Source: Scilla litardierei
Lineage: Eukaryota; Streptophyta; Magnoliopsida; Asparagales; Asparagaceae
DNA length: 64,000 nucleotides
Assembly (NCBI GenBank): GCA_030789695.1
Contig: CM061133.1
Span: 95,554,128-95,618,127 of the forward strand
Direction: 5' to 3'
Shown: positions 1 through 64,000 of the stretch, piece after piece
How positions within the stretch are numbered: the first letter of the stretch is position 1
Layout: the number at the start of each line of letters is the position of its first letter
The notes under the pieces: model-generated
Database searches by the model: none
What the model was told of the DNA's origin: nothing
What the model saw: only the letters and a program-made list of their open reading frames with translations
Program-made: the position numbers and the translations under genes

Positions 1-2440
1 AAAATGAGAGAGGCAACCACAACAAAATATTGCGGCCAATACATAGAAAAACACAATGTCGAAATATACCAAGAGCCTCCTTCCTCCTCCTAGCCGCAAC
101 TTGAAAAGGTCCGAACTCTCTTAAAGCCGCAACTTTCATAAGGAGCATTGCCGCAAGTTTGAGATCACATCCATTGCCGAAGCTTACAAAGCAAACACAA
201 GGCAAGGTCGCAAGTTTTCCTAAGAGATACTCTCTACATCATTGTGCAACATCCAAGTTCTTCTTCTCCCTTCCGCAAGGTATAAATTCCTTCATCTCCT
301 TCATTGCGCAAGCCACAAGCAAGCAAAGACTTCAACTTCTCATTGTGCAACTCCAAGAGCAAGGGGCCTGTAAAATCAGCGTACAACACCTGGATGCACA
401 AGTGCGTAAGTTGACAGAGTTGGTATATTTTGGCAAGATGATACAGGCGACTGACTAACAAGTCACAGGCGCTTGAACAATAGACAGGCGCATGTAATTT
501 GTACAACAATCACCTATTTAGAAGTTAAGAGTAGAAGCCCAAAAACCTAATAGAAAGTGTGTTTATTTCAGACGACTGAAGAACAAAACACGGGTGCTTG
601 TCAAGAGACTGTCGCCTGGATTTTAAGCAGCAGTCGGCTGTCATACATCAAGAATGTAAAACTTAGGATTTTATGAATTAGAGTCCTAGGAAATGAATTC
701 TAAGGGTTTCATATTATAGATGGAGTGAAGTGTGTGCGGTCCAAGTTTACACTAATTCAATGCTATATTTTAAGAGAAAGAAAATATACGAAGAAAAAGA
801 TTTACACTGAGTTTGGCTTCTTCTCTTTCTTTTGATTGAACTTGAAGTGTTTGATTCTTCTTTTCTTTGTCTTGATCACCCAATCATCTCTTTGATCTTT
901 GATTGATCTTGATTATCATTCATAACAATTTGATCTTCATGATTTTATTAGGCAATGAGTTAACTGCATATAGGGGATTAGTCACAAGTATTTATGTTTG
1001 CTCATTATCAAAACCAAGTAAGGAGAAGTCAATACTCAACAACAAATTCTTCTTCTCAAAAAGAAAAAATGAAAATACCTAGAAACCATACCCAAGGCAT
1101 CAATAGTAATGAATCATCGTCACTAGATGGATGGCCGGCCTGCGGCTGTAACTAGTTGACCAACATGCTGGCATGCTACAGCCAGTGGATGATGGCGGTG
1201 GCTAACAGCTGCCGTCTAGCGGTGGACATCAACAGCACGCCTCCTCCTATTATTGGTTTGGTTCATGGGCCTTTTGGTTAAGATTTAACTCAAAAAAAGA
1301 TAAGACTTTGACACAAATAAGAAATCCTAAAGGTTGTAAGATTTCTAGAGACCTCTCTTTAATTCTTCAAGTTATTAGATAGAGTTTGTCTTTAACTAAA
1401 ACTCCTAATGATTTAAGAATATCATGAGATCTTTCTTTTAAATCTTACATGTTTTATATATATCTTGCATGGTTTGACTCAAATAAGAATTTCCAAATAT
1501 AGTTGGTTTTCATGGAATTCTATCACTAAAAATGGGTCCTCTACTCCACTTAAAGGCATCCAATCAATCCAACAATTCAAGAGATCTAAGATCTAAGCAT
1601 CCTATGATCTAGAGAGAAAAATATAAATCTTGAAGCATTGTCTTAAATATAAAAAATCTCTATCTTAAATAAAAAGTTGTGCCTTCTCTTTCTTTCAAGC
1701 ACTATTAATGCTTGAGACTGAGTATGAGCTATTGGAGGATTCATAGATCATGAGAAGTTTCATCATCAAGGTGAAATTAATATCATGTTTGGTCGGTGTG
1801 AAGATCAGAGATCTTCGTCGAAAGTTTTTGGAGTAGTGGATATTGCGTAAGAGTATCCACATAACGGTATGAACTTTAAGTCACATCATTTAATCATGAA
1901 CTCTGTAGTTTTCTAGATTTACACTAAGATTAGAATTTTTCAATTTTCATGCTTCCGTCTTTTTTAAATTTTATTATAAACTATAGCGTTGTAGACTTAC
2001 ATAGACAAAGTCTCATATCTTTTATTAGGATATAGAGCTTTGCAAGGAACCTATCCAACGCCCGTTGGCATCTCAAACTTTACCAGTTGGTGCTTTATAG
2101 CTACCACTACCTTTGTCTTCACCAAACATGCTAAATTGAGTCATCTTTCCCTTACCACAGTCATATTCTTCTCTTCACTAACTGTCGCTTACCCTTGGCA
2201 TCGGTCTTGTAAATAGTTCATGGCAGCTCTAGAAAGATCTTCTATTCTCGAGAGCATACTACTCATCGATCATTTAACAAACTCATTTAAGGAGTCGTAT
2301 CACTCTTGCCATCAGTCTACAAGTAAGACGAAGAATCACCATTTTAGACAATATTCTTACAGACGATGTTACTTGTGGTAATATAAAATATTCAGAGATA
2401 TATGTATTGAGAATAATAAATTTATGTGGTGAGATCTTTT
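1..2440. other. No gene recognised: decayed AT-rich intergenic DNA
   Basis: I see no coding region I can support. The open frames near 159-509 lie on both strands, have no recognisable domain and sit in low-complexity, stop-rich DNA. The stretch from about 680 to 1060 has the AT-rich, poly-pyrimidine character of an old LTR or 3' untranslated remnant, but I could not define ends, a primer binding site or a partner copy. Confidence 0.5.
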
Positions 2441-2936
2441 TGTTGGATCGTTAATCCAACGTTGGGCATATATGGTATATAATTATGTATGCATGCTATC
2501 ACATTAAGTTAAAGCCTAATAAAGTGATCTAATTAATTACTTAAGTGGGCTTTCATGTACCTAAATAGGGTTTGGGAATTAATGTGTAGAGACGTTGGGC
2601 TTTCGGGTTTAATGATGGGCTGAACCCGAAACCCAATAGACATTAGCTTTTGCCTATTTATATGTGGTTACGGTCCCCGGATCGCACATACGAAAAGCCA
2701 TCTTTTCTGCATCCTGTCGAAAGATTAGAGCCCGATAAAGTCGAAGGATTTATCACAGGGATACTTGCTGATCTGGAAGGCCATCCACACGGATGACCAA
2801 CATTTAGTGTTATGGATTTAGGTACGCTTCCGCTACATTTCAGACTCAGTTTATTTATTCTCGTAGATCTGACATGAATTTTATCTAGATTATTTGCATG
2901 GTTTTGCTTATTATTAATCTAGAAATAGCCCCAACA
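2441..2936 (+). repeat. 5' LTR of copia element A
   Basis: It starts TGTTGGATCG and ends CCCCAACA, giving the TGTTGG/CCAACA terminal inverted repeat usual for Ty1/copia LTRs, and it is followed after two bases by a Met-tRNA primer binding site. A TATA-like 'TATTTATATG' lies near 2656. The 496-bp length suits a copia LTR. No matching 3' LTR is seen in the window; the likely reason is that element B interrupts A at 7761 and A's remaining part lies past the right edge. Confidence 0.85.
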
Positions 2937-2938
2937 AG

Positions 2939-2950
2939 TGGTATCAGAGC
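2939..2950 (+). other. Primer binding site (initiator Met-tRNA) of element A
   Basis: TGGTATCAGAGC is the standard plant copia primer binding site, complementary to the 3' end of initiator Met-tRNA. It begins two bases after the LTR end, which fixes the LTR boundary and the plus orientation of element A. Confidence 0.92.
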
Positions 2951-3049
2951 CACCTCATACTTAGATCTGTGAGATCGTTCAATTTTCAGAAATTTTTGGC
3001 TATATTGCGCTTGAAAAATCAAATTTTTAGGGTTTTATTTTTTCCCTTC

Positions 3050-3420
3050 GTTTTTCCCTAGAGGGCGACGGCCGATGGCCGTCGGCCCATGGCCGTCGGC
3101 CCCCACAAAATCGATGGCCAGCGGTGGGGCGGTGGCCGCCACAACCGCCGCTAAAATCCCCCATAGGGTAACAGTTTTTTATTAAAAAAATATTTTTAAA
3201 GTTTTTTGGAGGGGAGGCTGCCTGCCGCCGTCGGCCCCCAGAGGGGCGGATGCCGATGGACACTGGTCCCCCAAGGATTCGGCCGGTGGGGGCTGCTGTC
3301 GTCGCCACCCCCTTCAACGAATAACCCTAACCCTAAGGCCCCTCCCCACGTGCGAACGAACTCAAGTCTCGAGGGCCGGCCCCTCTTGTGCCGGCCCACA
3401 TACAGATTATATTTTTTTAT
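3050..3420 (+). other. GC-rich leader segment of element A
   Basis: A GC-rich island in AT-rich DNA between PBS and gag, with repeated GGCCG/CGGCC words (for example 3066-3103 and 3117-3153). Short open frames occur on both strands but look like a compositional effect. It is probably structured untranslated leader; I see no protein domain. Confidence 0.4.
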
Positions 3421-3779
3421 AAAATATTCAGTTTTTTAACAGCCCAGTTGGCTGAAAGCCAGCTACTACAGCAGGCTTTAGCTCGCTTCAGAGAAACAAG
3501 CTGAAACCCGCGTAAGCAGGCAGCAGCTCGACTACTTTAAAAAACCCCGAATTTTTTTTTAAAATGGATAAAGGATGGGCTTGTTTTTTTTCTTGGCCAA
3601 CTTGTTAACCCCGGTTTTGGGCAATTTTGGTTTGGGCTTCTTTTAGGCCTTTTGGACCCTATTTCTGGGCTATGTGGACATTTTTATGGGCCTGTTTTGA
3701 GTTATTTTAACAAAAAAGCTAAAGGAATTAAAAGGTCCATTTATATATATTTCCTTTAGGCATTTTTTTGTTTAAATTC

Positions 3780-4720
3780 AGTTTTGATTTAAATTCACTT
3801 TTTAGTCATGCTTTATTATATATATTTCGAATTAATTTTGATTAAAACAAAACCCCACTAAAGGGGGCTATATTGTTGAAATTACTATTATTTCGATACA
3901 TAAAAGGCTACGTACATACTTTGTATTTTTTCTTTGCCTAATATTTTGAATTCAAACTCATTAAGAGAGGAGATAAATGGTCGTGTGTATATATTTCTTT
4001 TAGGCCCATTTTGTGTGTTAAAGTTTAGTTTAAGTTAATTTCAATTTTGGGCACATTTGGTTATATGTTTCGAAAGAATTTTAATCAAAACAAAACCCCA
4101 CCAAAGTGGGCTCTATTTTGGAGATTATTTTTTATTTTCGATACATAAAAGAATATACACATACTTTGTATGATTTTTGCCTAAAACTTGAATGTAAATT
4201 CTAGTAAAAGGAGGAAATAAAAGATTTTAAGTGTATTTCCCTTAAAGCTTAATTTAAATTCAAATTTTTAGGCCATGGTTGATTATATATTTCGAAATAT
4301 ATTTATTAAACAAAACCCCATTTAAGTGGGCTCTCTTGTGGAAATTGTTTTATTTCAAAATATAAACGGTTGTAATACACACTTTTGTATGAAAATTTTG
4401 CCTTTTATAATGTTGGATTTAAACGAAAGGGTCAATAAAAGGTGTAATGTATATTTCCACTTAAGGATTAATTTTCGATTTAATGATGCTACAATTTAAA
4501 TTCAAATATTGAATGGTCATATATATTTTTTGGAGCGAGTTGATTGAAACAACCCACAAAGTGGACTCTCTCGTGGAAATTAATTTCATTTCAAAATATA
4601 AAAGGTTTTGTGCATATTTTTTATGTGAATATTTATCGGCCCAAAGGAAGTTAAGTGTTCGACATAATTATATGTGCTTCTGTGGTAATAAACACGTGAT
4701 AATTATTCGATTTTACATGT
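3780..4720 (+). repeat. About four diverged tandem repeats of roughly 220-240 bp in the leader of element A
   Basis: Each unit holds a 'CAAAACCCCAC..AAAGTGGGCT' block (near 3848, 4090, 4312 and, eroded, 4548), followed by a 'GGAAATT..TTTATTTC' block, a 'gatacataaaa' type block and a 'cacatactttgtat' type block. CCCAC and GTGGG flank a short spacer, so each unit can form a small hairpin. The array lies between PBS and gag, in untranslated leader. Confidence 0.65.
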
Positions 4721-4959
4721 AAATTATAAATCGGCACAAAGGAAGATTTATTATTTGACATGTTATTTATTATCAGTGTTTGATTACAACGCCAAGATAT
4801 CAATTACAAGTTTATATGTTGTCTAAAGATAAATATTAATGAAGTGCCTGATATCTTGAAAGATGGGATTTGCATTTAAAATTTGAATTTATTGTAGTTT
4901 TGCAGTTTACTTATACGAGCTTATGGAATTTTGTTGTTGTTCTCTTTTCAGCTTTAACT

Positions 4960-5815
4960 CATGTTAATATCACTGCCAGCATCAATACTATTGCGGTTCT
5001 GAATGGCTCTAATTTTAAATCATGGAAGGAGAACTTGCTCATAGTTCTTGGGGTCATGGACCTTGACCTGACGATGAGGATTGACTCTCCCCCACCACTT
5101 ACAGATAAGAGTACCTCTGATGAAATGAGTGAGTTGAAAGGTGGGAGAGGTCAAATCGCATGTGCATGATGATTATGAAGAAAGCCATTCCAAAAGCATT
5201 CAGGGACACAATGTCCGATAAAGTTACTACATCGAAATGGTTCTTTTCTGATATTGAAAAGATATTTGTCAAGTATGAAAAGGCTGAAATTGGTACACTC
5301 TTGACAAATCTAATTTCAAAGAAGTATACTGGTAAGGGGAGTAGTACATCATGGAAATGTCTCACCTTTCTTCTAAGTTGAAAACACTTAAGCTTGAACT
5401 CTCTGAGGACTTGCGAGTGCATTTGGTTCTGATTTCTCTTCCTACTCAGTTTAACCAGTTCAAGATGAGCTACAATTGCCAGAAACAGACTTAGTCTCTA
5501 AATGAGCTCATCTCGCACTGTGTTCAGGAAGAGGAAAGACTTGAGCAAGAGAAGGCAGAAAGTGCTCACCTGACACATATCTATATGGATAAGAAAAGGA
5601 AAAAGAATAAGGAAGCTGCAGATACGACATCTCAAAAGAAACAAGAAAAGAAACTAAGAAGTTCAGATGGCAATACTTGTTTCTTCTGTGGAGCTGAAGG
5701 GCATATAAAGAAGCATTGCACTAATTATCACGCTTGGCATGCTAAGAAAGGTATGCTTCTTAATTTGGTTTGTTCTGAAGTTAATTTAACTTCGGTACTT
5801 ATAGACACATGATGG
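4960..5815 (+). pseudogene. Degenerate copia gag of element A
   Basis: Remnant of a Ty1/copia Gag, the capsid and nucleic-acid-binding protein of the virus-like particle. The N-terminal part has the copia signature 'LNGSNFKSWKENLLIVLGVM' (from about 5002). The central segment continues over 5160-5380 and 5380-5560 in changed frames. A CCHC zinc knuckle, CFFCGAEGHIKKHC, lies at about 5668-5709. At least two frameshifts (near 5150 and 5345) and an in-frame TAG near 5491 break the frame, so no intact product can be made. Assignment to copia is firm; the exact start is not determined. Confidence 0.85.
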
Positions 5816-7761
5816 AAAGCTCCTGGTACAACCATTCACATCATTGTGTCTATGCAAGGTTGCCTAAAATGCCAGAAGCCGAGTGATGGTGAAAGATACA
5901 TCCTTCTAGGTGATGACAAGACGGTTCAGATTGAAGCAATTAAGATTATAGATTATTAAAGACTAGATTGTATTTGGATTTGATGAGACATTTGATGTAC
6001 CTTTTTTTAAAACGAAATTTGGTTTCTATTTCTACTTTGGACAAATTTGGTTATCATTGTTCATTTTGGAGATGAAAAATTTGTTTTATCTCTGATTTAA
6101 AATGAGTTGGTTCTAGTTCTTTATCCATTTTTAATAATTTTGTTGCTTCATTTAAGTATTAACTGCATTTGAGTACATGAAGTATAAAGTGAAAATTAAC
6201 AAATGAGAATTCGGTTACATTATGACATAAAAGTTAGTGTATATCTTCGAAAGGAGAAACAGATGGACTTATGTCAAATAAAATTCTTGATCCCTTAAAT
6301 TTCGCAGACTTTGAAGTTTGTGTTAAACAGGTAAAGGGAAAACAAACCAATAAAAGGAGATTATGAAGCCAATAAGATTTTGGCCATCTTTGAACTTATA
6401 AGTTTAGAATATTTGTGGGCCATTTTATATGGTTATTTGGAGTGATCAACAATATTTTATAAAGTTCATTGATGACTTTTCAGATATTGCTACATATATC
6501 TCATGAAAGCACTTAAGATTGCAGCATATGTTCTTAACAAATTTTCAACAAACGCATCTACATCACTTGCATGTTTGAGATGTCTACCTAAGATTAGGCC
6601 ACATAAACCTAATAAAAGGAAAGTGGACACAAAGACAGTGATTTTCTATTTTGTTGAATACTTTAGAAAAGGATACTAATAAATATTTTTATTCCCACGT
6701 TTAAGTATATATACGAACATGGAAATGCCCAATTCCTCGAGGATGTCGAGTTTGCTGGGGGAGATACAGTTAATGATACTGTCTTTAGAAATACAGTTAA
6801 GGACATTGTCTTTTGGGAGGAATACATTGATATTCCCACATGTGTTATTGGGCATTGATTTGGACTTCATTACTAATCTTGTTCAAAAGTACAATAAATC
6901 AAGATAGTGTCACAAAAGAGATCTCAAGACAATATCAGAAATCCTCCTACTTAGGAAAGTGTTCAGGAAGAACAAACTCTAGCACCTCAAGAAAGTATCC
7001 CATTAGAAAGAGGAGAAGTTCTAAAATCTCTAAAGGAGATTAATGCCTTAAGTGAGGAAATTAAGTCTATAAAGGACAATGACATTTATAATCTTATCTC
7101 ATTGCAATAAGGTATGAAACCCTTTGTTTGTTAATGGATTTTTATAATCAAGTGGGATTTAAAAGGCAATGTAGAAAGATATAAAGCATGCCTTGTCATA
7201 AAAAATTTATACAGAAATAAGGCATTAAAAAGTAAAGAGATTTTCTCTTTGGTTTCCTTGAAAGAAACTTCAGTATAAAAAAGGCATTAGTCGCGTATTT
7301 CAGTCTCGATAATGCTATTTTAAGTTTCATCAAGTAATCATCTTGTTTGGTTTAGAGATGAATTTTGGTTGATGATCTGGTTCTGTGGGAGTTTAATGGT
7401 TTTAAATGTCCGCTATATCTAATGGAGACAAGTTTAGTCTCAATCAGTGCTCAGGTTTGTAGGCAACATGACATCACATATATTGCATGGATGTTGGGCA
7501 ATTAATTAATAAATTCTAGAGTTGACCATTTGATAGCCGCGAAATGATTCTTACGGTATTTATAGAGCACATAAAGCTACATGCTCATGAATCGGAGATC
7601 AGAAAAGCTTGAGATCATTTGGTATACTGACTCTGATTTTTATTGGATGGAAAGAAGTATGAAATCAGTGAGGTGACATCTACTAGAAGAGGGCTAAATA
7701 GTTTTTTTATATATAGCCTCTTCTAACATAGCTGCAGATTTCATATCAAGTTGTGTGACAT
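5816..7761 (+). pseudogene. Scrambled remnants of copia pol (element A)
   Basis: Continues from gag. Short patches recall copia protease (5820-5950), integrase C-terminal region (6560-6680) and reverse transcriptase/RNase H (6850-7730), all with many stops, frameshifts and apparent deletions. No intact catalytic motif can be read. The remnant stops at the proposed left end of element B, so the 3' end of pol and the 3' LTR of A are missing here. Assignment rests on order and weak similarity. Confidence 0.5.
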
Positions 7762-8084
7762 TGATGTGTCCATATTTTTCATGTTTTTATCGCATGTTTT
7801 TATCACATGTTTTCATAGCATTTCCGATGTCACTTTTATATATATTATCGTGCTTTTCACGATATATTCGATTTTCGTATAGAATTGTGGATTTTCAGGA
7901 ACTTTGGAGTGATTTGGAGCAAATATAAGACATGGACACATCCGAGCCAGCCGGAGAACCAATAGCAGGGTCCGCTATGTGTTCGACGCGGTGGAGAAGG
8001 AGATTAAAGGAGGAGAAAAGAAGAGAAGAAGAGAAAGAGAGAATGGAGCTCAAAGAAGATCCTATGTTATTTTACCAGACCACT

Positions 8085-8534
8085 CGGTCGAGTGCATCAG
8101 CACTCGACCGAGCTGAGATTCAAACCAAAAGAAGAGCTCCTCCAGCTGTTGTGCACGTACCACTCGACCGAGTAAGAAAGTCACTCGGTCAGATCAACTC
8201 GACTGATTACAATTCAATTCCCATCACTAATCGAAGTAGGAGAGTGCAGAAGTGACTTGATCGAGCACTGCAGCCGGTCGATCAAGCTGAAGCCCAAACA
8301 GAACGAAGATTTTGAAGTCCTCCCCAACTTACTATAGCTCGACAGAGTACTTCAACTACTCGACCGAGCATAATCGATTACAGAGCAGCACTTTGAGCCT
8401 AAAGAAGGATCCCTCAGTGACTCGATCGAGCATGGCGATCACTCGACCGAGCTACTTGTATCTGAAGCTGAACCAAGAAAGGAGAAGCGGATGACCGTGT
8501 CGTCACTCGATTGAGCGGCTCCGCTACTCGACCG
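8085..8534 (+). promoter_or_regulatory. Paired dyad array in B's LTR (core CTCGACCGAG)
   Basis: Six pairs of imperfect CTCGACCGAG palindromes. Core starts (first/second) are 8085/8105, 8165/8186, 8258/8275, 8340/8361, 8423/8444 and 8508/8529, so partners are 17-21 bp apart, mostly 20-21. Pairs recur every 80-93 bp. The first pair can also form a 13-bp stem with a 4-nt loop. The array ends about 75 bp before the TATA-like site, the place expected for enhancer sites in U3. A role in binding a dimeric factor is inference. Confidence 0.75.
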
Positions 8535-9448
8535 AGTAGGGCACCACAGCCCAACTGATTGGGGGCCCAAGAAGCCCTTTCTCCATATTTTTGTGGGGTC
8601 CATCCCTATTGTATTTAAGCACTCTTTTAACCCTAGTTTTAGAGGAGGCTATTGAGATATTTTATTTTAGAAGTTAGTTTTTCTTATAGAGTTCTTGAGC
8701 CGTCGCTATTGTTTTGAAGACAAAGTTGATATTTTTAGTATTGCAATTTGCTTGGCATCACTTGATATTAATTCTCTGCGATTGTTTGCTTGTATTCAGT
8801 GCTTTGGTAATGATCTCTCATCTCTCTATGTTCAGTTCGATGTATTTTATTGTGATCATGCTTTCTATTGCTATTATAAACACTTTTGTTGATATCGCTA
8901 TGAATTATGAGTAGTTGTTTCTAGGGCTAATGGATTAGCCCTAGGATCTTAGGATTTAGATGCAAAGTTATGATTTTTATGTTGTTTTGGTAATAAAAAG
9001 GGATGTGTTTTGGTTGATCCAGCCAAGTTTGTAGGAGATCTTATATAGGGTTTGTGATCCACGATAGTGGCTCACACCTTAGACGGGTATCCTATGATCT
9101 AAATTAGGCACGTTAGTAAATTCAATTAAAGTTTGTGATCCACGGCGTCGGCACACACTTTGATTGTTTCCACCGACGTATTATATTACTGATTGATGAA
9201 CTACGATAATAGCATCAATGAGAGCCATCAAATCACAGATCGAAGCTCTAACCCACGGTGGTGGCGTGAGTAAAGATTGAGAATAATTCTCATTCGTAAT
9301 ACACAGATCGCGTGTAATGCCATCCATGATGGTGGGGCTAAGCATGGGATACGATAGACGAGTGGCACAACGGTAGTTGGCCATGAGTTCTACATTTTAG
9401 ATGCGACAATCTCGCCTAATAAAGCCAATTCAACGTAGAAATTGTAAC

Positions 9449-9453
9449 CTAGC
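9449..9453. other. Left target-site duplication of element C (CTAGC)
   Basis: CTAGC immediately precedes the LTR start TGTAACG and is repeated exactly after C's 3' LTR at 19125-19129. This fixes both ends of C and shows that it inserted into B's LTR. Confidence 0.93.
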
Positions 9454-9746
9454 TGTAACGACTGGTTTCCTTGTATCTGGATTTATTATAATATAATATA
9501 TGTTTTGGTGGATTTTCTCCTCGTGTGTGGTTTTCGTCTCCGTAGCTTTCATTTTCGATCGATTCGTCGTATTTTCTCGTTTCTTCCTTAGGATTGTCGA
9601 TTTCGAAGTATGTCATTCGTGACAGACTTCATAACGGTCGTATCTTACTATTAGATCAAGCCTAGGAGTCTTAGGAATCAATCCCGGAGCTCCGCGCTCC
9701 GTATCGGAACTTTTGGTGCTTATTAGCCGGTGTAAGAAGGGGCACC

Positions 9747-10115
9747 GACCGACTAGATGACGATCCAGTCGGTCGGCAATCCTTCTTGGACCGACTAGTT
9801 GGCTTTCTAAATTTCATAGGAGTTACTGTTTATTCTTAGTCGGTCTAAGAACGTTGGTTGACCGACTAGGTTGCAAACTAGTCGGTCAGCAATGCTTCTT
9901 TAACCGACTAACTCTTCAACTTATTTTTAGTATCTATACTGTTCACTCTTAGTTGGTCTAAGAACGTTCATCGACCGACTAGATGTTAAACTAGTCGGTC
10001 AGTATTTGTTCTTCGACCGACTAATTCTAAATCCTATTTTCGTTCAGAAGTTACTGTTTACACTTAGTCGGTCTGCGTTGGTCGACCGACCGACTAGTTG
10101 CCAAACTAGTCGGTC
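9747..10115 (+). promoter_or_regulatory. Four-unit hairpin array in C's 5' LTR (GACCGACTAG / CTAGTCGGTC)
   Basis: Four inverted repeats with 10-bp arms and exactly 8-nt loops: 9747-9774 (one arm mismatched), 9860-9887, 9973-10000 and 10088-10115. Unit starts are 113, 113 and 115 bp apart. Three loops match NTGNNAAA. Flanking half-sites (TTAGTCGGTC before, GACCGACTA after) recur in each unit. The array ends 68 bp before the TATA box. GACCGAC contains RCCGAC, the DRE/CRT core known to bind DREB/CBF factors; whether that applies here is untested. Confidence 0.85.
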
Positions 10116-10182
10116 AGTGGTTGCTCTTTGACCGACTAGTCTGTGTTAAACCCCTAATTTCTGGGAAGCCGCCAGCCCAACC

Positions 10183-10190
10183 TATTTATA
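10183..10190 (+). promoter_or_regulatory. TATA box in C's 5' LTR
   Basis: TATTTATA in the context 'cctatttatacccctccc', followed by a pyrimidine-rich plant-like leader with CCCTAA words. It is conserved in the 3' LTR at 17432-17439. Transcription should start about 30 bp downstream, marking the U3/R border. Confidence 0.7.
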
Positions 10191-10456
10191 CCCCTCCCAA
10201 ACGTTTTCGTCTTCCTCCACTCGACCTAAAACCCTAAAATCTCCCCCATTGAGCCCACATCTTCCTCCAAGCTCTATTCCTTCATCCCAAGCCCTAGATC
10301 CATCATCTAAACCCTCCATCAACTCCTACCTCTCACCTTCCCGAAAATCTCATCAAATCCCCAAAATCCCCCAAAACCCCTAACTCTCCAAACTTATCCA
10401 TTTGTTTCCAGATCTGGTCCTTGGGTTCTCCGGAGTGTTTCTTCCGCCTCCTCTCG

Positions 10457-10462
10457 GTAAGA
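10457..10462 (+). other. Candidate 5' splice site in the LTR leader of C
   Basis: TCTCG|GTAAGA is a good plant donor in the transcribed leader about 270 bp after the TATA box. The same site is at 17709 in the 3' LTR. A candidate acceptor ends at 11429 (TTAG before GATCC), but I cannot tell which acceptor is used. Confidence 0.45.
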
Positions 10463-11422
10463 AATCGATCTCTCGATGTTTTCATAACCTATTTGTATTT
10501 TTATGAAACCCTAATGAAATTTCATGTTGTTTGATGATTGTTTCCCCATAACAGTGATTTCCCCGTAGATTAGCATCCGCGAGACGAACCTTCGTGATCG
10601 TCATCCCCGGTGCTAGGCAAGTGAAACTTGCCACTTAGGGTTTAGGCCATGTTTTAGGCCATTTGCTTGTTGTAGGCGTAAAAGAGGCTAGGCGACGGAA
10701 TGATATTCGCCTAGGCGTAAACTGGGGAACTAGCTTGACAACGAAGCTAGTTCCGACATATACCATGTTGCACAATTACCATGTCATGTTTACTTTCCAT
10801 TAACGGTACACAAATAAATTGTCATGTCATTGCATTCATCAAGTGATCCCGTGATTGCGTAGCATCGCTACAATACTTGTGTTTCCTGGCTCGTGACCAG
10901 AAGCGAGCATAATGAGTTGCTAACCCCAACGCTCGATATTGAATTGTGAACTAAGAAACAAGCTCCCGTGCGGGGCAACCCTGGCTCACTTGCTGGGCTC
11001 ATGTGCAGGGACCCTGGCTTGTTTACGTGTGGGATGGGGTAAGTGTTAAGCGGCCATTCAACTGGGAGTCTGCCCGATCAGCAACTGCAGTTGTAAGGCG
11101 TAAACTCTGGGGTGGGGTAGTGTTTAGGGCCGATCAGTGTGAATGATGTACCATTCAGCTGAAGGGCGTAAACATCTACAAAACAACGTGAAACGTGAAT
11201 AGTGAATTGATTGAAATTGTTATTAGCGTGGCTCCTCTTGTCTTGTCCCGATAATTGTTCCCTTGTACAAATTGTCTTGCCATGTCTTAATTATGCACTC
11301 ATGTTATAACTGCCATGTCATGCATACTAAAACTGCTAGGTTGCTAGTTGCCTTACTTTCAGTTTCCTCGCCCAAGTCATTTAGACTTGCTGACATGTGC
11401 CCTTTACTCTTTTGGGTGACAC

Positions 11423-11530
11423 ATGTTAGATCCTGAGCCTGAGTACCTAGTTGAGGACGAGGTGTTTGCTGACGCCGAGCCCGAGCTTGTGTTTGACGGG
11501 GAGTACGTGGACACTGGGGACCAGTCATAG
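11423..11530 (+). CDS. 35-codon acidic small ORF near the 3' end of C's 5' LTR
   Basis: Begins ATGTTAGATCCTGAG and ends TAG. The product is dominated by Glu and Asp, with PEPEY, VEDE, ADAEPE and DGEYVDTGDQ segments. The copy in the 3' LTR (18675-18782) differs in the coding part at one position, a silent change in the last Ser codon. No family is recognised. It could be a short leader peptide, or a coding exon for fused transcripts started in the LTR; it may also be untranslated. Confidence 0.35.
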   Translation: MLDPEPEYLVEDEVFADAEPELVFDGEYVDTGDQS

Positions 11531-12019
11531 TGTTTTCGTTGTGTTTCCCTTTTGTTTTCAGACTGTTGTTTTGTTATCGGTGCGTAGCACCTATACTTAT
11601 TATGTCGTTGTTTTTGTTGGCCTTGTTCTGGGACTTTAGACTCTTTCTTTTAGCCTGGTGGCTTTTCTGGATGTTGAACTTATTTTCATGTTGGACATTT
11701 TGTGAGATATGAGAATTTTATTTCCGTCTCTCCTTTTATTATTATTGTTGCTCCGTTGTGGTTACAGGGACCTGCTTATGTTTTATTGACGCTTATCGGG
11801 TTTGGGGCTTCACGGCTCCACTCTCGTGCGGACCTTTTCACGTCTCGCCTCTATTTTAGGGAAGCGGGTCGTGACAGGTTTTGTTGGTGGCCCATGCAGG
11901 TCCTTCTGTAACTTCAATTTTTGGAATAGCGATAATAATATTAGAATGTCCAATAAACTAAGTTCGACGTCCGAGTCATAAGCTATGAGTCTAATCTGAT
12001 TCGTTTTCTGTGTCACTAG

Positions 12020-13192
12020 ATGGCAGGAAGACGATTCACCCGTGGTGGAGGTAGTGGTGCGCTCCCTCATGATGAGGAGCCTGAGCGGGAACCCACCAAC
12101 GGTGAGATGATGCGGATGATGATGCAGATGATGCATGTGCAGTAGGGCGTGCTCCTGCAAGTCCAGAATGCTCCACTTGCTCAAGCTGCCCGGGCTCTTC
12201 TGGATGCCCCTCGCTCTGAGCCAGGAGCGCAGCAATTTCAGGAGCTGGGTCCTGCATATTTTGATGGGTCTAAGGGTCCTCTGGCTGTCGATGAGTGGAT
12301 TCGGAACATCGAGGACAATCTGAAGATGGCCAAGATCACCCCGGCTGGATGGGTTGATTTGGCGAAGAGGCAACTCAAGGATAATGCTCGGAATTGGTGG
12401 GATGCGAAAGAGAAGATGTTGGTGGAGCCGATAGCTTGGGCTACCTTCAAGGCCAGATTTGAGGGTGAGTTCTTCCCGAAATCTGCCAGGGAAGAGATGC
12501 TGCAGCGTTTTATCGATTTGAAGCAAGGGAGCTCGTCGGTGGACCTATACCACCAGGAGTTCATGAGGCTGAGTCGGTTTGCACCAAAGATGGTGCAGGA
12601 CGCTGAGGTGAGAGCTCAGAGGTTCCTGCAGGGACTTGCTTCGGAGCTCCAGAGTTTTGTGACCTCTTCTGACCGTGAGTCTTATCAGAAGGTTCTAGTA
12701 GCAGCCAAGAGGCAGGAGCTGCTCGTGAACCAGAGGAGGGGGTCTATTGTTGGTGCTGGGAAGAGGCCTGTGGAACAGGCGAGAGCTGTGGTTAGACCTG
12801 GATTCAGGCCTAACCAGCCGGCTCAGTTTAAGAGGCCAGGAGGGCCTATTCTGAAGACTTGCCATTTCTGCGGCAAGCCTGGCCACATCAAGGATCAGTG
12901 TAGGAAGTTTCTGGACCAGTGTTTGGTTTGTGGTGATGCTTCCCATGTTGTGAGGGATTGTCGGCATGCGGGTCCGCTGCGGAGGGCACCTGTTGCAGCA
13001 CAGCCATTGCAGCAGCGAGCGTCTGTTCCTGCTGGACGTGGAGCATCTCTTGTTCCGCAGAGGCAGGCTTTTCAACAGGCTGTTCCGCCGAGGAGGCAGG
13101 CTTTTCTGATGACCGCTGTGGAGAGCGAGGCTGTGGATGAGGTTATCGCAGGTAATCCTCAATCTAGCTGTTACTTTCCTAGCTGCTTTTGA
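12020..13192 (+). pseudogene. gag: gag of element C, with one nonsense codon
   Basis: Gag forms the virus-like particle and packages element RNA. ATG at 12020 opens a basic N-terminus (MAGRRFTRGG) and a Met-rich stretch; an in-frame TAG at 12143-12145 (codon 42) follows, one C-to-T step from CAG. After it the frame is open to 13192. The retrotransposon Gag fold covers about 12240-12720 (FDGSKGPLAVDEWIRNIEDN, later FPKSAREEMLQRFIDLKQG). Two CCHC knuckles follow: CHFCGKPGHIKDQC (12860-12901) and CLVCGDASHVVRDC (12919-12960). The last 13 codons before the stop at 13190 look unlike Gag and lie within intron-like sequence beginning at 13152, so an unspliced RNA would yield Gag alone. Confidence 0.9.
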
Positions 13193-13264
13193 TTGTTAGA
13201 TTATGTTGTTTGCTTGAACATGGTTGTTTGCTAGACTAGGGTTTGATTGTTAATTGCTTGTTAG
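13152..13264 (+). other. Putative spliceosomal intron 1 of C (gag/protease boundary, 113 bp)
   Basis: Begins G|GTAATCC after 13151 and ends TTGTTAG|GTGTGG at 13264. It is T-rich and carries stops in the gag frame. It is 113 bp long (not a multiple of three); removing it as a phase-1 intron joins the gag frame to the protease frame exactly, with no residue lost or added at the point where protease similarity starts. Ogre elements of the Tat lineage are known to have an intron in this general part of the element; I know of no established one in Tekay elements. Confidence 0.72.
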
Positions 13265-14634
13265 GTGTGGTTTTGGTTTGCACATTTCCTGCACGAGTCC
13301 TCTTTGACTCTGGTGCATCGATGTGCATTATTTCTCGGAGCTTCGTGGAGAGGCATTCCTTGTCGACGTCCCCTCTTCCCAAGAGTTGGAACATCATTAT
13401 AGGGAATGGCGTGGTCTCGGTGCATCGTGGTTGCAATTCTTGCTCGTTGGTGGTCTGTGGACATGAGCTTTTCGCTGATTTCATTGTCCACGACATCATC
13501 AACTATGATGCGGTCCTTGGGATGGACTGGCTTGTGAGCTTCTATGCTACGATCGACTGTCGGAGGAAGAAGGTGGTGTTTGAGATTCCCAGACATCATG
13601 TATTTGAGTTCAGTCGTGGTAGCAGTTCGCTTGGTCCTGTCAGATTTTGGGCCAGGCCGGTGGAGGTTGTGGCTATGCAGATGGAGCTGGAGTGGCCAGC
13701 TGTGGTGCGAGATTTTGGCGACGTCTTCCCCGAGGAGATGTCTGATTTGCCACCTGATCGAGCTTTGGAATTTTCTATTGATCTTATTCCAGGTGCGCAG
13801 CCGATTTCGAAGGCGCCGTATCGTATGGCACCTGCAGAGTTGGAAGAGTTGCGGAAGCAGTTGGATGAGCTTTTGCTGAAGGGTTATATTAATCCTAGTG
13901 TGTCTCCGTGGGGAGCACCGGTGCTACTTGTGAAGAAGAAGGATGGTTCGCGTCGTATGTGCGTGGACTATCGGGAGTTGAATGCGGTGACCATTAAGAA
14001 TAAATACCTGTTACCTCGCATCGATGATATTTTTGATCAGCTTGGAGGTTCGATGGTGTTTTCTAAATTGGATTTGAGGAGTGGTTACCATCAGTTGAAG
14101 GTGAAGAAGGGAGATGTTCCGAAGACAGCGTTCAGGACGAAGTATGGACACTATGAGTTTGTGGTTATGCCTTTCGGCGTAACTAACGCGCCCGCAGTTT
14201 TCATGAATCTGATGAACCTGATTTTCTCCGACTTTTTGGATAAGTTTGTCGTTATCTTTTTTGACGACATTCTGATCTATTCGAAGTCGGAGGAAGAGCA
14301 TGCCTCGCACTTGAGGACGGTGTTGGAGATTTTGAGGAAGCATCGGTTGTATGCTAAGTTTTCGAAGTACGAGTTTTGGCTGGATCGAGTTGCTTTCCTC
14401 GGGCATGTGGTGACTGGAGATGGTATTTCAGTGGATCCCGAGAAGATTAGGGCCATCAGAGAGTGGCCTGTTCCGTCGTCTGCGTCTGAGATTCGGAGTT
14501 TCCTTGGACTTGCTGGTTACTATCGGCGATTCATTAAGGACTTTTCTCGTATTGCTGAGCCGATGACCAGGTTGACGCGGAAGGATGTTGCTTTTGTTTG
14601 GTCGGGTGATTGTGAGAATGCTTTGGCGTTCTGA
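13265..14634 (+). pseudogene. pol: Protease and reverse transcriptase of element C
   Basis: The aspartic protease comes first, with active-site motif FDSGA at about 13303-13317 and GMDWL near 13519. Reverse transcriptase follows: '[16 protein letters not shown]' near 13818, '[16 protein letters not shown]' near 13903, '[11 protein letters not shown]' near 14063 and the catalytic FFDDI at about 14257-14271. All key Asp residues are present. The frame ends at TGA 14632-14634, where a one-base loss close to 14630 moves the downstream RNase H into another frame. The true exon start is inferred to be 13265; the open frame upstream of it is intron. Confidence 0.93.
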
Positions 14635-14939
14635 AGGAGAGGTTGATGACGGCCCCTATTCTTGTTGTGCCTGATCGCAGCGGTGGATTTGAGATCTTTT
14701 GCGATGCTTCTGGCAAGGGTCTCGGTTGTGTGTTGCATCAGCATGGGCATGTTGTGGCGTATGCGTCTCGTCAGCTTAAGGTTCATGAGAAGAATTACCC
14801 GACGCATGATTTGGAGTCGGCTGCCGTTGTGTTTGCTCTTAAGATTTGGAGGCACTTCCTGCTGAGTGAGAAAGTGAAGATTTTCACCGATCACAAAAGC
14901 TTGAAGTATATTTTCACTCAGAAGGAGCTCAACATGTGA
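14635..14939 (+). pseudogene. pol: RNase H of element C (frameshifted, ends at a nonsense codon)
   Basis: RNase H removes the RNA strand during reverse transcription. Recognisable motifs are [13 protein letters not shown] (about 14697-14735, first catalytic Asp), [19 protein letters not shown] (14760-14816) and FTDHKSLKY (14881-14910). The segment is in a different frame from reverse transcriptase because of the one-base loss near 14630. It is cut by TGA at 14937-14939, where related elements have Arg, so CGA-to-TGA (one C-to-T step at CpG) is the likely cause. Confidence 0.9.
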
Positions 14940-15683
14940 CAACGTCGATGGTTGGAACTTATGGCGGATTATGAGATTGATTTGCAGTATCACCCTGGCA
15001 AGGTGAATGTGGTCCCAGATGCTTTGAGTAGGCTTCCAGCGGTGATGATTTTGACCTCGCAGTGGAGATTGCAGCAGGATTTTTGCGAGTCTGGCGTGGA
15101 GATTGTTCTTCCTGGGGAGGCTTCGTCGTTGATGTACATGCAGGTGCAGTCGACGATCGTGGATCGGATTAAGGCTGGCCAGGCTGAGGATCCGAAGCTG
15201 GTGAAGGTTCGGGAGCAGGTGGAAGCCGGTCTTCGGACTGACTTTTTGATTCATGAGGATGGCTCGATGAGGTTTGGGGCCAGGTTGTGTGTGCCAGCTG
15301 GGGATATCAGAGAGGAATTGATGGTGGAGGCACACAGGTCGCCGTATTCTGTGCATCCTGGTGGCACCAAGATGTACCAGGATCTTCGTCTAAATTATTG
15401 GTGGCATGGTATGAAGAGGAGTGTGGCTCGGAGTGTAGCCAAGTGCTTGGTTTGTCAGCAAGTGAAGGCGGAGCATCAGCGTACGGCCGGGTTGCTACAA
15501 CCGCTTCCGATTCTGGATTGGAAGTGGCAACACATCACTATGGATTTCGTGACTGGACTACCTCGGAGTCCGAAGCAGAATGACGCGATTTGGGTGATCG
15601 TAGATCGATTGACCAAATCCGCGCACTTTATTCCGTTCCGAGTGGGACAGTCCACTGAGGCGCTAGCGAGGAGATATATGGAG
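14940..15683 (+). pseudogene. pol: RNase H tail and N-terminal half of integrase of element C
   Basis: Continues the 14635 frame. 'QYHPGKVNVVPDALSR' (about 14985-15033) ends the RNase H region. The zinc-binding HHCC domain runs from HRSPYSVHPGG (about 15331) to CLVCQQVK (about 15448-15471). The catalytic core starts with the first Asp in TMDFVTGLPRSP near 15538-15573. Similarity stops at codon GAG 15681-15683 and resumes at 15754 in another frame, with a GT-AG segment between. Read through, the frame ends at TAG 15729-15731. Confidence 0.9.
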
Positions 15684-15753
15684 GTAAAATTCTTTTACTC
15701 TCCGTTTCATTTCGTTTTCCTAGTTGGATAGTGATGTAACGTGAATCGTGCAG
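15684..15753 (+). other. Putative spliceosomal intron 2 of C (inside integrase, 70 bp)
   Basis: Starts GAG|GTAAAATTC and ends ATCGTGCAG|GAGGTTG. It is T-rich in its first half and carries stops in the incoming frame. At 70 bp it is near the lower limit for plant introns and is not a multiple of three; removing it as a phase-0 intron joins the two integrase frames exactly. It separates the first catalytic Asp from the second. Confidence 0.72.
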
Positions 15754-16656
15754 GAGGTTGTGCGACTTCATGGAGTCCCCGTGAGTATCGTATCGGACAG
15801 AGACACGAGGTTCACATCTCAGTTCTGTCAGAGTTTACAGAAGAGTTTGGGTACGTGTCTGAGTTTCAGCACGGCGTACCATCCGCAGACGGATGGCCAG
15901 TCCGAGAGGACGATTCAGATTTTGGAAGACATGCTGAGCGCGTGCATGTTGGATTTCAAGGGTTCGTGGGAGGACCATCTACATTTGGTGGAATTCTCTT
16001 ACAACAACAGCTTCCAGGCGAGTATTGGCATGGCGCCTTTCGCTGCTCTTTATGGGAGGAAATGTCGATCGCCATTGAGTTGGGATGACGTTGGTGATCG
16101 GGAGTTGTTGGGACCTGAGACGATCGTGGAGGCCGTGGATATCGTCAGGAATATTCGGGAGAGGTTGAGGATTGCTCAGGACCGTTTTAAGCATTGGGCG
16201 GATGCTAAACGTCGTCCTTTGGAGTTTCAGCCGGGCGACCATGTGTTCTTGAAGATTTCCCCGAATCGTGGTGTGATTCGTTTTGGGAAGCGAGGGAAGT
16301 TGAGCCCGCGATACATTGGACCGTTAGACATTTTGGAGAGGGTTGGCGAGGTAGCTTATCGCTTGGTCATGCCGCCATCTTTGGAAGGAGTTCACAATGT
16401 TTTCCATGTGTCGTAGCTTCGTCGATACATTAGCGATACGTCTCATGCGGTGGATTTTTCGGAGATTACCGTTCGCCCCGATATGACGTATGACCAGCAT
16501 CCAGTGCAGATTCTGGACAGGCGTCAGAAATCGCTTCGGAACAAGATTGTCAATCTTGTGAGGGTGATGTGGCGACACGGCTCACCTGGAGAGTCTACTT
16601 GGGAGAATGAGGATGAGATGCGAGAGCGTTTCCCACTTTTGTTTCCGGACTCGTGA
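15754..16656 (+). pseudogene. pol: C-terminal integrase and chromodomain-like tail of element C
   Basis: Starts at the inferred acceptor with EVVRLHGVPVSIVSDRDTRF, which holds the second catalytic Asp; the catalytic Glu region is GQSERTIQILEDML (about 15898-15939). A GPY/F-type module lies near 16309-16365 (RYIGPLDILERVGEVAYRL). TAG at 16414-16416 interrupts the frame where related elements have Gln (CAG-to-TAG). After it, HPVQILDRRQKSLRNKIV and VRVMWRHGSPGESTWENEDE (16498-16611) form the chromodomain-like targeting module usual at the end of Tekay integrases. Stop TGA ends the frame at 16656. Confidence 0.92.
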
Positions 16657-16690
16657 GTGTTTGGAAATTCCGAGGACGGAATTTTTCTTA

Positions 16691-16702
16691 AGTTGGGGAG
16701 GA
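16691..16702 (+). other. Polypurine tract of element C
   Basis: AGTTGGGGAGGA directly precedes the 3' LTR start TGTAACG. It would prime plus-strand DNA synthesis. Its position confirms the LTR boundary. Confidence 0.85.
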
Positions 16703-19124
16703 TGTAACGACTGGTTTCCTTGTATCTGGATTTATTATAATATAATATATGTTTTGGTGGATTTTCTCCTCGTGTGTGGTTTTCGTCTCCGTAGCTTTCA
16801 TTTTCGATCGATTCGTCGTATTTTCTCGTTTCTTCCTTAGGATTGTCGATTTCGAAGTATGTCATTCGTGACGGACTTCATAACGGTCGTATCTTACTAT
16901 TAGATCAAGCCTAGGAGTCTTAGGAATCAATCCCGGAGCTCCGCGCTCCGTATCGGAACTTTTGGTGCTTATTAGCCGGTGTAAGAAGGGGAACCGACCG
17001 ACTAGATGACGATCCAGTCGGTCGGCAATCCTTCTTGGACCGACTAGTTGGCTTTCTAAATTTCTCAGGAGTTACTGTTTATTCTTAGTCGGTCTAAGAA
17101 CGTTGGTTGACCGACTAGGTTGCAAACTAGTCGGTCAGCAATGTTTCTTTAACCGACTAACTCTTCAACTTATTTTTAGTATCTATACTGCTCACTCTTA
17201 GTCGGTCTAAGAACGTTCATCGACCGACTAGATGTTAAACTAGTCGGTCAGTATTTGTTCTTCGACCAACTAATTCTAAATCCTATTTTCGTTCAAAAGT
17301 TACTGTTTACACTTAGTCGGTCTGCGTTGGTCGACCGACCGACTAGTTGCCAAACTAGTCGGTCAGTGGTTGCTCTTTGACCGACTAGTCTGTGTTAAAA
17401 CCCTAATTTCTGGGCAGCCGCCAGCCCAACCTATTTATACCCCTCCCAAACGTTTTCTTCTTCCTCCACTCGACCTAAAACCCTAAAATCTCCCTCATTG
17501 AGCCCACATCTTCCTCCAAGCTCTATTCCTTCATCCCAAGCCCTAGATCCATCATCTAAACCCTCCATCAACTCTATCTACCTCTCACCTTCCCCAAAAT
17601 CTCATCAAATCCCCAAAATCCCCCAAAAACCCTAACTCTCCAAACTTATACATTTGTTTCCAGATCTGGTCCTAGGGTTCTCCAGAGTGTTTCTTCCGCC
17701 TCCTCTCGGTAAGAAATCGATCTCTCGATGTTTTCATAACCTATTTGTATTTTTATGAAACCCGAATGAAATTTCATGTTGTTTGATGATTGTTTCCCCA
17801 TAACAGCGATTTCCCCGTAGATTAGCATCCACGAGACGAACCTTCGTGATCGTCATCCCCGGTGCTAGGCAAGTGAAACTTGCCACTTAGGGTTTAGGCC
17901 ATGTTTTAGGCCATTTGCTTGTTGTAGGCGTAAAAGAGGCTAGGCGACGGAATGATATTCTCCTAGGCGCAAACTGGGGAACTAGCTTGACAACGAAGCT
18001 AGTTCCGACATATATCATGTTGCACAATTACCATGTCATGTTTACTTTCCATTAACGGTACGCAAATAAATTGTCATGTCATTGCATTCCTCAAGTGATC
18101 CCGTGATTGCGTAGCATCGCTACAATACTTGTGTTTCCTGGCTCGTGACCAGAAGCGAGCATAATGAGTTGCTAACCCCAACGCTCGATATTGAATTGTG
18201 AACTAAGAAACAAGCTCCCGTGTGGGGCAACCCTGGCTCGCTTGCTTGGCTCATGTGCAGGGACCCTGGCTTGTTTACGTGTGGGATGGGGTAATGGTTA
18301 AGCGGCCATTCAACTGGGAGTCTGCCCGATCAGCAACTGCAGTTGTAAGGCGTAAACTCTGGGGTGGGTTAGTGTTTAGGGCCGATCAGTGTGAATGATG
18401 TACCATTCAGCTAAAGGGCGTAAACATCTACAAAACAACGTGAAACGTGAATAGTGAATTGATTGAAATTGTTAGTAGCATGGCTACTCTTGTCTTGTCC
18501 CGATAATTGTTCCCTTGTACAAATTGTCTTGCCATGTCTTAATTATGCACTCATGTTATAACTGCCATGTCATGCATACTAAAACTGCTAGGTTGCTAGT
18601 TGCCTTACTTTCAGTTTCCTCGCCCAAGTCTTTTAGACTTGCTGACATGTGCCATTTACTCTTTTGGGTGACACATGTTAGATCCTGAGCCTGAGTACCT
18701 AGTTGAGGACGAGGTGTTTGCTGACGCCGAGCCCGAGCTTGTGTTTGACGGGGAGTACGTGGACACTGGGGACCAGTCCTAGTGTTTTCGTTGTGTTTCC
18801 CTTTTTTAGACTGTTGTTTTGTTATCGGTGCGTAGCACCTATACTTGTTATGTCGTTGTTTTTGTTGGCCTTGTTCTGGGCCTTTAGACTCTTTCTTTTA
18901 TCCTGGTGGCTTTTCTGGATGTTGAACTTATTTTCATGTTGGACATTTTGTGAGATATGAGAATTTTATTTCCGTCTCTCCTTTTATTATTATTGTTGCT
19001 CCGTTGTGGTTACAGGGACCTGCTTATGTTTTATTGACGCTTATCAGGTTTGGGGCTTCACGGCTCCACTCTCGTGCGGACCTTTTCACGTCTCGCCTCC
19101 ATTTTAGGGAAGCGGGTCGTGACA
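16703..19124 (+). repeat. 3' LTR of element C
   Basis: Full-length partner of 9454-11876, about 2 percent different by eye with a few short indels (for example near 17572). It carries the same hairpin array (16996-17364), TATA (17432-17439), donor (17709) and acidic ORF (18675-18782). TSD CTAGC follows directly. Confidence 0.95.
16996..17364 (+). promoter_or_regulatory. Four-unit hairpin array in C's 3' LTR
   Basis: Units 16996-17023, 17109-17136, 17222-17249 and 17337-17364 have the same 10-bp arms, 8-nt loops and 113/113/115-bp spacing as the 5' LTR copy. Arms are retained while nearby single-base changes have occurred. Confidence 0.85.
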
Positions 19125-19129
19125 CTAGC

Positions 19130-19363
19130 ATTGACATCCGACGATCCTAGTGGTGACTCATATTGCCCTAGTATTTATTCTATTATTAATTGAGATAGTA
19201 ACCATTCGTGACAATCTTTCTGAGTACACCAAACTAGCATTGTTTTTAGACTTTGAATAGATCCAAGAATATATAAGCATCTGCCTCCCTGTGGGTTCGA
19301 CATTTTTCTAAACTAAATAGCATTGATAACGTGCACTTGTGGAGTTAAATCCTGAGAGCATCA
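19130..19363 (+). repeat. 5' LTR of element B, right part
   Basis: Continuation of the LTR split by C, starting after the right TSD copy. It has the U5 character of Athila/Tat elements and ends GAGCATCA shortly before the PBS. Confidence 0.75.
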
Positions 19364-19369
19364 AGCTTT

Positions 19370-19387
19370 TGGTGCCATTGCCAGAGA
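19370..19387 (+). other. Primer binding site of element B (Athila/Tat type)
   Basis: TGGTGCCATTGCCAGAGA is the Athila/Tat PBS (consensus TGGCGCCGTTGCCGGGGA) with four transitions. It sits six bases after the LTR end, as in elements D and F. Confidence 0.85.
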
Positions 19388-19620
19388 GGCAAACTGTTTT
19401 TACTTAGGTTACTTTTTGTGTTGAATAACTTGTTAGTTACTCTTACCATCTCTTATCTATCCATATTTTCATTCTTTTTCCCTTTGCTATTGACATCTTC
19501 TCTGAGTTTGTTTCTTGTGCATGAACACTTGCATTGGGGGATCCGATGATGTATTATTTGAACCCGGGATTGAAATGAAAGCGAGACCACTCAGAGCAGA
19601 AAGGAGGAATCGAAGATCAA

Positions 19621-21056
19621 ATGGCAGGGACTCCTCCCCATTATCCTTCATGCACTTACAATGTTCAAGATTACATGCAGCCCAATCTATCTAGCATATC
19701 TTCTACCTTGAGACCGCAACTGGCGAGGGGAAACTTTGAATTGAAGACGAGATTCATTAACTTAATGCAGCAGGACCCCTTCCAAGGGCATCCTCATGAG
19801 AACCATAATCATCATATAGACCTTTTCTTGGCAAAGTGTAACACTTTCCAAGTTAAAGGTTTGAGCGAAGATGCCATAAAGCTACGTCTATTTCCATTTA
19901 CTCTGTGGGACAAAACGGCTTACAGTTGAGGGCACATCCCACGAACACTTTTAAAACATGGGAGCAGTTGGCCTTGGCCTTCATCAACAAGTGCTATCCA
20001 CCGTCCAAAACGGTGAGGATTAGAGGGGCGATCACGAACTTCATGTAACTCCTGCAGGAGTCACTTTATGAAGCTTGGAAACGCTTCAAGGATTTGCAGC
20101 ATCAATGCTCACATCATGGCGTTCTGGATTGGGATCTCATTCAGAGCTTTTATAATGGCTTTAAGCCCGACACAAAAATGATCATTAACGCCTCTACAAA
20201 TGGCGCGTTATTGGCTAAGCTACCTGAGGAGGCCACGTCACTTTTGGAGCAGATGGCCTCCAACAATCAACAATGGAGCGATGAATGCTCAACAGCTACA
20301 TGCACCGGTTCAGGCCATTCTGAGATAAAGGTAGCTATGCATCTTGACGGGCAACTTGAGACCCTTTGCAAGCAAGTTGCAAGAATTGAGCAAAGGTTGG
20401 ATGGTATTCCAACTACTTCCAAGGCTCCAGTATATGCTACTTATAAAGACTACGTCGAGCAAGGGTACACTCCAATAGAAGGGTCTTGTGAAGGAACAGG
20501 TGTACATGCAGAGTAAGTCAATTATATAGCGGGTAAAGGTAGCAATCCTAGACCTTAGTTGTCAAATCCTGTGTGGAAATCACATCCTGGATTCTCTTAT
20601 AGCAACCCCAATGAAGCCCTACAACCACCATCCCAATCGAGGCCACCTCAGCCACATCAATAGCAAGCACCACCTCCACAACAACAGTAGTACGGATTTA
20701 GACCATCTGGGCCATATAGATCGCCAGGATATTTTTATCGTCAACCATATCAACAACAACAACAATACTAACAACCGATGGTACAAAAACCTGACATGGA
20801 GGCGACATTAGATGCCTTTATGAGTGCCCAAACGAAGATCAAATTAGAATTATCAGCCGCGCAAAGGCAACTTTCAACCACCGTCGATAACTTGTCAGTG
20901 CAAATGACTCAATTTATGAAGGCTCAAGGGATATTGCCATCTCAACCCGAGCCAAACCTAAGGGGGAAAGTCAATGCAGTCGTGACAGGTATGACCAGAG
21001 GAGGAAACGGTATCGATGCTATGATGGTACCGGTCTATAAGAAGGTGGATCATTAA
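19621..21056 (+). pseudogene. gag: Athila/Tat-like gag of element B, degenerate
   Basis: Gag of the Athila/Tat type. Diagnostic segments in order: 'NFELKTRFINLMQQDPF' (about 19732-19782), 'IDLFLAKCNTF' (about 19816), 'DAIKLRLFPFTL' (about 19870), 'ESLYEAWKRFKDL' (about 20058), 'SFYNGFKPDTK' (about 20142) and 'EQMASNNQQW' (about 20248). A Gln-rich linker (20620-20780) has several in-frame TAG/TAA codons, most one C-to-T step from CAG or CAA. A coiled-coil-like segment (20796-20940) follows. Frames break near 19927, 20047 and 20520, so no full product is possible. Start at 19621 is the first ATG before the conserved part and is uncertain. Confidence 0.85.
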
Positions 21057-21060
21057 TCAC

Positions 21061-21895
21061 TGACACCTGTACAAATGGAAGATAGTACTATTTCTGAGCC
21101 CATCATTGCAGAGAACGAGGAGAGAGATATTGATGAGCCATCTGCTACTAACGAGAAGGAGGCATTACCTACCAAATTACCTATTCCAATCACTACGGCA
21201 CCGATGGACATTCCAATTTCCAGAAATCTATGCCAAAGGATGTCGACAAAGACAAGGGAAGCCGTCCTCCGCCTCCTTATCCGCAAGGATTAGACATGGA
21301 AAAGCTCGAGAAGAAATACACTAAATTTATAGAGCTTCTTAAGGGTGTTCACTTGAACATCCCTTTCTTGGACATGCTTACAGAGATCCCCACATATGCA
21401 AAGTTTTTGAAATAATTGATAGCGGGGAAGAGAAAATAGGAAGCAGTAAAATTGGCGGATAGTTACACTTCGGTCCTCAAGAACACCCTACCGAAGAAAT
21501 TGGCCGATCCCAGAAGCTCACGATGCCATGCTCCATAGGTGGCATCAGCATGGATATAGCGCTAATTGAATTGGTGGCGAGCATTAGCTTGATGCCGCTC
21601 TCCATCTTTAAGAGGTTGAATACGGGAACTGAGCTATAGCCCACTGGCATGAGCATACAGTTGGCGGACCAATCCATCACCTACCTGGTTGGCATCGCAC
21701 AAAGACGTCATCCTACAAATACCAGGAGGAATTAGTGTGCCGGTGGACTTCATTATTATGGACATGCCTGAGAAGGGGAGTTCTCAAATCATCTTGGGAT
21801 GCCCTTTCATGGCCACAGCTAGAGTTTTGATCGATGTTCGTCAAGGGACATTATCTATGAATATTGGAAATATAAAGATCGAATTCCATCTTTAA
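21061..21895 (+). pseudogene. Protease-like C-terminal part of B's gag polyprotein
   Basis: Contains 'KKYTKFIELLKGVHLNIPFLDML' parts (21311-21379) that precede protease in Athila/Tat elements, then a retropepsin-like domain: SLMPLSIFKRLNTG (about 21581-21624), 'IQIPGG..VPVDF' equivalent (21710-21757) and ILGCPFMATARVLIDVRQG (21791-21848). The position of the catalytic D-S/L-G-A reads ELVAS (about 21567), so the active Asp is lost. Frames change near 21420 and 21690. No reverse transcriptase follows, as in non-autonomous gag-only elements. Confidence 0.75.
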
Positions 21896-22446
21896 AAGCC
21901 GATAACGGAGCGCTTCCCGTGCAAAGATGCTAGCTATCTTGAGCTATTGGAGGATGAAGCTACCGAAGAATATGCCATTGAGGGGATTGCAATAGATCCT
22001 ATAAGGAAGGTCATAGACGACATCGTCGTCATCGTCATTCATGATAAGGCATTGACCGCCTACTTGAATGTCTTGGACGAGGAGCCACCTGGTATACCAC
22101 TTCATCATCAATAATCGGAGGCCATGATCTTTACAATTTCTGAAGACCAACAAAGCGAGGCGAACCAAATCCTACCACATGGTCTCCTAGGAAAACATGA
22201 TGAACGCATCTCATATGCACTAAACATCAAATATCATCATTGAATATCATAGGGAGTCGAGCTTACAACTCTAAACAAGCGCGTATCGGGAGGCAACCCG
22301 AATTTTCCTTTGTTTTTATTGTTTTATTTCTAGTTTAGTTCTCCATTCTACCTAAAAAAACAAAAACAAAAATATTTTTAATTCATTTGAAAACCATTAA
22401 AATATATAAATTATAAAAATTTCTGATGCATCCTTCCATGAGAAGG
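21896..22446 (+). other. Post-gag region of element B
   Basis: Holds 'gcgtatcgggaggcaacccgaa' type sequence near 22280-22305, a marker found after gag in this class (also in D near 53090 and F near 41500). Then comes AT-rich untranslated DNA up to the insertion point of D. No further ORF is convincing. B continues at 58519. Confidence 0.55.
22442..22446. other. Left target-site flank of element D (GAAGG)
   Basis: GAAGG abuts the LTR end at 22447; GTAGG abuts the far LTR at 58519-58523. Four of five bases match, consistent with an aged 5-bp duplication. Confidence 0.55.
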
Positions 22447-23473
22447 TGTTCCTCGCCCGCGGTGCACGGACGAGAACATCGCAAGTGGACCGTGCATTAT
22501 AGTATGTATAGAATGTCGAACTCTAGGGAGGCGACCGTATAATGCTTAAATTTTTGTGGAAGGAGGAGAATGTGTGGTCGGGGTTGTCACGTGTGATTTG
22601 GTTGATTTGTTGAAGGAAGTGGAATAGACTAAATATTAAATGTCTAGGGCTTTTGGGATTCCCTAATAGGGCCTTGGGTAATGGATTTCGGCTCAATTGA
22701 TCATCCGTCGGACGATGGATTGGGGTAGAAGTGTCACATCCGAAGATGGGAACGGGCGTTAGACTTCTGTCGTCACGCTCGTCTAATGCATCCCTATACG
22801 AGGTCATGCTCTCGCTATCAGCTTCATACGGGAATGCATGCATTATGCTTGACACTTGGGTCCCGCCTCCCAATCCTTAGGCACTCGCATACTCTACGGA
22901 ATGTGACGCCATCCAATGGTTGATTCTAGCAGCCGGGCTACTTTCAGAGTCATCGGTTAGCAGATTGGGGGTTAGTGGTCGCACCTGGCTCTTGGGTCAC
23001 CCTCGTGAGTGCGAGCCCCAGAAAACGACCACTAATCCCAAATCAGATTCGTGTGGATTCTCCCTAGGATACGGAGTTGCTTTCGCAGTCCTCCAATCCT
23101 AAGGCTAATCCCCAAAACCCTTGTTCAAATCACCGTAGGGAGACCCTAGATTCGTCCAACGGATGTCTAACCTGACATCCAATCCCTAAGCTCATAGGGA
23201 TCCTCCCTAAGCCCTAGAAACCCACTACTCTAGTATGGCAAAAGCTCTAAATATGATAGCAATATAGATAGGCATATCTAACCGATCAAATTGCATGAAA
23301 TCAATTTCAATAGAGAGGGTAAGAGAAATAGAGCAATGGTAAAGAAATCAAAGAAATCCAGCCACAAACAAGTAAATAGATTACAAAAGAGATTACTAAG
23401 AGAGAGCTCCCAATATAGATCTAAGTATTTAGCTACAGAAAAATAAAGCTTAACCTACTCTAAAAGTTGTTCA

Positions 23474-23482
23474 CTATTTATA
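23474..23482 (-). promoter_or_regulatory. TATA box in D's 3' LTR
   Basis: TATAAATAG on the minus strand, about 85 bp downstream (in D's sense) of the dyad array. The same site is at 57112-57120 in the 5' LTR. Confidence 0.7.
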
Positions 23483-23564
23483 CAAAACTGTTTGGGTTCG
23501 GGTTTTACGAGAAAACCCAACCCGAAACCCATTAATTCAAGACAATTTGGAGTCTGCCGACCTA

Positions 23565-23888
23565 CCGCTCGGCCGAGCACGGTGCTCGCTCGGCCGAGCG
23601 GTGCCTTGTGTTGCGCTCCCTTCGCCTTGGCATTTGAGAAAGGCCGCTTGGGCGAGCGACTTGAGACGCTCGCGCGAGCGTCATATCGCTCGGGCGATCG
23701 AATTAAGTTCCAAAAAATCCGGAGAGCCCAAGTCTTGAAGAAATGGGCTCCTCTGGGTACTGGTTCGTGCGAGCGAGCTGGTCGCTCGACCGAGCGAGAA
23801 TGTCGCTCGCCCAAGCACCCTATTGGAAGAAGTTGGCACTCTTTTGAGAGTCACAGCTCAGCCGAGCACATGTTGTGCTCGGTCGAGT
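23565..23888 (-). promoter_or_regulatory. Paired dyad array in D's 3' LTR (core GCTCGGCCGAGC)
   Basis: Palindromes of the GCTCGGCCGAGC type with core starts 23570/23591, 23650/23671/23691, 23768/23788/23808 and 23859/23880. Neighbours within a group are 20-21 bp apart. The array is upstream of the minus-strand TATA in D's sense. Confidence 0.78.
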
Positions 23889-24214
23889 GATCTGGCATGT
23901 TCTTCTATCTTCAGCTCCTCTTCTCCATTCTCCTTTTCTCCTCTCTCCTTCTCCATTCTCCTCTTCTCCTTTCTTCTTCGCCACTTCTTTGGCCCTCTTG
24001 GGTCCACCGTGGCGAGGTGAGGCGGGCTTCGGCGTCTTGGTTGTGTCCAAAGTCCCGAATCACTTTGAATCGCTCCGAATTTCCTGAAATCATATAAAAC
24101 ATCAAAAGAATCAAGAATATCAAGAAAAGCACGATATAATACCAAAATATGGATTCGGGCGATCGAAACGACATGGAAATGCATCGTAAAAACATGGAAA
24201 ATATAAACACAACA

Positions 24215-24227
24215 AAATCCCCCAAGC
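24215..24227 (-). other. Polypurine tract of element D
   Basis: Minus strand GCTTGGGGGATTT directly before the 3' LTR start TGTTGTG. The tract is partly separated from the rest of D by element E, whose left TSD lies at 24227-24231. Confidence 0.85.
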
Positions 24228-24231
24228 TTAC
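24227..24231. other. Left target-site duplication of element E (CTTAC)
   Basis: CTTAC precedes the first E LTR and is repeated exactly at 32071-32075 after the third. This defines E's whole span including the extra LTR. Confidence 0.9.
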
Positions 24232-26059
24232 TGATTCGGGTTGAATATTGCATATTTAACACCCCATTTAGCCTTATTTTGTGCTTAAATGATGCTTAAT
24301 TTGTCTATAATACGTTCGTATTTTGTATATCATCATTTATTAGAGCAACCCATTGAGTTGTGCACAAGGTATGAATTTTGTTGAGTATTTCTGCCTTTTT
24401 ATATTTTCATGGCTAGGTCTTGATCTTATGATTCTAACGAATATTTATTTGTATTTTTCTAATATCTGTGCTAATTACTGTGAATTTTTGAATGCAGAAT
24501 ACCAATTTAATGAAGAAATACGATCAAAATACAAGAAATACCGTCGCCACCAAATCAGATGTTGCCACGTGTCATGATCATATGCATTTCGCTCAGATCC
24601 GACATGCGGAAGTTTTTGAAACGCAGCGACCTTATGGCCATTGGATGATGATCCAACAGCCAATAAATAGCCCGCATCGAGTTCCAAAGGATTCAAATCG
24701 AATGGAGCGGAGAGGGCTCTCGACGCCACGTGGCACGATCCTGGAGTGTCCCGCCCAGATTGAACGGTGTACAACGTATCTTGGAACGAAGCTGGATTCA
24801 GATCGGAGCGCAGACGTGGCTTAATCTAAACCGCAAATCCTCGATCAGACGGTCGAAATCACCCCGAAGCGACTTAATCGTAGCGAAGAGCAGCTCATGA
24901 TTCGAGCAACGCGGCCGTATCATAGCCGTTGCTCCGAGATCCAACGGTGAGGATTGTACCCGAGTTCAATCCGAATTCGCTAGCAGAGCGGGCACGCTCG
25001 AATCTTAAAGCACGCGTGGCAGTGCCTCACTTGATCCCTCGAGATCAAACGGCGGAGATTTGGAGCAAATTGCGGGTTGGTTTTTAAGCGATTTTGGGTG
25101 CGGGTTTTGGACCCGATAAGCAACTTTAACCTGCAATGACTTGTATTTAATGTATTCTAGGGGTTTTGTTCCGTATTCTGGCGTATTGGGGGCTCTAGGA
25201 GCTGTATTTCGCCAGGAAATTTGGAGACCCTGGGGACATAGCCTAGATATATCATCTGAATGAGATTTGGAGCTATTTAGAGAGAATTGGTGACATTTTC
25301 CTATCTTTAGCCTTGTATTTTGCGTATTTGACTTGGAATTGAAGTATTATTCACGTATTTTGATGATTTTATGATGTATTTGTCTATGAATACTGAATAT
25401 ATTCTCTCCATGCATGGTTAATCTTCATATGTGTTGGTGTTGTTGTAGTTAGGGTGTCGTAATCATTTATTTTAATATCTTTTTGCCCTATTTGCATTGT
25501 TTAATCGCGTATTTTGTCAATTTCTACATATATCTTGTTTGGGTATGTTATACGGAGACGTGAGCATGCTTGAATTGAATATGATCTTTGCGGACTTATT
25601 CGTGATGCGACCCGAGAGGGCATTTGTGTTTAATTTCCTTATGAAATTGACGTTATACGTGATTAACTCTTTGGCACATTTTTATGCGCTTTCTTGCCAT
25701 ATTTTTCGACGTTCTTGTGCCCTAACCAGAAGAAATGTTGAGTAATAGAAAAGGTATTAATAATCATTGATTGCACATACCCTAATGAAATCACTACCAA
25801 CACATACTCTCCATATTAGTACCCCATATTGAATTCACCGTAGTTATCGTAGGATTATCTTTTGTTATTCTAAGCTCTTGATACATATCCTTATATCTTT
25901 AGGTGGTTGTTTATTATCGTTTTAGTACTCTTTACAAACTGAAATTCGTGGTATTACAGGTCAGTTGTCCCGTGGATAAGATACCTGGACTCACCAGGAT
26001 TATTACTTGTTCGATCTCCTGCACTTGGGAGTAGCGCTCACACATTTTGAGACGAGCCA
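24232..26059 (+). repeat. LTR1 of element E
   Basis: Starts TGATTCGGGTTGAATATTGC and ends GAGACGAGCCA; homologous throughout to LTR2 and LTR3. Contains CACGTG-type words near 24565 and 24730 and a TATA-like 'TGTATTTAATG' near 25142. Confidence 0.92.
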
Positions 26060-26070
26060 AGTTTTTGGTG
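26060..26070 (+). other. 11-bp relic between LTR1 and LTR2 of E
   Basis: AGTTTTTGGTG: its first nine bases equal the sequence after LTR2 (start of the PBS region at 27896), and its GGTG end equals the last bases before LTR3. It looks like a former internal region deleted between GG repeats near PBS and polypurine tract. Confidence 0.7.
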
Positions 26071-27895
26071 TGATTCGGGTTGAATATTGCATATTTAACA
26101 CCCCATTTAGCCTTATTTTGTGCTTATATGATGCTTAATTGGTCTCTAATACGTTCGTATTTTGTATATCATCATTTATTAGAGCAAACCATTGATTTGT
26201 GCACAAAGTATGAATTTTATTGAGTATTTCTACCTTTTTTATATTTTTCATGGCTTGGTCTCGATATCATGATTCCAACGAATATTTATTTGTATTTATC
26301 TGAGATCTGTGCTAATTACTGTGAATTTTTGAATGCAGAATACCAATTTAATGAAGAAATACGCTCAAAATACAAGAAATACGGTCACCGTCCAATCAGA
26401 TGCTGCCACGTGTCATGATCCTATGCATTTCGCTCAGATCCGACGGGCGGAAGTTTTTGAAACGCAGCGATCTTATGGCCATTGGATAATGATCCAACGG
26501 CCAATAATTTGCACGTATAGAGTTCCAAAGGATTCAAACCAAACGGAGCGGAGCGGGCTCTCGACGCCACATGGCGCGATCCTGGAGTGTCCCGCCCAGA
26601 TTGAACGGCGTACAACGGATCTCGGAACGAAGCTGGATTGAGATCAGAGTGGCGATGTGGCTTAATCTAAACCGCAAATCCTCGATCGAACGGTCGAAAA
26701 TCACCCCGAAGCGACTTAATCGCAGCGAAGAGCAGCTCACGATTCGAGCGATGCGGCCGTATCATAGCCATTGCTCCGAGATCCAACGTTGAGGATTGAA
26801 CCCGAGTTCGATCCGAATTCGCTAGCGAAGCGGGCGCACGCGAATCTTAAAGCACGCGTGGCGGTGCCTCATTTAATCCCGCGAGATCATACGGCGGAGA
26901 TTTGGAGCGGCTTGCGGGTTGGGTTTTAAGCGATTTCGAGTACGGTTTTTGGACCCGATAAGCAACTTAAACCCGCAATGACTTGTATTTAAGGTATTCT
27001 AGGGTTTTTGTTGTGTATTCTGGTGTATTGGGGACTCTAGAAGCTGTATTTCGCCATGAAATTTGGAGACCCTGGGGACAGAGGCTAGATCTATCATCTA
27101 AAGGAGATTTGGGGCTATTTGGATAGAATTGGTGACATTTTTCCTATCTTTAGCCTTGTATTTTGCGTATTTGGCTTGAAATTGAAGTATTATTCACGTA
27201 TTTTGATGATTTTATGATGTATTTGTCTATGACTACTGAATATATTCTCTCCATGCATGGTTAATCTTCATATGTGTTGGTGTTGATGTAGTTAGGATGT
27301 CATAATCTTTGATTTTGATATCTTTTCGCCTTATTTGTATTGTATAATCATGCATTTTGTCAATTTCTACATATATCTTGTTTGGGTATGTTATACGGAG
27401 ACGTGAGCATGCTTGAATTGAATATGATCTTTGCGGACTTATTCGTGATGCGACCTGAGAGGGTATTTGTGTTTATTTTCCTTATGAAATTGATGTTATA
27501 CGTGATTAACTCTTTGGCACATTTTTATGCACTTTATCGCCATATTTTCCGACATTCTCGTGCCCTAACCGGACGAAACATTGAGTTATAGAAAAAGTAT
27601 TAATAATCATTGACTGCACACACCCTAACGAAATCACTACCAACGCATACTCTCCATATTAGTACCCCATATCGAATTCACTGTAATTATCGTATGATTT
27701 TCTTTTATTATCTTAAACTCTTGATACCATATCGTTAGGTGGTTGGTTATTATCGTTTTAGTACTCTTTACAAATTGAAGTTCGTGATTTTGCAGGTCAG
27801 TTGTCCCGTGGATACGATACCTGGACTCACCAAGATTATTATTTGTTAGATCTCCTGCACTTGGAAGTAGCGCTTACATATTTTGAGACGAGCCA
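26071..27895 (+). repeat. LTR2 of element E (the functional 5' LTR)
   Basis: Starts TGATTCGGG directly after the spacer and ends GAGACGAGCCA, followed by a full PBS. Same internal features as LTR1. Confidence 0.92.
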
Positions 27896-27901
27896 AGTTT
27901 T

Positions 27902-27919
27902 TGGCGCCGTTGCCAGTGA
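27902..27919 (+). other. Primer binding site of element E
   Basis: TGGCGCCGTTGCCAGTGA follows LTR2 by six bases and matches the Athila/Tat PBS in its first 14 bases. Confidence 0.85.
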
Positions 27920-28139
27920 TAACAGTACTTGCGATCTATGATTTCAGTTCATATGGAGGAACATTCGGTGAGATCCTTCCATCTTATAGTTTAGGATTTT
28001 TATTAGTTTTTAATATTTTTTTGTTTTGTTTTCTCTTTATAAAAATTCAAAAAAAATGGAGTACATGAATTTCTATCGCACAAACAATTGGTATGATGCA
28101 TAGTACAATGTTGCACACAAACATAGGATGTAGAAGCTT

Positions 28140-28860
28140 AAGATCGTCAGTTTTAATCAGACTGATTATGAAACTTTCTTTCAGGCTTGGAGGAGGTTCA
28201 CAGACATAGTATCGAGCTATCCATATCATGGGTACACGAAGAAAGAGCTTATGGAGTCCTTCTTATCTGGACTACGACCACAGTTGCAGGAATTTTTGGG
28301 AGTCATGACGCCGATAGAGGCATGGAAATACATGGTGTCCTTACACGAGGATGATCAGATCATTAATGGGACTTCAGAGGGTGATTCAACGAAGCCTTCA
28401 TGCCTTGATCAAGTGGAGCAAAGCGTAGTCGTACCATGGCAATCCTAGAAAGAGGAAGTTTATTTGCTCATTCAGACACATGAGGCTACATCCCATCAAT
28501 TCCAAGAGAATTTCCTTGCTCGGAGTCGGCAAATTCAGCAATCCATTGAACATATTAATCTGATTTCCACTTTCTTAGAAGAAAATAATTCGTTTGAAAT
28601 TAAATTTCAAGAATCTAATATGAGTTCATCTTCTATTCCAGGTATATCTAGCAAGCCATGACACGATGAAGGCACAAATCAAAACATTAACATGGCTGGA
28701 CACATGTGCAAAAGAGAGGACGAGCTAGCAATTTTGGATGAACAGGAGGAGGAAATAGCAAGGGACATGGGACTAGAGATTATTTCTATGGAGCCTGAAC
28801 CACTCTTTTCCCCAGTTTTTTTCCCAAAATCATTCATCCCTCTCCCCAATGACTGAGCAT
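28140..28860 (+). pseudogene. Gag-like remnant in element E
   Basis: Stretches such as 'TFFQAWRRFTDIV..PYHGYTKKELMESFLSGL' (28170-28269, in parts) keep the pattern of Athila/Tat gag around the ESLYEAWERFK..CPHHG..FYNGL region. The frame then runs with stops at 28448 and 28661 through an acidic segment to 28856. No zinc knuckle or protease is seen. The assignment is weak and rests on pattern and position. Confidence 0.5.
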
Positions 28861-30263
28861 CATACCGAGAGTAGTGCACATCTTTCAGGGAGTAGTCATC
28901 AACATAGCTTACTTTATTTTACGTACTTTGATGACTATATTTGGAATATGTTTGTGGCAAAGAATTTTAGACTAATTTGGACTAACATAACTCATCTCTA
29001 GCAGGACATTGGTAAACAAGTTATAGAGATGCTTGGAGTTGTGTTGATGTGGTCCAATTTAGCTTTTGGAGGAAGACTACTCGCCGAGGAGCGCAAGGAG
29101 CAGATAGAAAAACTTTCTCCACCATTAAAGATCCAGGATCCGCCATTTGACCATGGTGTGTTCTTTCCATTAGCGTAGATTTTTATATGCTTTCTAGGAT
29201 GCTTGCTTTTGAATAAAATCATACCCTTTTCGACATTGAGGACAATGTCCATCTTTAGTTGGGGGGAGTGTATGAGACCTTAGGATTTTTTTATAAAAAA
29301 AAGGCAAAAGAAAAGAATAAAGCACCATTCTCATCTTTAAAACTCCTTCTTATACCACAAATGCGGATGATTATGCATTTATTGAGTTCTAAAAATTCTT
29401 TATGGCTTGAGTTAATTATTTTTCCTTCATGGAATTACTCGTTAATATGCTATTCATCAAAATTTTCAATTACCGTGATTAATATCTCGAAATAGTTTGA
29501 ATTTATTTCATGAATGCTAATGTGATGAAAAAGCTTAAGTATACACGATTTATTAGAATAGTCTTCAAGTTGAAGAGGAATTTGGCCGTTGTTATTAATG
29601 TTTATGCTCGAAGAATGGGTATTGAGTTGCTTAAGAAAAAAAAGAAAGAAAAAGTGAAAGAAAAAGTGCATCGTTCCCTTGAGTTCATTGATTAGGCAGG
29701 TCTTCGTGCCTCAGGAAGCATTGGAGATTCGCGTCGAAAGATGGATGAATGGGGAGTGCATTCAAAAAAGAGAAAATAAAACTTAGATGATTCGAGTATT
29801 AAGTTCGAGGGGATCTTCTAAGCCTAATGTCTGAAGGTCGTCTGGCCTAGGAATCATTAACTGAAAGCTCGCTACATGGATCATTCAAAGTCATCAAAAG
29901 AAAAGCAAAAGAAAAAGGAAAAAAAAGAAAGAAATGATGAATAAACTAAGCAATTTCAATACCCACGATTTGAACGATCTTTTTTAGATGCCAATTCCTT
30001 GGAAATGAGAAAACTAGAATATAACGACATGTTATACTTTCGCTTACGAAAAACGATGCTTGCATGTTATTTATTCAAATTAAACTAGAGAAAATATCAT
30101 GTGATTGAGCTTATTCATGGATTGTGTATATTGATGGTCAATATCATGTTGGAAACTGTATTATTGAGCCAGGCCATAAGTGATTGATAGAACTTATTAT
30201 TTTACTAATCATCCGACTTAACCGCTCTTTTTGCTAGGGACTAGCAAATCGCAAGTTGGGGTG
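28861..30263 (+). other. 3' untranslated part and polypurine tract of E
   Basis: Contains 'cattgaggacaatg' and 'agttggggggag' near 29234-29268, typical of the 3' part of Athila/Tat elements, then A-rich low-complexity DNA. AAGTTGGGGTG at 30253-30263 is the polypurine tract just before LTR3. No ORF is convincing. Confidence 0.6.
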
Positions 30264-32070
30264 TGATTTGGATTGAATATTGCATATGTAACACCTCATT
30301 TAGCCTTATTTTGTACTTATATGCTGCTTAATTGGTCTCTAATACGTTCGTATTTTGTATATCATCATTTATCAGAGCAAACCATTGATTTGTGCACAAA
30401 GTATAAATTTTATTGAGTATTTCTGCCTTTTTATATTTTTCATGGCTAGGTCTCGATATCATGATTCCAACGAATATTTATTTGTATTTTTCTGAGATCT
30501 GTGCTAATTACTGTGAATTTTTGAATGCAGAATACCAATTTAATGAAGAAATACGCTCAAAATACAAGAAATACAGTCACCGCCCAATCAGATGCTGACA
30601 CGTGTCATGATCCTATGCATTTCGCTCAGATCCGACAGGCGGAAGTTTTTGATGGCCGTTGGATAATGATCCAACAGCCAATAATTAGCCCGCATAGAGT
30701 TCCAAATGATTCAAATGGAATGGAGTAGAGCGGGCTTTCGATGCCACGTGGCGCGATCCTGGAGTGTCCCGCCCAGATCGAATGACGTACAACGGATCTC
30801 GGAATGAAGCTAGATTCAGATCGGAGCGGCGACGTGGCTTAATCTAAACCGCAAATCCTCTATCGGACGATCGAAAATCATGCCGAAGCGACTTAATCGC
30901 AGCGAAGAGCAGCTCGATTCAAGCGACGCGGCCGTATCATAGCCGTTGCTCCAAGATCCAACGGTGCAGATTGAACCCAAGTTCGATCCGAATTCGCTAG
31001 CGGAACGGGCACGCGCGAATCATAAAGCAAGCTTGGCGGTGCCTCATTTGATCCTGCGAGATCGGACGGCGAAGATTTGGAGCGGCTTGCAGGTTAGGTT
31101 TTAAGCGATTTCAGGTGCGGTTTTTGGACCCAATAAGCAACTTAAACCCACAATGACTTGTATTTAAGGTATTCTTGGGTTTTTGTTGCGTATTTTGGTG
31201 TATTGGGGGCTCTAGGAGCCGTATTTCGCCAGAAAAATTGGAGGCCATGGGGACAGAGGCTAGATCTATCATCTGAATGAGATTTGGGGCTATTTGGAGA
31301 GAATTGGTGACATTTTCCCTATCTTTAGCCTTGTATTTTGTGTATTTGGCTTAGAACTGAAGTATTATTCACGTATTTTGATGATTTTATGATGTATTTG
31401 TCTATGAATACTGAATATATTCTCTGCATGCGTGGTTAATCTTCATATGTGTTGGTGTTGATGTAGTTAGGGTTCGTAATCATTGATTTTGATATCTTTT
31501 CGCCCTATTTGCAGTGTATAATCATGTATTTTATCAATTTCTACACATATCTTGTTTGGGTGTGTTATACGGAGACGTGGGCATGCTTGAATTGAATATG
31601 ATCTTTGCAGACTTATTCGTGATGCGACCCGAGAGGGCATTTATGTTTATTTTCCTTATGAAATTGACGTTATACGTGATTAACTCTTTGGCACATTTTT
31701 ATGCGCTTTATCGCCATATTTTCCGACGTTCTCGTGCCCTTACCGGACGAAACGTTGAGTTATAGAAAATGTATTAATAATCATTGATTGCACACACCCT
31801 AACGAAATCACTACCAATGCATACTCTCCATATTAGTACCCCATATCGAATTCACCGTAATTATCGTAGGATTTTTCTTTTACTATCTTAAACTCTTGAT
31901 ACCATATCTTTAGGTGGTTGGTTATTATCATTTTAGTACTCTTTACAAACTGAAGTTCGTGGTTTTACAGGTCAGTTGTCCCGTGGATACGATACCTGGA
32001 CTCACCAGGATTATTACTTGTTCGATCTCCTGCACTTGGGAGTAGCGCTCACATATTTTTAGACGAGTCA
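30264..32070 (+). repeat. LTR3 of element E (3' LTR)
   Basis: Starts TGATTTGGATTG and ends AGACGAGTCA, followed at once by TSD CTTAC. Aligns end to end with LTR1 and LTR2, with a small deletion near 30650. Confidence 0.92.
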
Positions 32071-33533
32071 CTTACCTTTTGCTCGTTCTCGAGGAAGACG
32101 AATAAGAAGTTCGTCGGAGGGTAAAAACAACGAAGTGAAAAAAAGAAGTCAAAAATAAGAAAGGCGACTAAATCATCTCCTCATCTCATAGCACGCAAAA
32201 ACACTTCAACTTTATAATTTAAAAACGCAATACTCATGAGGATTCATCAAGTCTAGCAAAGAATATACATATAATGGATTTTTAAATGAATGGCGTGAAC
32301 TCGAATATATGATATGAAGTTAGAGGGAGATTCCTATTATAGCATGCAATCAATAAACAGAATCCATGATTCCAGCCCAAATCTCTACAACTTATTCTCT
32401 AAGCAGCAAATAGTATCATGATCAATTAATTCAAGCATGCAAGATGATTTTAATTAGTTTTTCATAAATGAGGATGGTAAGTTCAATTAAATCCAGAAAT
32501 CACCGCACTAAACTCTTTCACAATCCCTAGAAATCATCGACCTTGACATGTCCCTACTCTATAAAAAAGTGAGGTAAAGATGTGGGATGTTTCTTTTTAC
32601 AATTGTTATTGGCTATACAATTTTCTTTATATATACATACTTTTATTTTCTTATATACACGAGATAACTCAATATATACAAGAGGCGTCCTATGCATCCC
32701 AGACCAGACGGTCTTAGGGCATTGGGTTACGAAGAACCCCTCGCGCCAATTATTTGTATGTAATATTTTTTTTGTTTTTGATTTTTCCATTTTTTCTGGG
32801 ATTTTTGCAAACTTACGTAAACGCGATGGAATGCAAAGCACGATCAAGGATCGCAATTGGCTATATACAAAAAAGAATAAAAAGCATAGAATTGGGACAT
32901 GGCTCGGTGTCAGAATATCTAGTATATGCTACTTAAGTGTCGTGTGTTATCCAAACCCAATTGAACTACCATCCATTATGAAAATATACGTTTTCACACA
33001 ATCATGCAATTTTCACTCAATTCTCACTCAATCATGCATTTTTTAGCTTAACTGTTTCAAGAATACTCATTGTGGAGAATACGAATTTAAAGAATGGAAA
33101 AGCATATTAAAATGCATCCTAATCAAGGAATAATTCTATATAAATATGCGATGATGCACAATAAACTAAGACGAATCATACATGAGTGTGTAAAGCAGAT
33201 AAGTTGAGTGTGCGCAGCTTATAGTGCAATCATAGGAGAATCATCTTAAGTCTAAATAAAAGAAAAAGAGAAAGAAATGAAAAATATGCATGCAATCAAA
33301 AAATAGAAGAAAAAAATAAAACAATGATAAAAAGAGAAAAATGTGGCGGAAGTGGAACAAAAAATGGGAATATGGAAAAAGAATAAGTAAAAAGTGATAG
33401 CTCACCCCCGAGCTAAATGCAGCGGTGTCCTCACTACTGAGAACATGTGCGTAGAGACGGAGAATGATGCTAAGGGTGGGATGGATCGGGTGAAAAGAAA
33501 AGAAAAGAAATGCAAATGCATATGTACAAGATG
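32071..33533 (-). other. 3' untranslated region of element D
   Basis: Next to E the minus-strand sequence has 'cctcgagaacgagcaaaaggtaag', the usual lead-in to the polypurine tract in Athila/Tat elements. The rest is AT-rich low-complexity DNA; frames here (for example 32582-33046) show only biased composition. No gene recognised. Confidence 0.55.
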
Positions 33534-34835
33534 CATTTTTTGACAGGTAAGTGGCAATCTTTATTAGTATCAGAAAGTGGTACATATATACAAGCTAGCT
33601 TACACCAGAGGAAAAATAGAAAGAGAGGGGATAGGGCACAAGTGCTGTCACCCTCTACTAGCTATATACCTACTAAGAAGTAACTTGCCACCACACAAAA
33701 CAGAGCCGATATCTAGTTCAGCCATTATCAAGGAAACCCCAATTGGAGAAGGGATTATCAGTAGAAGAGGTCTCGATCTCAACATTGCGGAGAATGATGC
33801 GAACATCAAACACAATCTCTTCAAATAGAGCCACTCTTCCTATTTCTTTGCCTTCAAATATCCGCAAGTTACGATGCTTCCATATGTGCCAGACCATAGT
33901 AGCTAACACAGTTTTCGCCAAAACCCCAATGCAATCCGATTTCTTGTAATGAGATAGAATCAAATCACCAAACCCCTCCAGATTAGTAGGTGCAACTCCC
34001 AAGTAACCTAACTTGAGAAGACTTCTGGTCATGATGTATCTACTATAATCGCACTCAAAGAATAGATGCTGGGAGCTTTCTGTAGAATTTGAATTGCAAA
34101 GAACGCAAATACCACTAGTTGAAGCACCCCATTTCGACAGCAAATCCATTGTCGACAGTTTGTTGCGGAAAGCCCTAAGGAGCGTCAGTGCCATCTTAGG
34201 CACGTGCTCGGAATGCCAAACAACAGCGGCATACCTGAAAGATGGACATGGGGACCCGCGCTCCCTCCCAGGCGCTACGAAGAGAAAATTTCGGCCCAAT
34301 GGCCCAGCTCCAAGAATCCGCACCAGTACAGAGTATAATACCTTGGAGATTGGGAATTAAGCTTAGAATGTCTGGAGACCATTTACCCATCGACCAAAAA
34401 TCATTTGCCAGAGCACTTTCTGTTCCTGAGATAGGATCGCACTGAAGATATAGGGGGCCAGCTGGGTGCCAATTGTCAAACCAAAATGACGTAGTAGAGC
34501 CATCTTTAACCACCCGTCTGATAAGTTTTTGAGATATGGGACGATGCCTAAGCAAGAATTTCCACGTACCTAAGTGAGAGGGCTTAGAAATTACATAGTA
34601 AAACCCACAGATAGGCACATGATTTTTCCGTATGAAATTAGCCCATAGCCCATTAGAAGCAAGATAACGCCATATCAATCGAACACCTGAGGCTGAATTT
34701 AAATCTTTAAGCATTCGAAGACCTACTCCACCCTTTTTTTTGTGGTACACAGAGATCCTTCCAAGCCCAGGATTTTGATTTTCCCCATATAAATTTCCTG
34801 CATGCTGAATTAATAGCACGAACTACGGAAGCATG
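33534..34835 (-). pseudogene. LINE-B: 5'-truncated L1-type LINE, C-terminal part of ORF2
   Basis: Minus-strand remnant of the LINE ORF2 protein. From 34819 downward it covers the segment after reverse transcriptase ('GGVGLRMLKDLNSASG', 'FWFDNWHPAGPL') and then, after a frame change near 34200-34320, the zf-RVT zinc-binding region (WHSEHVPKMALTLLRAFRN, CVLCNSNSTESSQHLFFEC, about 34230-34050) and a tail ending at 33718. It is a second copy, collinear with the end of LINE-A. A 'ctttatt' run and a short A-run (minus strand) at 33534-33560 suggest the 3' end. It is not functional. Confidence 0.82.
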
Positions 34836-34839
34836 ATAT

Positions 34840-36847
34840 ATATATATGGGGAATATGCTTTATCTTTATTGAATCTGAGATAAAAGTACAAGGATCTAGG
34901 AATAGCATGATAGTATTAGCAGTGCAAGGATAGGCACAAGCGCCATACCTTTGCCCTTACATGACACCATCCTCTACCCACAGATCCCAATATAACGTAC
35001 AAATGTACAAAAAACCAAGAAAACATCTACACTAAAAACCCCCAATTAGACAGGGGAGCACGATCCACCTCCTGGTCCCACTCCATGTGTCACAGGGCTA
35101 TTCTGACGTCAGCAGCAATGTCCTCAAAGAGCAGAGTCTGGATCCGTCTAACCCCTTCAAATATCCTCTTATTCCTCTCCCTCCATATGTGCCAAGTCAT
35201 TGCGGCTAATACAGTCTTGGCAAGTACGCCAACGCAGCACTCCTTATTGCGATAGGTAGAAAGTAACAGATCGCCCACACCAGCCAGTGAGATGGGAGGA
35301 GTAGTAGTGATTTATAACTTGAGAAAACTCCTGCAAAGGAGGTAGTTATAAAATCTGCATTCAAATAAAATATGATCCACATTCTCGTGTGCATTATTAG
35401 AGCATAGAACACAAAAAGGGGAAGTAGGCACTCCCCAACGTCCAAGTTTATCTCGAGTGAGAAGCTTGTTGTGAAACGAATGCAGCAGAGTAATAGCCAT
35501 CTTTGGAATATGCCCATGGTACCAGACCACTCTGAAGTAGGGAAAAATGGCTCTAGCAGTGCGGATCCATTCCAGGCATCTTGAAGAGATGGAGAATTAG
35601 AGTGCCCGGCCCAAGCATCATCCCCAGGGAGAAGTGAGATAGCATCAATAATAGATCTAACTGGCAAGAGACTCGTACTGCTAATCCATCCCCCAGTCGT
35701 CCAGTAATCACTCACCTAATTCCTTTCCTCACCCATCAGCACTTGATAAGTGTCACAAAGCGCCCCACAAGGAAGCCAGTTATCATACCAAAAAAGAGTA
35801 GCAGTACCATCTCTAACAATACGTTAAGTAAGCTTCTTAGTGAATTCCCGACATTGAAGCATAAATTTTGAAGTCCCAGACTGCATAGGATTGCTTTTGG
35901 CCAAGTAGAAACCCGTATTACGCAGATACTGATGTCTCATATGGGTGGCCCAGATGCCATCATGTGTAAGCATATGCTAAGTCAAATTAGCCTCATAAGC
36001 ATTTTTTAATTCAGAAAAAGACCTAGGCCCCACTCCACCCTCTTGCTTGGGGGCACACAGGTCATCCCAAGCCCAAGTGTAAGAATTTCCCCATATATAT
36101 TTCCTGCAGATGGAGTTGAGAGTACTTAAGACAGATTTGGAAATACGGAATGCCTGCATCCAGAAAGCAATAATGCCATAAATGACCGATTTAACAAGTT
36201 CAATGTGCACTGCAATAGACAGAAGCGATGAAGACCACCCATGCAATCTGTTTCTGCATATATCAATCAGCCGAGTGTACATCGAAGCTTTAGGATATTT
36301 GGCAAATATGGGAAGACCCAAATAGGTGGAGAGAGATTGAACACGCCGAATGCCCAGAATTCCAGCAAGGATACCAGGTTCTTTGGTTCCTTTACTAAAT
36401 ATACCAGCACTTTTGTTCCAGTTAACATCCAGACCAGTCAAGTTTTTAAATGTAATAAGAAGATCCTTGAGACCTTCAAAAGATTTGATGTTAGCACCAC
36501 AAAGAACCAACAGATCATTAGCAAAGAGAAGATGAGTAACCGCACCAACCCTCTTCATGGGCATAATGCTGTGATTGACATTGGCTCTAGCCATGAAAAG
36601 CGAGAACGCTTCCATAATAACCACAAAGAGATAAGGAGATATGGGATCACCCTACTTCAACCCCCTATTTGATTGAAACATACCAAAGGGAAACCCATTG
36701 ACCATAACCGAGAAGAATGGAGTGGATATACACTCACATATCCACCCAACGAACCTGTGTCTGAATCCTATACGATTAAGAATGAAGTAAACAAATTCTC
36801 TATTAACACTATCGAAAGCTTTACGAAGATACAGTTTAAGGCAGGCT
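34840..36847 (-). pseudogene. LINE-A, 3' half: reverse transcriptase core to zf-RVT
   Basis: Minus-strand L1-type ORF2 downstream of element F. From 36847 down: RT motif region LRKAFDSVNREF (the usual Asp before LRKAF is Tyr here), GFPFGMFQSNRGLKQGDPISP around 36660, then LLFANDLLVLCG (about 36530), where the canonical FADD reads FAND. Later come 'STYLGLPIFAKYPK', 'GGVGPRSFSELKNAYEANL' and zf-RVT motifs (GHIPKMAITLLHSFHN, CVLCSNNAHENVDHILFEC, about 35510-35360). Several stops and frame changes. Two altered catalytic Asp positions and the interruption make it dead. Confidence 0.88.
36843..36847. other. Left target-site flank of element F (AGGCT)
   Basis: AGGCT abuts F's 5' LTR; TGGCT abuts its 3' LTR (47663-47667). 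Four of five bases match. Taking out F plus one flank copy continues the LINE-A reading frame. Confidence 0.7.
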
Positions 36848-37093
36848 TGACGTGTGTTTATATTATATATATTCACGCACGTCTTTTTGTGTTTTTCCGT
36901 TATTTTTCGTTGTCTCATACTCGTTTTATTGTGATTTCTAGTTTTCTTTCACTTCTCCGTGTTTTTGTGTGTTTACAGGAGATTGCCAGCGTATGGGGAC
37001 ATATAACGAAGATATCATGAGTCACCGGAGCAACGGGAGGAGTCACGCGCGATCCAGGGGGTCAAACGACGAAGATTGCCATTTTTTCAAGCC

Positions 37094-37545
37094 CCAACCG
37101 ATCGATTGGACACAGCCAACCGATCGGGTGGTGCATGCGCATCCGACCCGAACGGAAGCTGATGCGTAGTGCAGCCCAACCGACCGATTCACCGACCGGT
37201 TGAACACATCAGAGTTCTCGGCCATTTGGAGCTGAATTCCAACTGATCGGGTGACATCTCAACCGATCGGTTCATCTGTAGTTGATTTTCCAAGCGACGA
37301 CCCAGAGAGCTCAACCGACAGTTCGTTGACCATGTCTATTCATCAGTGTTCTCTATATTTTCAGGGATAATTCCAACCGATCGGTTGAATACTCAATCGA
37401 TCGGGTCACCTGATGCCGCATCCCCCCAATAGACGACCCGGAGACACCAACCGGTCGGATCAAGTGAGCGGGTGAAGTTCTCGAAGCCAACGGCCGAAGC
37501 ATCAAGAAGCTCACCTGATCGGTTGATGCTTCAACCGATCAGGTG
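37094..37545 (+). promoter_or_regulatory. Paired dyad array in F's 5' LTR (core CAACCGATCGGTTG)
   Basis: Dyads of the CAACCGATCGGTTG/CACCCGATCGGGTG type in pairs. Clear core starts are 37099/37121, 37244/37264, 37378/37398 and 37516/37535 (19-22 bp apart). Weaker pairs lie near 37181, 37312 and 37453, giving about seven modules 63-82 bp apart. The array ends 12 bp before the TATA box, with a bZIP-type TGACGTC (37544-37550) between. Confidence 0.82.
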
Positions 37546-37556
37546 ACGTCGATTTC

Positions 37557-37564
37557 TATATATA
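37557..37564 (+). promoter_or_regulatory. TATA box in F's 5' LTR
   Basis: TATATATA in 'gatttctatatatagttgcc', conserved at 46726-46733 in the 3' LTR. Directly downstream of the dyad array. Confidence 0.75.
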
Positions 37565-38515
37565 GTTGCCTTAGGTTTCTGAAATTACAGCTTTTGTTAA
37601 TCTCTGTCTTTTTCTCCATTTGTGACGGCTGGAATTTTATTATTATCTGTAAGTTTTCTGATCTTTATGAAACTTTGATATTGTCTTACTAGTATTGCTA
37701 CTACCTCGTTTCAATTGCTTAATCATGAATTTTACGGTTGATTTTCATTTAGACTGCTTTTTAGCTATAATGTGTGATTAGTTCCCAAATCTGGGATTTT
37801 GGTGGAAACCCCTTCGTGGGTTCTCCCTAATGCGTCCATAGGACTAGGATTTTGATAGGGATTAGGAATTTAGATGGTTACGTGAGGTGTTTCATTGTCA
37901 TCGACAGGAGAAAGACCGCCTTTGACCGTCGAGCCAAGGGGGAATAAACTTGGCTGTTGACTCCTTAGCCACAGCTCACGCCCTTAGCGTAGACATCGAA
38001 TCCTTGCGCGTGGGAACGGCAGGATGAGATGTTAGGAGTTATCGTTGCGAGCTTAGTGCTCTCGGAGTCGGTCAGTGTTAATGGACATGGGAATGCCCAC
38101 TGACCGAACCTGGGTAGTCCGGCGTATCATCCTGAGCACCGACCAGAATATCGGGCCCATGGGACGCTGGTATCACTCTTAGAGGCAATGTCTCATCACT
38201 AAACCCTAATTCCGATCGTATTCCTATCCTCCGGTCGTAATAGTGAGAACACATGATAGGTGGAAACTGAAGTCCTAGGTTTCGTTTTATATTGTTTATT
38301 CTCGTATCTATATTTTATGACAAACCATCGATCGATCGGGCTAGCTCACCCATAGGGTGAACCGGTTCCTCTTTGACACAAGCACAACCACGCCTCCCTG
38401 TGGTCAACCCCCAAGCCACACTACAACACCAGCTTGTGGTATAAATATTTAAATCTGGTATCCCCAATCCTAATGCACCCTTGTATGTGTCACAAAGTAG
38501 GGACGTCAAGCTTTA

Positions 38516-38533
38516 TGGCGCCGTTGCCGGGGA
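38516..38533 (+). other. Primer binding site of element F
   Basis: TGGCGCCGTTGCCGGGGA, the exact Athila/Tat PBS, lies seven bases after the LTR end. Confidence 0.95.
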
Positions 38534-38701
38534 GGCAACGTGCTTGTTATTTTAGGACCTATTGAACCCTTGAGTCTAGCTCATATCCCTATCTCGCGAT
38601 AATTTTTGCATTCTACTTTTTCATTTTTATTTTCTAATTTTTATTTTCTATTTTTATCTGTTTCTATCCCACACTTGCTTCACGGATGTTTGTTGTTTTT
38701 C

Positions 38702-39910
38702 ATGCGCAGGAATACAAGGAGTCTTGACGACTTGATTCATATTGACCCGGAGATAAACGCCACCCTGAGGCATCTGAACGCAGAGAAGCGAAGAAGAGAA
38801 GAGTCGGAAGATATGGGGGAGAATACCCCACCGCATAAGTCCCTGCTGGAATACTCGATGCCATCCATCGGGTCCACCTCCTCCATCAAACCTCCTGCTA
38901 TTACGGCACAGAGCTTCGAGCTTAAGCCGTCATTAGTGACATGGATCCAGCAGGATCAATTCTCTGGGGCACCCATGGAGAGCCCTATCGAACATCTGGA
39001 CTCCTTTCTAGAGAAGTGTGACACATTCCGGATTAATGATGTCACAACTGAAGCTATCCGACTGAAGCTATTCCCCTTCTCTATGAGGGATAAAGCCAAG
39101 CAATGGCTTAGGGGAAAGGACCTGAACACCTTCAACACTTGGGAGAAGCTCTCAAACGCTTTCTTCACTAAGTTCTTCCCTCCGGGGAAGACGATGAAGT
39201 TGAGGAGTGAGATCTCCTCCTTCTCCCAAGACAGCCACGAATCCCTGTACGAAGCTTGGATGAGATACAAAGAGATGCAGCGGAGATGCCCTCATCACGA
39301 GCTTCCAAAGTGGCAGATTATAAATCTGTTCTATAATGGATTGAGGGATGACCTGAAGTCTTCGATGGACGACATGGCTGGGGGCTCCTTTATGTCGAGA
39401 AGTGAAGAAGATGCTGGGAACATTTTAGAAAACACGGCATCAAACAATGATCGGTGGTGTGATGAGTGTGCCACGCCCAGAACTGGAGGTATTCATAGAG
39501 TCGAGGACGTGGACAAGTTATCTTGCAAATTCGATTTGCTATCGACCTAGATCTCAGCGCTTATGGTAGGAGCTGGTGGTGCTAGCACCCAACAAGTATC
39601 GGTGGTGGAGGTGGAAGTCGTGGGAGACTTCGATGGTGGTGATATTTCACCAACGGTGAATCAAGCTAACGCACTTTTCTTCAACCATACGGGTAATGCG
39701 CCGTATCCACCAAGGACTAGCTCAAATCCGGCTTATTCTCCCACTAACCAGAACCACCCCAATTTGAGCTACCGGGCACCCTATCAGCAGCCTCAGCAGC
39801 AGCAGCAACAAGTATATCAGCCGCCTCAGTAGCAATAGTAGCAAGTATATCAGTCACCTAGGCAACAGCAATAGCAGTATCAACAACAGCAGCAGCCGTA
39901 ACAAATGTAC
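38702..39910 (+). pseudogene. gag: gag of element F with Gln-to-stop changes
   Basis: ATG at 38702 begins MRRNTRSLDDLIHIDPEINA; the frame is open further upstream but that part is leader next to the PBS. Athila/Tat gag motifs: QSFELKPSLVTWIQQDQFSG (38911-38970), HLDSFLEKCDTFRIN (38994-39038), AIRLKLFPFSMRDKAKQWL (39054-39110), HESLYEAWMRYKEMQRRCPHH (39237-39299 in parts) and NLFYNGLRDDL (39323-39355). TAG at 39548-39550 ends the intact part (282 codons). The same frame continues into a Gln-rich linker with TAG at 39830, 39836 and 39839 and more to 39917, nearly all one C-to-T step from CAG/CAA. The base protein was thus one gag polyprotein. Confidence 0.9.
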
Positions 39911-39939
39911 CAATAGTTCCCCCTAGGAACCAACAGCCC

Positions 39940-41088
39940 ATGCAGCAACCGCCGCCGCCCTATGGCCAGCAGCGAGTCATCTCCCCAGTCGAGTCCCTCT
40001 TGACCCAATACATTACGAACCAGGAGAAGATCAATTTGAAGCTGGAGATGGGGCAGAGGGCCCTCACCGACCAAGTAACCCAGCTGGGGTTACAGGTGGC
40101 GAACCTTCAAATGGCGCAAAACCAATTGCCGACCCAACCGGAAGTAAATCCGAGGGGGGCAAATCAGGCTTTGGCACTATCACATGATCATGCGAATGTG
40201 TCTGCTATCGTCTTTAGAAGCGGGACACAAATTCCTACAAGAGTGTCCGCTAAGGAACCTGAAGCTCCGTTGGTCGTAGAGCGACCAATTGAAAAATCAA
40301 ATGACGACGGAGCTTCGTCACCAAAGACTACGACTCCTGAGGGAGTCCCTGAAGAGGAGAAGAAGAAGGACGAGGAGGGGAGCCTGAAAGTATTTAATCC
40401 CATTGTGCCTTTTGCACAACGACTTGCCCAAGCCAAGATTGATGAAAAGTATGGAAAATTCTTTGCCATGGTCAAGGATTTAAGCTTGCAGATCCCTTTT
40501 CTCGAAGCCATAGAGACAATACCTTCATATGCAAAATTCTTAAAGGACTTGGTGACGAGAGGTTCGAGAAAGGAGGTCGTTCTCACGGCGGAATGCAGCG
40601 CTCTCATTCAGAGAGCGAATCCGCCCAAGCAAAAAGACATGGAAAGCTTCTCTATTCCTTGTTCAATTGGGTAAGTGAAGATCCATCGGACGCTCATGGA
40701 TTTGGGAGCGAGCGTCAGTCTAATGCCCCTGTCACAATACAGGAGGATAGGGATGGGAGACCTAGAGCCCACGGGTATGACCCTTCAACTAGCTGATAGA
40801 TCGGTAAAATATCTAGTGGGAATTGTAGACGACCTGCATGTTAACATCAGTGGAGTGCATGTGCCGGTAGACTTTGTGGTGATGGACATGCCTGAAGACA
40901 CTTATACACCCATCATCCTCGGATGGCCCTTCATGGACACCGCTGGCATGCTGATAGATGTGAAGAAATGGAAGCTATCCCTTAATGTTGGCGACCAGAA
41001 GGTCGAATTTGACTTGAGGTTATCTATGAAGCACCCCCAGATGAACCTGGTTGCAATATGCTGGATGTTGAGGAGGAAAGAGCCATAG
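39940..41088 (+). pseudogene. Linker and aspartic protease of F's gag polyprotein
   Basis: From 39940 a coiled-coil-like stretch (LLTQYITNQEKINLKLEMGQ), an acidic linker with EEEKKKDEEG, then KYGKFFAMVKDLSLQIPFLE (about 40449-40508). The retropepsin has LMDLGASVSLMPL (about 40690-40728) with the catalytic Asp intact, VPVDFVVMDMPED (about 40862) and PIILGWPFMDTAGMLIDV (about 40909-40962). An in-frame TAA at 40672-40674 lies just before the protease, so it would be made only by readthrough or in an undamaged sister copy. The frame ends at 41088. Confidence 0.82.
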
Positions 41089-41640
41089 AAGTTGGGGCCT
41101 GGGAAATTCTCTCAAGGAACCCCCCGACAGCTTGGGGGACCTTGAAAAGCATGGCGGTTTGAAGAAGGAAGAAGTTGCTCGGGAAGCGGGTGTCTCACAT
41201 ACAACCCCTCCCGGATTACAAAAATCTCCTCCGACGAGGAGAAAAGGGAAAGAGCATATGGGGATTACCGTTGATGAGATCCGGATCTTAAGAAAAGTGG
41301 TTGTTGACGCCAATGTAAGGGAGAAGCCCCCGGATACCATCAACGGAGGGAGGACCGTCGAAGAATTTTACTTATCACCGCTTGCAACACCAGAGACCAC
41401 CACTTCAAAATCTGAAGGGATGCCAAACATTAGGCATCACCCCAGTCCTCCTTGAAAATCATCTACCAGGCGTCGAGCAAACGACGTGAAACAACAGCGC
41501 TTCATGGGAAGCAACCCATGTTCTAAACTCTCATCTTTGTTTTTAGGATTATTTTTTAAGTTTATTTTTCTTATTTTATTGAATAAATTCAGCAGCGGAA
41601 ACATTCGTCGAGGGACTTAGGCCATTTTTGAACTTTTACA
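41089..41640 (+). other. Post-gag region of element F
   Basis: An open frame (41132-41455) continues the polyprotein tail in another frame (GDLEKHGGLKKEEVAREAG) and ends in stops. Near 41490-41520 'cgcttcatgggaagcaacccatg' is the counterpart of the 'gggaggcaaccc' marker in B and D. Then AT-rich DNA leads to the internal array. Confidence 0.55.
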
Positions 41641-41651
41641 GGAAACAAGCC

Positions 41652-41997
41652 CCCAACCGATCGGTTGAGCTCTCAACCGATCGGGTAGGACGTATCAGAA
41701 AATGCCATATATCTGTTCTTCAGCGAACCGCTCGGGTGGAGCAAACCGAGACCGGGTGGCAGATCGTGTGAGAACGGCAGAAGTCTCGGGAAAACTTGGG
41801 ATTGAATCAACCGATCGTTTGATAGAAGCAGTGGTCGTGTGGCCGTCCGAGTGAAGTGCACAGAACTCTCGGGAAAATCATGAAGCGGCCAACCGATCGG
41901 TTGAAATCTCAACCGATCGGTTCGCCTGTAGCCACTTTTCAACAAATTTTTTCTAAATAATAACCAACCGATCGGGTGAAAACTCACCCGATCAGTT
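41652..41997 (+). promoter_or_regulatory. Internal paired dyad array before ORF2 of F
   Basis: Five pairs with the same CAACCGATCGGTTG motif as F's LTR. Core starts are 41658/41678, 41729/41747, 41812/41832, 41894/41914 and 41969/41989. Partners are 20 bp apart in four pairs; pairs recur at 71-83 bp. It lies 430 bp upstream of the ORF2 ATG and just before a TATA-like site, so it reads as a second, internal promoter. Confidence 0.8.
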
Positions 41998-42009
41998 CGT
42001 CCAAAACCC

Positions 42010-42017
42010 TTTAAATA
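42010..42017 (+). promoter_or_regulatory. TATA-like site upstream of ORF2 in F
   Basis: TTTAAATA in 'aaaaccctttaaatacccccc', 14 bp after the last dyad of the internal array. A pyrimidine-rich leader of about 420 bp leads to the ORF2 start. Confidence 0.6.
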
Positions 42018-42441
42018 CCCCCCGACTGAACCGATTCGTTTTCTTCACCCGACTTCGACTTCTCCTCCACCGTTTCGAATTCTCCAAGCCCCAACCGGCC
42101 ACCTTGCTCCCTCAACCGGCCACCAATCCCTCTCAATCAATCCCATCGCCCCCTACTTCCTTCTCCCCATCAATCCAACTCTCCTCCATCCCCATCCAAA
42201 CCTTAATTTTCGCCCACTCTTCCCCATTTCTAAAAAAATTGTTGAAGAGGCGTGTTGCGGCTTCACACTCCCATCAATTGCACAGCGTTGGGTGATTTGC
42301 GAGCACGGATTGTTTACGCTACTGGATAAACTCGTTCCCTATATCTATTTCTTACATTTGCCCTAGCACTATATTTTTGCTCAATTGCCATTGATTGTGT
42401 ACATTCTTCATATCTTGCATACACTTGCATCACACACTATC

Positions 42442-43536
42442 ATGGTCAAGGAAAAAGATAATGGTAAGGGTATAATGCGTGAGGAGGGGTCGTCTCGCAA
42501 GAGACGAAAGACCACATGTCCACCTAGTTCACGTCCCCCTCCTACACAGCCTACACAACCCCAACCCCAACCAATCATCCCTCCTGAGGACCCAATGATG
42601 GGCCCGCGTGGTTACCATTTTTTGAGTGTTGAGCAGAAAGATTTTTATAATAGACTCGATGCACGAGGACACTTATCCACCAAGTTTGCACATGCACAAG
42701 CTCTTATCGATCTCGGAGTTTTCTTCGAGGTCGAGACTCTCTTTGCTAACTTAGGATGGATAGCTTTCCTAAACGCCAACGCGGTATCCTACCCCTCCCT
42801 CACACTCGAATTTCTATCCTCCCTTAAATGTGAGTCGGGATCAATCGTCATTTTCTGCATCCGAAACAAAACCATCTGCACCCACCTGAATACTATTAAT
42901 AACATTTTCGGTTTTCCCATTCTTAGGGACGACGCTATCCGTCCCTACGGGTATCACCCTGATTTCGACGTCGATCAATTTTGGTTTCGCCTCACCAAAC
43001 ACGATCATTATCCTCGAGGTAAGGCCAAGGCCTCCTCCATCATTCACCTCGTATTCCGTCTGGTCCACCGAATCATATCTTGCACATTCTTCCCCAGGGA
43101 TGAGTCCGGGACCGTGACCATCCCTGATCTTTTCATTTTGTGGGCCATGACATTTGCTTTTGTTCGCGGTGATGACGGGATTACTTTTGGGGCCCCTGTC
43201 ATTCCCATTCATGCCGGTGCTTGGCTTATTCACAAGTTACTTGAGATTAGCCGCGGCGGCAAGGACAAGTTTTGTTGCGGGGGCCTCATTACCATCATAG
43301 CTTCATATCCCCAGTACAATATCTTCATCCCCCGAGATTTGTCTTCTGCCTCAGGACCTACACGTCTAGATCTTGATGTCCTGTGGCACATACACATGAT
43401 CAAGCCCCGCCCTGATGGTCGTTTCACTTTCTTCTACGGTCATCCCCTGCTGCTTACACCATTCTGCCCAACCCAGCTCGCATGTCTATCGTTCTTGTGG
43501 CAGACTGGACATTCCCTCATGACCCTGAGTTACTAG
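42442..43536 (+). CDS. ORF2 of F: Athila-ORF1-like protein (364 residues to the first stop)
   Basis: ATG at 42442 (MVKEKDNGKGIMREEG) is chosen because it starts a Lys/Arg-rich, nuclear-signal-like N-terminus (GSSRKRRKTT), then a Pro/Gln linker. The folded part from about residue 60 has HFLSVEQKDFYNRLDARGH, YPSLTLEFLSSLKCESG and NTINNIFGFPILRDDAIRP, the pattern of the Athila ORF1-type ('plant transposon protein') family, whose function is unknown to me. There are no RT, integrase or envelope features and no clear membrane segment. It sits after gag-protease behind its own array and TATA. TAG at 43534-43536 may itself be a C-to-T change, since Pro/Ser/Thr-rich sequence continues to 44391. A DNA-binding or anti-silencing role is my inference. 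Confidence 0.72.
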   Translation: MVKEKDNGKGIMREEGSSRKRRKTTCPPSSRPPPTQPTQPQPQPIIPPEDPMMGPRGYHFLSVEQKDFYNRLDARGHLSTKFAHAQALIDLGVFFEVETLFANLGWIAFLNANAVSYPSLTLEFLSSLKCESGSIVIFCIRNKTICTHLNTINNIFGFPILRDDAIRPYGYHPDFDVDQFWFRLTKHDHYPRGKAKASSIIHLVFRLVHRIISCTFFPRDESGTVTIPDLFILWAMTFAFVRGDDGITFGAPVIPIHAGAWLIHKLLEISRGGKDKFCCGGLITIIASYPQYNIFIPRDLSSASGPTRLDLDVLWHIHMIKPRPDGRFTFFYGHPLLLTPFCPTQLACLSFLWQTGHSLMTLSY

Positions 43537-44391
43537 GGGGTTACATCTTCTGTTCCTTATCCTGTGCGCACCCAGACCACCTTCCCATGTCGCCCACTTA
43601 GGCGAGCAGGACATACCTACGTCCTGAGGAGACCCCGGGGCTGAACCCAGTAGTGCCACCCTGGCTTCTGTCCCCATCACCACCGTCACCACCTCTCCGG
43701 TCCGTACGACACTACTTCCACCTTTTGTCGAGCCACCTCTACTCACCTCCGTCTCGAGGCTGAGTTAGCTGCATTGCATGCTGGCGCATCCACTTCGACC
43801 TCCTCGGTCCCATCCCCTTCTATCTTCACTCACCCATGTTTCCTTGCACTTGAGAGGAACGTGGCAGCCATCCTTTGTATTCTCACTCACATTCATGGTC
43901 CACCTCCACCCACACCATCCCCCTCACCACCACCTTCACCCCCTCGATGATCTTCACCTCCACCATCAATTTCTTCACCTCCACCATCACATTCATTGCC
44001 TCCCGCCACCACCGTTTCCGTTACCTCCACTTCACCTCCACTAATGACCACTGCCGTCGCCCCCACAGATCCATCACCATCCACTTCCATCTCCCCATAC
44101 GTGCGCCGTAAGAAATTGCAGGTGCGATCGAGATCACTTCCCCCACCATCCTCTCCACCACCTACCCCCGTACCCCCACCATCGACCACTGCATTGGTCG
44201 CCATTTCACTACCACTCACAATCATCACCACCTCACCACCCATCGTTCACACCTCCTTCGCACCCACCCATCCATCACCTCGACCCCTTTCCCCACTTCT
44301 CCGCACACCCGTCACCTCCCCCGTCCACTCCCCTACATCCCCCACATCTTCTACCGAGGAGGACGAGGATATTTCCACTCCTGCTTTTTGA
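43537..44391 (+). pseudogene. Pro/Ser/Thr-rich C-terminal continuation of F's ORF2
   Basis: Low-complexity CCACC/TCACC-rich DNA. Frame 43996-44391 gives a Pro/Ser/Thr-rich chain with a basic patch (YVRRKKLQVRSRS) and an acidic end (TEEDEDISTPAF) before a TGA. Frame changes near 43600-43990 separate it from 42442-43536. A similar Pro/His-rich stretch follows the ORF2 remnant in D (51730-52200, minus), supporting a common C-terminal tail. The DNA repetition makes the protein reading uncertain. Confidence 0.45.
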
Positions 44392-46017
44392 TTTCATATT
44401 CTTTTCCGATCTTCCCCCTCGCATATTTCTGCATCATCATAATTATATCTTATTGCTAGCATTGTCATGTTTAGCTTGGGGGAAGTCGTTTTTTGTGTGT
44501 GTTGTCGTGTGATATTTTTATGGTGTGCTTGTTTATATATGTCGTGTGGTGTGATTTTCTATCTTTTATTTTCTGTATTTCTTTTTCCTCCTTCTTTATT
44601 TTTCAGTTTCGTATGTGTGTTTTTCTTGTTTTTCATTTTTCTTTTAGTCGGTGCGTATTCCCCTATTTCCATTGTCCTCCCGTATTTATTTCTATTGTAT
44701 TGAGGCAATGCAAGCTTCAGCTTGGGGGAGTCGCACTCCATGCGTCATTTGCGTCTTTTTCTTCGTTTTTGAGTCGTTTTCATTGTGTTTTTCTTTTTCT
44801 TTCTTTCTTTTTATCTCTTTCTCCTAGAGATGACCCCATATGATGAATTGCCACAGAATCACACACACACCTAGCATGGCTACGATTATCACTTTCACTA
44901 ACCTTAGGAAGCCGAGTCCTCTTGCATTTCATGCATCGTGGGTTCACTTGCATTTATGTGAGTTGTGTGTCGTGACTAGCTTATAGTGTGCTTCTACTTT
45001 GTGATTTTGATTTATATACCTATCTTGGGATGACCCCTAGACTATCATGCTTTGATTTGAATATGCGGTATTTGCTTCCCATGTCTGCTTCTATAAGCAT
45101 GAATATTTCATATCATATTCTTCATTTCGCATGTGTCGGGATTCCACAATTAGGACTAGGATAACCCATTTAGCCTATGCTCTGATTAGCAAAAAAAATA
45201 TCCTTTGCCCAAGTGTTTAGAATCCGATTTCTTTTTTATTTTTACTTGGTGCAAATCCCCTCATCGTGTACCGTTCTCCCACTTGAAAGAGTACACATGT
45301 ATATATCCCAAAAGCCCAAAAATCCAAAAAAGAGAGAAAAGAAAAATCCAAAAAAAAGAAAAGAAAAGAGAAAAGAAAGAAAAAAATATGTATATCCAAA
45401 AATCCAAAAAAAAAATACAAATGCCCAAAACCCAAAAAAAATGCGTGAATATTTCCTATCTTCCGAGAATAAAGGGAAGGCGAGAATTTGCACCGAGTGT
45501 TCTACTCCACATCATCTCAACCCCCATCGTTTTTGAAAATACTTGGAATAGAAACTTTCTAGCGGTTATCTAGGTGACAGTGAGGAGATTTCCTAGTCCC
45601 TAGCTGTGGAGTCCCTGATGCATGATACTCTTCTATTCTTATACTCTTCTCATGCATGCTTGAGCTACTATTCGCCACTTATTTCAAATCGAATCGATAT
45701 TTGGGTCTTTTCTTCGATTTGTGTATATGGAGCTTATTGCACAATGTAGATAGTAACATCGTCTGCTAGCACACGACCACACTCACTCGCGCTTCACCGC
45801 ATGGGCCCATGACACTTGTTTGGACTCGTACTCCCTGGTTTAGTGTTGTGATTTGTCGCTTGCATACTTGGTGTGGCGTGTTTGATTTTGTTGGCCCTGA
45901 CGGGCGATTTAGGATTTTGATTTCTCTTTCTCTCTCTTTCTCTCTATTTTCTCCCTCCGAGCTCCTACTCTCAATTGTCTTTCTCGAGGACGAGGAAGGG
46001 TTCAGGTTGGGGGATTT
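44392..46017 (+). other. 3' untranslated region and polypurine tract of F
   Basis: AT-rich DNA with two polypurine-like copies 'agcttgggggaa' (44473) and 'cagcttgggggag' (44717), an A/G-rich stretch 45320-45440, and the functional polypurine tract AGGTTGGGGGATTT at 46004-46017 abutting the 3' LTR. Open frames here come from poly-pyrimidine and poly-A runs. No gene recognised. Confidence 0.6.
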
Positions 46018-47662
46018 TGACGTGTGTTTATATTTTATATATTCACACACGTCTTCTTTGTGTTTTTCCGTTATTTTACGTCGTCTCATACTCGTTTTCT
46101 TATGATTTCTAGTTTTCTTTCACTTCTCCGTGTGTTTGTGTGTTTGCAGGAGATTGCCAGCGTAGGGGACATATGACAAAGATATCATGAGTCCTCGGAG
46201 CAATGGGAGGAGTCATGTGCGATCCAGGGGGGTTAAACGACGAAGATTAACATTTTTTCAGCCCCCAACCGATCGGTTGGACACAACCAACCGATCGGGT
46301 GGTGCACGCGTGTCCGACCCAGACAGAAGCTGAAGCGAAGTGTAGCCTAACCGACGGTTTGTCGACCGGTTGAACACAGCAGAGTTCTCAGCCATTTGGT
46401 GCTGAATTCCAACCGATCGGTTGACATCTCACCCGATCGGTTCATCTGTAGATGATTTTCCAAGCGACGACCCGGAGAGCTCAACTGACGGTTCGCTGAC
46501 CGTGTCTGTTCATCAGGGTTCTCTGTCTTTTCGGGGATAATTCCAACCGATCGGTTGAATACTCAACCGATCAGGTCACCTGATGCCGCATCGCCCCAAA
46601 TGACGATCCGGAGACGCCAACTGGTCAGATCAAGCGAGCGGGTAAAGTTCTCAAAGCCGACGGCCAAAGCATCAAGCAGCTCACCCGATCGTTGATGCTT
46701 CAACCGATCGGGTGACGTCGATTTCTATATATAGTTGCCCTAGGTTTCTGAAAATGCAGCTTTTGTTAATTTCTGTCTTTTTCTCCATTTGTGACGGCTG
46801 GAATTTTATTGTTATCTGTAAGTTTTTTTATCTTTGTGAAACTTTGGTATTGTCTTACTAGCATTGCTACTACCTCGTTTCAATTTCCTGATCATGATTT
46901 TTACGGTTGATTTTCATTTAGATTGCTTTTTAGCTATAATGTGTGAGTAGTTCCCAAATCTGTGATTTTGGTGGAAACCCCTTCGTGAGTTCTCCCTAAT
47001 GTGTCCATAGGACTAGGATTTCGATAGGGATTAGGAATTTAGATGGTTACGTGGGGTGTTTCATTGTCATCAACAGAAAAAAGACCGCATTTGACCGTCA
47101 GGCCAAGGGGAATAAACATGGCTGTTGACTCCCTAGCCACAGCTCACGCCCTTAGAGTAAACATCGAATCCTAGCGCGTGGGAATGGTAGGATGAGATGT
47201 TGGGAGTTATCGTTGCGAGCTTAGTGCTCCCGGAGTCGGTCAGTGTTAATGGACCTGGGAATGCCCACTGACCGAACCCGGTAGTCCTGTGTATCATCCT
47301 GGGCACCGACCGGAATATCGGGCCAATGGGACGCTGGTATCACTCTTAGAGGCAACGTCTCACCACTTAACCCTAATTCCGATCGTATTCCTATCCTCCG
47401 GTCATTATAGTGAGTACACATGATAGGGTGGAAACCGAAGTCCTAGGTTTCCTTTTTTATTGTTTATCCTCGTATCTATATTTTGTGACAAACCATCGAT
47501 CGATCGGGCTAGCACACCCATAGGGTGAACCAGTTCCTCTTTGACACAAGCACAACCACGTCTCCCTGTGTTTGACCCCCATGCCACACTACAACACCGT
47601 GCGCTTGCAGTATAAATATTTAAATCTGGTACCCTTGTATGTGTCACAAACCGGGGACGTCA
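46018..47662 (+). repeat. 3' LTR of element F
   Basis: Pairs with 36848-38508, same ends TGACG..CGTCA. Contains the dyad array (first pair 46270/46292, last near 46681-46711) and TATATATA at 46726-46733. Flank TGGCT follows. Confidence 0.95.
46264..46714 (+). promoter_or_regulatory. Paired dyad array in F's 3' LTR
   Basis: Same arrangement as in the 5' LTR; pairs at 46270/46292, around 46415/46435, 46550/46570 and 46686/46705. One arm near 46690 has lost a base. Confidence 0.78.
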
Positions 47663-49392
47663 TGGCTCGAGCCCCCATAGGGTTGTTGAAATCCCGAATA
47701 TGTTCATGAGCCAGAATGGCACAGTCAGTTAATAACTGGTCCTTGAGGAATGCAGCCTGATTCGGGGAGATTAGCTCAATAACAGCCCTTTTCAACCTAT
47801 TGCAAAGAACCTTGCTGATGATTTTATATATAACATTGCAACATGAAATAGGTCTATAGTCATCAAGACAAGTAGCATTAGACCTTTTGGTATGAGAGTT
47901 AAGAACGTATGGTTTATCTGCCGAAGGATTCTCCCAGATCGAAAAAATGATAAGACAGCACAAGTAACATCTCTGCCAACAATACTCCAAGAGTTTTGAT
48001 TAAAAACCCCCATTAAACCCATCGGGTCCAGGGGCCTTATCAGCGCCAATCTGAAAAATCGCATTTTTAACCTCTTCCTCAAGAACCGGCCTCTCAACCC
48101 AAGAAACAGCCTCAGTTGTAAGAACTCTCTTAGTGGTGATGCAAGGGAACACTCTCCAGTAATCATCCTAGTTATAGAGATTCTCATAAAATTTTGGACC
48201 ATCTATTTTTATATTATTGAAAGAATCATCACGAGTGCCATCATTAGCGATGAGATGCCCAAGATTGTTATGACTTTGTCTGGCTTTCATAGCAGTATAA
48301 AAAAACCTTGTATTGCGATCCCCCAAATGCAACCAATCATGCCTACTCTTTTGTTTGAGTTTGGACTCTTCAATGGCAATAGCATCAGCTAATTTATTAA
48401 TAAGAATTTGCTCTTTCTTTTGGATATCCAAGCATATGGTCAAGTTAGGATCATTTTGAATAGCATCAAGATCTTTACGACATTTAGTAATATTGTAAGT
48501 ATCATTGGTAGTCGCACCAAGCTTCTTAAGCCATGTTTTAACACTTTTAAGCTTAGAGACAAGCCGAATAATGGGGCAACCCTCCACATTGTTGCACCAA
48601 TTTTCTCTTAAAACGTCAAGGTATCCCGGGTCATGAACCCAAGAATTGAAGAAGTTAAACGGTTTAGGATCACTACCCATTATAGTATGGAGGTGTATAA
48701 TAAGAGCAGAGTGATCACTAGAACCTCCAGCTGCATATTCACAGTAGGAAGTAGGAAGCTTGTCTATCGAATAAATGTTGCAAAAGGAGCGATCCAGAAT
48801 AGCAGTTATACGACGTTGGCCAATACTGCGATTGGACCAGCTAAGGGGGTTACCCACAATTTTCAATTCCATGAGAGCACTAGCATTAATGCAATTATTA
48901 ATTCCTTCCACATTGCACCCATCAGTGGGCCTTCCTCCCACTTTATCCATAACATATCTTACACAGTTGAAATCCCCACCGACTAACCAATGAGAGCCTT
49001 TGTGATTGACAGAATTGAATATAATAGATTCCCAAAGGCCCCTACGATCATGGCCCGAGTTAGAAGCATAGATAATAGTAGCCACCATATTAAAACTCCC
49101 AACATTGTTGCTTATAATAATAATATGTTGCGCCGACATATTATCAACAATACACGTCCAAACATCTGGATCAAACATAACGATGATTCGACCGTTGTAA
49201 TGCAAACTGCGATTGTCAATGGATGACCACTTCTTTGGAAAGCATTTATAAATTCTGTGAGCATTATTCACCACCACTTTAGTCTCAAGCAACCCAACAA
49301 GGGACAGGATTATACATCCTGATACGGTTTTTGAGTTCTTTCTGCCTCGCAACATTATTGAGCCTACGTGTATTCCAAATAAGGAAATTCAT
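47663..49392 (-). pseudogene. LINE-A, 5' half: endonuclease and first part of reverse transcriptase
   Basis: Minus-strand L1-type ORF2. ATG at 49392-49390 starts MNFLIWNTRRLNNVARQKEL, the usual plant L1 ORF2 opening. A frame change near 49320 leads to the apurinic endonuclease: LVGLLETKV (about 49300), HWLVGGDFNCVRYVMDKVGG (about 48995-48936), SWSNRSIGQRRITAILDRSF (about 48830) and GGSSDHSALIIHL (about 48725). Then the linker with WLHLGDRNTRFFY (about 48340-48300) and RT opening motifs YRPISCCNVIYKIISKVLCN (about 47870-47810) and LISPNQAAFLKDQLLTDC (about 47777-47720). Frame changes near 48180 and 47930. It stops at F and continues at 36847. Confidence 0.9.
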
Positions 49393-49629
49393 TGGTTACA
49401 TTTAGTCTAAGGGGTCGATACCACAACCCCATTTATCCTAGCACTTCTTTGTATACCCTTCATTGAACCCAACCCTTTGTGCGCTGTGGGGGATTTCTTT
49501 CGCTCTTTACTATTTTTACTTAAGTTCTACTGTTCAACGTACCATTCTTCATTTATCATCGTTAGATCATTCAGCTCATCTTCATTATCATTGGTGTCTA
49601 GTGAGTCATCTGGAAGAGAGGTCCATATA
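49393..49629 (-). other. DNA upstream of LINE-A ORF2
   Basis: AT-rich, no supported ORF. It may hold the end of LINE ORF1 or its 5' region; I could not recognise ORF1. Confidence 0.3.
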
Positions 49630-49650
49630 CGCGCGCACGCACACGCACAC

Positions 49651-49699
<49 letters not shown>
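49630..49699 (+). repeat. (CA)n microsatellite
   Basis: Begins with CG/CA alternation and becomes pure (CA)n to 49699. It lies at or near the 5' border of LINE-A. The open frames on both strands across it are artefacts of the repeat. Confidence 0.95.
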
Positions 49700-49703
<4 letters not shown>

Positions 49704-49889
49704 TGCAAATAATGATGATGATGATACTGATGATATGCAATATGTACAAAATGGACACTAATGACAACAAAATGGACGCCAAAATGTGACTCCCCAAGCT
49801 GAACGAAGCTAGGCCCCGAAATGGCAGATGGGCACAATAAAAGGGGGAAGACATTGGAATAGTGAGAAGCTATAAATCAAGTAGCACCA

Positions 49890-52440
49890 CCACCCAATGG
49901 GAGTGGTGGTGGTAGCTGAAGAAGGTGAATGATATGGTCTAGCTTCTCGTTGTTCCACTGTCCAAGATCAGGGAGTGTCCCTACGGCTCTGCAGAGCTCA
50001 AGTACAGCCTGCTCCATACCATATAATCGACCTGCAATATTGGGGGGAGATGCTGGATGCTCCCCAAGAAGATGTGCCACGTGTGGTGAAAAAGGGATGC
50101 GTCGGGAGTATAGGCTGTGCAGATAGTGGAGCACTGGTGACATCAGCAGTGAAGATATGAGCAAAGGTCGAGGCCAATGTGTATGCAGGTCAGGATAAGG
50201 CAGGTGCATAAATGACAGAGGTTGTGGCAGTAGCTGTGGAGATAGAAACCACCATACTCTTCGTAAGAATCACTGAGACGGTGCTGGGAATAGGTATGGT
50301 CAGTGATACAGGCACCAGTGTGGTCTCAGGTGGCAGTGAGGAGTTAAGGACATAAGGATCAGCTAGCAGATCACAAATGAGGACCTCAGCTGATAGGGCT
50401 GGGTCCTCGGCAAAAGTGGAGACATGTAGATCGGCGACAGAATCCAAAACAAGTGGCGCAACAGATGTGTCAGGGCCATCAACAGAAGTAGAGACAGAAG
50501 GGGCCGATGCAGGCTCAGACTGGGGCAAGGTGTGGGGTGGCTCCTCAGCGTGTGGGGGAGCAGCGCCCGGCTGCTGAGTAGGCTGATGCTGGCAACCGTC
50601 CATCATCGGGCTCTAGCTCGTAAATGGGGGGATGTGCTCCTGCATGAGGAGGATCCACTCAATCTGCTTAGGGGCCACAGGGGTCTGCTTTGGGCTCGGG
50701 AGCACCATATAATCAATGTTATGATGCCCGTGAATATATACACAGTGTTGGTCACCATGGGCTCTAATAATTTGCATGTGCATAAGCACACGGAAGGATA
50801 GGGTGGTAGGGCCCATCGCCTCAAGAAGATCCTCGGGGAGGTCTAGATTTTTCCTAAGGGCGATGATGGTGAAAAAGCGGCCACAACAGATGGGGCCCCT
50901 CTACAAAGTAGCAGCCCAACATAAATGGTCAAAGAAGATCTAGGCATGATCAATATGGTAGGAGGTGCGAGAGGTGCCATCTGGTAGTGCCTCGCGAGGG
51001 AGGGTCATACCCCACAAAAGGACGAGCAAGACAGAGGACATAGTCCCAGGCTCGTTCACACATAGCATGGTGGTGGCAATGTGGTATTGAGCTAACCTGA
51101 GGCAGGGGTGGATGATCGAGGAGGCCTTCAAGCGGCTAGTGCTAAAGGAAGGCATATGAAAATCCTCTCCCAAAATCGTGTAGTGTAAATAGCGAGGGGA
51201 GTATCCGAGCCGGGGGTATATGGGGTCTCGACATCGGGGACTACAGACCACTGGAATAGGGTCCGGAGTCCATCATAAGTGAACTGCATCTCCACATCCA
51301 ATATGGAGAATGCAATCGCCGTGTCGGTACGACGAAGTGAGCTGAGGGCCTCTAGGTTCAAGCGAATGTAAGTCTTCGCATGAAGCCCTAGAAAATGCTC
51401 TTAACCCAGGTTCATGTACAGCTGTCTAACCCTGGGCAAAAGCATAGTTGCTATAATGCTCCAAGGTCAGTAAATTTGGTCGAAACTACCAGGCGCCTAG
51501 AGAGATTGGCAAAAGTACGACGATCAGCGTCGTCTATAAAAGTGATGTTGTAGGTCTCTAGGGGGCGTCTCAGGCTATGGGGATGGTAGGGGTGGTGCTG
51601 TGGGTATGGGCTGACTCGGGGGTCTCGTTTCCTTGTTGAGGAGCTAGCAACATGGCGTTTCTTCCTGGCATGTGGGGGTGAAGGAGATGATGGTGGGGAT
51701 GGGTGGGAACGCGTATGGGGTTATGTGGCCTAGATGAGGGGCCCTCTACGATGACTTCCTCTTCTTGGGAGCCTGTGGTGGTGGGGTGGGGGTTGGGATG
51801 GTGGGGTGATAGTGGTGGGTGTGGTGGAAGTGTGTGGAGGTACCGTGGGTGTGGTGGTGGTGGGGATGGATGTGCGTGGTGGTACTATGGGTATGGAAGT
51901 GGATGTGGTAGTTGTGGTGTGATGCCTAGATGAGGTCGGCTTGTGGGCCAACACCTTTTGGCATGAGTGTTGTGGCTAGGATTGAGATGGGGATGGTCTG
52001 AAGACGGTGGTGGATGTGTGTGTGGGTGGAGGACATGTGGGGGGTGGGTGGCAGGGGTGGATGTGCATGTAATATGTGGTGAAGGTGCAACGGAAGTGCG
52101 TGGAGGTGCCATGGATGTGATGGTAGTAGATGAGCATGGGGGTGCTGTGGTGGATGGTGGCGAGGGTGCGGATAATGATGAGTAGATGATAGCCCTACGA
52201 GGAATCGTGAGCTCGTTCCACAAGCAATATGTTATATATAATAAAAACAAGGAGGGGGAAGAGTGGACCCTTAGCGATGTGAGAGCGGCGAATGCGAGAT
52301 CCTCGAGCGATGCCCAAGCGGTGATGAGTCCCGACGAGCTTCCTGCCGAGCTTCCTGCCAACCTGAAATTTAAATTGAGTGATTGATTTGGGGATTGGGG
52401 AAGATCGGGGATGGGGGTGATGGAGGGGAGTGGCACCCAA
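49890..52440 (-). pseudogene. Degenerate ORF2 (Athila-ORF1-like) of element D
   Basis: Minus-strand counterpart of F's ORF2. The best-preserved segment is LNLEALSSLRRTDTAIAFSI and DGLRTLFQWSVVPDVETPYT (about 51363-51225), aligning in pattern with F's LTLEFLSSL..NTINNIFGFP. Further parts are FWERIFICLPLALAA (about 51170), LKASSIIHPCLRLAQYHI (about 51130-51080) and a Ser/Thr/Pro/Glu-rich tail 50606-49950. The Pro/His/Thr-rich stretch 52200-51730 precedes the core. Many stops and frame changes. Location after gag and after an internal dyad array matches F. Confidence 0.62.
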
Positions 52441-52717
52441 GTTGAGGGAGGGCAGGGATGGTATTAGTGTAGTGCTCGAGTGAGGGGTGGTAGCGCTCGG
52501 GGGTTGGGAGGGCGTCGATTGGGATGAGGGGTATCGAAAAAGGGGGGTTAGGCTTTGGTGCGGGTGCGGGGGAAGATGGAGGAGATCGGAGGGGAGAAGA
52601 GAGAGTATGAGGGTGCTTGGGGGAGGGGGTCGTCGGAGGGAGTGGTGCTCAGGGATAGGGAGATCAAGGGAGTTGGTTGCTTGGGGTCGGGGAATTAGGG
52701 CTGAGGGGGTTTGGGTC

Positions 52718-52858
52718 GCTCGCATGAAATTTTCGAGCGAGCGCCCAGAAATAATAAATAGGGTTTTTCACAAGTGGTCGAGCACTCTCGCTCGGGCTGA
52801 CTTATCTGCCTTTCGATTTGGGTTAGTCGCTCGGCCGAGCGCTTTGTACGCTCGGTCG
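52718..52858 (-). promoter_or_regulatory. Internal dyad array before ORF2 of D
   Basis: Dyads of D's own GCTCGGCCGAGC type: 52832/52853 (21 bp apart), 52775/52793, and GCTCGC/GAGCGAGCGC near 52718-52745. Shorter and more eroded than the LTR array. A weak minus-strand TATA-like 'CTATTTATTATT' lies at 52749-52760, then a CCCTAA-type pyrimidine-rich leader toward ORF2. Confidence 0.62.
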
Positions 52859-53079
52859 AGCAATCTGGAAAATCAGCACAATCAACCCCTTGGTTCTTCT
52901 CGTGTTTCTCGCCGCTTTAAATCTCAACTCCACACCCATGGCTTTGATTTTTCTTTTGGCGTCATGAATGCCAAGTACATACCAAAATCAACAAACTTCA
53001 GTTATTTATGGATTTTTGAATTTCTATAATAAAAACCTCAAAAAACCTAATTAAAATCGAAATGCGAGTAAATAGGCTG

Positions 53080-53110
53080 GGTTGCCTCCCGCCAAGAGCT
53101 TGTTTAAGGT
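53080..53110 (-). other. Post-gag marker of element D
   Basis: The minus strand reads 'acaagctcttggcgggaggcaaccc', the counterpart of the markers in B (about 22290) and F (about 41510). It separates gag-protease from the ORF2 promoter region. Confidence 0.5.
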
Positions 53111-53396
53111 CATTAGCTTGACCCCTGTGGCTCAGTGAGGTGATATATTGGGCACGTGCAAGAAGCACCCATCGTTCTTCCCGACCAGCCCTTGTGGGGC
53201 CGGTTGGTCGAATGCCTTCTTCGGACCCTTAGCGGTCCTTCCATCCTCTTTTCTCTCCGTTTTTGGGGAGCCCCATGGACGCTGCAGCAACTAGGTTCCT
53301 GATTTTCACGAGATCTAAATCGCGATCCTCCAAGGTGAGCATGGCGTGCTTGTGCGTCATCGATCCATCATCGGTGTCCTCGTCCTCGTCCATGAC

Positions 53397-55805
53397 CTAT
53401 AGATATGCCGCCACAGATTTGTCATGCCGAGGGTCCAAATCATGGTCCTTACTCTGCAGCTGGTGGTCCAGAAGTACTTCTTCAGCAATGAACTCTTCCA
53501 CGAGTTCATCCTCCACCAAATCAAGATACCTAACATCCGCAGTGGGGTTCCTCTCCATCATTGGCTTAGGTAGCCGAAATTCGGCCTCAATGTTTCTGAC
53601 ATTAAGGGAGAGCATGCCTTCTCACAGGTCTATCAGCACTCCAGCTGTCGCCATAAACGGGGGACCTAAAATCAGCTACGATCCTCCATCTTGTGCCATG
53701 TCCGTAATAAAAAAATCCACCGGCACGCTCACCCCGCCGGGAATCTGTACGATGACGTCCATAGCCACTCCGACCGGGTGCATCACTGACCTATATGAGA
53801 GTTGGATGGTCATGGTCGTCGGCTCTAACTTTTTCCTGGTGTTGAGGCGATGGAAGATGGACAAAGGCATCAGGCTGATGCTTGCTCCCAAATCTAACAA
53901 GGCCCTCCTGATGGGGACGCCACCTATGGAGCAAGGGACGGTGAAGCTCCCCAGATCCGGGAGCTTCTTTGGCAGTTTGTTGCTCCTAAAAATGAAGACG
54001 GTTGTTCTACCAACAAAACCTGCTCCATATTTCTCTTCCCTGAGATTAGTTCATTAAGGAACTTTACGTACGAGGGTATCTCTGTGAAGGCGTCCATGAA
54101 TGGAATATTCAGCTTCAGACCCTTCAGAAGCACTATGAACTTGGCGTACTTCTCCGCCATTTTGGCCTTAGCCAATCTACTCAGGAATGGAACTGGAGTG
54201 GGGCGATCCTTGGGCTTCTCCATGGGACTTGCCCTTTCCTTGATCACTTCCTCCACTACGGGAGGGTTATCTCTCTCATCAGTGGTAGGCTGCTCCTCAG
54301 CCTCAATATCTCCACCATCAATAACCGATGGTTGCTCACCTATCGCCTCCTCGGGTGAAGCAGCTGTGAGAATCATCACCGGCGGCTCCGGTTCCATCGT
54401 CGATAGGCTGCTATGTGTGGTGATGGAACATGCGATCTCCCTGGGGTTCTTCTCTGACTGAGTGGGGAGCTTGCCTTGGGACCGCACCATCTGACTCATC
54501 TGCTCCTTTAGCTGATCAACCGTGGTGGAAAGTTCCTTGTTGCGGGTCGCATGGTCTAGATTGAGCTTTGCCTGCTCCTCAATGAATCTCTCCAAGGTGG
54601 CCTCCAAGGACGATTTCTGCTGAGTTGGACGAGGAGCGGGTAAAGCTAGCTACTACTGACGCTGCTGCTGGTACCCTGTCAGTCTATAGGGGCATACAGC
54701 CTCTGCTGAGACTGCTGTTGTTGTAGCTGATACTGCTGCTGCAGATACTGCTGTGGCTGCTGAGACTGCTACTGCTGATGGGGCTGTTGTTGTGCTCTGC
54801 TGCTATTCCTATATAGGAAACCAGGGTAGTTTCTCCAAGACAGATTCTCATATGCTCCATTGTTTCATCCTCTATCATCAGAGGTGTAGGTGGCCTCCTC
54901 TGTTGTTGTAGGAGGTGCCTGGTAAGAGTAGGTCCCACCATTGGGTCCGTGATCTATGCACCTCTTGTAAGCGGCAAATGTGTTGGCAGGGGGTAAGCTG
55001 GGCATAGCGTCTAGTCGGTGCTCCAATATGTCCATCTGCTGCGTAAGGGATTCGAGACAGCCATCAAAAGTAGCTGCCTCGCTGACTTCATATCGGCCTC
55101 CTCCTAGGGCCTTGGTAATAGTCGGGATAGACCTGTCGTCCCCCCAATGTTGGTTGTTGGCTGTCATAGCCTCAAGGATCCTCATGGCTTCAGTTGGCTC
55201 TTTCCTTGTTATGGATCCATATATTGTAGCATTAACTATCATCCTTGTGTCCGAACACATTCCATTGTAGAAAGATAGGACCAAGTACCATGTGATGATG
55301 CGGTGGTTTGGACACTGATACTGGAGGTCCTTTTATCGTTCCCATGCCTCATATAAAGAATCATGGCCCCTTTGCTTGAAATTGGTGATTTGGTTCCGAA
55401 GACGGAGCATCTTCGAACGGGGAAAGTATTTGGTGATGAAGGCCTCCACAAGCTACTCCTATGTCGTGAAGGTACCAGGTGCTTGGGACGTCAGCCAATA
55501 ATGGGCCTTATCCTTCAAGGTGAAGGGGAAGAGCCGCAACCTGATCGTATCATCGCTGACGCCTTGCATTCGGAATGTGGAGCACTTTGCTAATAACACC
55601 TCCACGTAGTGACTGGGGTTCTCATGTGAGAGCCAGTGGAAGCAGTCTTGTTGCACCAGCAGGATGAGCCCCGTCTTTAGCTCGAAGTTGCCCTCGCGGA
55701 TCGACGGTACTATCACGGAGGAAACTAAGGCGGTGTCGGGCTTCATAAAATCTCAGATCAATTCTGGTGGAAGGAGAGGATGTGGTCCTATGGGAGGCTC
55801 AGCCA
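53397..55805 (-). pseudogene. gag: gag and protease of element D, degenerate
   Basis: Minus strand, from about 55805. Athila/Tat motifs: EGNFELKTGLILLVQQDCF (about 55698-55642), TIRLRLFPFTLKDKAHYWL (about 55551-55495), 'DSLYEAWER' (about 55350), LSFYNGMCSDTRMIVNA (about 55278-55228) and EAMTANNQHWGDD (about 55176-55138). A Gln-rich linker (about 54820-54690) holds stop codons in runs of Gln. Then MEATLERFIEEQAKLNLDHA (from 54607), KYAKFIVLLKGLKLNIPFMD (about 54158-54100) and a retropepsin with LLDLGASISLMPL (about 53904-53865, catalytic Asp kept). The frame breaks at about 55450, 55285, 54860, 53920 and 53670. No reverse transcriptase follows. Confidence 0.85.
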
Positions 55806-56063
55806 TCGCTACTCTTCTCCTTCTATCTGCTATAAGTCACCTTGCAGTCGCCTCTATCTCAAGATCAATGGCAAAAGATCTTCTCCTTCCTGAGAATGTG
55901 TCAACATGCAAAATAGAGTCACTCAAGAAAATCGTGGAACTCGTTAGCAAAAAGAGAAAAGATAGTAATAAGAGAAAAAAAGAAAAATAAAAAGAAGTGG
56001 TGGGGTGTCAAGTTTGGATAAAACCAATACTCTCCAACCAAAAGCTAAAGTAAACTGTTGCCT

Positions 56064-56081
56064 CCCGGCAACGGTGCCAAA
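56064..56081 (-). other. Primer binding site of element D
   Basis: Minus strand TTGGCACCGTTGCCGGGA follows the LTR end by three bases; it matches the Athila/Tat PBS with one change. Confidence 0.9.
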
Positions 56082-57204
56082 ACGTGTTCCTCGCCTGCGA
56101 TGCATGGACGAGAACACCGCAAGTGGATGGTGCATTATAGTATGTATAGAATGTCGAACTCTAGGAAGGCGATCGTCTAACTCTTAGCATTTTACGGATG
56201 GATGAGAATGTGTGGTCAGGGTTGTCACGTGTAATTTGGTTGGTTGGTTGAAGGAAGTGGAATAGACTAAATATTAAACGTCTAGGGCTTTCGGGATTCC
56301 CTGCTAGGGCCTTCGGTAATGGATTTTGGGTCAATTGATCCTCCGTCGGCGATCGATTAGGATAGGAGTGTCACATCCAGAGATGGGAACAGGCGTTAGA
56401 ATTCCGTCGTCATGCTCGTCTAACGCATCCCTATATGGGGTTGTGCTCTCGCTATCGGCTTCATACGGGATTGCATGCATTACACTTGACACTTGGGTCC
56501 TGCCTAGCAATCCATAGGCACTCGTGTACTCTACGGAATGTGATGCCATCCTATGGTTGATTCTAGTGGCCAGGCTACTTTCATAGTCATTAGTTAGCGA
56601 ATTGGGGGTTAGTGGTCGCCCCAGGCTCTCGGGTCACCCTCGTGAGCATGAGCCCCAGAAAATGACCACTAATCCCAAATCGAATTCGTGGAGATTCTCC
56701 CTAGGATACGGAGTTGCTTTCGCGGTCCTCCAATCCTAAGGCTAATCCCCCAACCCCCTTTTTCAAATCACCATAGGGAGACCCTAGATTCGTCCAACGG
56801 AGGTCTAACCCGACATCCAATCCCTAAGATCCTAGGGATCCTCCCTAAGCCCTAGAACCCACAACTCTAGCATGGCAAAAGCTCTAAATATGATAGCAAT
56901 AGAGATAGGCATATCTAACTGCTCAAATTGCATGAAATCAATTTAAATAGAGAGAGCAAGAGAAATAAGAGCAATGGTAAAGAAATCAAAGAAATCCAAC
57001 CGCAAACAAGTAAATAGATGGCAAAAGAGATTACCAAGAGAGAGCTCCCAAAATAGCTCTAAGTATTTAGCTACAGAAAAATAAAGCTTAAGCTACTCTA
57101 AACGTTGTTCACTATTTATACAAAACTATTTGGGTTCGGATTTTACAAGAAAAACCAACTCGAAACTCATTAATTCAAGTCAATTTGGAGCCTGCCGACC
57201 TACC

Positions 57205-57530
57205 ACTCGGCCGAGCACAGTGCTCGCTCGGTCGAGCAGTGCCTTGTGTATCGCTCCCTTAGGCTCCGCCTTGGCATTTGAGAAGGGCCGATCAGACAAG
57301 CGATTTGAGTCGCTCGCCCGAGCGTTATCTTGCTCGGGCAAGCGAATTAAGTTCCAAAAATCTAGAGAGCCCAAGTCTTGAAGAAATGGGCTCCTCTGAC
57401 TACTGGCTCGGGCGAGCGAGCTGGTCCCTTGGCCGAGCGATCTTGTCGCTCGCCCGAGCACCCTCTTGGAAGAAGTTGGCGCTCTTTGGCGAGTCACAGC
57501 TCGGCTGAGCGCATCTTGCGCTCGGCCGAA
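57205..57530 (-). promoter_or_regulatory. Paired dyad array in D's 5' LTR
   Basis: Core starts 57208/57229, a group around 57317/57335, a group around 57413-57453 and 57502/57523. Same spacing (mostly about 21 bp) and same position relative to the TATA as in the 3' LTR. Confidence 0.78.
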
Positions 57531-57759
57531 CGATCTGGTATGTTCTTCTATCTTAGGCTCATCTTCTCCATTCTCCTCTTTTCATCTCTCCTTCTCCATT
57601 CTCCTCTTCTCCTTTCTTCTTCTCTACTTCTTTGGCCCCCTTGGGTTGCCGACGCGAGGAGGGGAGGGCTTCGGCGTCCACGTTGTGTCCAAAGTCCCGT
57701 ATCGCTCCGAATCGCTCAGAATTCCCTGAATACATATAAAACATCGAAATAATCAAGAA

Positions 57760-58420
57760 CTAGTCATAACCCGTGCCGCGGGCACGGTTCATTTAGCATT
57801 TCCCCCGCGAAATCTTTGTTCCCCGAAAAATTATTTACACAGCCAAAATTTAATAGAACAATACATTAGCGTAAAAATATTTAGCGGCACGGGCACCTTC
57901 GGCGTGTGCGTCTTCGGCGTGGAACAACAAATTCGCTGTCGAACAACAAATTTGACGCCCGCGCCTTTGGCGCAGAACAACAGATCTTTGTAAAAAAATT
58001 TAACGGCGCCTTCGGCGCGGGCGACGGAAAAACCAACATAAGGGTATTTTTACGTGAATTTGTTGTTCCGCTAAATTGTTTTACGCTAAATTTTTTATTT
58101 TATTTAATTTAATGGATCATGATTCTCCACAATCTTTCCCAATGCACTATTAATTTCAAAGTTTAGGTTTCCAAGGCACTTTCCCCTCAAATTTAATCTC
58201 CACAATCCTTCCCAATGCATGTTTCCCCCTAAATTTAATTTCCACACTCTTTCCCAAGGCACTTCTAATTTCAAAGTTTGTGTTTCCAAGGCACTTTCCC
58301 CCAAAAAATTTCACAAAATCCAATCTCAACCATTGATTTACCAACATCAAATCTCAGCCGCTCTTTATCTTGTCTTAGTCAGCCCTAGAATTCAAAAAAC
58401 ACTGTCAAATGTATAATAGA
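57760..58420 (-). mobile_element. Short non-autonomous Helitron inside D's 5' LTR
   Basis: On the minus strand it starts TCTATTATAC and ends CTAG, with a 7-bp-stem hairpin (CCGTGCC/GGCACGG, plus 57771-57787) 11 bases before the terminus. It lies exactly between A and T of the host LTR: comparison with the uninterrupted LTR near 24110-24125 shows no duplication. These are the defining Helitron features. It has no Rep/helicase; its inner part includes repeated 'ccttcggcg' words and 'ccaaggcactttcccc' repeats (58170-58300). Confidence 0.9.
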
Positions 58421-58518
58421 TATCGAGAAAAGCACGATATAATACGAAAATATGGATTCAGGCGATCGAAACGACATGGAAATGCATGGTAAAAACATTG
58501 AAAAAAATAGACACAACA

Positions 58519-58620
58519 GTAGGTAACCAATGAAGGGAACGCTAAAAACGATGAAGAAACAGAGAAGGACCTAAGAGGAGATGAGAAGAGGAGCTACACT
58601 ATCATCGAAGACAAGAGGAG
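58519..58620 (+). other. Element B resumes: internal region
   Basis: After D's LTR the plus-strand sequence continues B. No ORF; it leads into a dyad array with B's own motif, which is the main reason to assign it to B. Confidence 0.55.
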
Positions 58621-58621
58621 A

Positions 58622-58980
58622 GTCACTCGACCGAGTAGCTACCCTACTCGGTCGAGCTCAGGATAGCTACAGAAGAAAGCAAAAACAACACTATGGAATC
58701 AATTTGAGTCGACTGAGTTGCTACCCTACTCAATCAAGCTTATGAGCAGTCACAGAATAGAGCTGAAAACTTCGCTCTGGAACCAATTCGACTTGACCGA
58801 GTAGCTATAGTACTTGGTCGAGCTCAGTGTAGCATCTGATGAGAGCAAAACAAGAGCTCTTAAAATATTCAGCTCAACCGTGCTGAGTAAGCAGCTCAGT
58901 CGAGTGGCCAGAAAGTGTGGGAGATTTTTAGTCTGTTATATTTTCAGCTCGACCGAGCAACCTGTACTACTTGACCAAGC
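58622..58980 (+). promoter_or_regulatory. Internal paired dyad array of B (same motif as B's LTR)
   Basis: Five pairs of CTCGACCGAG-type dyads with core starts 58628/58649, 58710/58731, 58794/58815, 58875/58897 and 58950/58972. Partners are 21-22 bp apart; pairs recur every 75-84 bp, matching the roughly 83-bp period of B's LTR array. The first pair forms a 14-bp stem with a short loop. It lies upstream of a TATA box and of the ORF2 start fragment. Confidence 0.78.
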
Positions 58981-59057
58981 AGCAACTTATAAGCGGGGGC
59001 ATGTTCCTTTTAAATCAGAACGGGATCAATCGAGTAGCCCAAACTTGGTTAGCTCCT

Positions 59058-59064
59058 TATATAA
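59058..59064 (+). promoter_or_regulatory. Internal TATA box of B
   Basis: TATATAA in 'agctccttatataatcgaaacgacc', about 80 bp after the last dyad, followed by a pyrimidine-rich leader with CCCTAA words. Confidence 0.65.
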
Positions 59065-59265
59065 TCGAAACGACCCCCTCACAACTCCCTCAAAAGTAAA
59101 AATCATCAGCCCGAGCATAGCCATCCCTCTCTTAACCCTCTCTCACTCGATCTCCCTCTTCGCTCGACCGTCGCACACGCCGGCCGAGTGCCACTGAACC
59201 AGTCACTCGGTTCGACCAACCTCCCCTACTCCATTCCATCCATCCCTCTCCCCTCTCTCTCCCCA

Positions 59266-59268
<3 letters not shown>

Positions 59269-59347
<79 letters not shown>
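59269..59347 (+). repeat. (CT)n microsatellite in B's internal leader
   Basis: Almost pure (CT)n over 79 bp. Open frames across it on both strands are artefacts. Confidence 0.95.
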
Positions 59348-59350
<3 letters not shown>

Positions 59351-59510
59351 CCTTAATCTTAACCCTAAAATCAACTAATTTCTAATTTTTAACCCTAAAC
59401 GCCTTTAATTTCTTTAATCTGCTACTAATACTTTTCCCATCATCCAATGCATGTACATTCAAAGCGTTAGGAGGCAACACTTGGGTGTGGATCGCTTTCG
59501 CTGATTGGGA

Positions 59511-59515
59511 CAAGC
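59511..59515. other. Left target-site duplication of solo LTR G (CAAGC)
   Basis: CAAGC precedes TGTTGAGTAA and is repeated exactly at 61244-61248. In the uninterrupted host it would form part of 'caagcttggggg', a motif natural for B. Confidence 0.8.
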
Positions 59516-59935
59516 TGTTGAGTAATGATTTCCCAGATTTGGTTTTGATGATGAGCAAACATAAATATCGTGAACTAACTCTTTGTGAGCACAGTTATGG
59601 AGATCGTCGCCAAAATACTACGTACATCAAAAGCGACATCTCAAGACTTCTCAATACGCGTGATCGTGTGCCTGAAGCTTCGTTGAAGCTCAAGGAGCAT
59701 TATTGAAGTCAAAAGTGAAGATTGAAGCTTTGAAGACGGTTCGTCATGTTTAATTTAATGTCTTCTAGCTTCATAGAATAGAATGTTAAGCCTTGAGTAG
59801 GACTTACTTTATAATCTTCTTATCGCTCATATCTTAGAGCTAGGATTATCTTAGAAGCCATTAGAAACTTTCCCGAAGCCTATTGTTTCTTCCCTCGGCT
59901 TCTAGTGCATATTAGTTGGTTCAAGTAGAAGAACC

Positions 59936-60415
59936 AACCGACTAGATGACGATCTAGTCAGTCGGCAATTCCTCTTGAACCGACTAGATGCCTTGCTCAA
60001 TTCAGCCTAGACTCTGTTGATCAATTAGTCAGTCAAAGAAGGTTCACCGACCGACTAGATGACGATCTAGTTGGTTAGGAATCCTTCTCAGACCGATTAG
60101 TTATCATTGCCTCATTTCAGCCAGAGCTACTGTTTTCATTTAGTCGGTCAAAGCACAATGACCGACCGACTAGTTGAGAAACTAGTCGGTTGGAAGTTGT
60201 TCTTAAACTGACTAGCTGTCTTTGAATCCAGCCTACTATTTCAACTCTTAGTCGGTCAAAGAACACTCACCGACCGACTAGTTGGTAAACTAGTCGGTTG
60301 GCAAGTCTTCTTACACCGACTAGTTCATATCGCCTGGAATTCTCTTTATTGGCTGTCAACCTCTTAGTCGGTTCATGTTGAATCACCGACCGACTAGCTG
60401 AGAAACTAATCGGTC
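59936..60415 (+). promoter_or_regulatory. Five-unit hairpin array in solo LTR G, near-identical module to that of C
   Basis: Inverted repeats with arms GACCGACTAG/CTAGTCGGTC-like and 8-nt loops at 59936-59963, 60049-60076, 60164-60191, 60272-60299 and 60388-60415 (starts 113, 115, 108 and 116 bp apart). Loops: ATGACGAT twice, then TTGAGAAA, TTGGTAAA, CTGAGAAA. Flanking text such as 'CGGCAATTCCTCTTGAACCG' is also close to C (9774-9796). Ends about 90 bp before the TATA box. Confidence 0.88.
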
Positions 60416-60505
60416 AGTGATCCTTCTTTGACCGACTAGTCTGCTTCAGAATAGATCCGTTGGAGCATTTATTGCACGATTTTCTCTCCTCTCTCCTCTC
60501 TATCC

Positions 60506-60513
60506 TATATATA
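60506..60513 (+). promoter_or_regulatory. TATA box in solo LTR G
   Basis: TATATATA in 'tatcctatatatacttgaagg' directly after the array; a pyrimidine-rich leader follows. Confidence 0.75.
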
Positions 60514-61248
60514 CTTGAAGGGCGTCTTCAAGGCTATCAAGGCTGATTATATTGAGACTTAGAGAAATCAAAGAGGAGCCATTCAACTCTATTCCAAAGC
60601 TCTCTCTTCTCACAAGAATCTCTCCCTCAACTTCTTGAGCTCTAATTCCTCAAGAGAGATTCTCTCCATTGTGAGCCTCTCAAGCTAAGAGCTTGATTCT
60701 AGTCATCATCCTCCATCCTAGCCTTCGATCGATGATCATATTGGTGGAGCTTTGGTTTGGTGACTTCTTCTTCCCCAAGATCCATTCTTGCCCTAATTTG
60801 GTAAGTATACTCAAGGCATAGGATTTTGTGGTAAGTATTTCATATTTCATTTACTTTGATTGTAAGTTGTTCTCTCGGTTGTGAGAGAAGGGTGTGATCC
60901 CGGGTTGTGGGAGTCACATTTACATTGTGTATGATTTGGTCTTGTAGAGGTTTTTCTACAAGAATTTCATAGTGCAATATCTTGGGTTAGTGGTTTCTAA
61001 CTCAAGTATCCAGAGGGGATCCGGGTGGTTGGGACGTAGGATCACCGGAAACAAGTCGGGGAGACTTGGGTGGATCCGAACCTGTTACATACTTTGTTTG
61101 TGTTGTCTATTCTTGTTGTTTGTAGTCTATTCCGCATTGTTGTTTGTATGTTTTCACAATAATTAGGAATAACACTCTTGATTATTTTAAAGTACTATTC
61201 ACCCCCCTCTAGTACTTGTGCAGTAGCTACGTAGGGCATTACACAAGC

Positions 61249-61507
61249 TTGGGGGAGATGCACTTGGAGCATCTCTCGCTCACATTGCCGTTGCGATCAC
61301 CACGCCCCACGAGATTAGGTACACTCGTTCCTAGCTATATTTTACATATACATATCGTGTGTTTGCATCCATTCACATGCTACACACATGATACCACCTA
61401 GGACACTGGGTAGTAGGAAGCCCCTGACGAAGAAGAGGGAAGCCGATAACTCCGATGCTTCCTCTTCTCGCTGAACACGCCGTCGACCATCTCCACCACC
61501 CTCACAC
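61249..61507 (+). pseudogene. Start of element B's ORF2, truncated
   Basis: After G, B continues with 'ttgggggagatgcacttgg'. ATG at 61390 opens a basic N-terminus (MIPPRTLGSRKPLTKKREAD, then SSSR), a stop (TGA at about 61471) and an Arg/Pro-rich stretch. This resembles in character the basic, Pro-rich N-terminus of F's ORF2 and lies at the same place after array and TATA. The fragment is cut at 61507 by an LTR-like start. Confidence 0.42.
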
Positions 61508-63036
61508 TGTAATGACCGCTTTCTGGTCGTATGTATTTTGTACGTATTCTGTTATTAAGTGTGTATTTTTGCATTTGATTTTAATCATTATTTTCTGTAG
61601 CTCAGATGTGTGACTGAACCCCGTCTTCACGATCCTCTCGTAGGCGCGATCGCTCCGGTATTTTCTTTATAATTTTTTGATGCCTAGGTATTGAGTTATG
61701 ATAATCTAGCAATTATTATTATTATTACCATTTAACTATGGCTTTCATTTCACACTTTTTAAATATTATGAACTAATTAAGATAAGCTGTTGTAAAAGAA
61801 AGTGGTTTGGATTTAACTTCTTTTAAAAATGAAACCTTTTAAACCGAAGCTAATCTTTTGTGATAGACTTGTTTTTATTTTAGCATTTGGACTTATTTTA
61901 GCATTTGGATTTATTTATTGTAATAGACTTTTTTGAAGCAAACCTTTTGGATTTATTTTAGCATTCATAACAAGTAACAACCTATCTCTAACTCTTTTTG
62001 TAACCAACCCACGGGGCATTCATGTCATCTCCCCCTCACCTCACGTGCAAGGGCTATTGTGAGAATAACCAACCCACGTTCCCCAACCGCACGACCCGTG
62101 CACGACAGCCCTCTCTCCTCTTCAAAAAGTAAACCCATAAGCTCACCTTTCTCATCAGACCCCCCTCCGAACTTCCCTTCGACAACTTCATAGCGCTCCA
62201 CTGCAACCCACTTCACCCTCCGCCCTTGAACCCGCCCTACTCCAAGCCCTTACGACCACCGCCCTCGCTGCCCGTGCTTCTCCTCCACCCAGCGCCACTC
62301 CGACAATACCTAACCTACCCTCCCAACTCCTTTCTCCCTCTGCCATCCGCCTCCCCAAGCCTCCAACGGGGCCATCACCCAGGCCTCTCCGACACCGAGC
62401 CAGCGAGCAACCCTCTCGAACCCCACGGGCTTCTCCTCCAAGCCTCTGGCCACCTGCAGGATTCCCGAGCACCAGTCGACGACCCCTCTCCTTCCCGCAG
62501 ACAGCCACAACCCCTCGCCTTCGACGTCTCGCCGTCCACAGGCCCTACCGAAGCGCCGGCGCCTGAACCTCCCGACGAACCCCACGAAAGCACTGAGACT
62601 GAAGCGACCTCGAACTTCACCGGCACCGACTGCAGAGATCCCCAGCGCCCCTCGCAACCTTCGACTTGCTAGCACCGGTGCTTCCTTCCTTCCTCATGCC
62701 ACTCAGCCTTCGCCTAAGCACCGCGCGAGCTTGCCACACCACCACCCATGACGTTGACACCGCCCAGATCTCATCACCACCGGTGCTCCCCCGTCGACAC
62801 CGTCAGCCGCTGGCGTCACGACTCTCCACCCTGCAGCGAAGACAACGAAGTGATAACCTAAAAGGGTAAGTATAGATTCCTTGCATGAACAGTTTAATGC
62901 ATAAGAGAATACTATATCATATAAGTTTATATCTATTATCTAATATTAGTTTCATAAACCATTCATGAACAATTATTGATGATCTTGTTATCACTCAACA
63001 GTATGTAAAAATAATTTTCGTTTGTTTTATTTCTCT

Positions 63037-63068
<32 letters not shown>

Positions 63069-63615
63069 GTGTATTATACATGAACTGTATCTGTTATTAA
63101 TATGGATTCATTCTTCCTTTATCTCATGTATCAAGACTGTTTTATGTGTCACATATGTAAGTTTATAAAAGAAACCTACTGTTACATTAATTAGTTTATA
63201 AGTTAGCTATAACTTGAGTAATTTTGATGAGATATACTGGTATAACCATATGTGATGGCAAATATTAGTTAAGTTTAAAGATTTATAATCTGCATGTAAC
63301 GTTTAATATTATTTTGTTAGAGCAGTAGGCTTGATATTATAAATCCGACTTCGCAGATTAAAACGTGCCACCCGTTACGATCGCTTGGAGACTCACGACA
63401 CCCGAAATTGACTGATGAGGCAAGTGTGCATTTTACAACTTCTTAAAACATCGTTACCTTTAACTGCCAAGTCAAAAATTGCTAGTTTTGCTTTTTGTCA
63501 TGTTGCACGACATACTCATACACTCTTGATTGAATGGTTATTGATGGAATGCGCATTGATGGAACATATTGGCGGAATGGAATACTTGAAATCGTGATAT
63601 TATGAATTCGTGTGT
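61508..63615 (+). other. LTR-like segment H (incomplete definition)
   Basis: Starts TGTAATGACCGCTTTCTGG, close to the LTR starts at 63616 (TGTAACGGCCGCTTTCC) and of C (TGTAACGACTGGTTTCC), so this is probably a chromovirus-type LTR. It holds an AT-rich first part, a C-rich transcribed-leader-like part (62010-62865) and a good donor AAAGG|GTAAGT at 62866. I could not fix its right end or a TSD. Reading 62226-62672 as a Pro-rich protein is not supported by any domain; both strands are open because of base composition. A (TG)n(TA)n repeat lies at 63038-63069. Nothing recognised over 63070-63615. Confidence 0.4.
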
Positions 63616-64000
63616 TGTAACGGCCGCTTTCCAACCTTATGAGATTTTCTGCGTGCACGTACTTTACCATGCACGTATTTTATTTGGCTATTTCTGGTTT
63701 CCAAATTGTACGATGTGACATGCCGTTGTGACCGTTGGGAATGTAAAATTTTATTGTAATATTTGGAAACGTCTTTTCACGGCTCGTTTTCTCGCAAAAC
63801 GACTTTGAACGATAGGGGCGTTTTAGTCAATTGGCTCAAAATGCCGCTTCCAATTTTTCGTAAATTTTTGGTAAGTGTTATGCACGATCGGGCTCCGTAG
63901 ATCTGTGCGTCTCGAATCCATGATCGTCCCGGTATTTTCGAATTATTTTTCTGACATCCGGTTTGAGAGATATCGCACGATTAAATCTCGACCGTCGATT
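63616..64000 (+). repeat. Start of another LTR, running off the window
   Basis: TGTAACGGCCGCTTTCC opening and Tekay-like U3 character ('ttttctcgcaaaacgac', 'cgatcgattc'-like words). No TSD can be checked because the element continues past the edge. Confidence 0.4.

Follow-up and report, generated by a model that had tools for sequence, protein, structure and literature searches.

Palindromes in maize Sirevirus LTRs are said, in a 2016 study by Bousios, to be small-RNA hotspots, and animal viral promoters carry, before TATA, 21-bp repeats of activator sites, each spanning about two turns. The most similar plant system described consists of the RM boxes of the Ty1/copia Sireviruses, palindromic and mostly CGG-CCG-cored sequences that precede the TATA box of the LTR and also occur 5' of ENV (excerpts of PMC2829016). 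For expression of the env-like third ORF, splicing has been predicted in Athila and an internal promoter merely hypothesised in Sireviruses (excerpts of PMC2829016). VANDAL arrays are read by VANC; the motifs for VANC21 share one orientation, and YAGTATTAY is no palindrome (excerpts of PMC5735166). Retand, of the Tat lineage, carries tandem-repeat arrays specific to the family close to extra ORFs that are predicted to be DNA-binding (excerpts of PMC11963269), and maize Grande gene23 is reported to be transcribed from a promoter upstream of gene23 (excerpts of PMC7264820).

We analyzed a stretch of 64,000 nucleotides of Scilla litardierei DNA (the window), for which a preliminary description had reported arrays of paired CG-containing dyads upstream of TATA in five retroelements. 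Dyad, pair and motif-scan statistics confirm these arrays far beyond chance (Table 1). Across the arrays of the window, a dyad-symmetric motif is highly repeated and specific to the element family. The labels B to G are our own; the element previously called F probably corresponds to E here (CAACCGATCGGTTG, 63-82 bp period), and F now denotes an additional array.

Table 1 Arrays and associated features in the window (E is an Athila element; R and F within the C modules denote half-sites).
Feature	Position	Strand	Motif and spacing	TATA-like sequence and other features
B LTR array	8083..8536	+	CTCGACCGAG type; axes within pairs 20-21 bp apart; pairs recur mostly every 80-85	TATA-like TATTTAAG 75 bp past last dyad
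C 5' LTR array	9747..10139	+	R-24-F-18-R-24-F half-site modules; 113-bp period	TATTTATA 43 bp downstream
C 3' LTR array	16996..17388	+	copy of C 5' array; C LTRs 97.9% identical	
D1 LTR array	23567..23888	-	GCTCGGCCGAGC type; paired axis gaps 20-22	TATAAATA 84 bp downstream, minus strand
E 5' LTR array	37095..37545	+	CAACCGATCGGTTG type	TATATATA 11 bp downstream
E internal array	41654..41998	+	E LTR motif	TTTAAATA starts 11 bp downstream (counted by eye; no match to a stricter TATA pattern); upstream of ATHILA ORF
E ATHILA ORF (PF03078)	42367..43536	+		third ORF, behind internal array
E 3' LTR array	46266..46714	+		TATATATA 11 bp downstream
D internal array	52720..52861	-	D-motif pair (52861-52829) and weaker dyads	TATTTATT 68 bp beyond the pair; 51634-50724 hold ATHILA remnants
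D2 LTR array	57205..57531	-	LTR 88% identical to D1	LTR followed by PBS-like site at 56079-56056
F array	58626..59034	+	CTCGACCGAG type; paired axis gaps 21-22	TATATAAT 23 bp downstream
G array	59936..60439	+	half-sites and in-module spacing as in C	TATATATA 66 bp downstream

With dyads defined de novo as 12-mers having at least 5 of 6 positions paired and at least 2 CG, the window contains 79 dyads, compared to 31.3 ± 5.4 in 100 local dinucleotide shuffles, and 9 dyad pairs 18-22 bp apart, compared to 0.18 in the shuffles (maximum 3); all 9 pairs belong to D or E elements, and some correspond to one another across LTR copies. Across the window, the axes of paired dyads are 20-22 bp apart in four motif types, and this spacing holds for dyad lengths of 10, 12 and 14 bp and for differing spacer lengths. 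Adjacent axis gaps of 20-22 bp in the motif scan numbered 5 in B (p = 0.0004), 5 in F (p = 0.00015), 6 in D1 and 5 in D2 (0 of 20,000 placements each), 4 in the E 5' LTR array (p = 0.008), 3 in the E 3' LTR array (p = 0.006) and 3 in the E internal array (p = 0.005); the D internal array has a single such gap, which is not significant (p = 0.18). Also present are gaps of 12 and 13, which separate degenerate dyads, in the E 5' LTR array and one gap of 19 in the E 3' LTR array.

In C and G, the 8-nt gap that had been described as invariant is indeed identical in all 9 modules, of which C has 4 and G has 5. Half-sites within a module are spaced 24-18-24, with linkers of 42-50, and because this spacing is rigid, the axes, 21 bp apart by (24 + 18)/2, fall in the 20-22 bp class, a feature absent from the preliminary description. 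The 18- and 24-bp half-site gaps are not whole turns; whole turns apply to the axes only. Homology between the C and G arrays (about 71-73% over 430 bp) means that they are not independent cases. The original suggestion of an architecture common to these promoters, in which two-turn spacing keeps the sites on the same face, is supported.

Autocorrelation of CCGA/TCGG positions, initially put forward as a check, exceeded that of 300 Markov samples each in B, C 5', D1, D2, E 5', E 3', E internal and G (p from 0 to 0.037) but not in F (p = 0.51). The claim that this half-site unites all motifs appears weak: we rejected it as a common denominator because its order is inverted in D (TCGG-CCGA) vs. 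E (CCGA-TCGG). A CGG-CCG core is present in D (TCGGCCGA), reversed in order in E (CCGATCGG) and partial in B and F, and the half-sites are split in C and G. Nor are the longer periods clearly helical, the phase of the long pair-to-pair linkers being marginal (Rayleigh p = 0.016, jitter p = 0.039). The CpG observed/expected ratio is 1.05-1.56 in the B, C, D and E arrays, 0.93 in G, 0.77 in F and 0.79 in the window; CpG enrichment alone was discarded as a defining feature, given that family H, an LTR control, has a high CpG density before its TATA-like site, with no repeated dyad visible by eye.

E and D carry the hallmarks of Athila (Ty3/gypsy), namely gag, PR, the ATHILA third ORF and an LTR-adjacent PBS: E has the ATHILA ORF and Retrotrans_gag, D has gag, PR and ATHILA relatives, and 7 of 24 bases differ between the D and E PBS. 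A gag relationship is common to B, D and E. C has Ty3-type gag/pol, including an SH3_Tf2-1 domain; its RT and integrase ORFs had no other match in the rest of the window at an E-value of 1, and the D and E copies therefore seem to be without RT/IN.

Both Athila elements have an internal array of their own LTR motif before the ATHILA ORF, a feature that the preliminary description did not include. Among ten further E-type loci (L037-L046), TATA lies 11-12 bp past the last dyad in 30 of 30 LTR and internal array clusters; the pre-TATA spacers of the E LTR and internal arrays differ in sequence. In D-type internal arrays beside the ATHILA ORF, TATA lies 12-15 bp past the last dyad 10-mer in 6 of 6 cases (L052 by eye). 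D LTR arrays, unlike those of E, are 84-96 bp from TATA, and D-type arrays contain further TATA-like strings inside spacers; as background, 19% of random window positions have a TATA-like string within 100 bp. An LTR TATA is found downstream of the array in B, C, D, E, F and G of the window and in all fetched LTR clusters bar two, the first of L053 (no TATA within 250 bp) and a 3-dyad cluster of L056 that is cut off at the end of the stretch. An internal array precedes the ATHILA match in 12 of 12 fetched loci with such a match, a count that is not unbiased because the E loci were chosen for the arrays they showed and are not a random draw. In D-type loci without an ATHILA match, 4 of 4 are without an internal array, and 4 E-type loci (L041, L043, L044, L046) have an internal array yet no ATHILA match in the stretch. 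In the copies examined, array and TATA directly precede the ATHILA ORF, in a layout similar to that of the E LTR promoter, so that the question of third-ORF expression becomes testable by 5'-end mapping.

The arrays are very abundant in the 3.68-Gb genome, with 10,526 and 10,519 E-type pairs (vs. 0 and 3 in reversed controls), 90,144 D-type pairs (vs. 26), 9,148 and 9,103 B/F-type pairs (vs. 5 and 2) and 238,937 C/G-type modules (vs. 0). Of the 100 matches listed per type, the main spacing class comprises 95 for E (20 bp; both strands of one place are counted), 99 for D (21-23), 93 for B/F (19-22) and 100 for C/G (8-nt gap), these being the first 100 from one end of contig C1, many of them copies within the same families; spacers vary among the listed pairs. 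Loss of the arrays or of their spacing in relatives had been named as evidence against the original reading; the fetched genomic copies retain both. Among six arbitrarily spaced 9-kb stretches, array clusters occur in L062 only, and pairs at 19-23 bp show a small excess (2 vs. 0.16). Paired CTCGRYCGAG was found in 28 viral contigs, one pair each, and is taken as chance.

Judging from the sequence, the arrays are probably cooperative dimer-binding modules that serve both the LTR promoter and an internal promoter. As putative cis-regulatory modules of RNA polymerase II promoters, they would present each dyad to a two-fold symmetric (dimeric) DNA-binding protein, and upstream of TATA two dimers, about two helical turns from each other, would occupy one face of the DNA and presumably bind cooperatively. 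An Athila-type element would use one and the same family-specific module at the LTR promoter, for gag and genomic RNA, and at the predicted internal promoter, for the ATHILA third ORF, such that one factor would switch both; the occurrence of the same ladder at both sites hints at a single DNA-binding factor controlling both. Whatever the protein, paired axes about two turns apart are a simple quantitative rule for any binding model.

Arrays of this kind could also be by-products of unit duplication, the spacing being merely inherited, which we regard as quite improbable. C and G are true tandem repeats of 113-115-bp units, within-pair spacers in B, D, E and F are more alike than expected by chance (0.41-0.53 vs. 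0.30-0.32), F linkers slightly so (0.483 vs. 0.417 ± 0.033 when shuffled), and L040 carries a 380-bp duplication of its LTR array. However, divergence among B linkers matches that of shuffled ones (0.434 vs. 0.408 ± 0.032), whereas dyads and spacing are retained (identity among B units, 84.5% for dyads, 43% for spacers and 43% for linkers); the LTR and internal arrays within one element have little in common beyond the pair modules (six comparisons with dyads masked yield 0-2 weak matches apiece); and many different 6-nt spacers occur at the constant 20-bp E-type spacing. Across E loci, dyads are 94.7% identical vs. 85.7% for linkers in internal arrays (ten loci) and 96.8% vs. 91.1% in LTR arrays (nine loci, L040 left out), with the apparent dyad conservation favoured by calling dyads through consensus match. 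In one old element, a comparison of its two LTRs shows no better retention of dyads than of the remainder. Hairpin formation, in RNA or DNA, with small RNAs and methylation arising from or directed at the palindromes, as reported for maize Sirevirus LTRs, is likewise an unlikely primary role, even though the RNAs of the three arrays that were folded beat 100 of 100 shuffles (z = -4.6 for E 3', -5.0 for B and -12.8 for C 5') and a small-RNA excess is described at Sirevirus palindromes (excerpts of PMC10760457). Decay of CpG by transition is consistent with methylation, both between the E LTR copies (7/23 in dyads, 13/24 in linkers, 18/61 outside) and between D1 and D2 (9/28, 4/13 and 32/77, respectively), but this decay is not array-specific, any palindrome array folds well, and neither an axis distance fixed at 20-22 bp while spacers vary nor TATA placement at 11-12 bp is a requirement for hairpins.

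The protein itself might come from the host, each array being a cluster of sites for a stress-related transcription factor such as, in C and G, DREB/CBF. The DRE core, RCCGAC/GTCGGY, has 16 occurrences in the 393-bp C 5' array and 18 in the 504-bp G array, compared to 87 across the entire 64-kb window, but 0 in the B, D1, F and E internal arrays and 3 in the E 5' LTR array, and this reading would cover C and G only. Sirevirus RMs mainly match stress-related sites in PLACE (excerpts of PMC2829016). As a full account, a host factor is possible although it seems the less probable reading; it is compatible with cooperative dimer-binding modules and could supply the identity of the factor. By analogy with VANC on VANDAL arrays, where binding leads to loss of DNA methylation, the ATHILA third-ORF protein or a relative might instead bind the dyads of its own family and lift silencing or activate both promoters, which we consider doubtful. 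Equally speculative is a self-specific Athila circuit, in which the third ORF, long called envelope-like, would encode a nuclear VANC-like DNA-binding protein that has its own internal promoter and reads the paired palindromes of its family at both promoters; if so, motif and protein would co-evolve and each family would activate itself alone. Control by a VANC-like ATHILA protein is possible but unproven: an initially promising sign of a VANC-like fold did not recur in a higher-quality model of a relative, and ATHILA sequence profiles found no relevant match in PDB.

Arrays of this type in Athila, or these motifs in plant retroelements, were unreported in the excerpts considered and among the literature matches listed, which mostly lie outside subscription journals. 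The initial statement that no named system is alike does not hold, considering the resemblance to the Sirevirus RM boxes (excerpts of PMC2829016). Both systems have high-copy palindromes that contain CG, are specific to the family and precede the LTR TATA, and the second RM cluster 5' of ENV in ENV-bearing Sireviruses is comparable to the internal arrays. Unlike in Sireviruses, the hosts here are Ty3/gypsy elements (Athila and C), not Ty1/copia; in the excerpts of PMC2829016, an axis spacing of about two turns is not described for RM boxes, and an internal promoter is not conclusively identified, whereas the internal arrays here end 11-15 bp from TATA. Maize Sirevirus LTRs have a similar palindrome-rich cis-region with hairpin potential, but, compared to the small-RNA reading, the spacing and TATA position argue for a protein-binding role here. 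As in VANDAL/VANC, in the excerpts considered, short motifs are repeated in non-coding parts, family-specific and subject to rapid turnover; however, the motifs here are palindromes or inverted half-sites, and VANDALs are DNA transposons. In Retand and Grande, the extra ORFs are antisense, and paired palindromes common to the LTR are not described in the excerpts. The 21-bp repeats of animal viral promoters are alike in having repeated sites of about two turns before TATA, with no sequence relation claimed. Ty3/gypsy hosts, the two-turn axis spacing and matching TATA placement at both promoters are new here and extend palindromic promoter arrays from Ty1/copia Sireviruses to Ty3/gypsy.

Several nested LTR retrotransposons lie in the window (self-comparison and Pfam), F and G being less complete elements without classification. 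With the E proteins as tblastn queries, relatives of gag, protease and ATHILA (PF03078, the third ORF of Athila elements) were found in D; the gag of B is related to those of both D and E. The RT and integrase ORFs of C had zero other matches within the window at E 1, so that E and D seem to be without RT/IN; in both Athila copies, E (38500-46000) and D (48000-56080), gag, protease and ATHILA sequence is present with nothing matching the RT/integrase of C in between, and the two are probably non-autonomous. LTR family H is CpG-dense before its TATA-like site, yet no repeated dyads were seen there by eye.

Elements, insertions and dyad arrays of the window, with paired axis gaps from the motif scan
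Feature	Coordinates	Axis gaps (bp)	Remarks
C LTRs	9454-11876; 16703-19124		Ty3/gypsy with SH3_Tf2-1 domain; 97.9% identical
5-bp duplication CTAGC	9449-9453; 19125-19129		C sits inside LTR of B
B, degenerate PBS	19370		B resumes past 19129
B array		20,21,21,21,21	
D LTR copies	22443-24117; 56081-57759		minus strand; 88% identical
D1 LTR array		21,21,21,20,22,21	
D2 LTR array		21,21,21,20,21	
Insertion splitting D2 LTR	57760-58404		645 bp
D internal pair	52861-52829	21 (one)	on D strand
H LTRs	24232-26068; 26071-27904; 30264-32067		order LTR-LTR-internal-LTR; ~90-92% identical
H PBS-like site	27902		
LINE-like fragments	33718-36651		minus strand; RVT_1, zf-RVT
E LTRs	36847-38464; 46017-47634		Athila; 91% identical
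E Retrotrans_gag	38603-39550		Pfam
E ATHILA ORF	42367-43536		Pfam
E 5' LTR array		22,20,20,20	
E 3' LTR array		22,20,20	
E internal array	41654-41998	20,20,20	
F array		21,21,21,22,22	
(TC)40 tract	59268-59347		perfect; downstream of F promoter

De novo analysis of the window identified 79 CG-containing dyads (31.3 ± 5.4 in 100 local shuffles) and 9 dyad pairs 18-22 bp apart (0.18 in 100 local shuffles, maximum 3); some of the nine pairs recur between LTR copies and so do not count independently. Dyads are 10, 12 or 14 bp long and spacer lengths vary to match; thus, the quantity common to the arrays is the centre-to-centre (axis) distance. In C and G, reverse (R) and forward (F) half-sites follow the order R-24-F-18-R-24-F with linkers of 42-50 bp, which places successive inverted-pair axes exactly 21 bp apart. 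Autocorrelation, the test suggested in the preliminary description, bore out all arrays tested except F.

Genome-wide (3,683,941,228 bases), pairs were searched with gaps of 0 to 30 permitted and the reversed motif as control; spacing was tallied by hand from the matches listed, i.e. the first places on contig C1, among which spacers still differ widely despite many same-family copies. Pairs of the E motif CAACCGATCGG numbered 10,526 on the forward strand (control 0) and 10,519 on the reverse strand (control 3), fully palindromic pairs being counted and listed once per strand, and 95 of the 100 matches listed had 20-bp spacing. For the D motif CTCGGCCGAG, whose pattern is its own complement, there were 90,144 pairs (control 26), with axis gaps of 21 bp (31), 22 bp (52), 23 bp (16) and 38 bp (1) among 100 matches listed. 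The B/F motif CTCGACCGAG gave 9,148 and 9,103 pairs (control 5 and 2), with gaps in 100 matches listed of 19 (3), 20 (27), 21 (47), 22 (16), 40 (4) and 10, 31 and 39 (1 each); single occurrences numbered 87,125 and 86,267 vs. 3,367 and 3,414, and three more CTCGACCGAG loci likewise bear arrays. The C/G inverted module GACCGACTAG...CTAGTCGGTC, again its own complement, occurs 238,937 times (control 0), i.e. about 1 per 15 kb, with an 8-nt gap of variable sequence and constant length in 100 of 100 matches listed. In six arbitrarily spaced 9-kb stretches, 48 dyads were counted where Markov samples have 35; one stretch (L062) carried array clusters, and none gave an ATHILA match.

The E internal array consists of the E motif and lies upstream of the ATHILA ORF, with 11 bp from its last dyad to TTTAAATA (by eye), and the D internal pair, of the D motif, is flanked by protease and ATHILA remnants; E and D hold the only two ATHILA matches in the window (tblastn). 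Of 20 stretches taken from the genome pair listings, half are E-type and half CTCGGCCGAG-type. LTR and internal arrays both occur in each of the ten E-type loci; six of these have the ATHILA ORF, and in the other four (L041, L043, L044 and L046) the stretch contains the internal array but gave no ATHILA match. Six of the ten CTCGGCCGAG-type loci have an ATHILA match with an internal array upstream of it; L047, L053, L054 and L055 have neither.

At the E loci, a TATAAATA/TATATATA-like box is located 11-12 bp past the end of 30 of 30 array clusters, a count that includes the doubled array forming the third cluster of L040. The spacers before TATA are nearly equal in length at LTR and internal arrays but unlike in sequence. 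An automatic scan of six D-type internal arrays reported no TATA, or a TATA at 199 bp, because dyad-like strings farther downstream lengthened the clusters; direct reading placed TATAAG/TATATA-like boxes 12-15 bp past the last dyad 10-mer in all six (in L052, where this dyad is degenerate, the distance was counted by eye). Some spacers of these arrays also contain TATA-like strings. Once the dyads were masked, comparison of the LTR array of an element with its internal array left 0-2 weak matches; thus, a single motif per element stands at two candidate promoters with little related surroundings. In L048, L049 and L052, a C-rich leader follows the internal TATA before the ATHILA ORF, with a possible intron (GTA/GTAAC donor, TTTGATGYGCAG acceptor) that is similar among loci by eye.

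Identity among repeat units was 84.5% for dyads, 43.4% for spacers and 42.6% for linkers in B, and 76%, 52% and 48%, respectively, in F; linkers aligned alone were at the shuffled level in B (0.434 vs. 0.408 ± 0.032) and about 2 standard deviations over it in F (0.483 vs. 0.417 ± 0.033). Across E-type loci, dyads vs. linkers were 94.7% vs. 85.7% identical in internal arrays (10 loci) and 96.8% vs. 91.1% in LTR arrays (9 loci, without L040), a caveat being that dyads were called by consensus and loci picked by exact pairs. Comparison of LTR copies showed no better preservation of dyads than of the remainder (dyads, linkers and outside: 0.896, 0.885 and 0.928 for E; 0.825, 0.881 and 0.896 for D; 0.987, 0.979 and 0.981 for C), as expected if selection stops at insertion; CpG sites decay by transition between copies. 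In one E copy (L040:9065-9824), the LTR array is tandemly duplicated (380 bp, copies 98.7% identical), so arrays can double in one step.

In VANDAL arrays, the motifs run in one direction and the reader protein is encoded by the element (PMC5735166). Among related elements, the arrays of Retand (PMC11963269) and the gene23 promoter of Grande (PMC7264820) illustrate that extra ORFs, on the antisense strand, can own repeats or promoters. The closest known counterpart of the present arrays is the Sirevirus RM boxes, repeated palindromic motifs that, as described in PMC2829016, share the LTR/TATA and pre-ENV placement, whereas the superfamily, the axis spacing and the internal TATA differ; in maize, Sirevirus palindromes are associated with small RNAs (PMC10760457).
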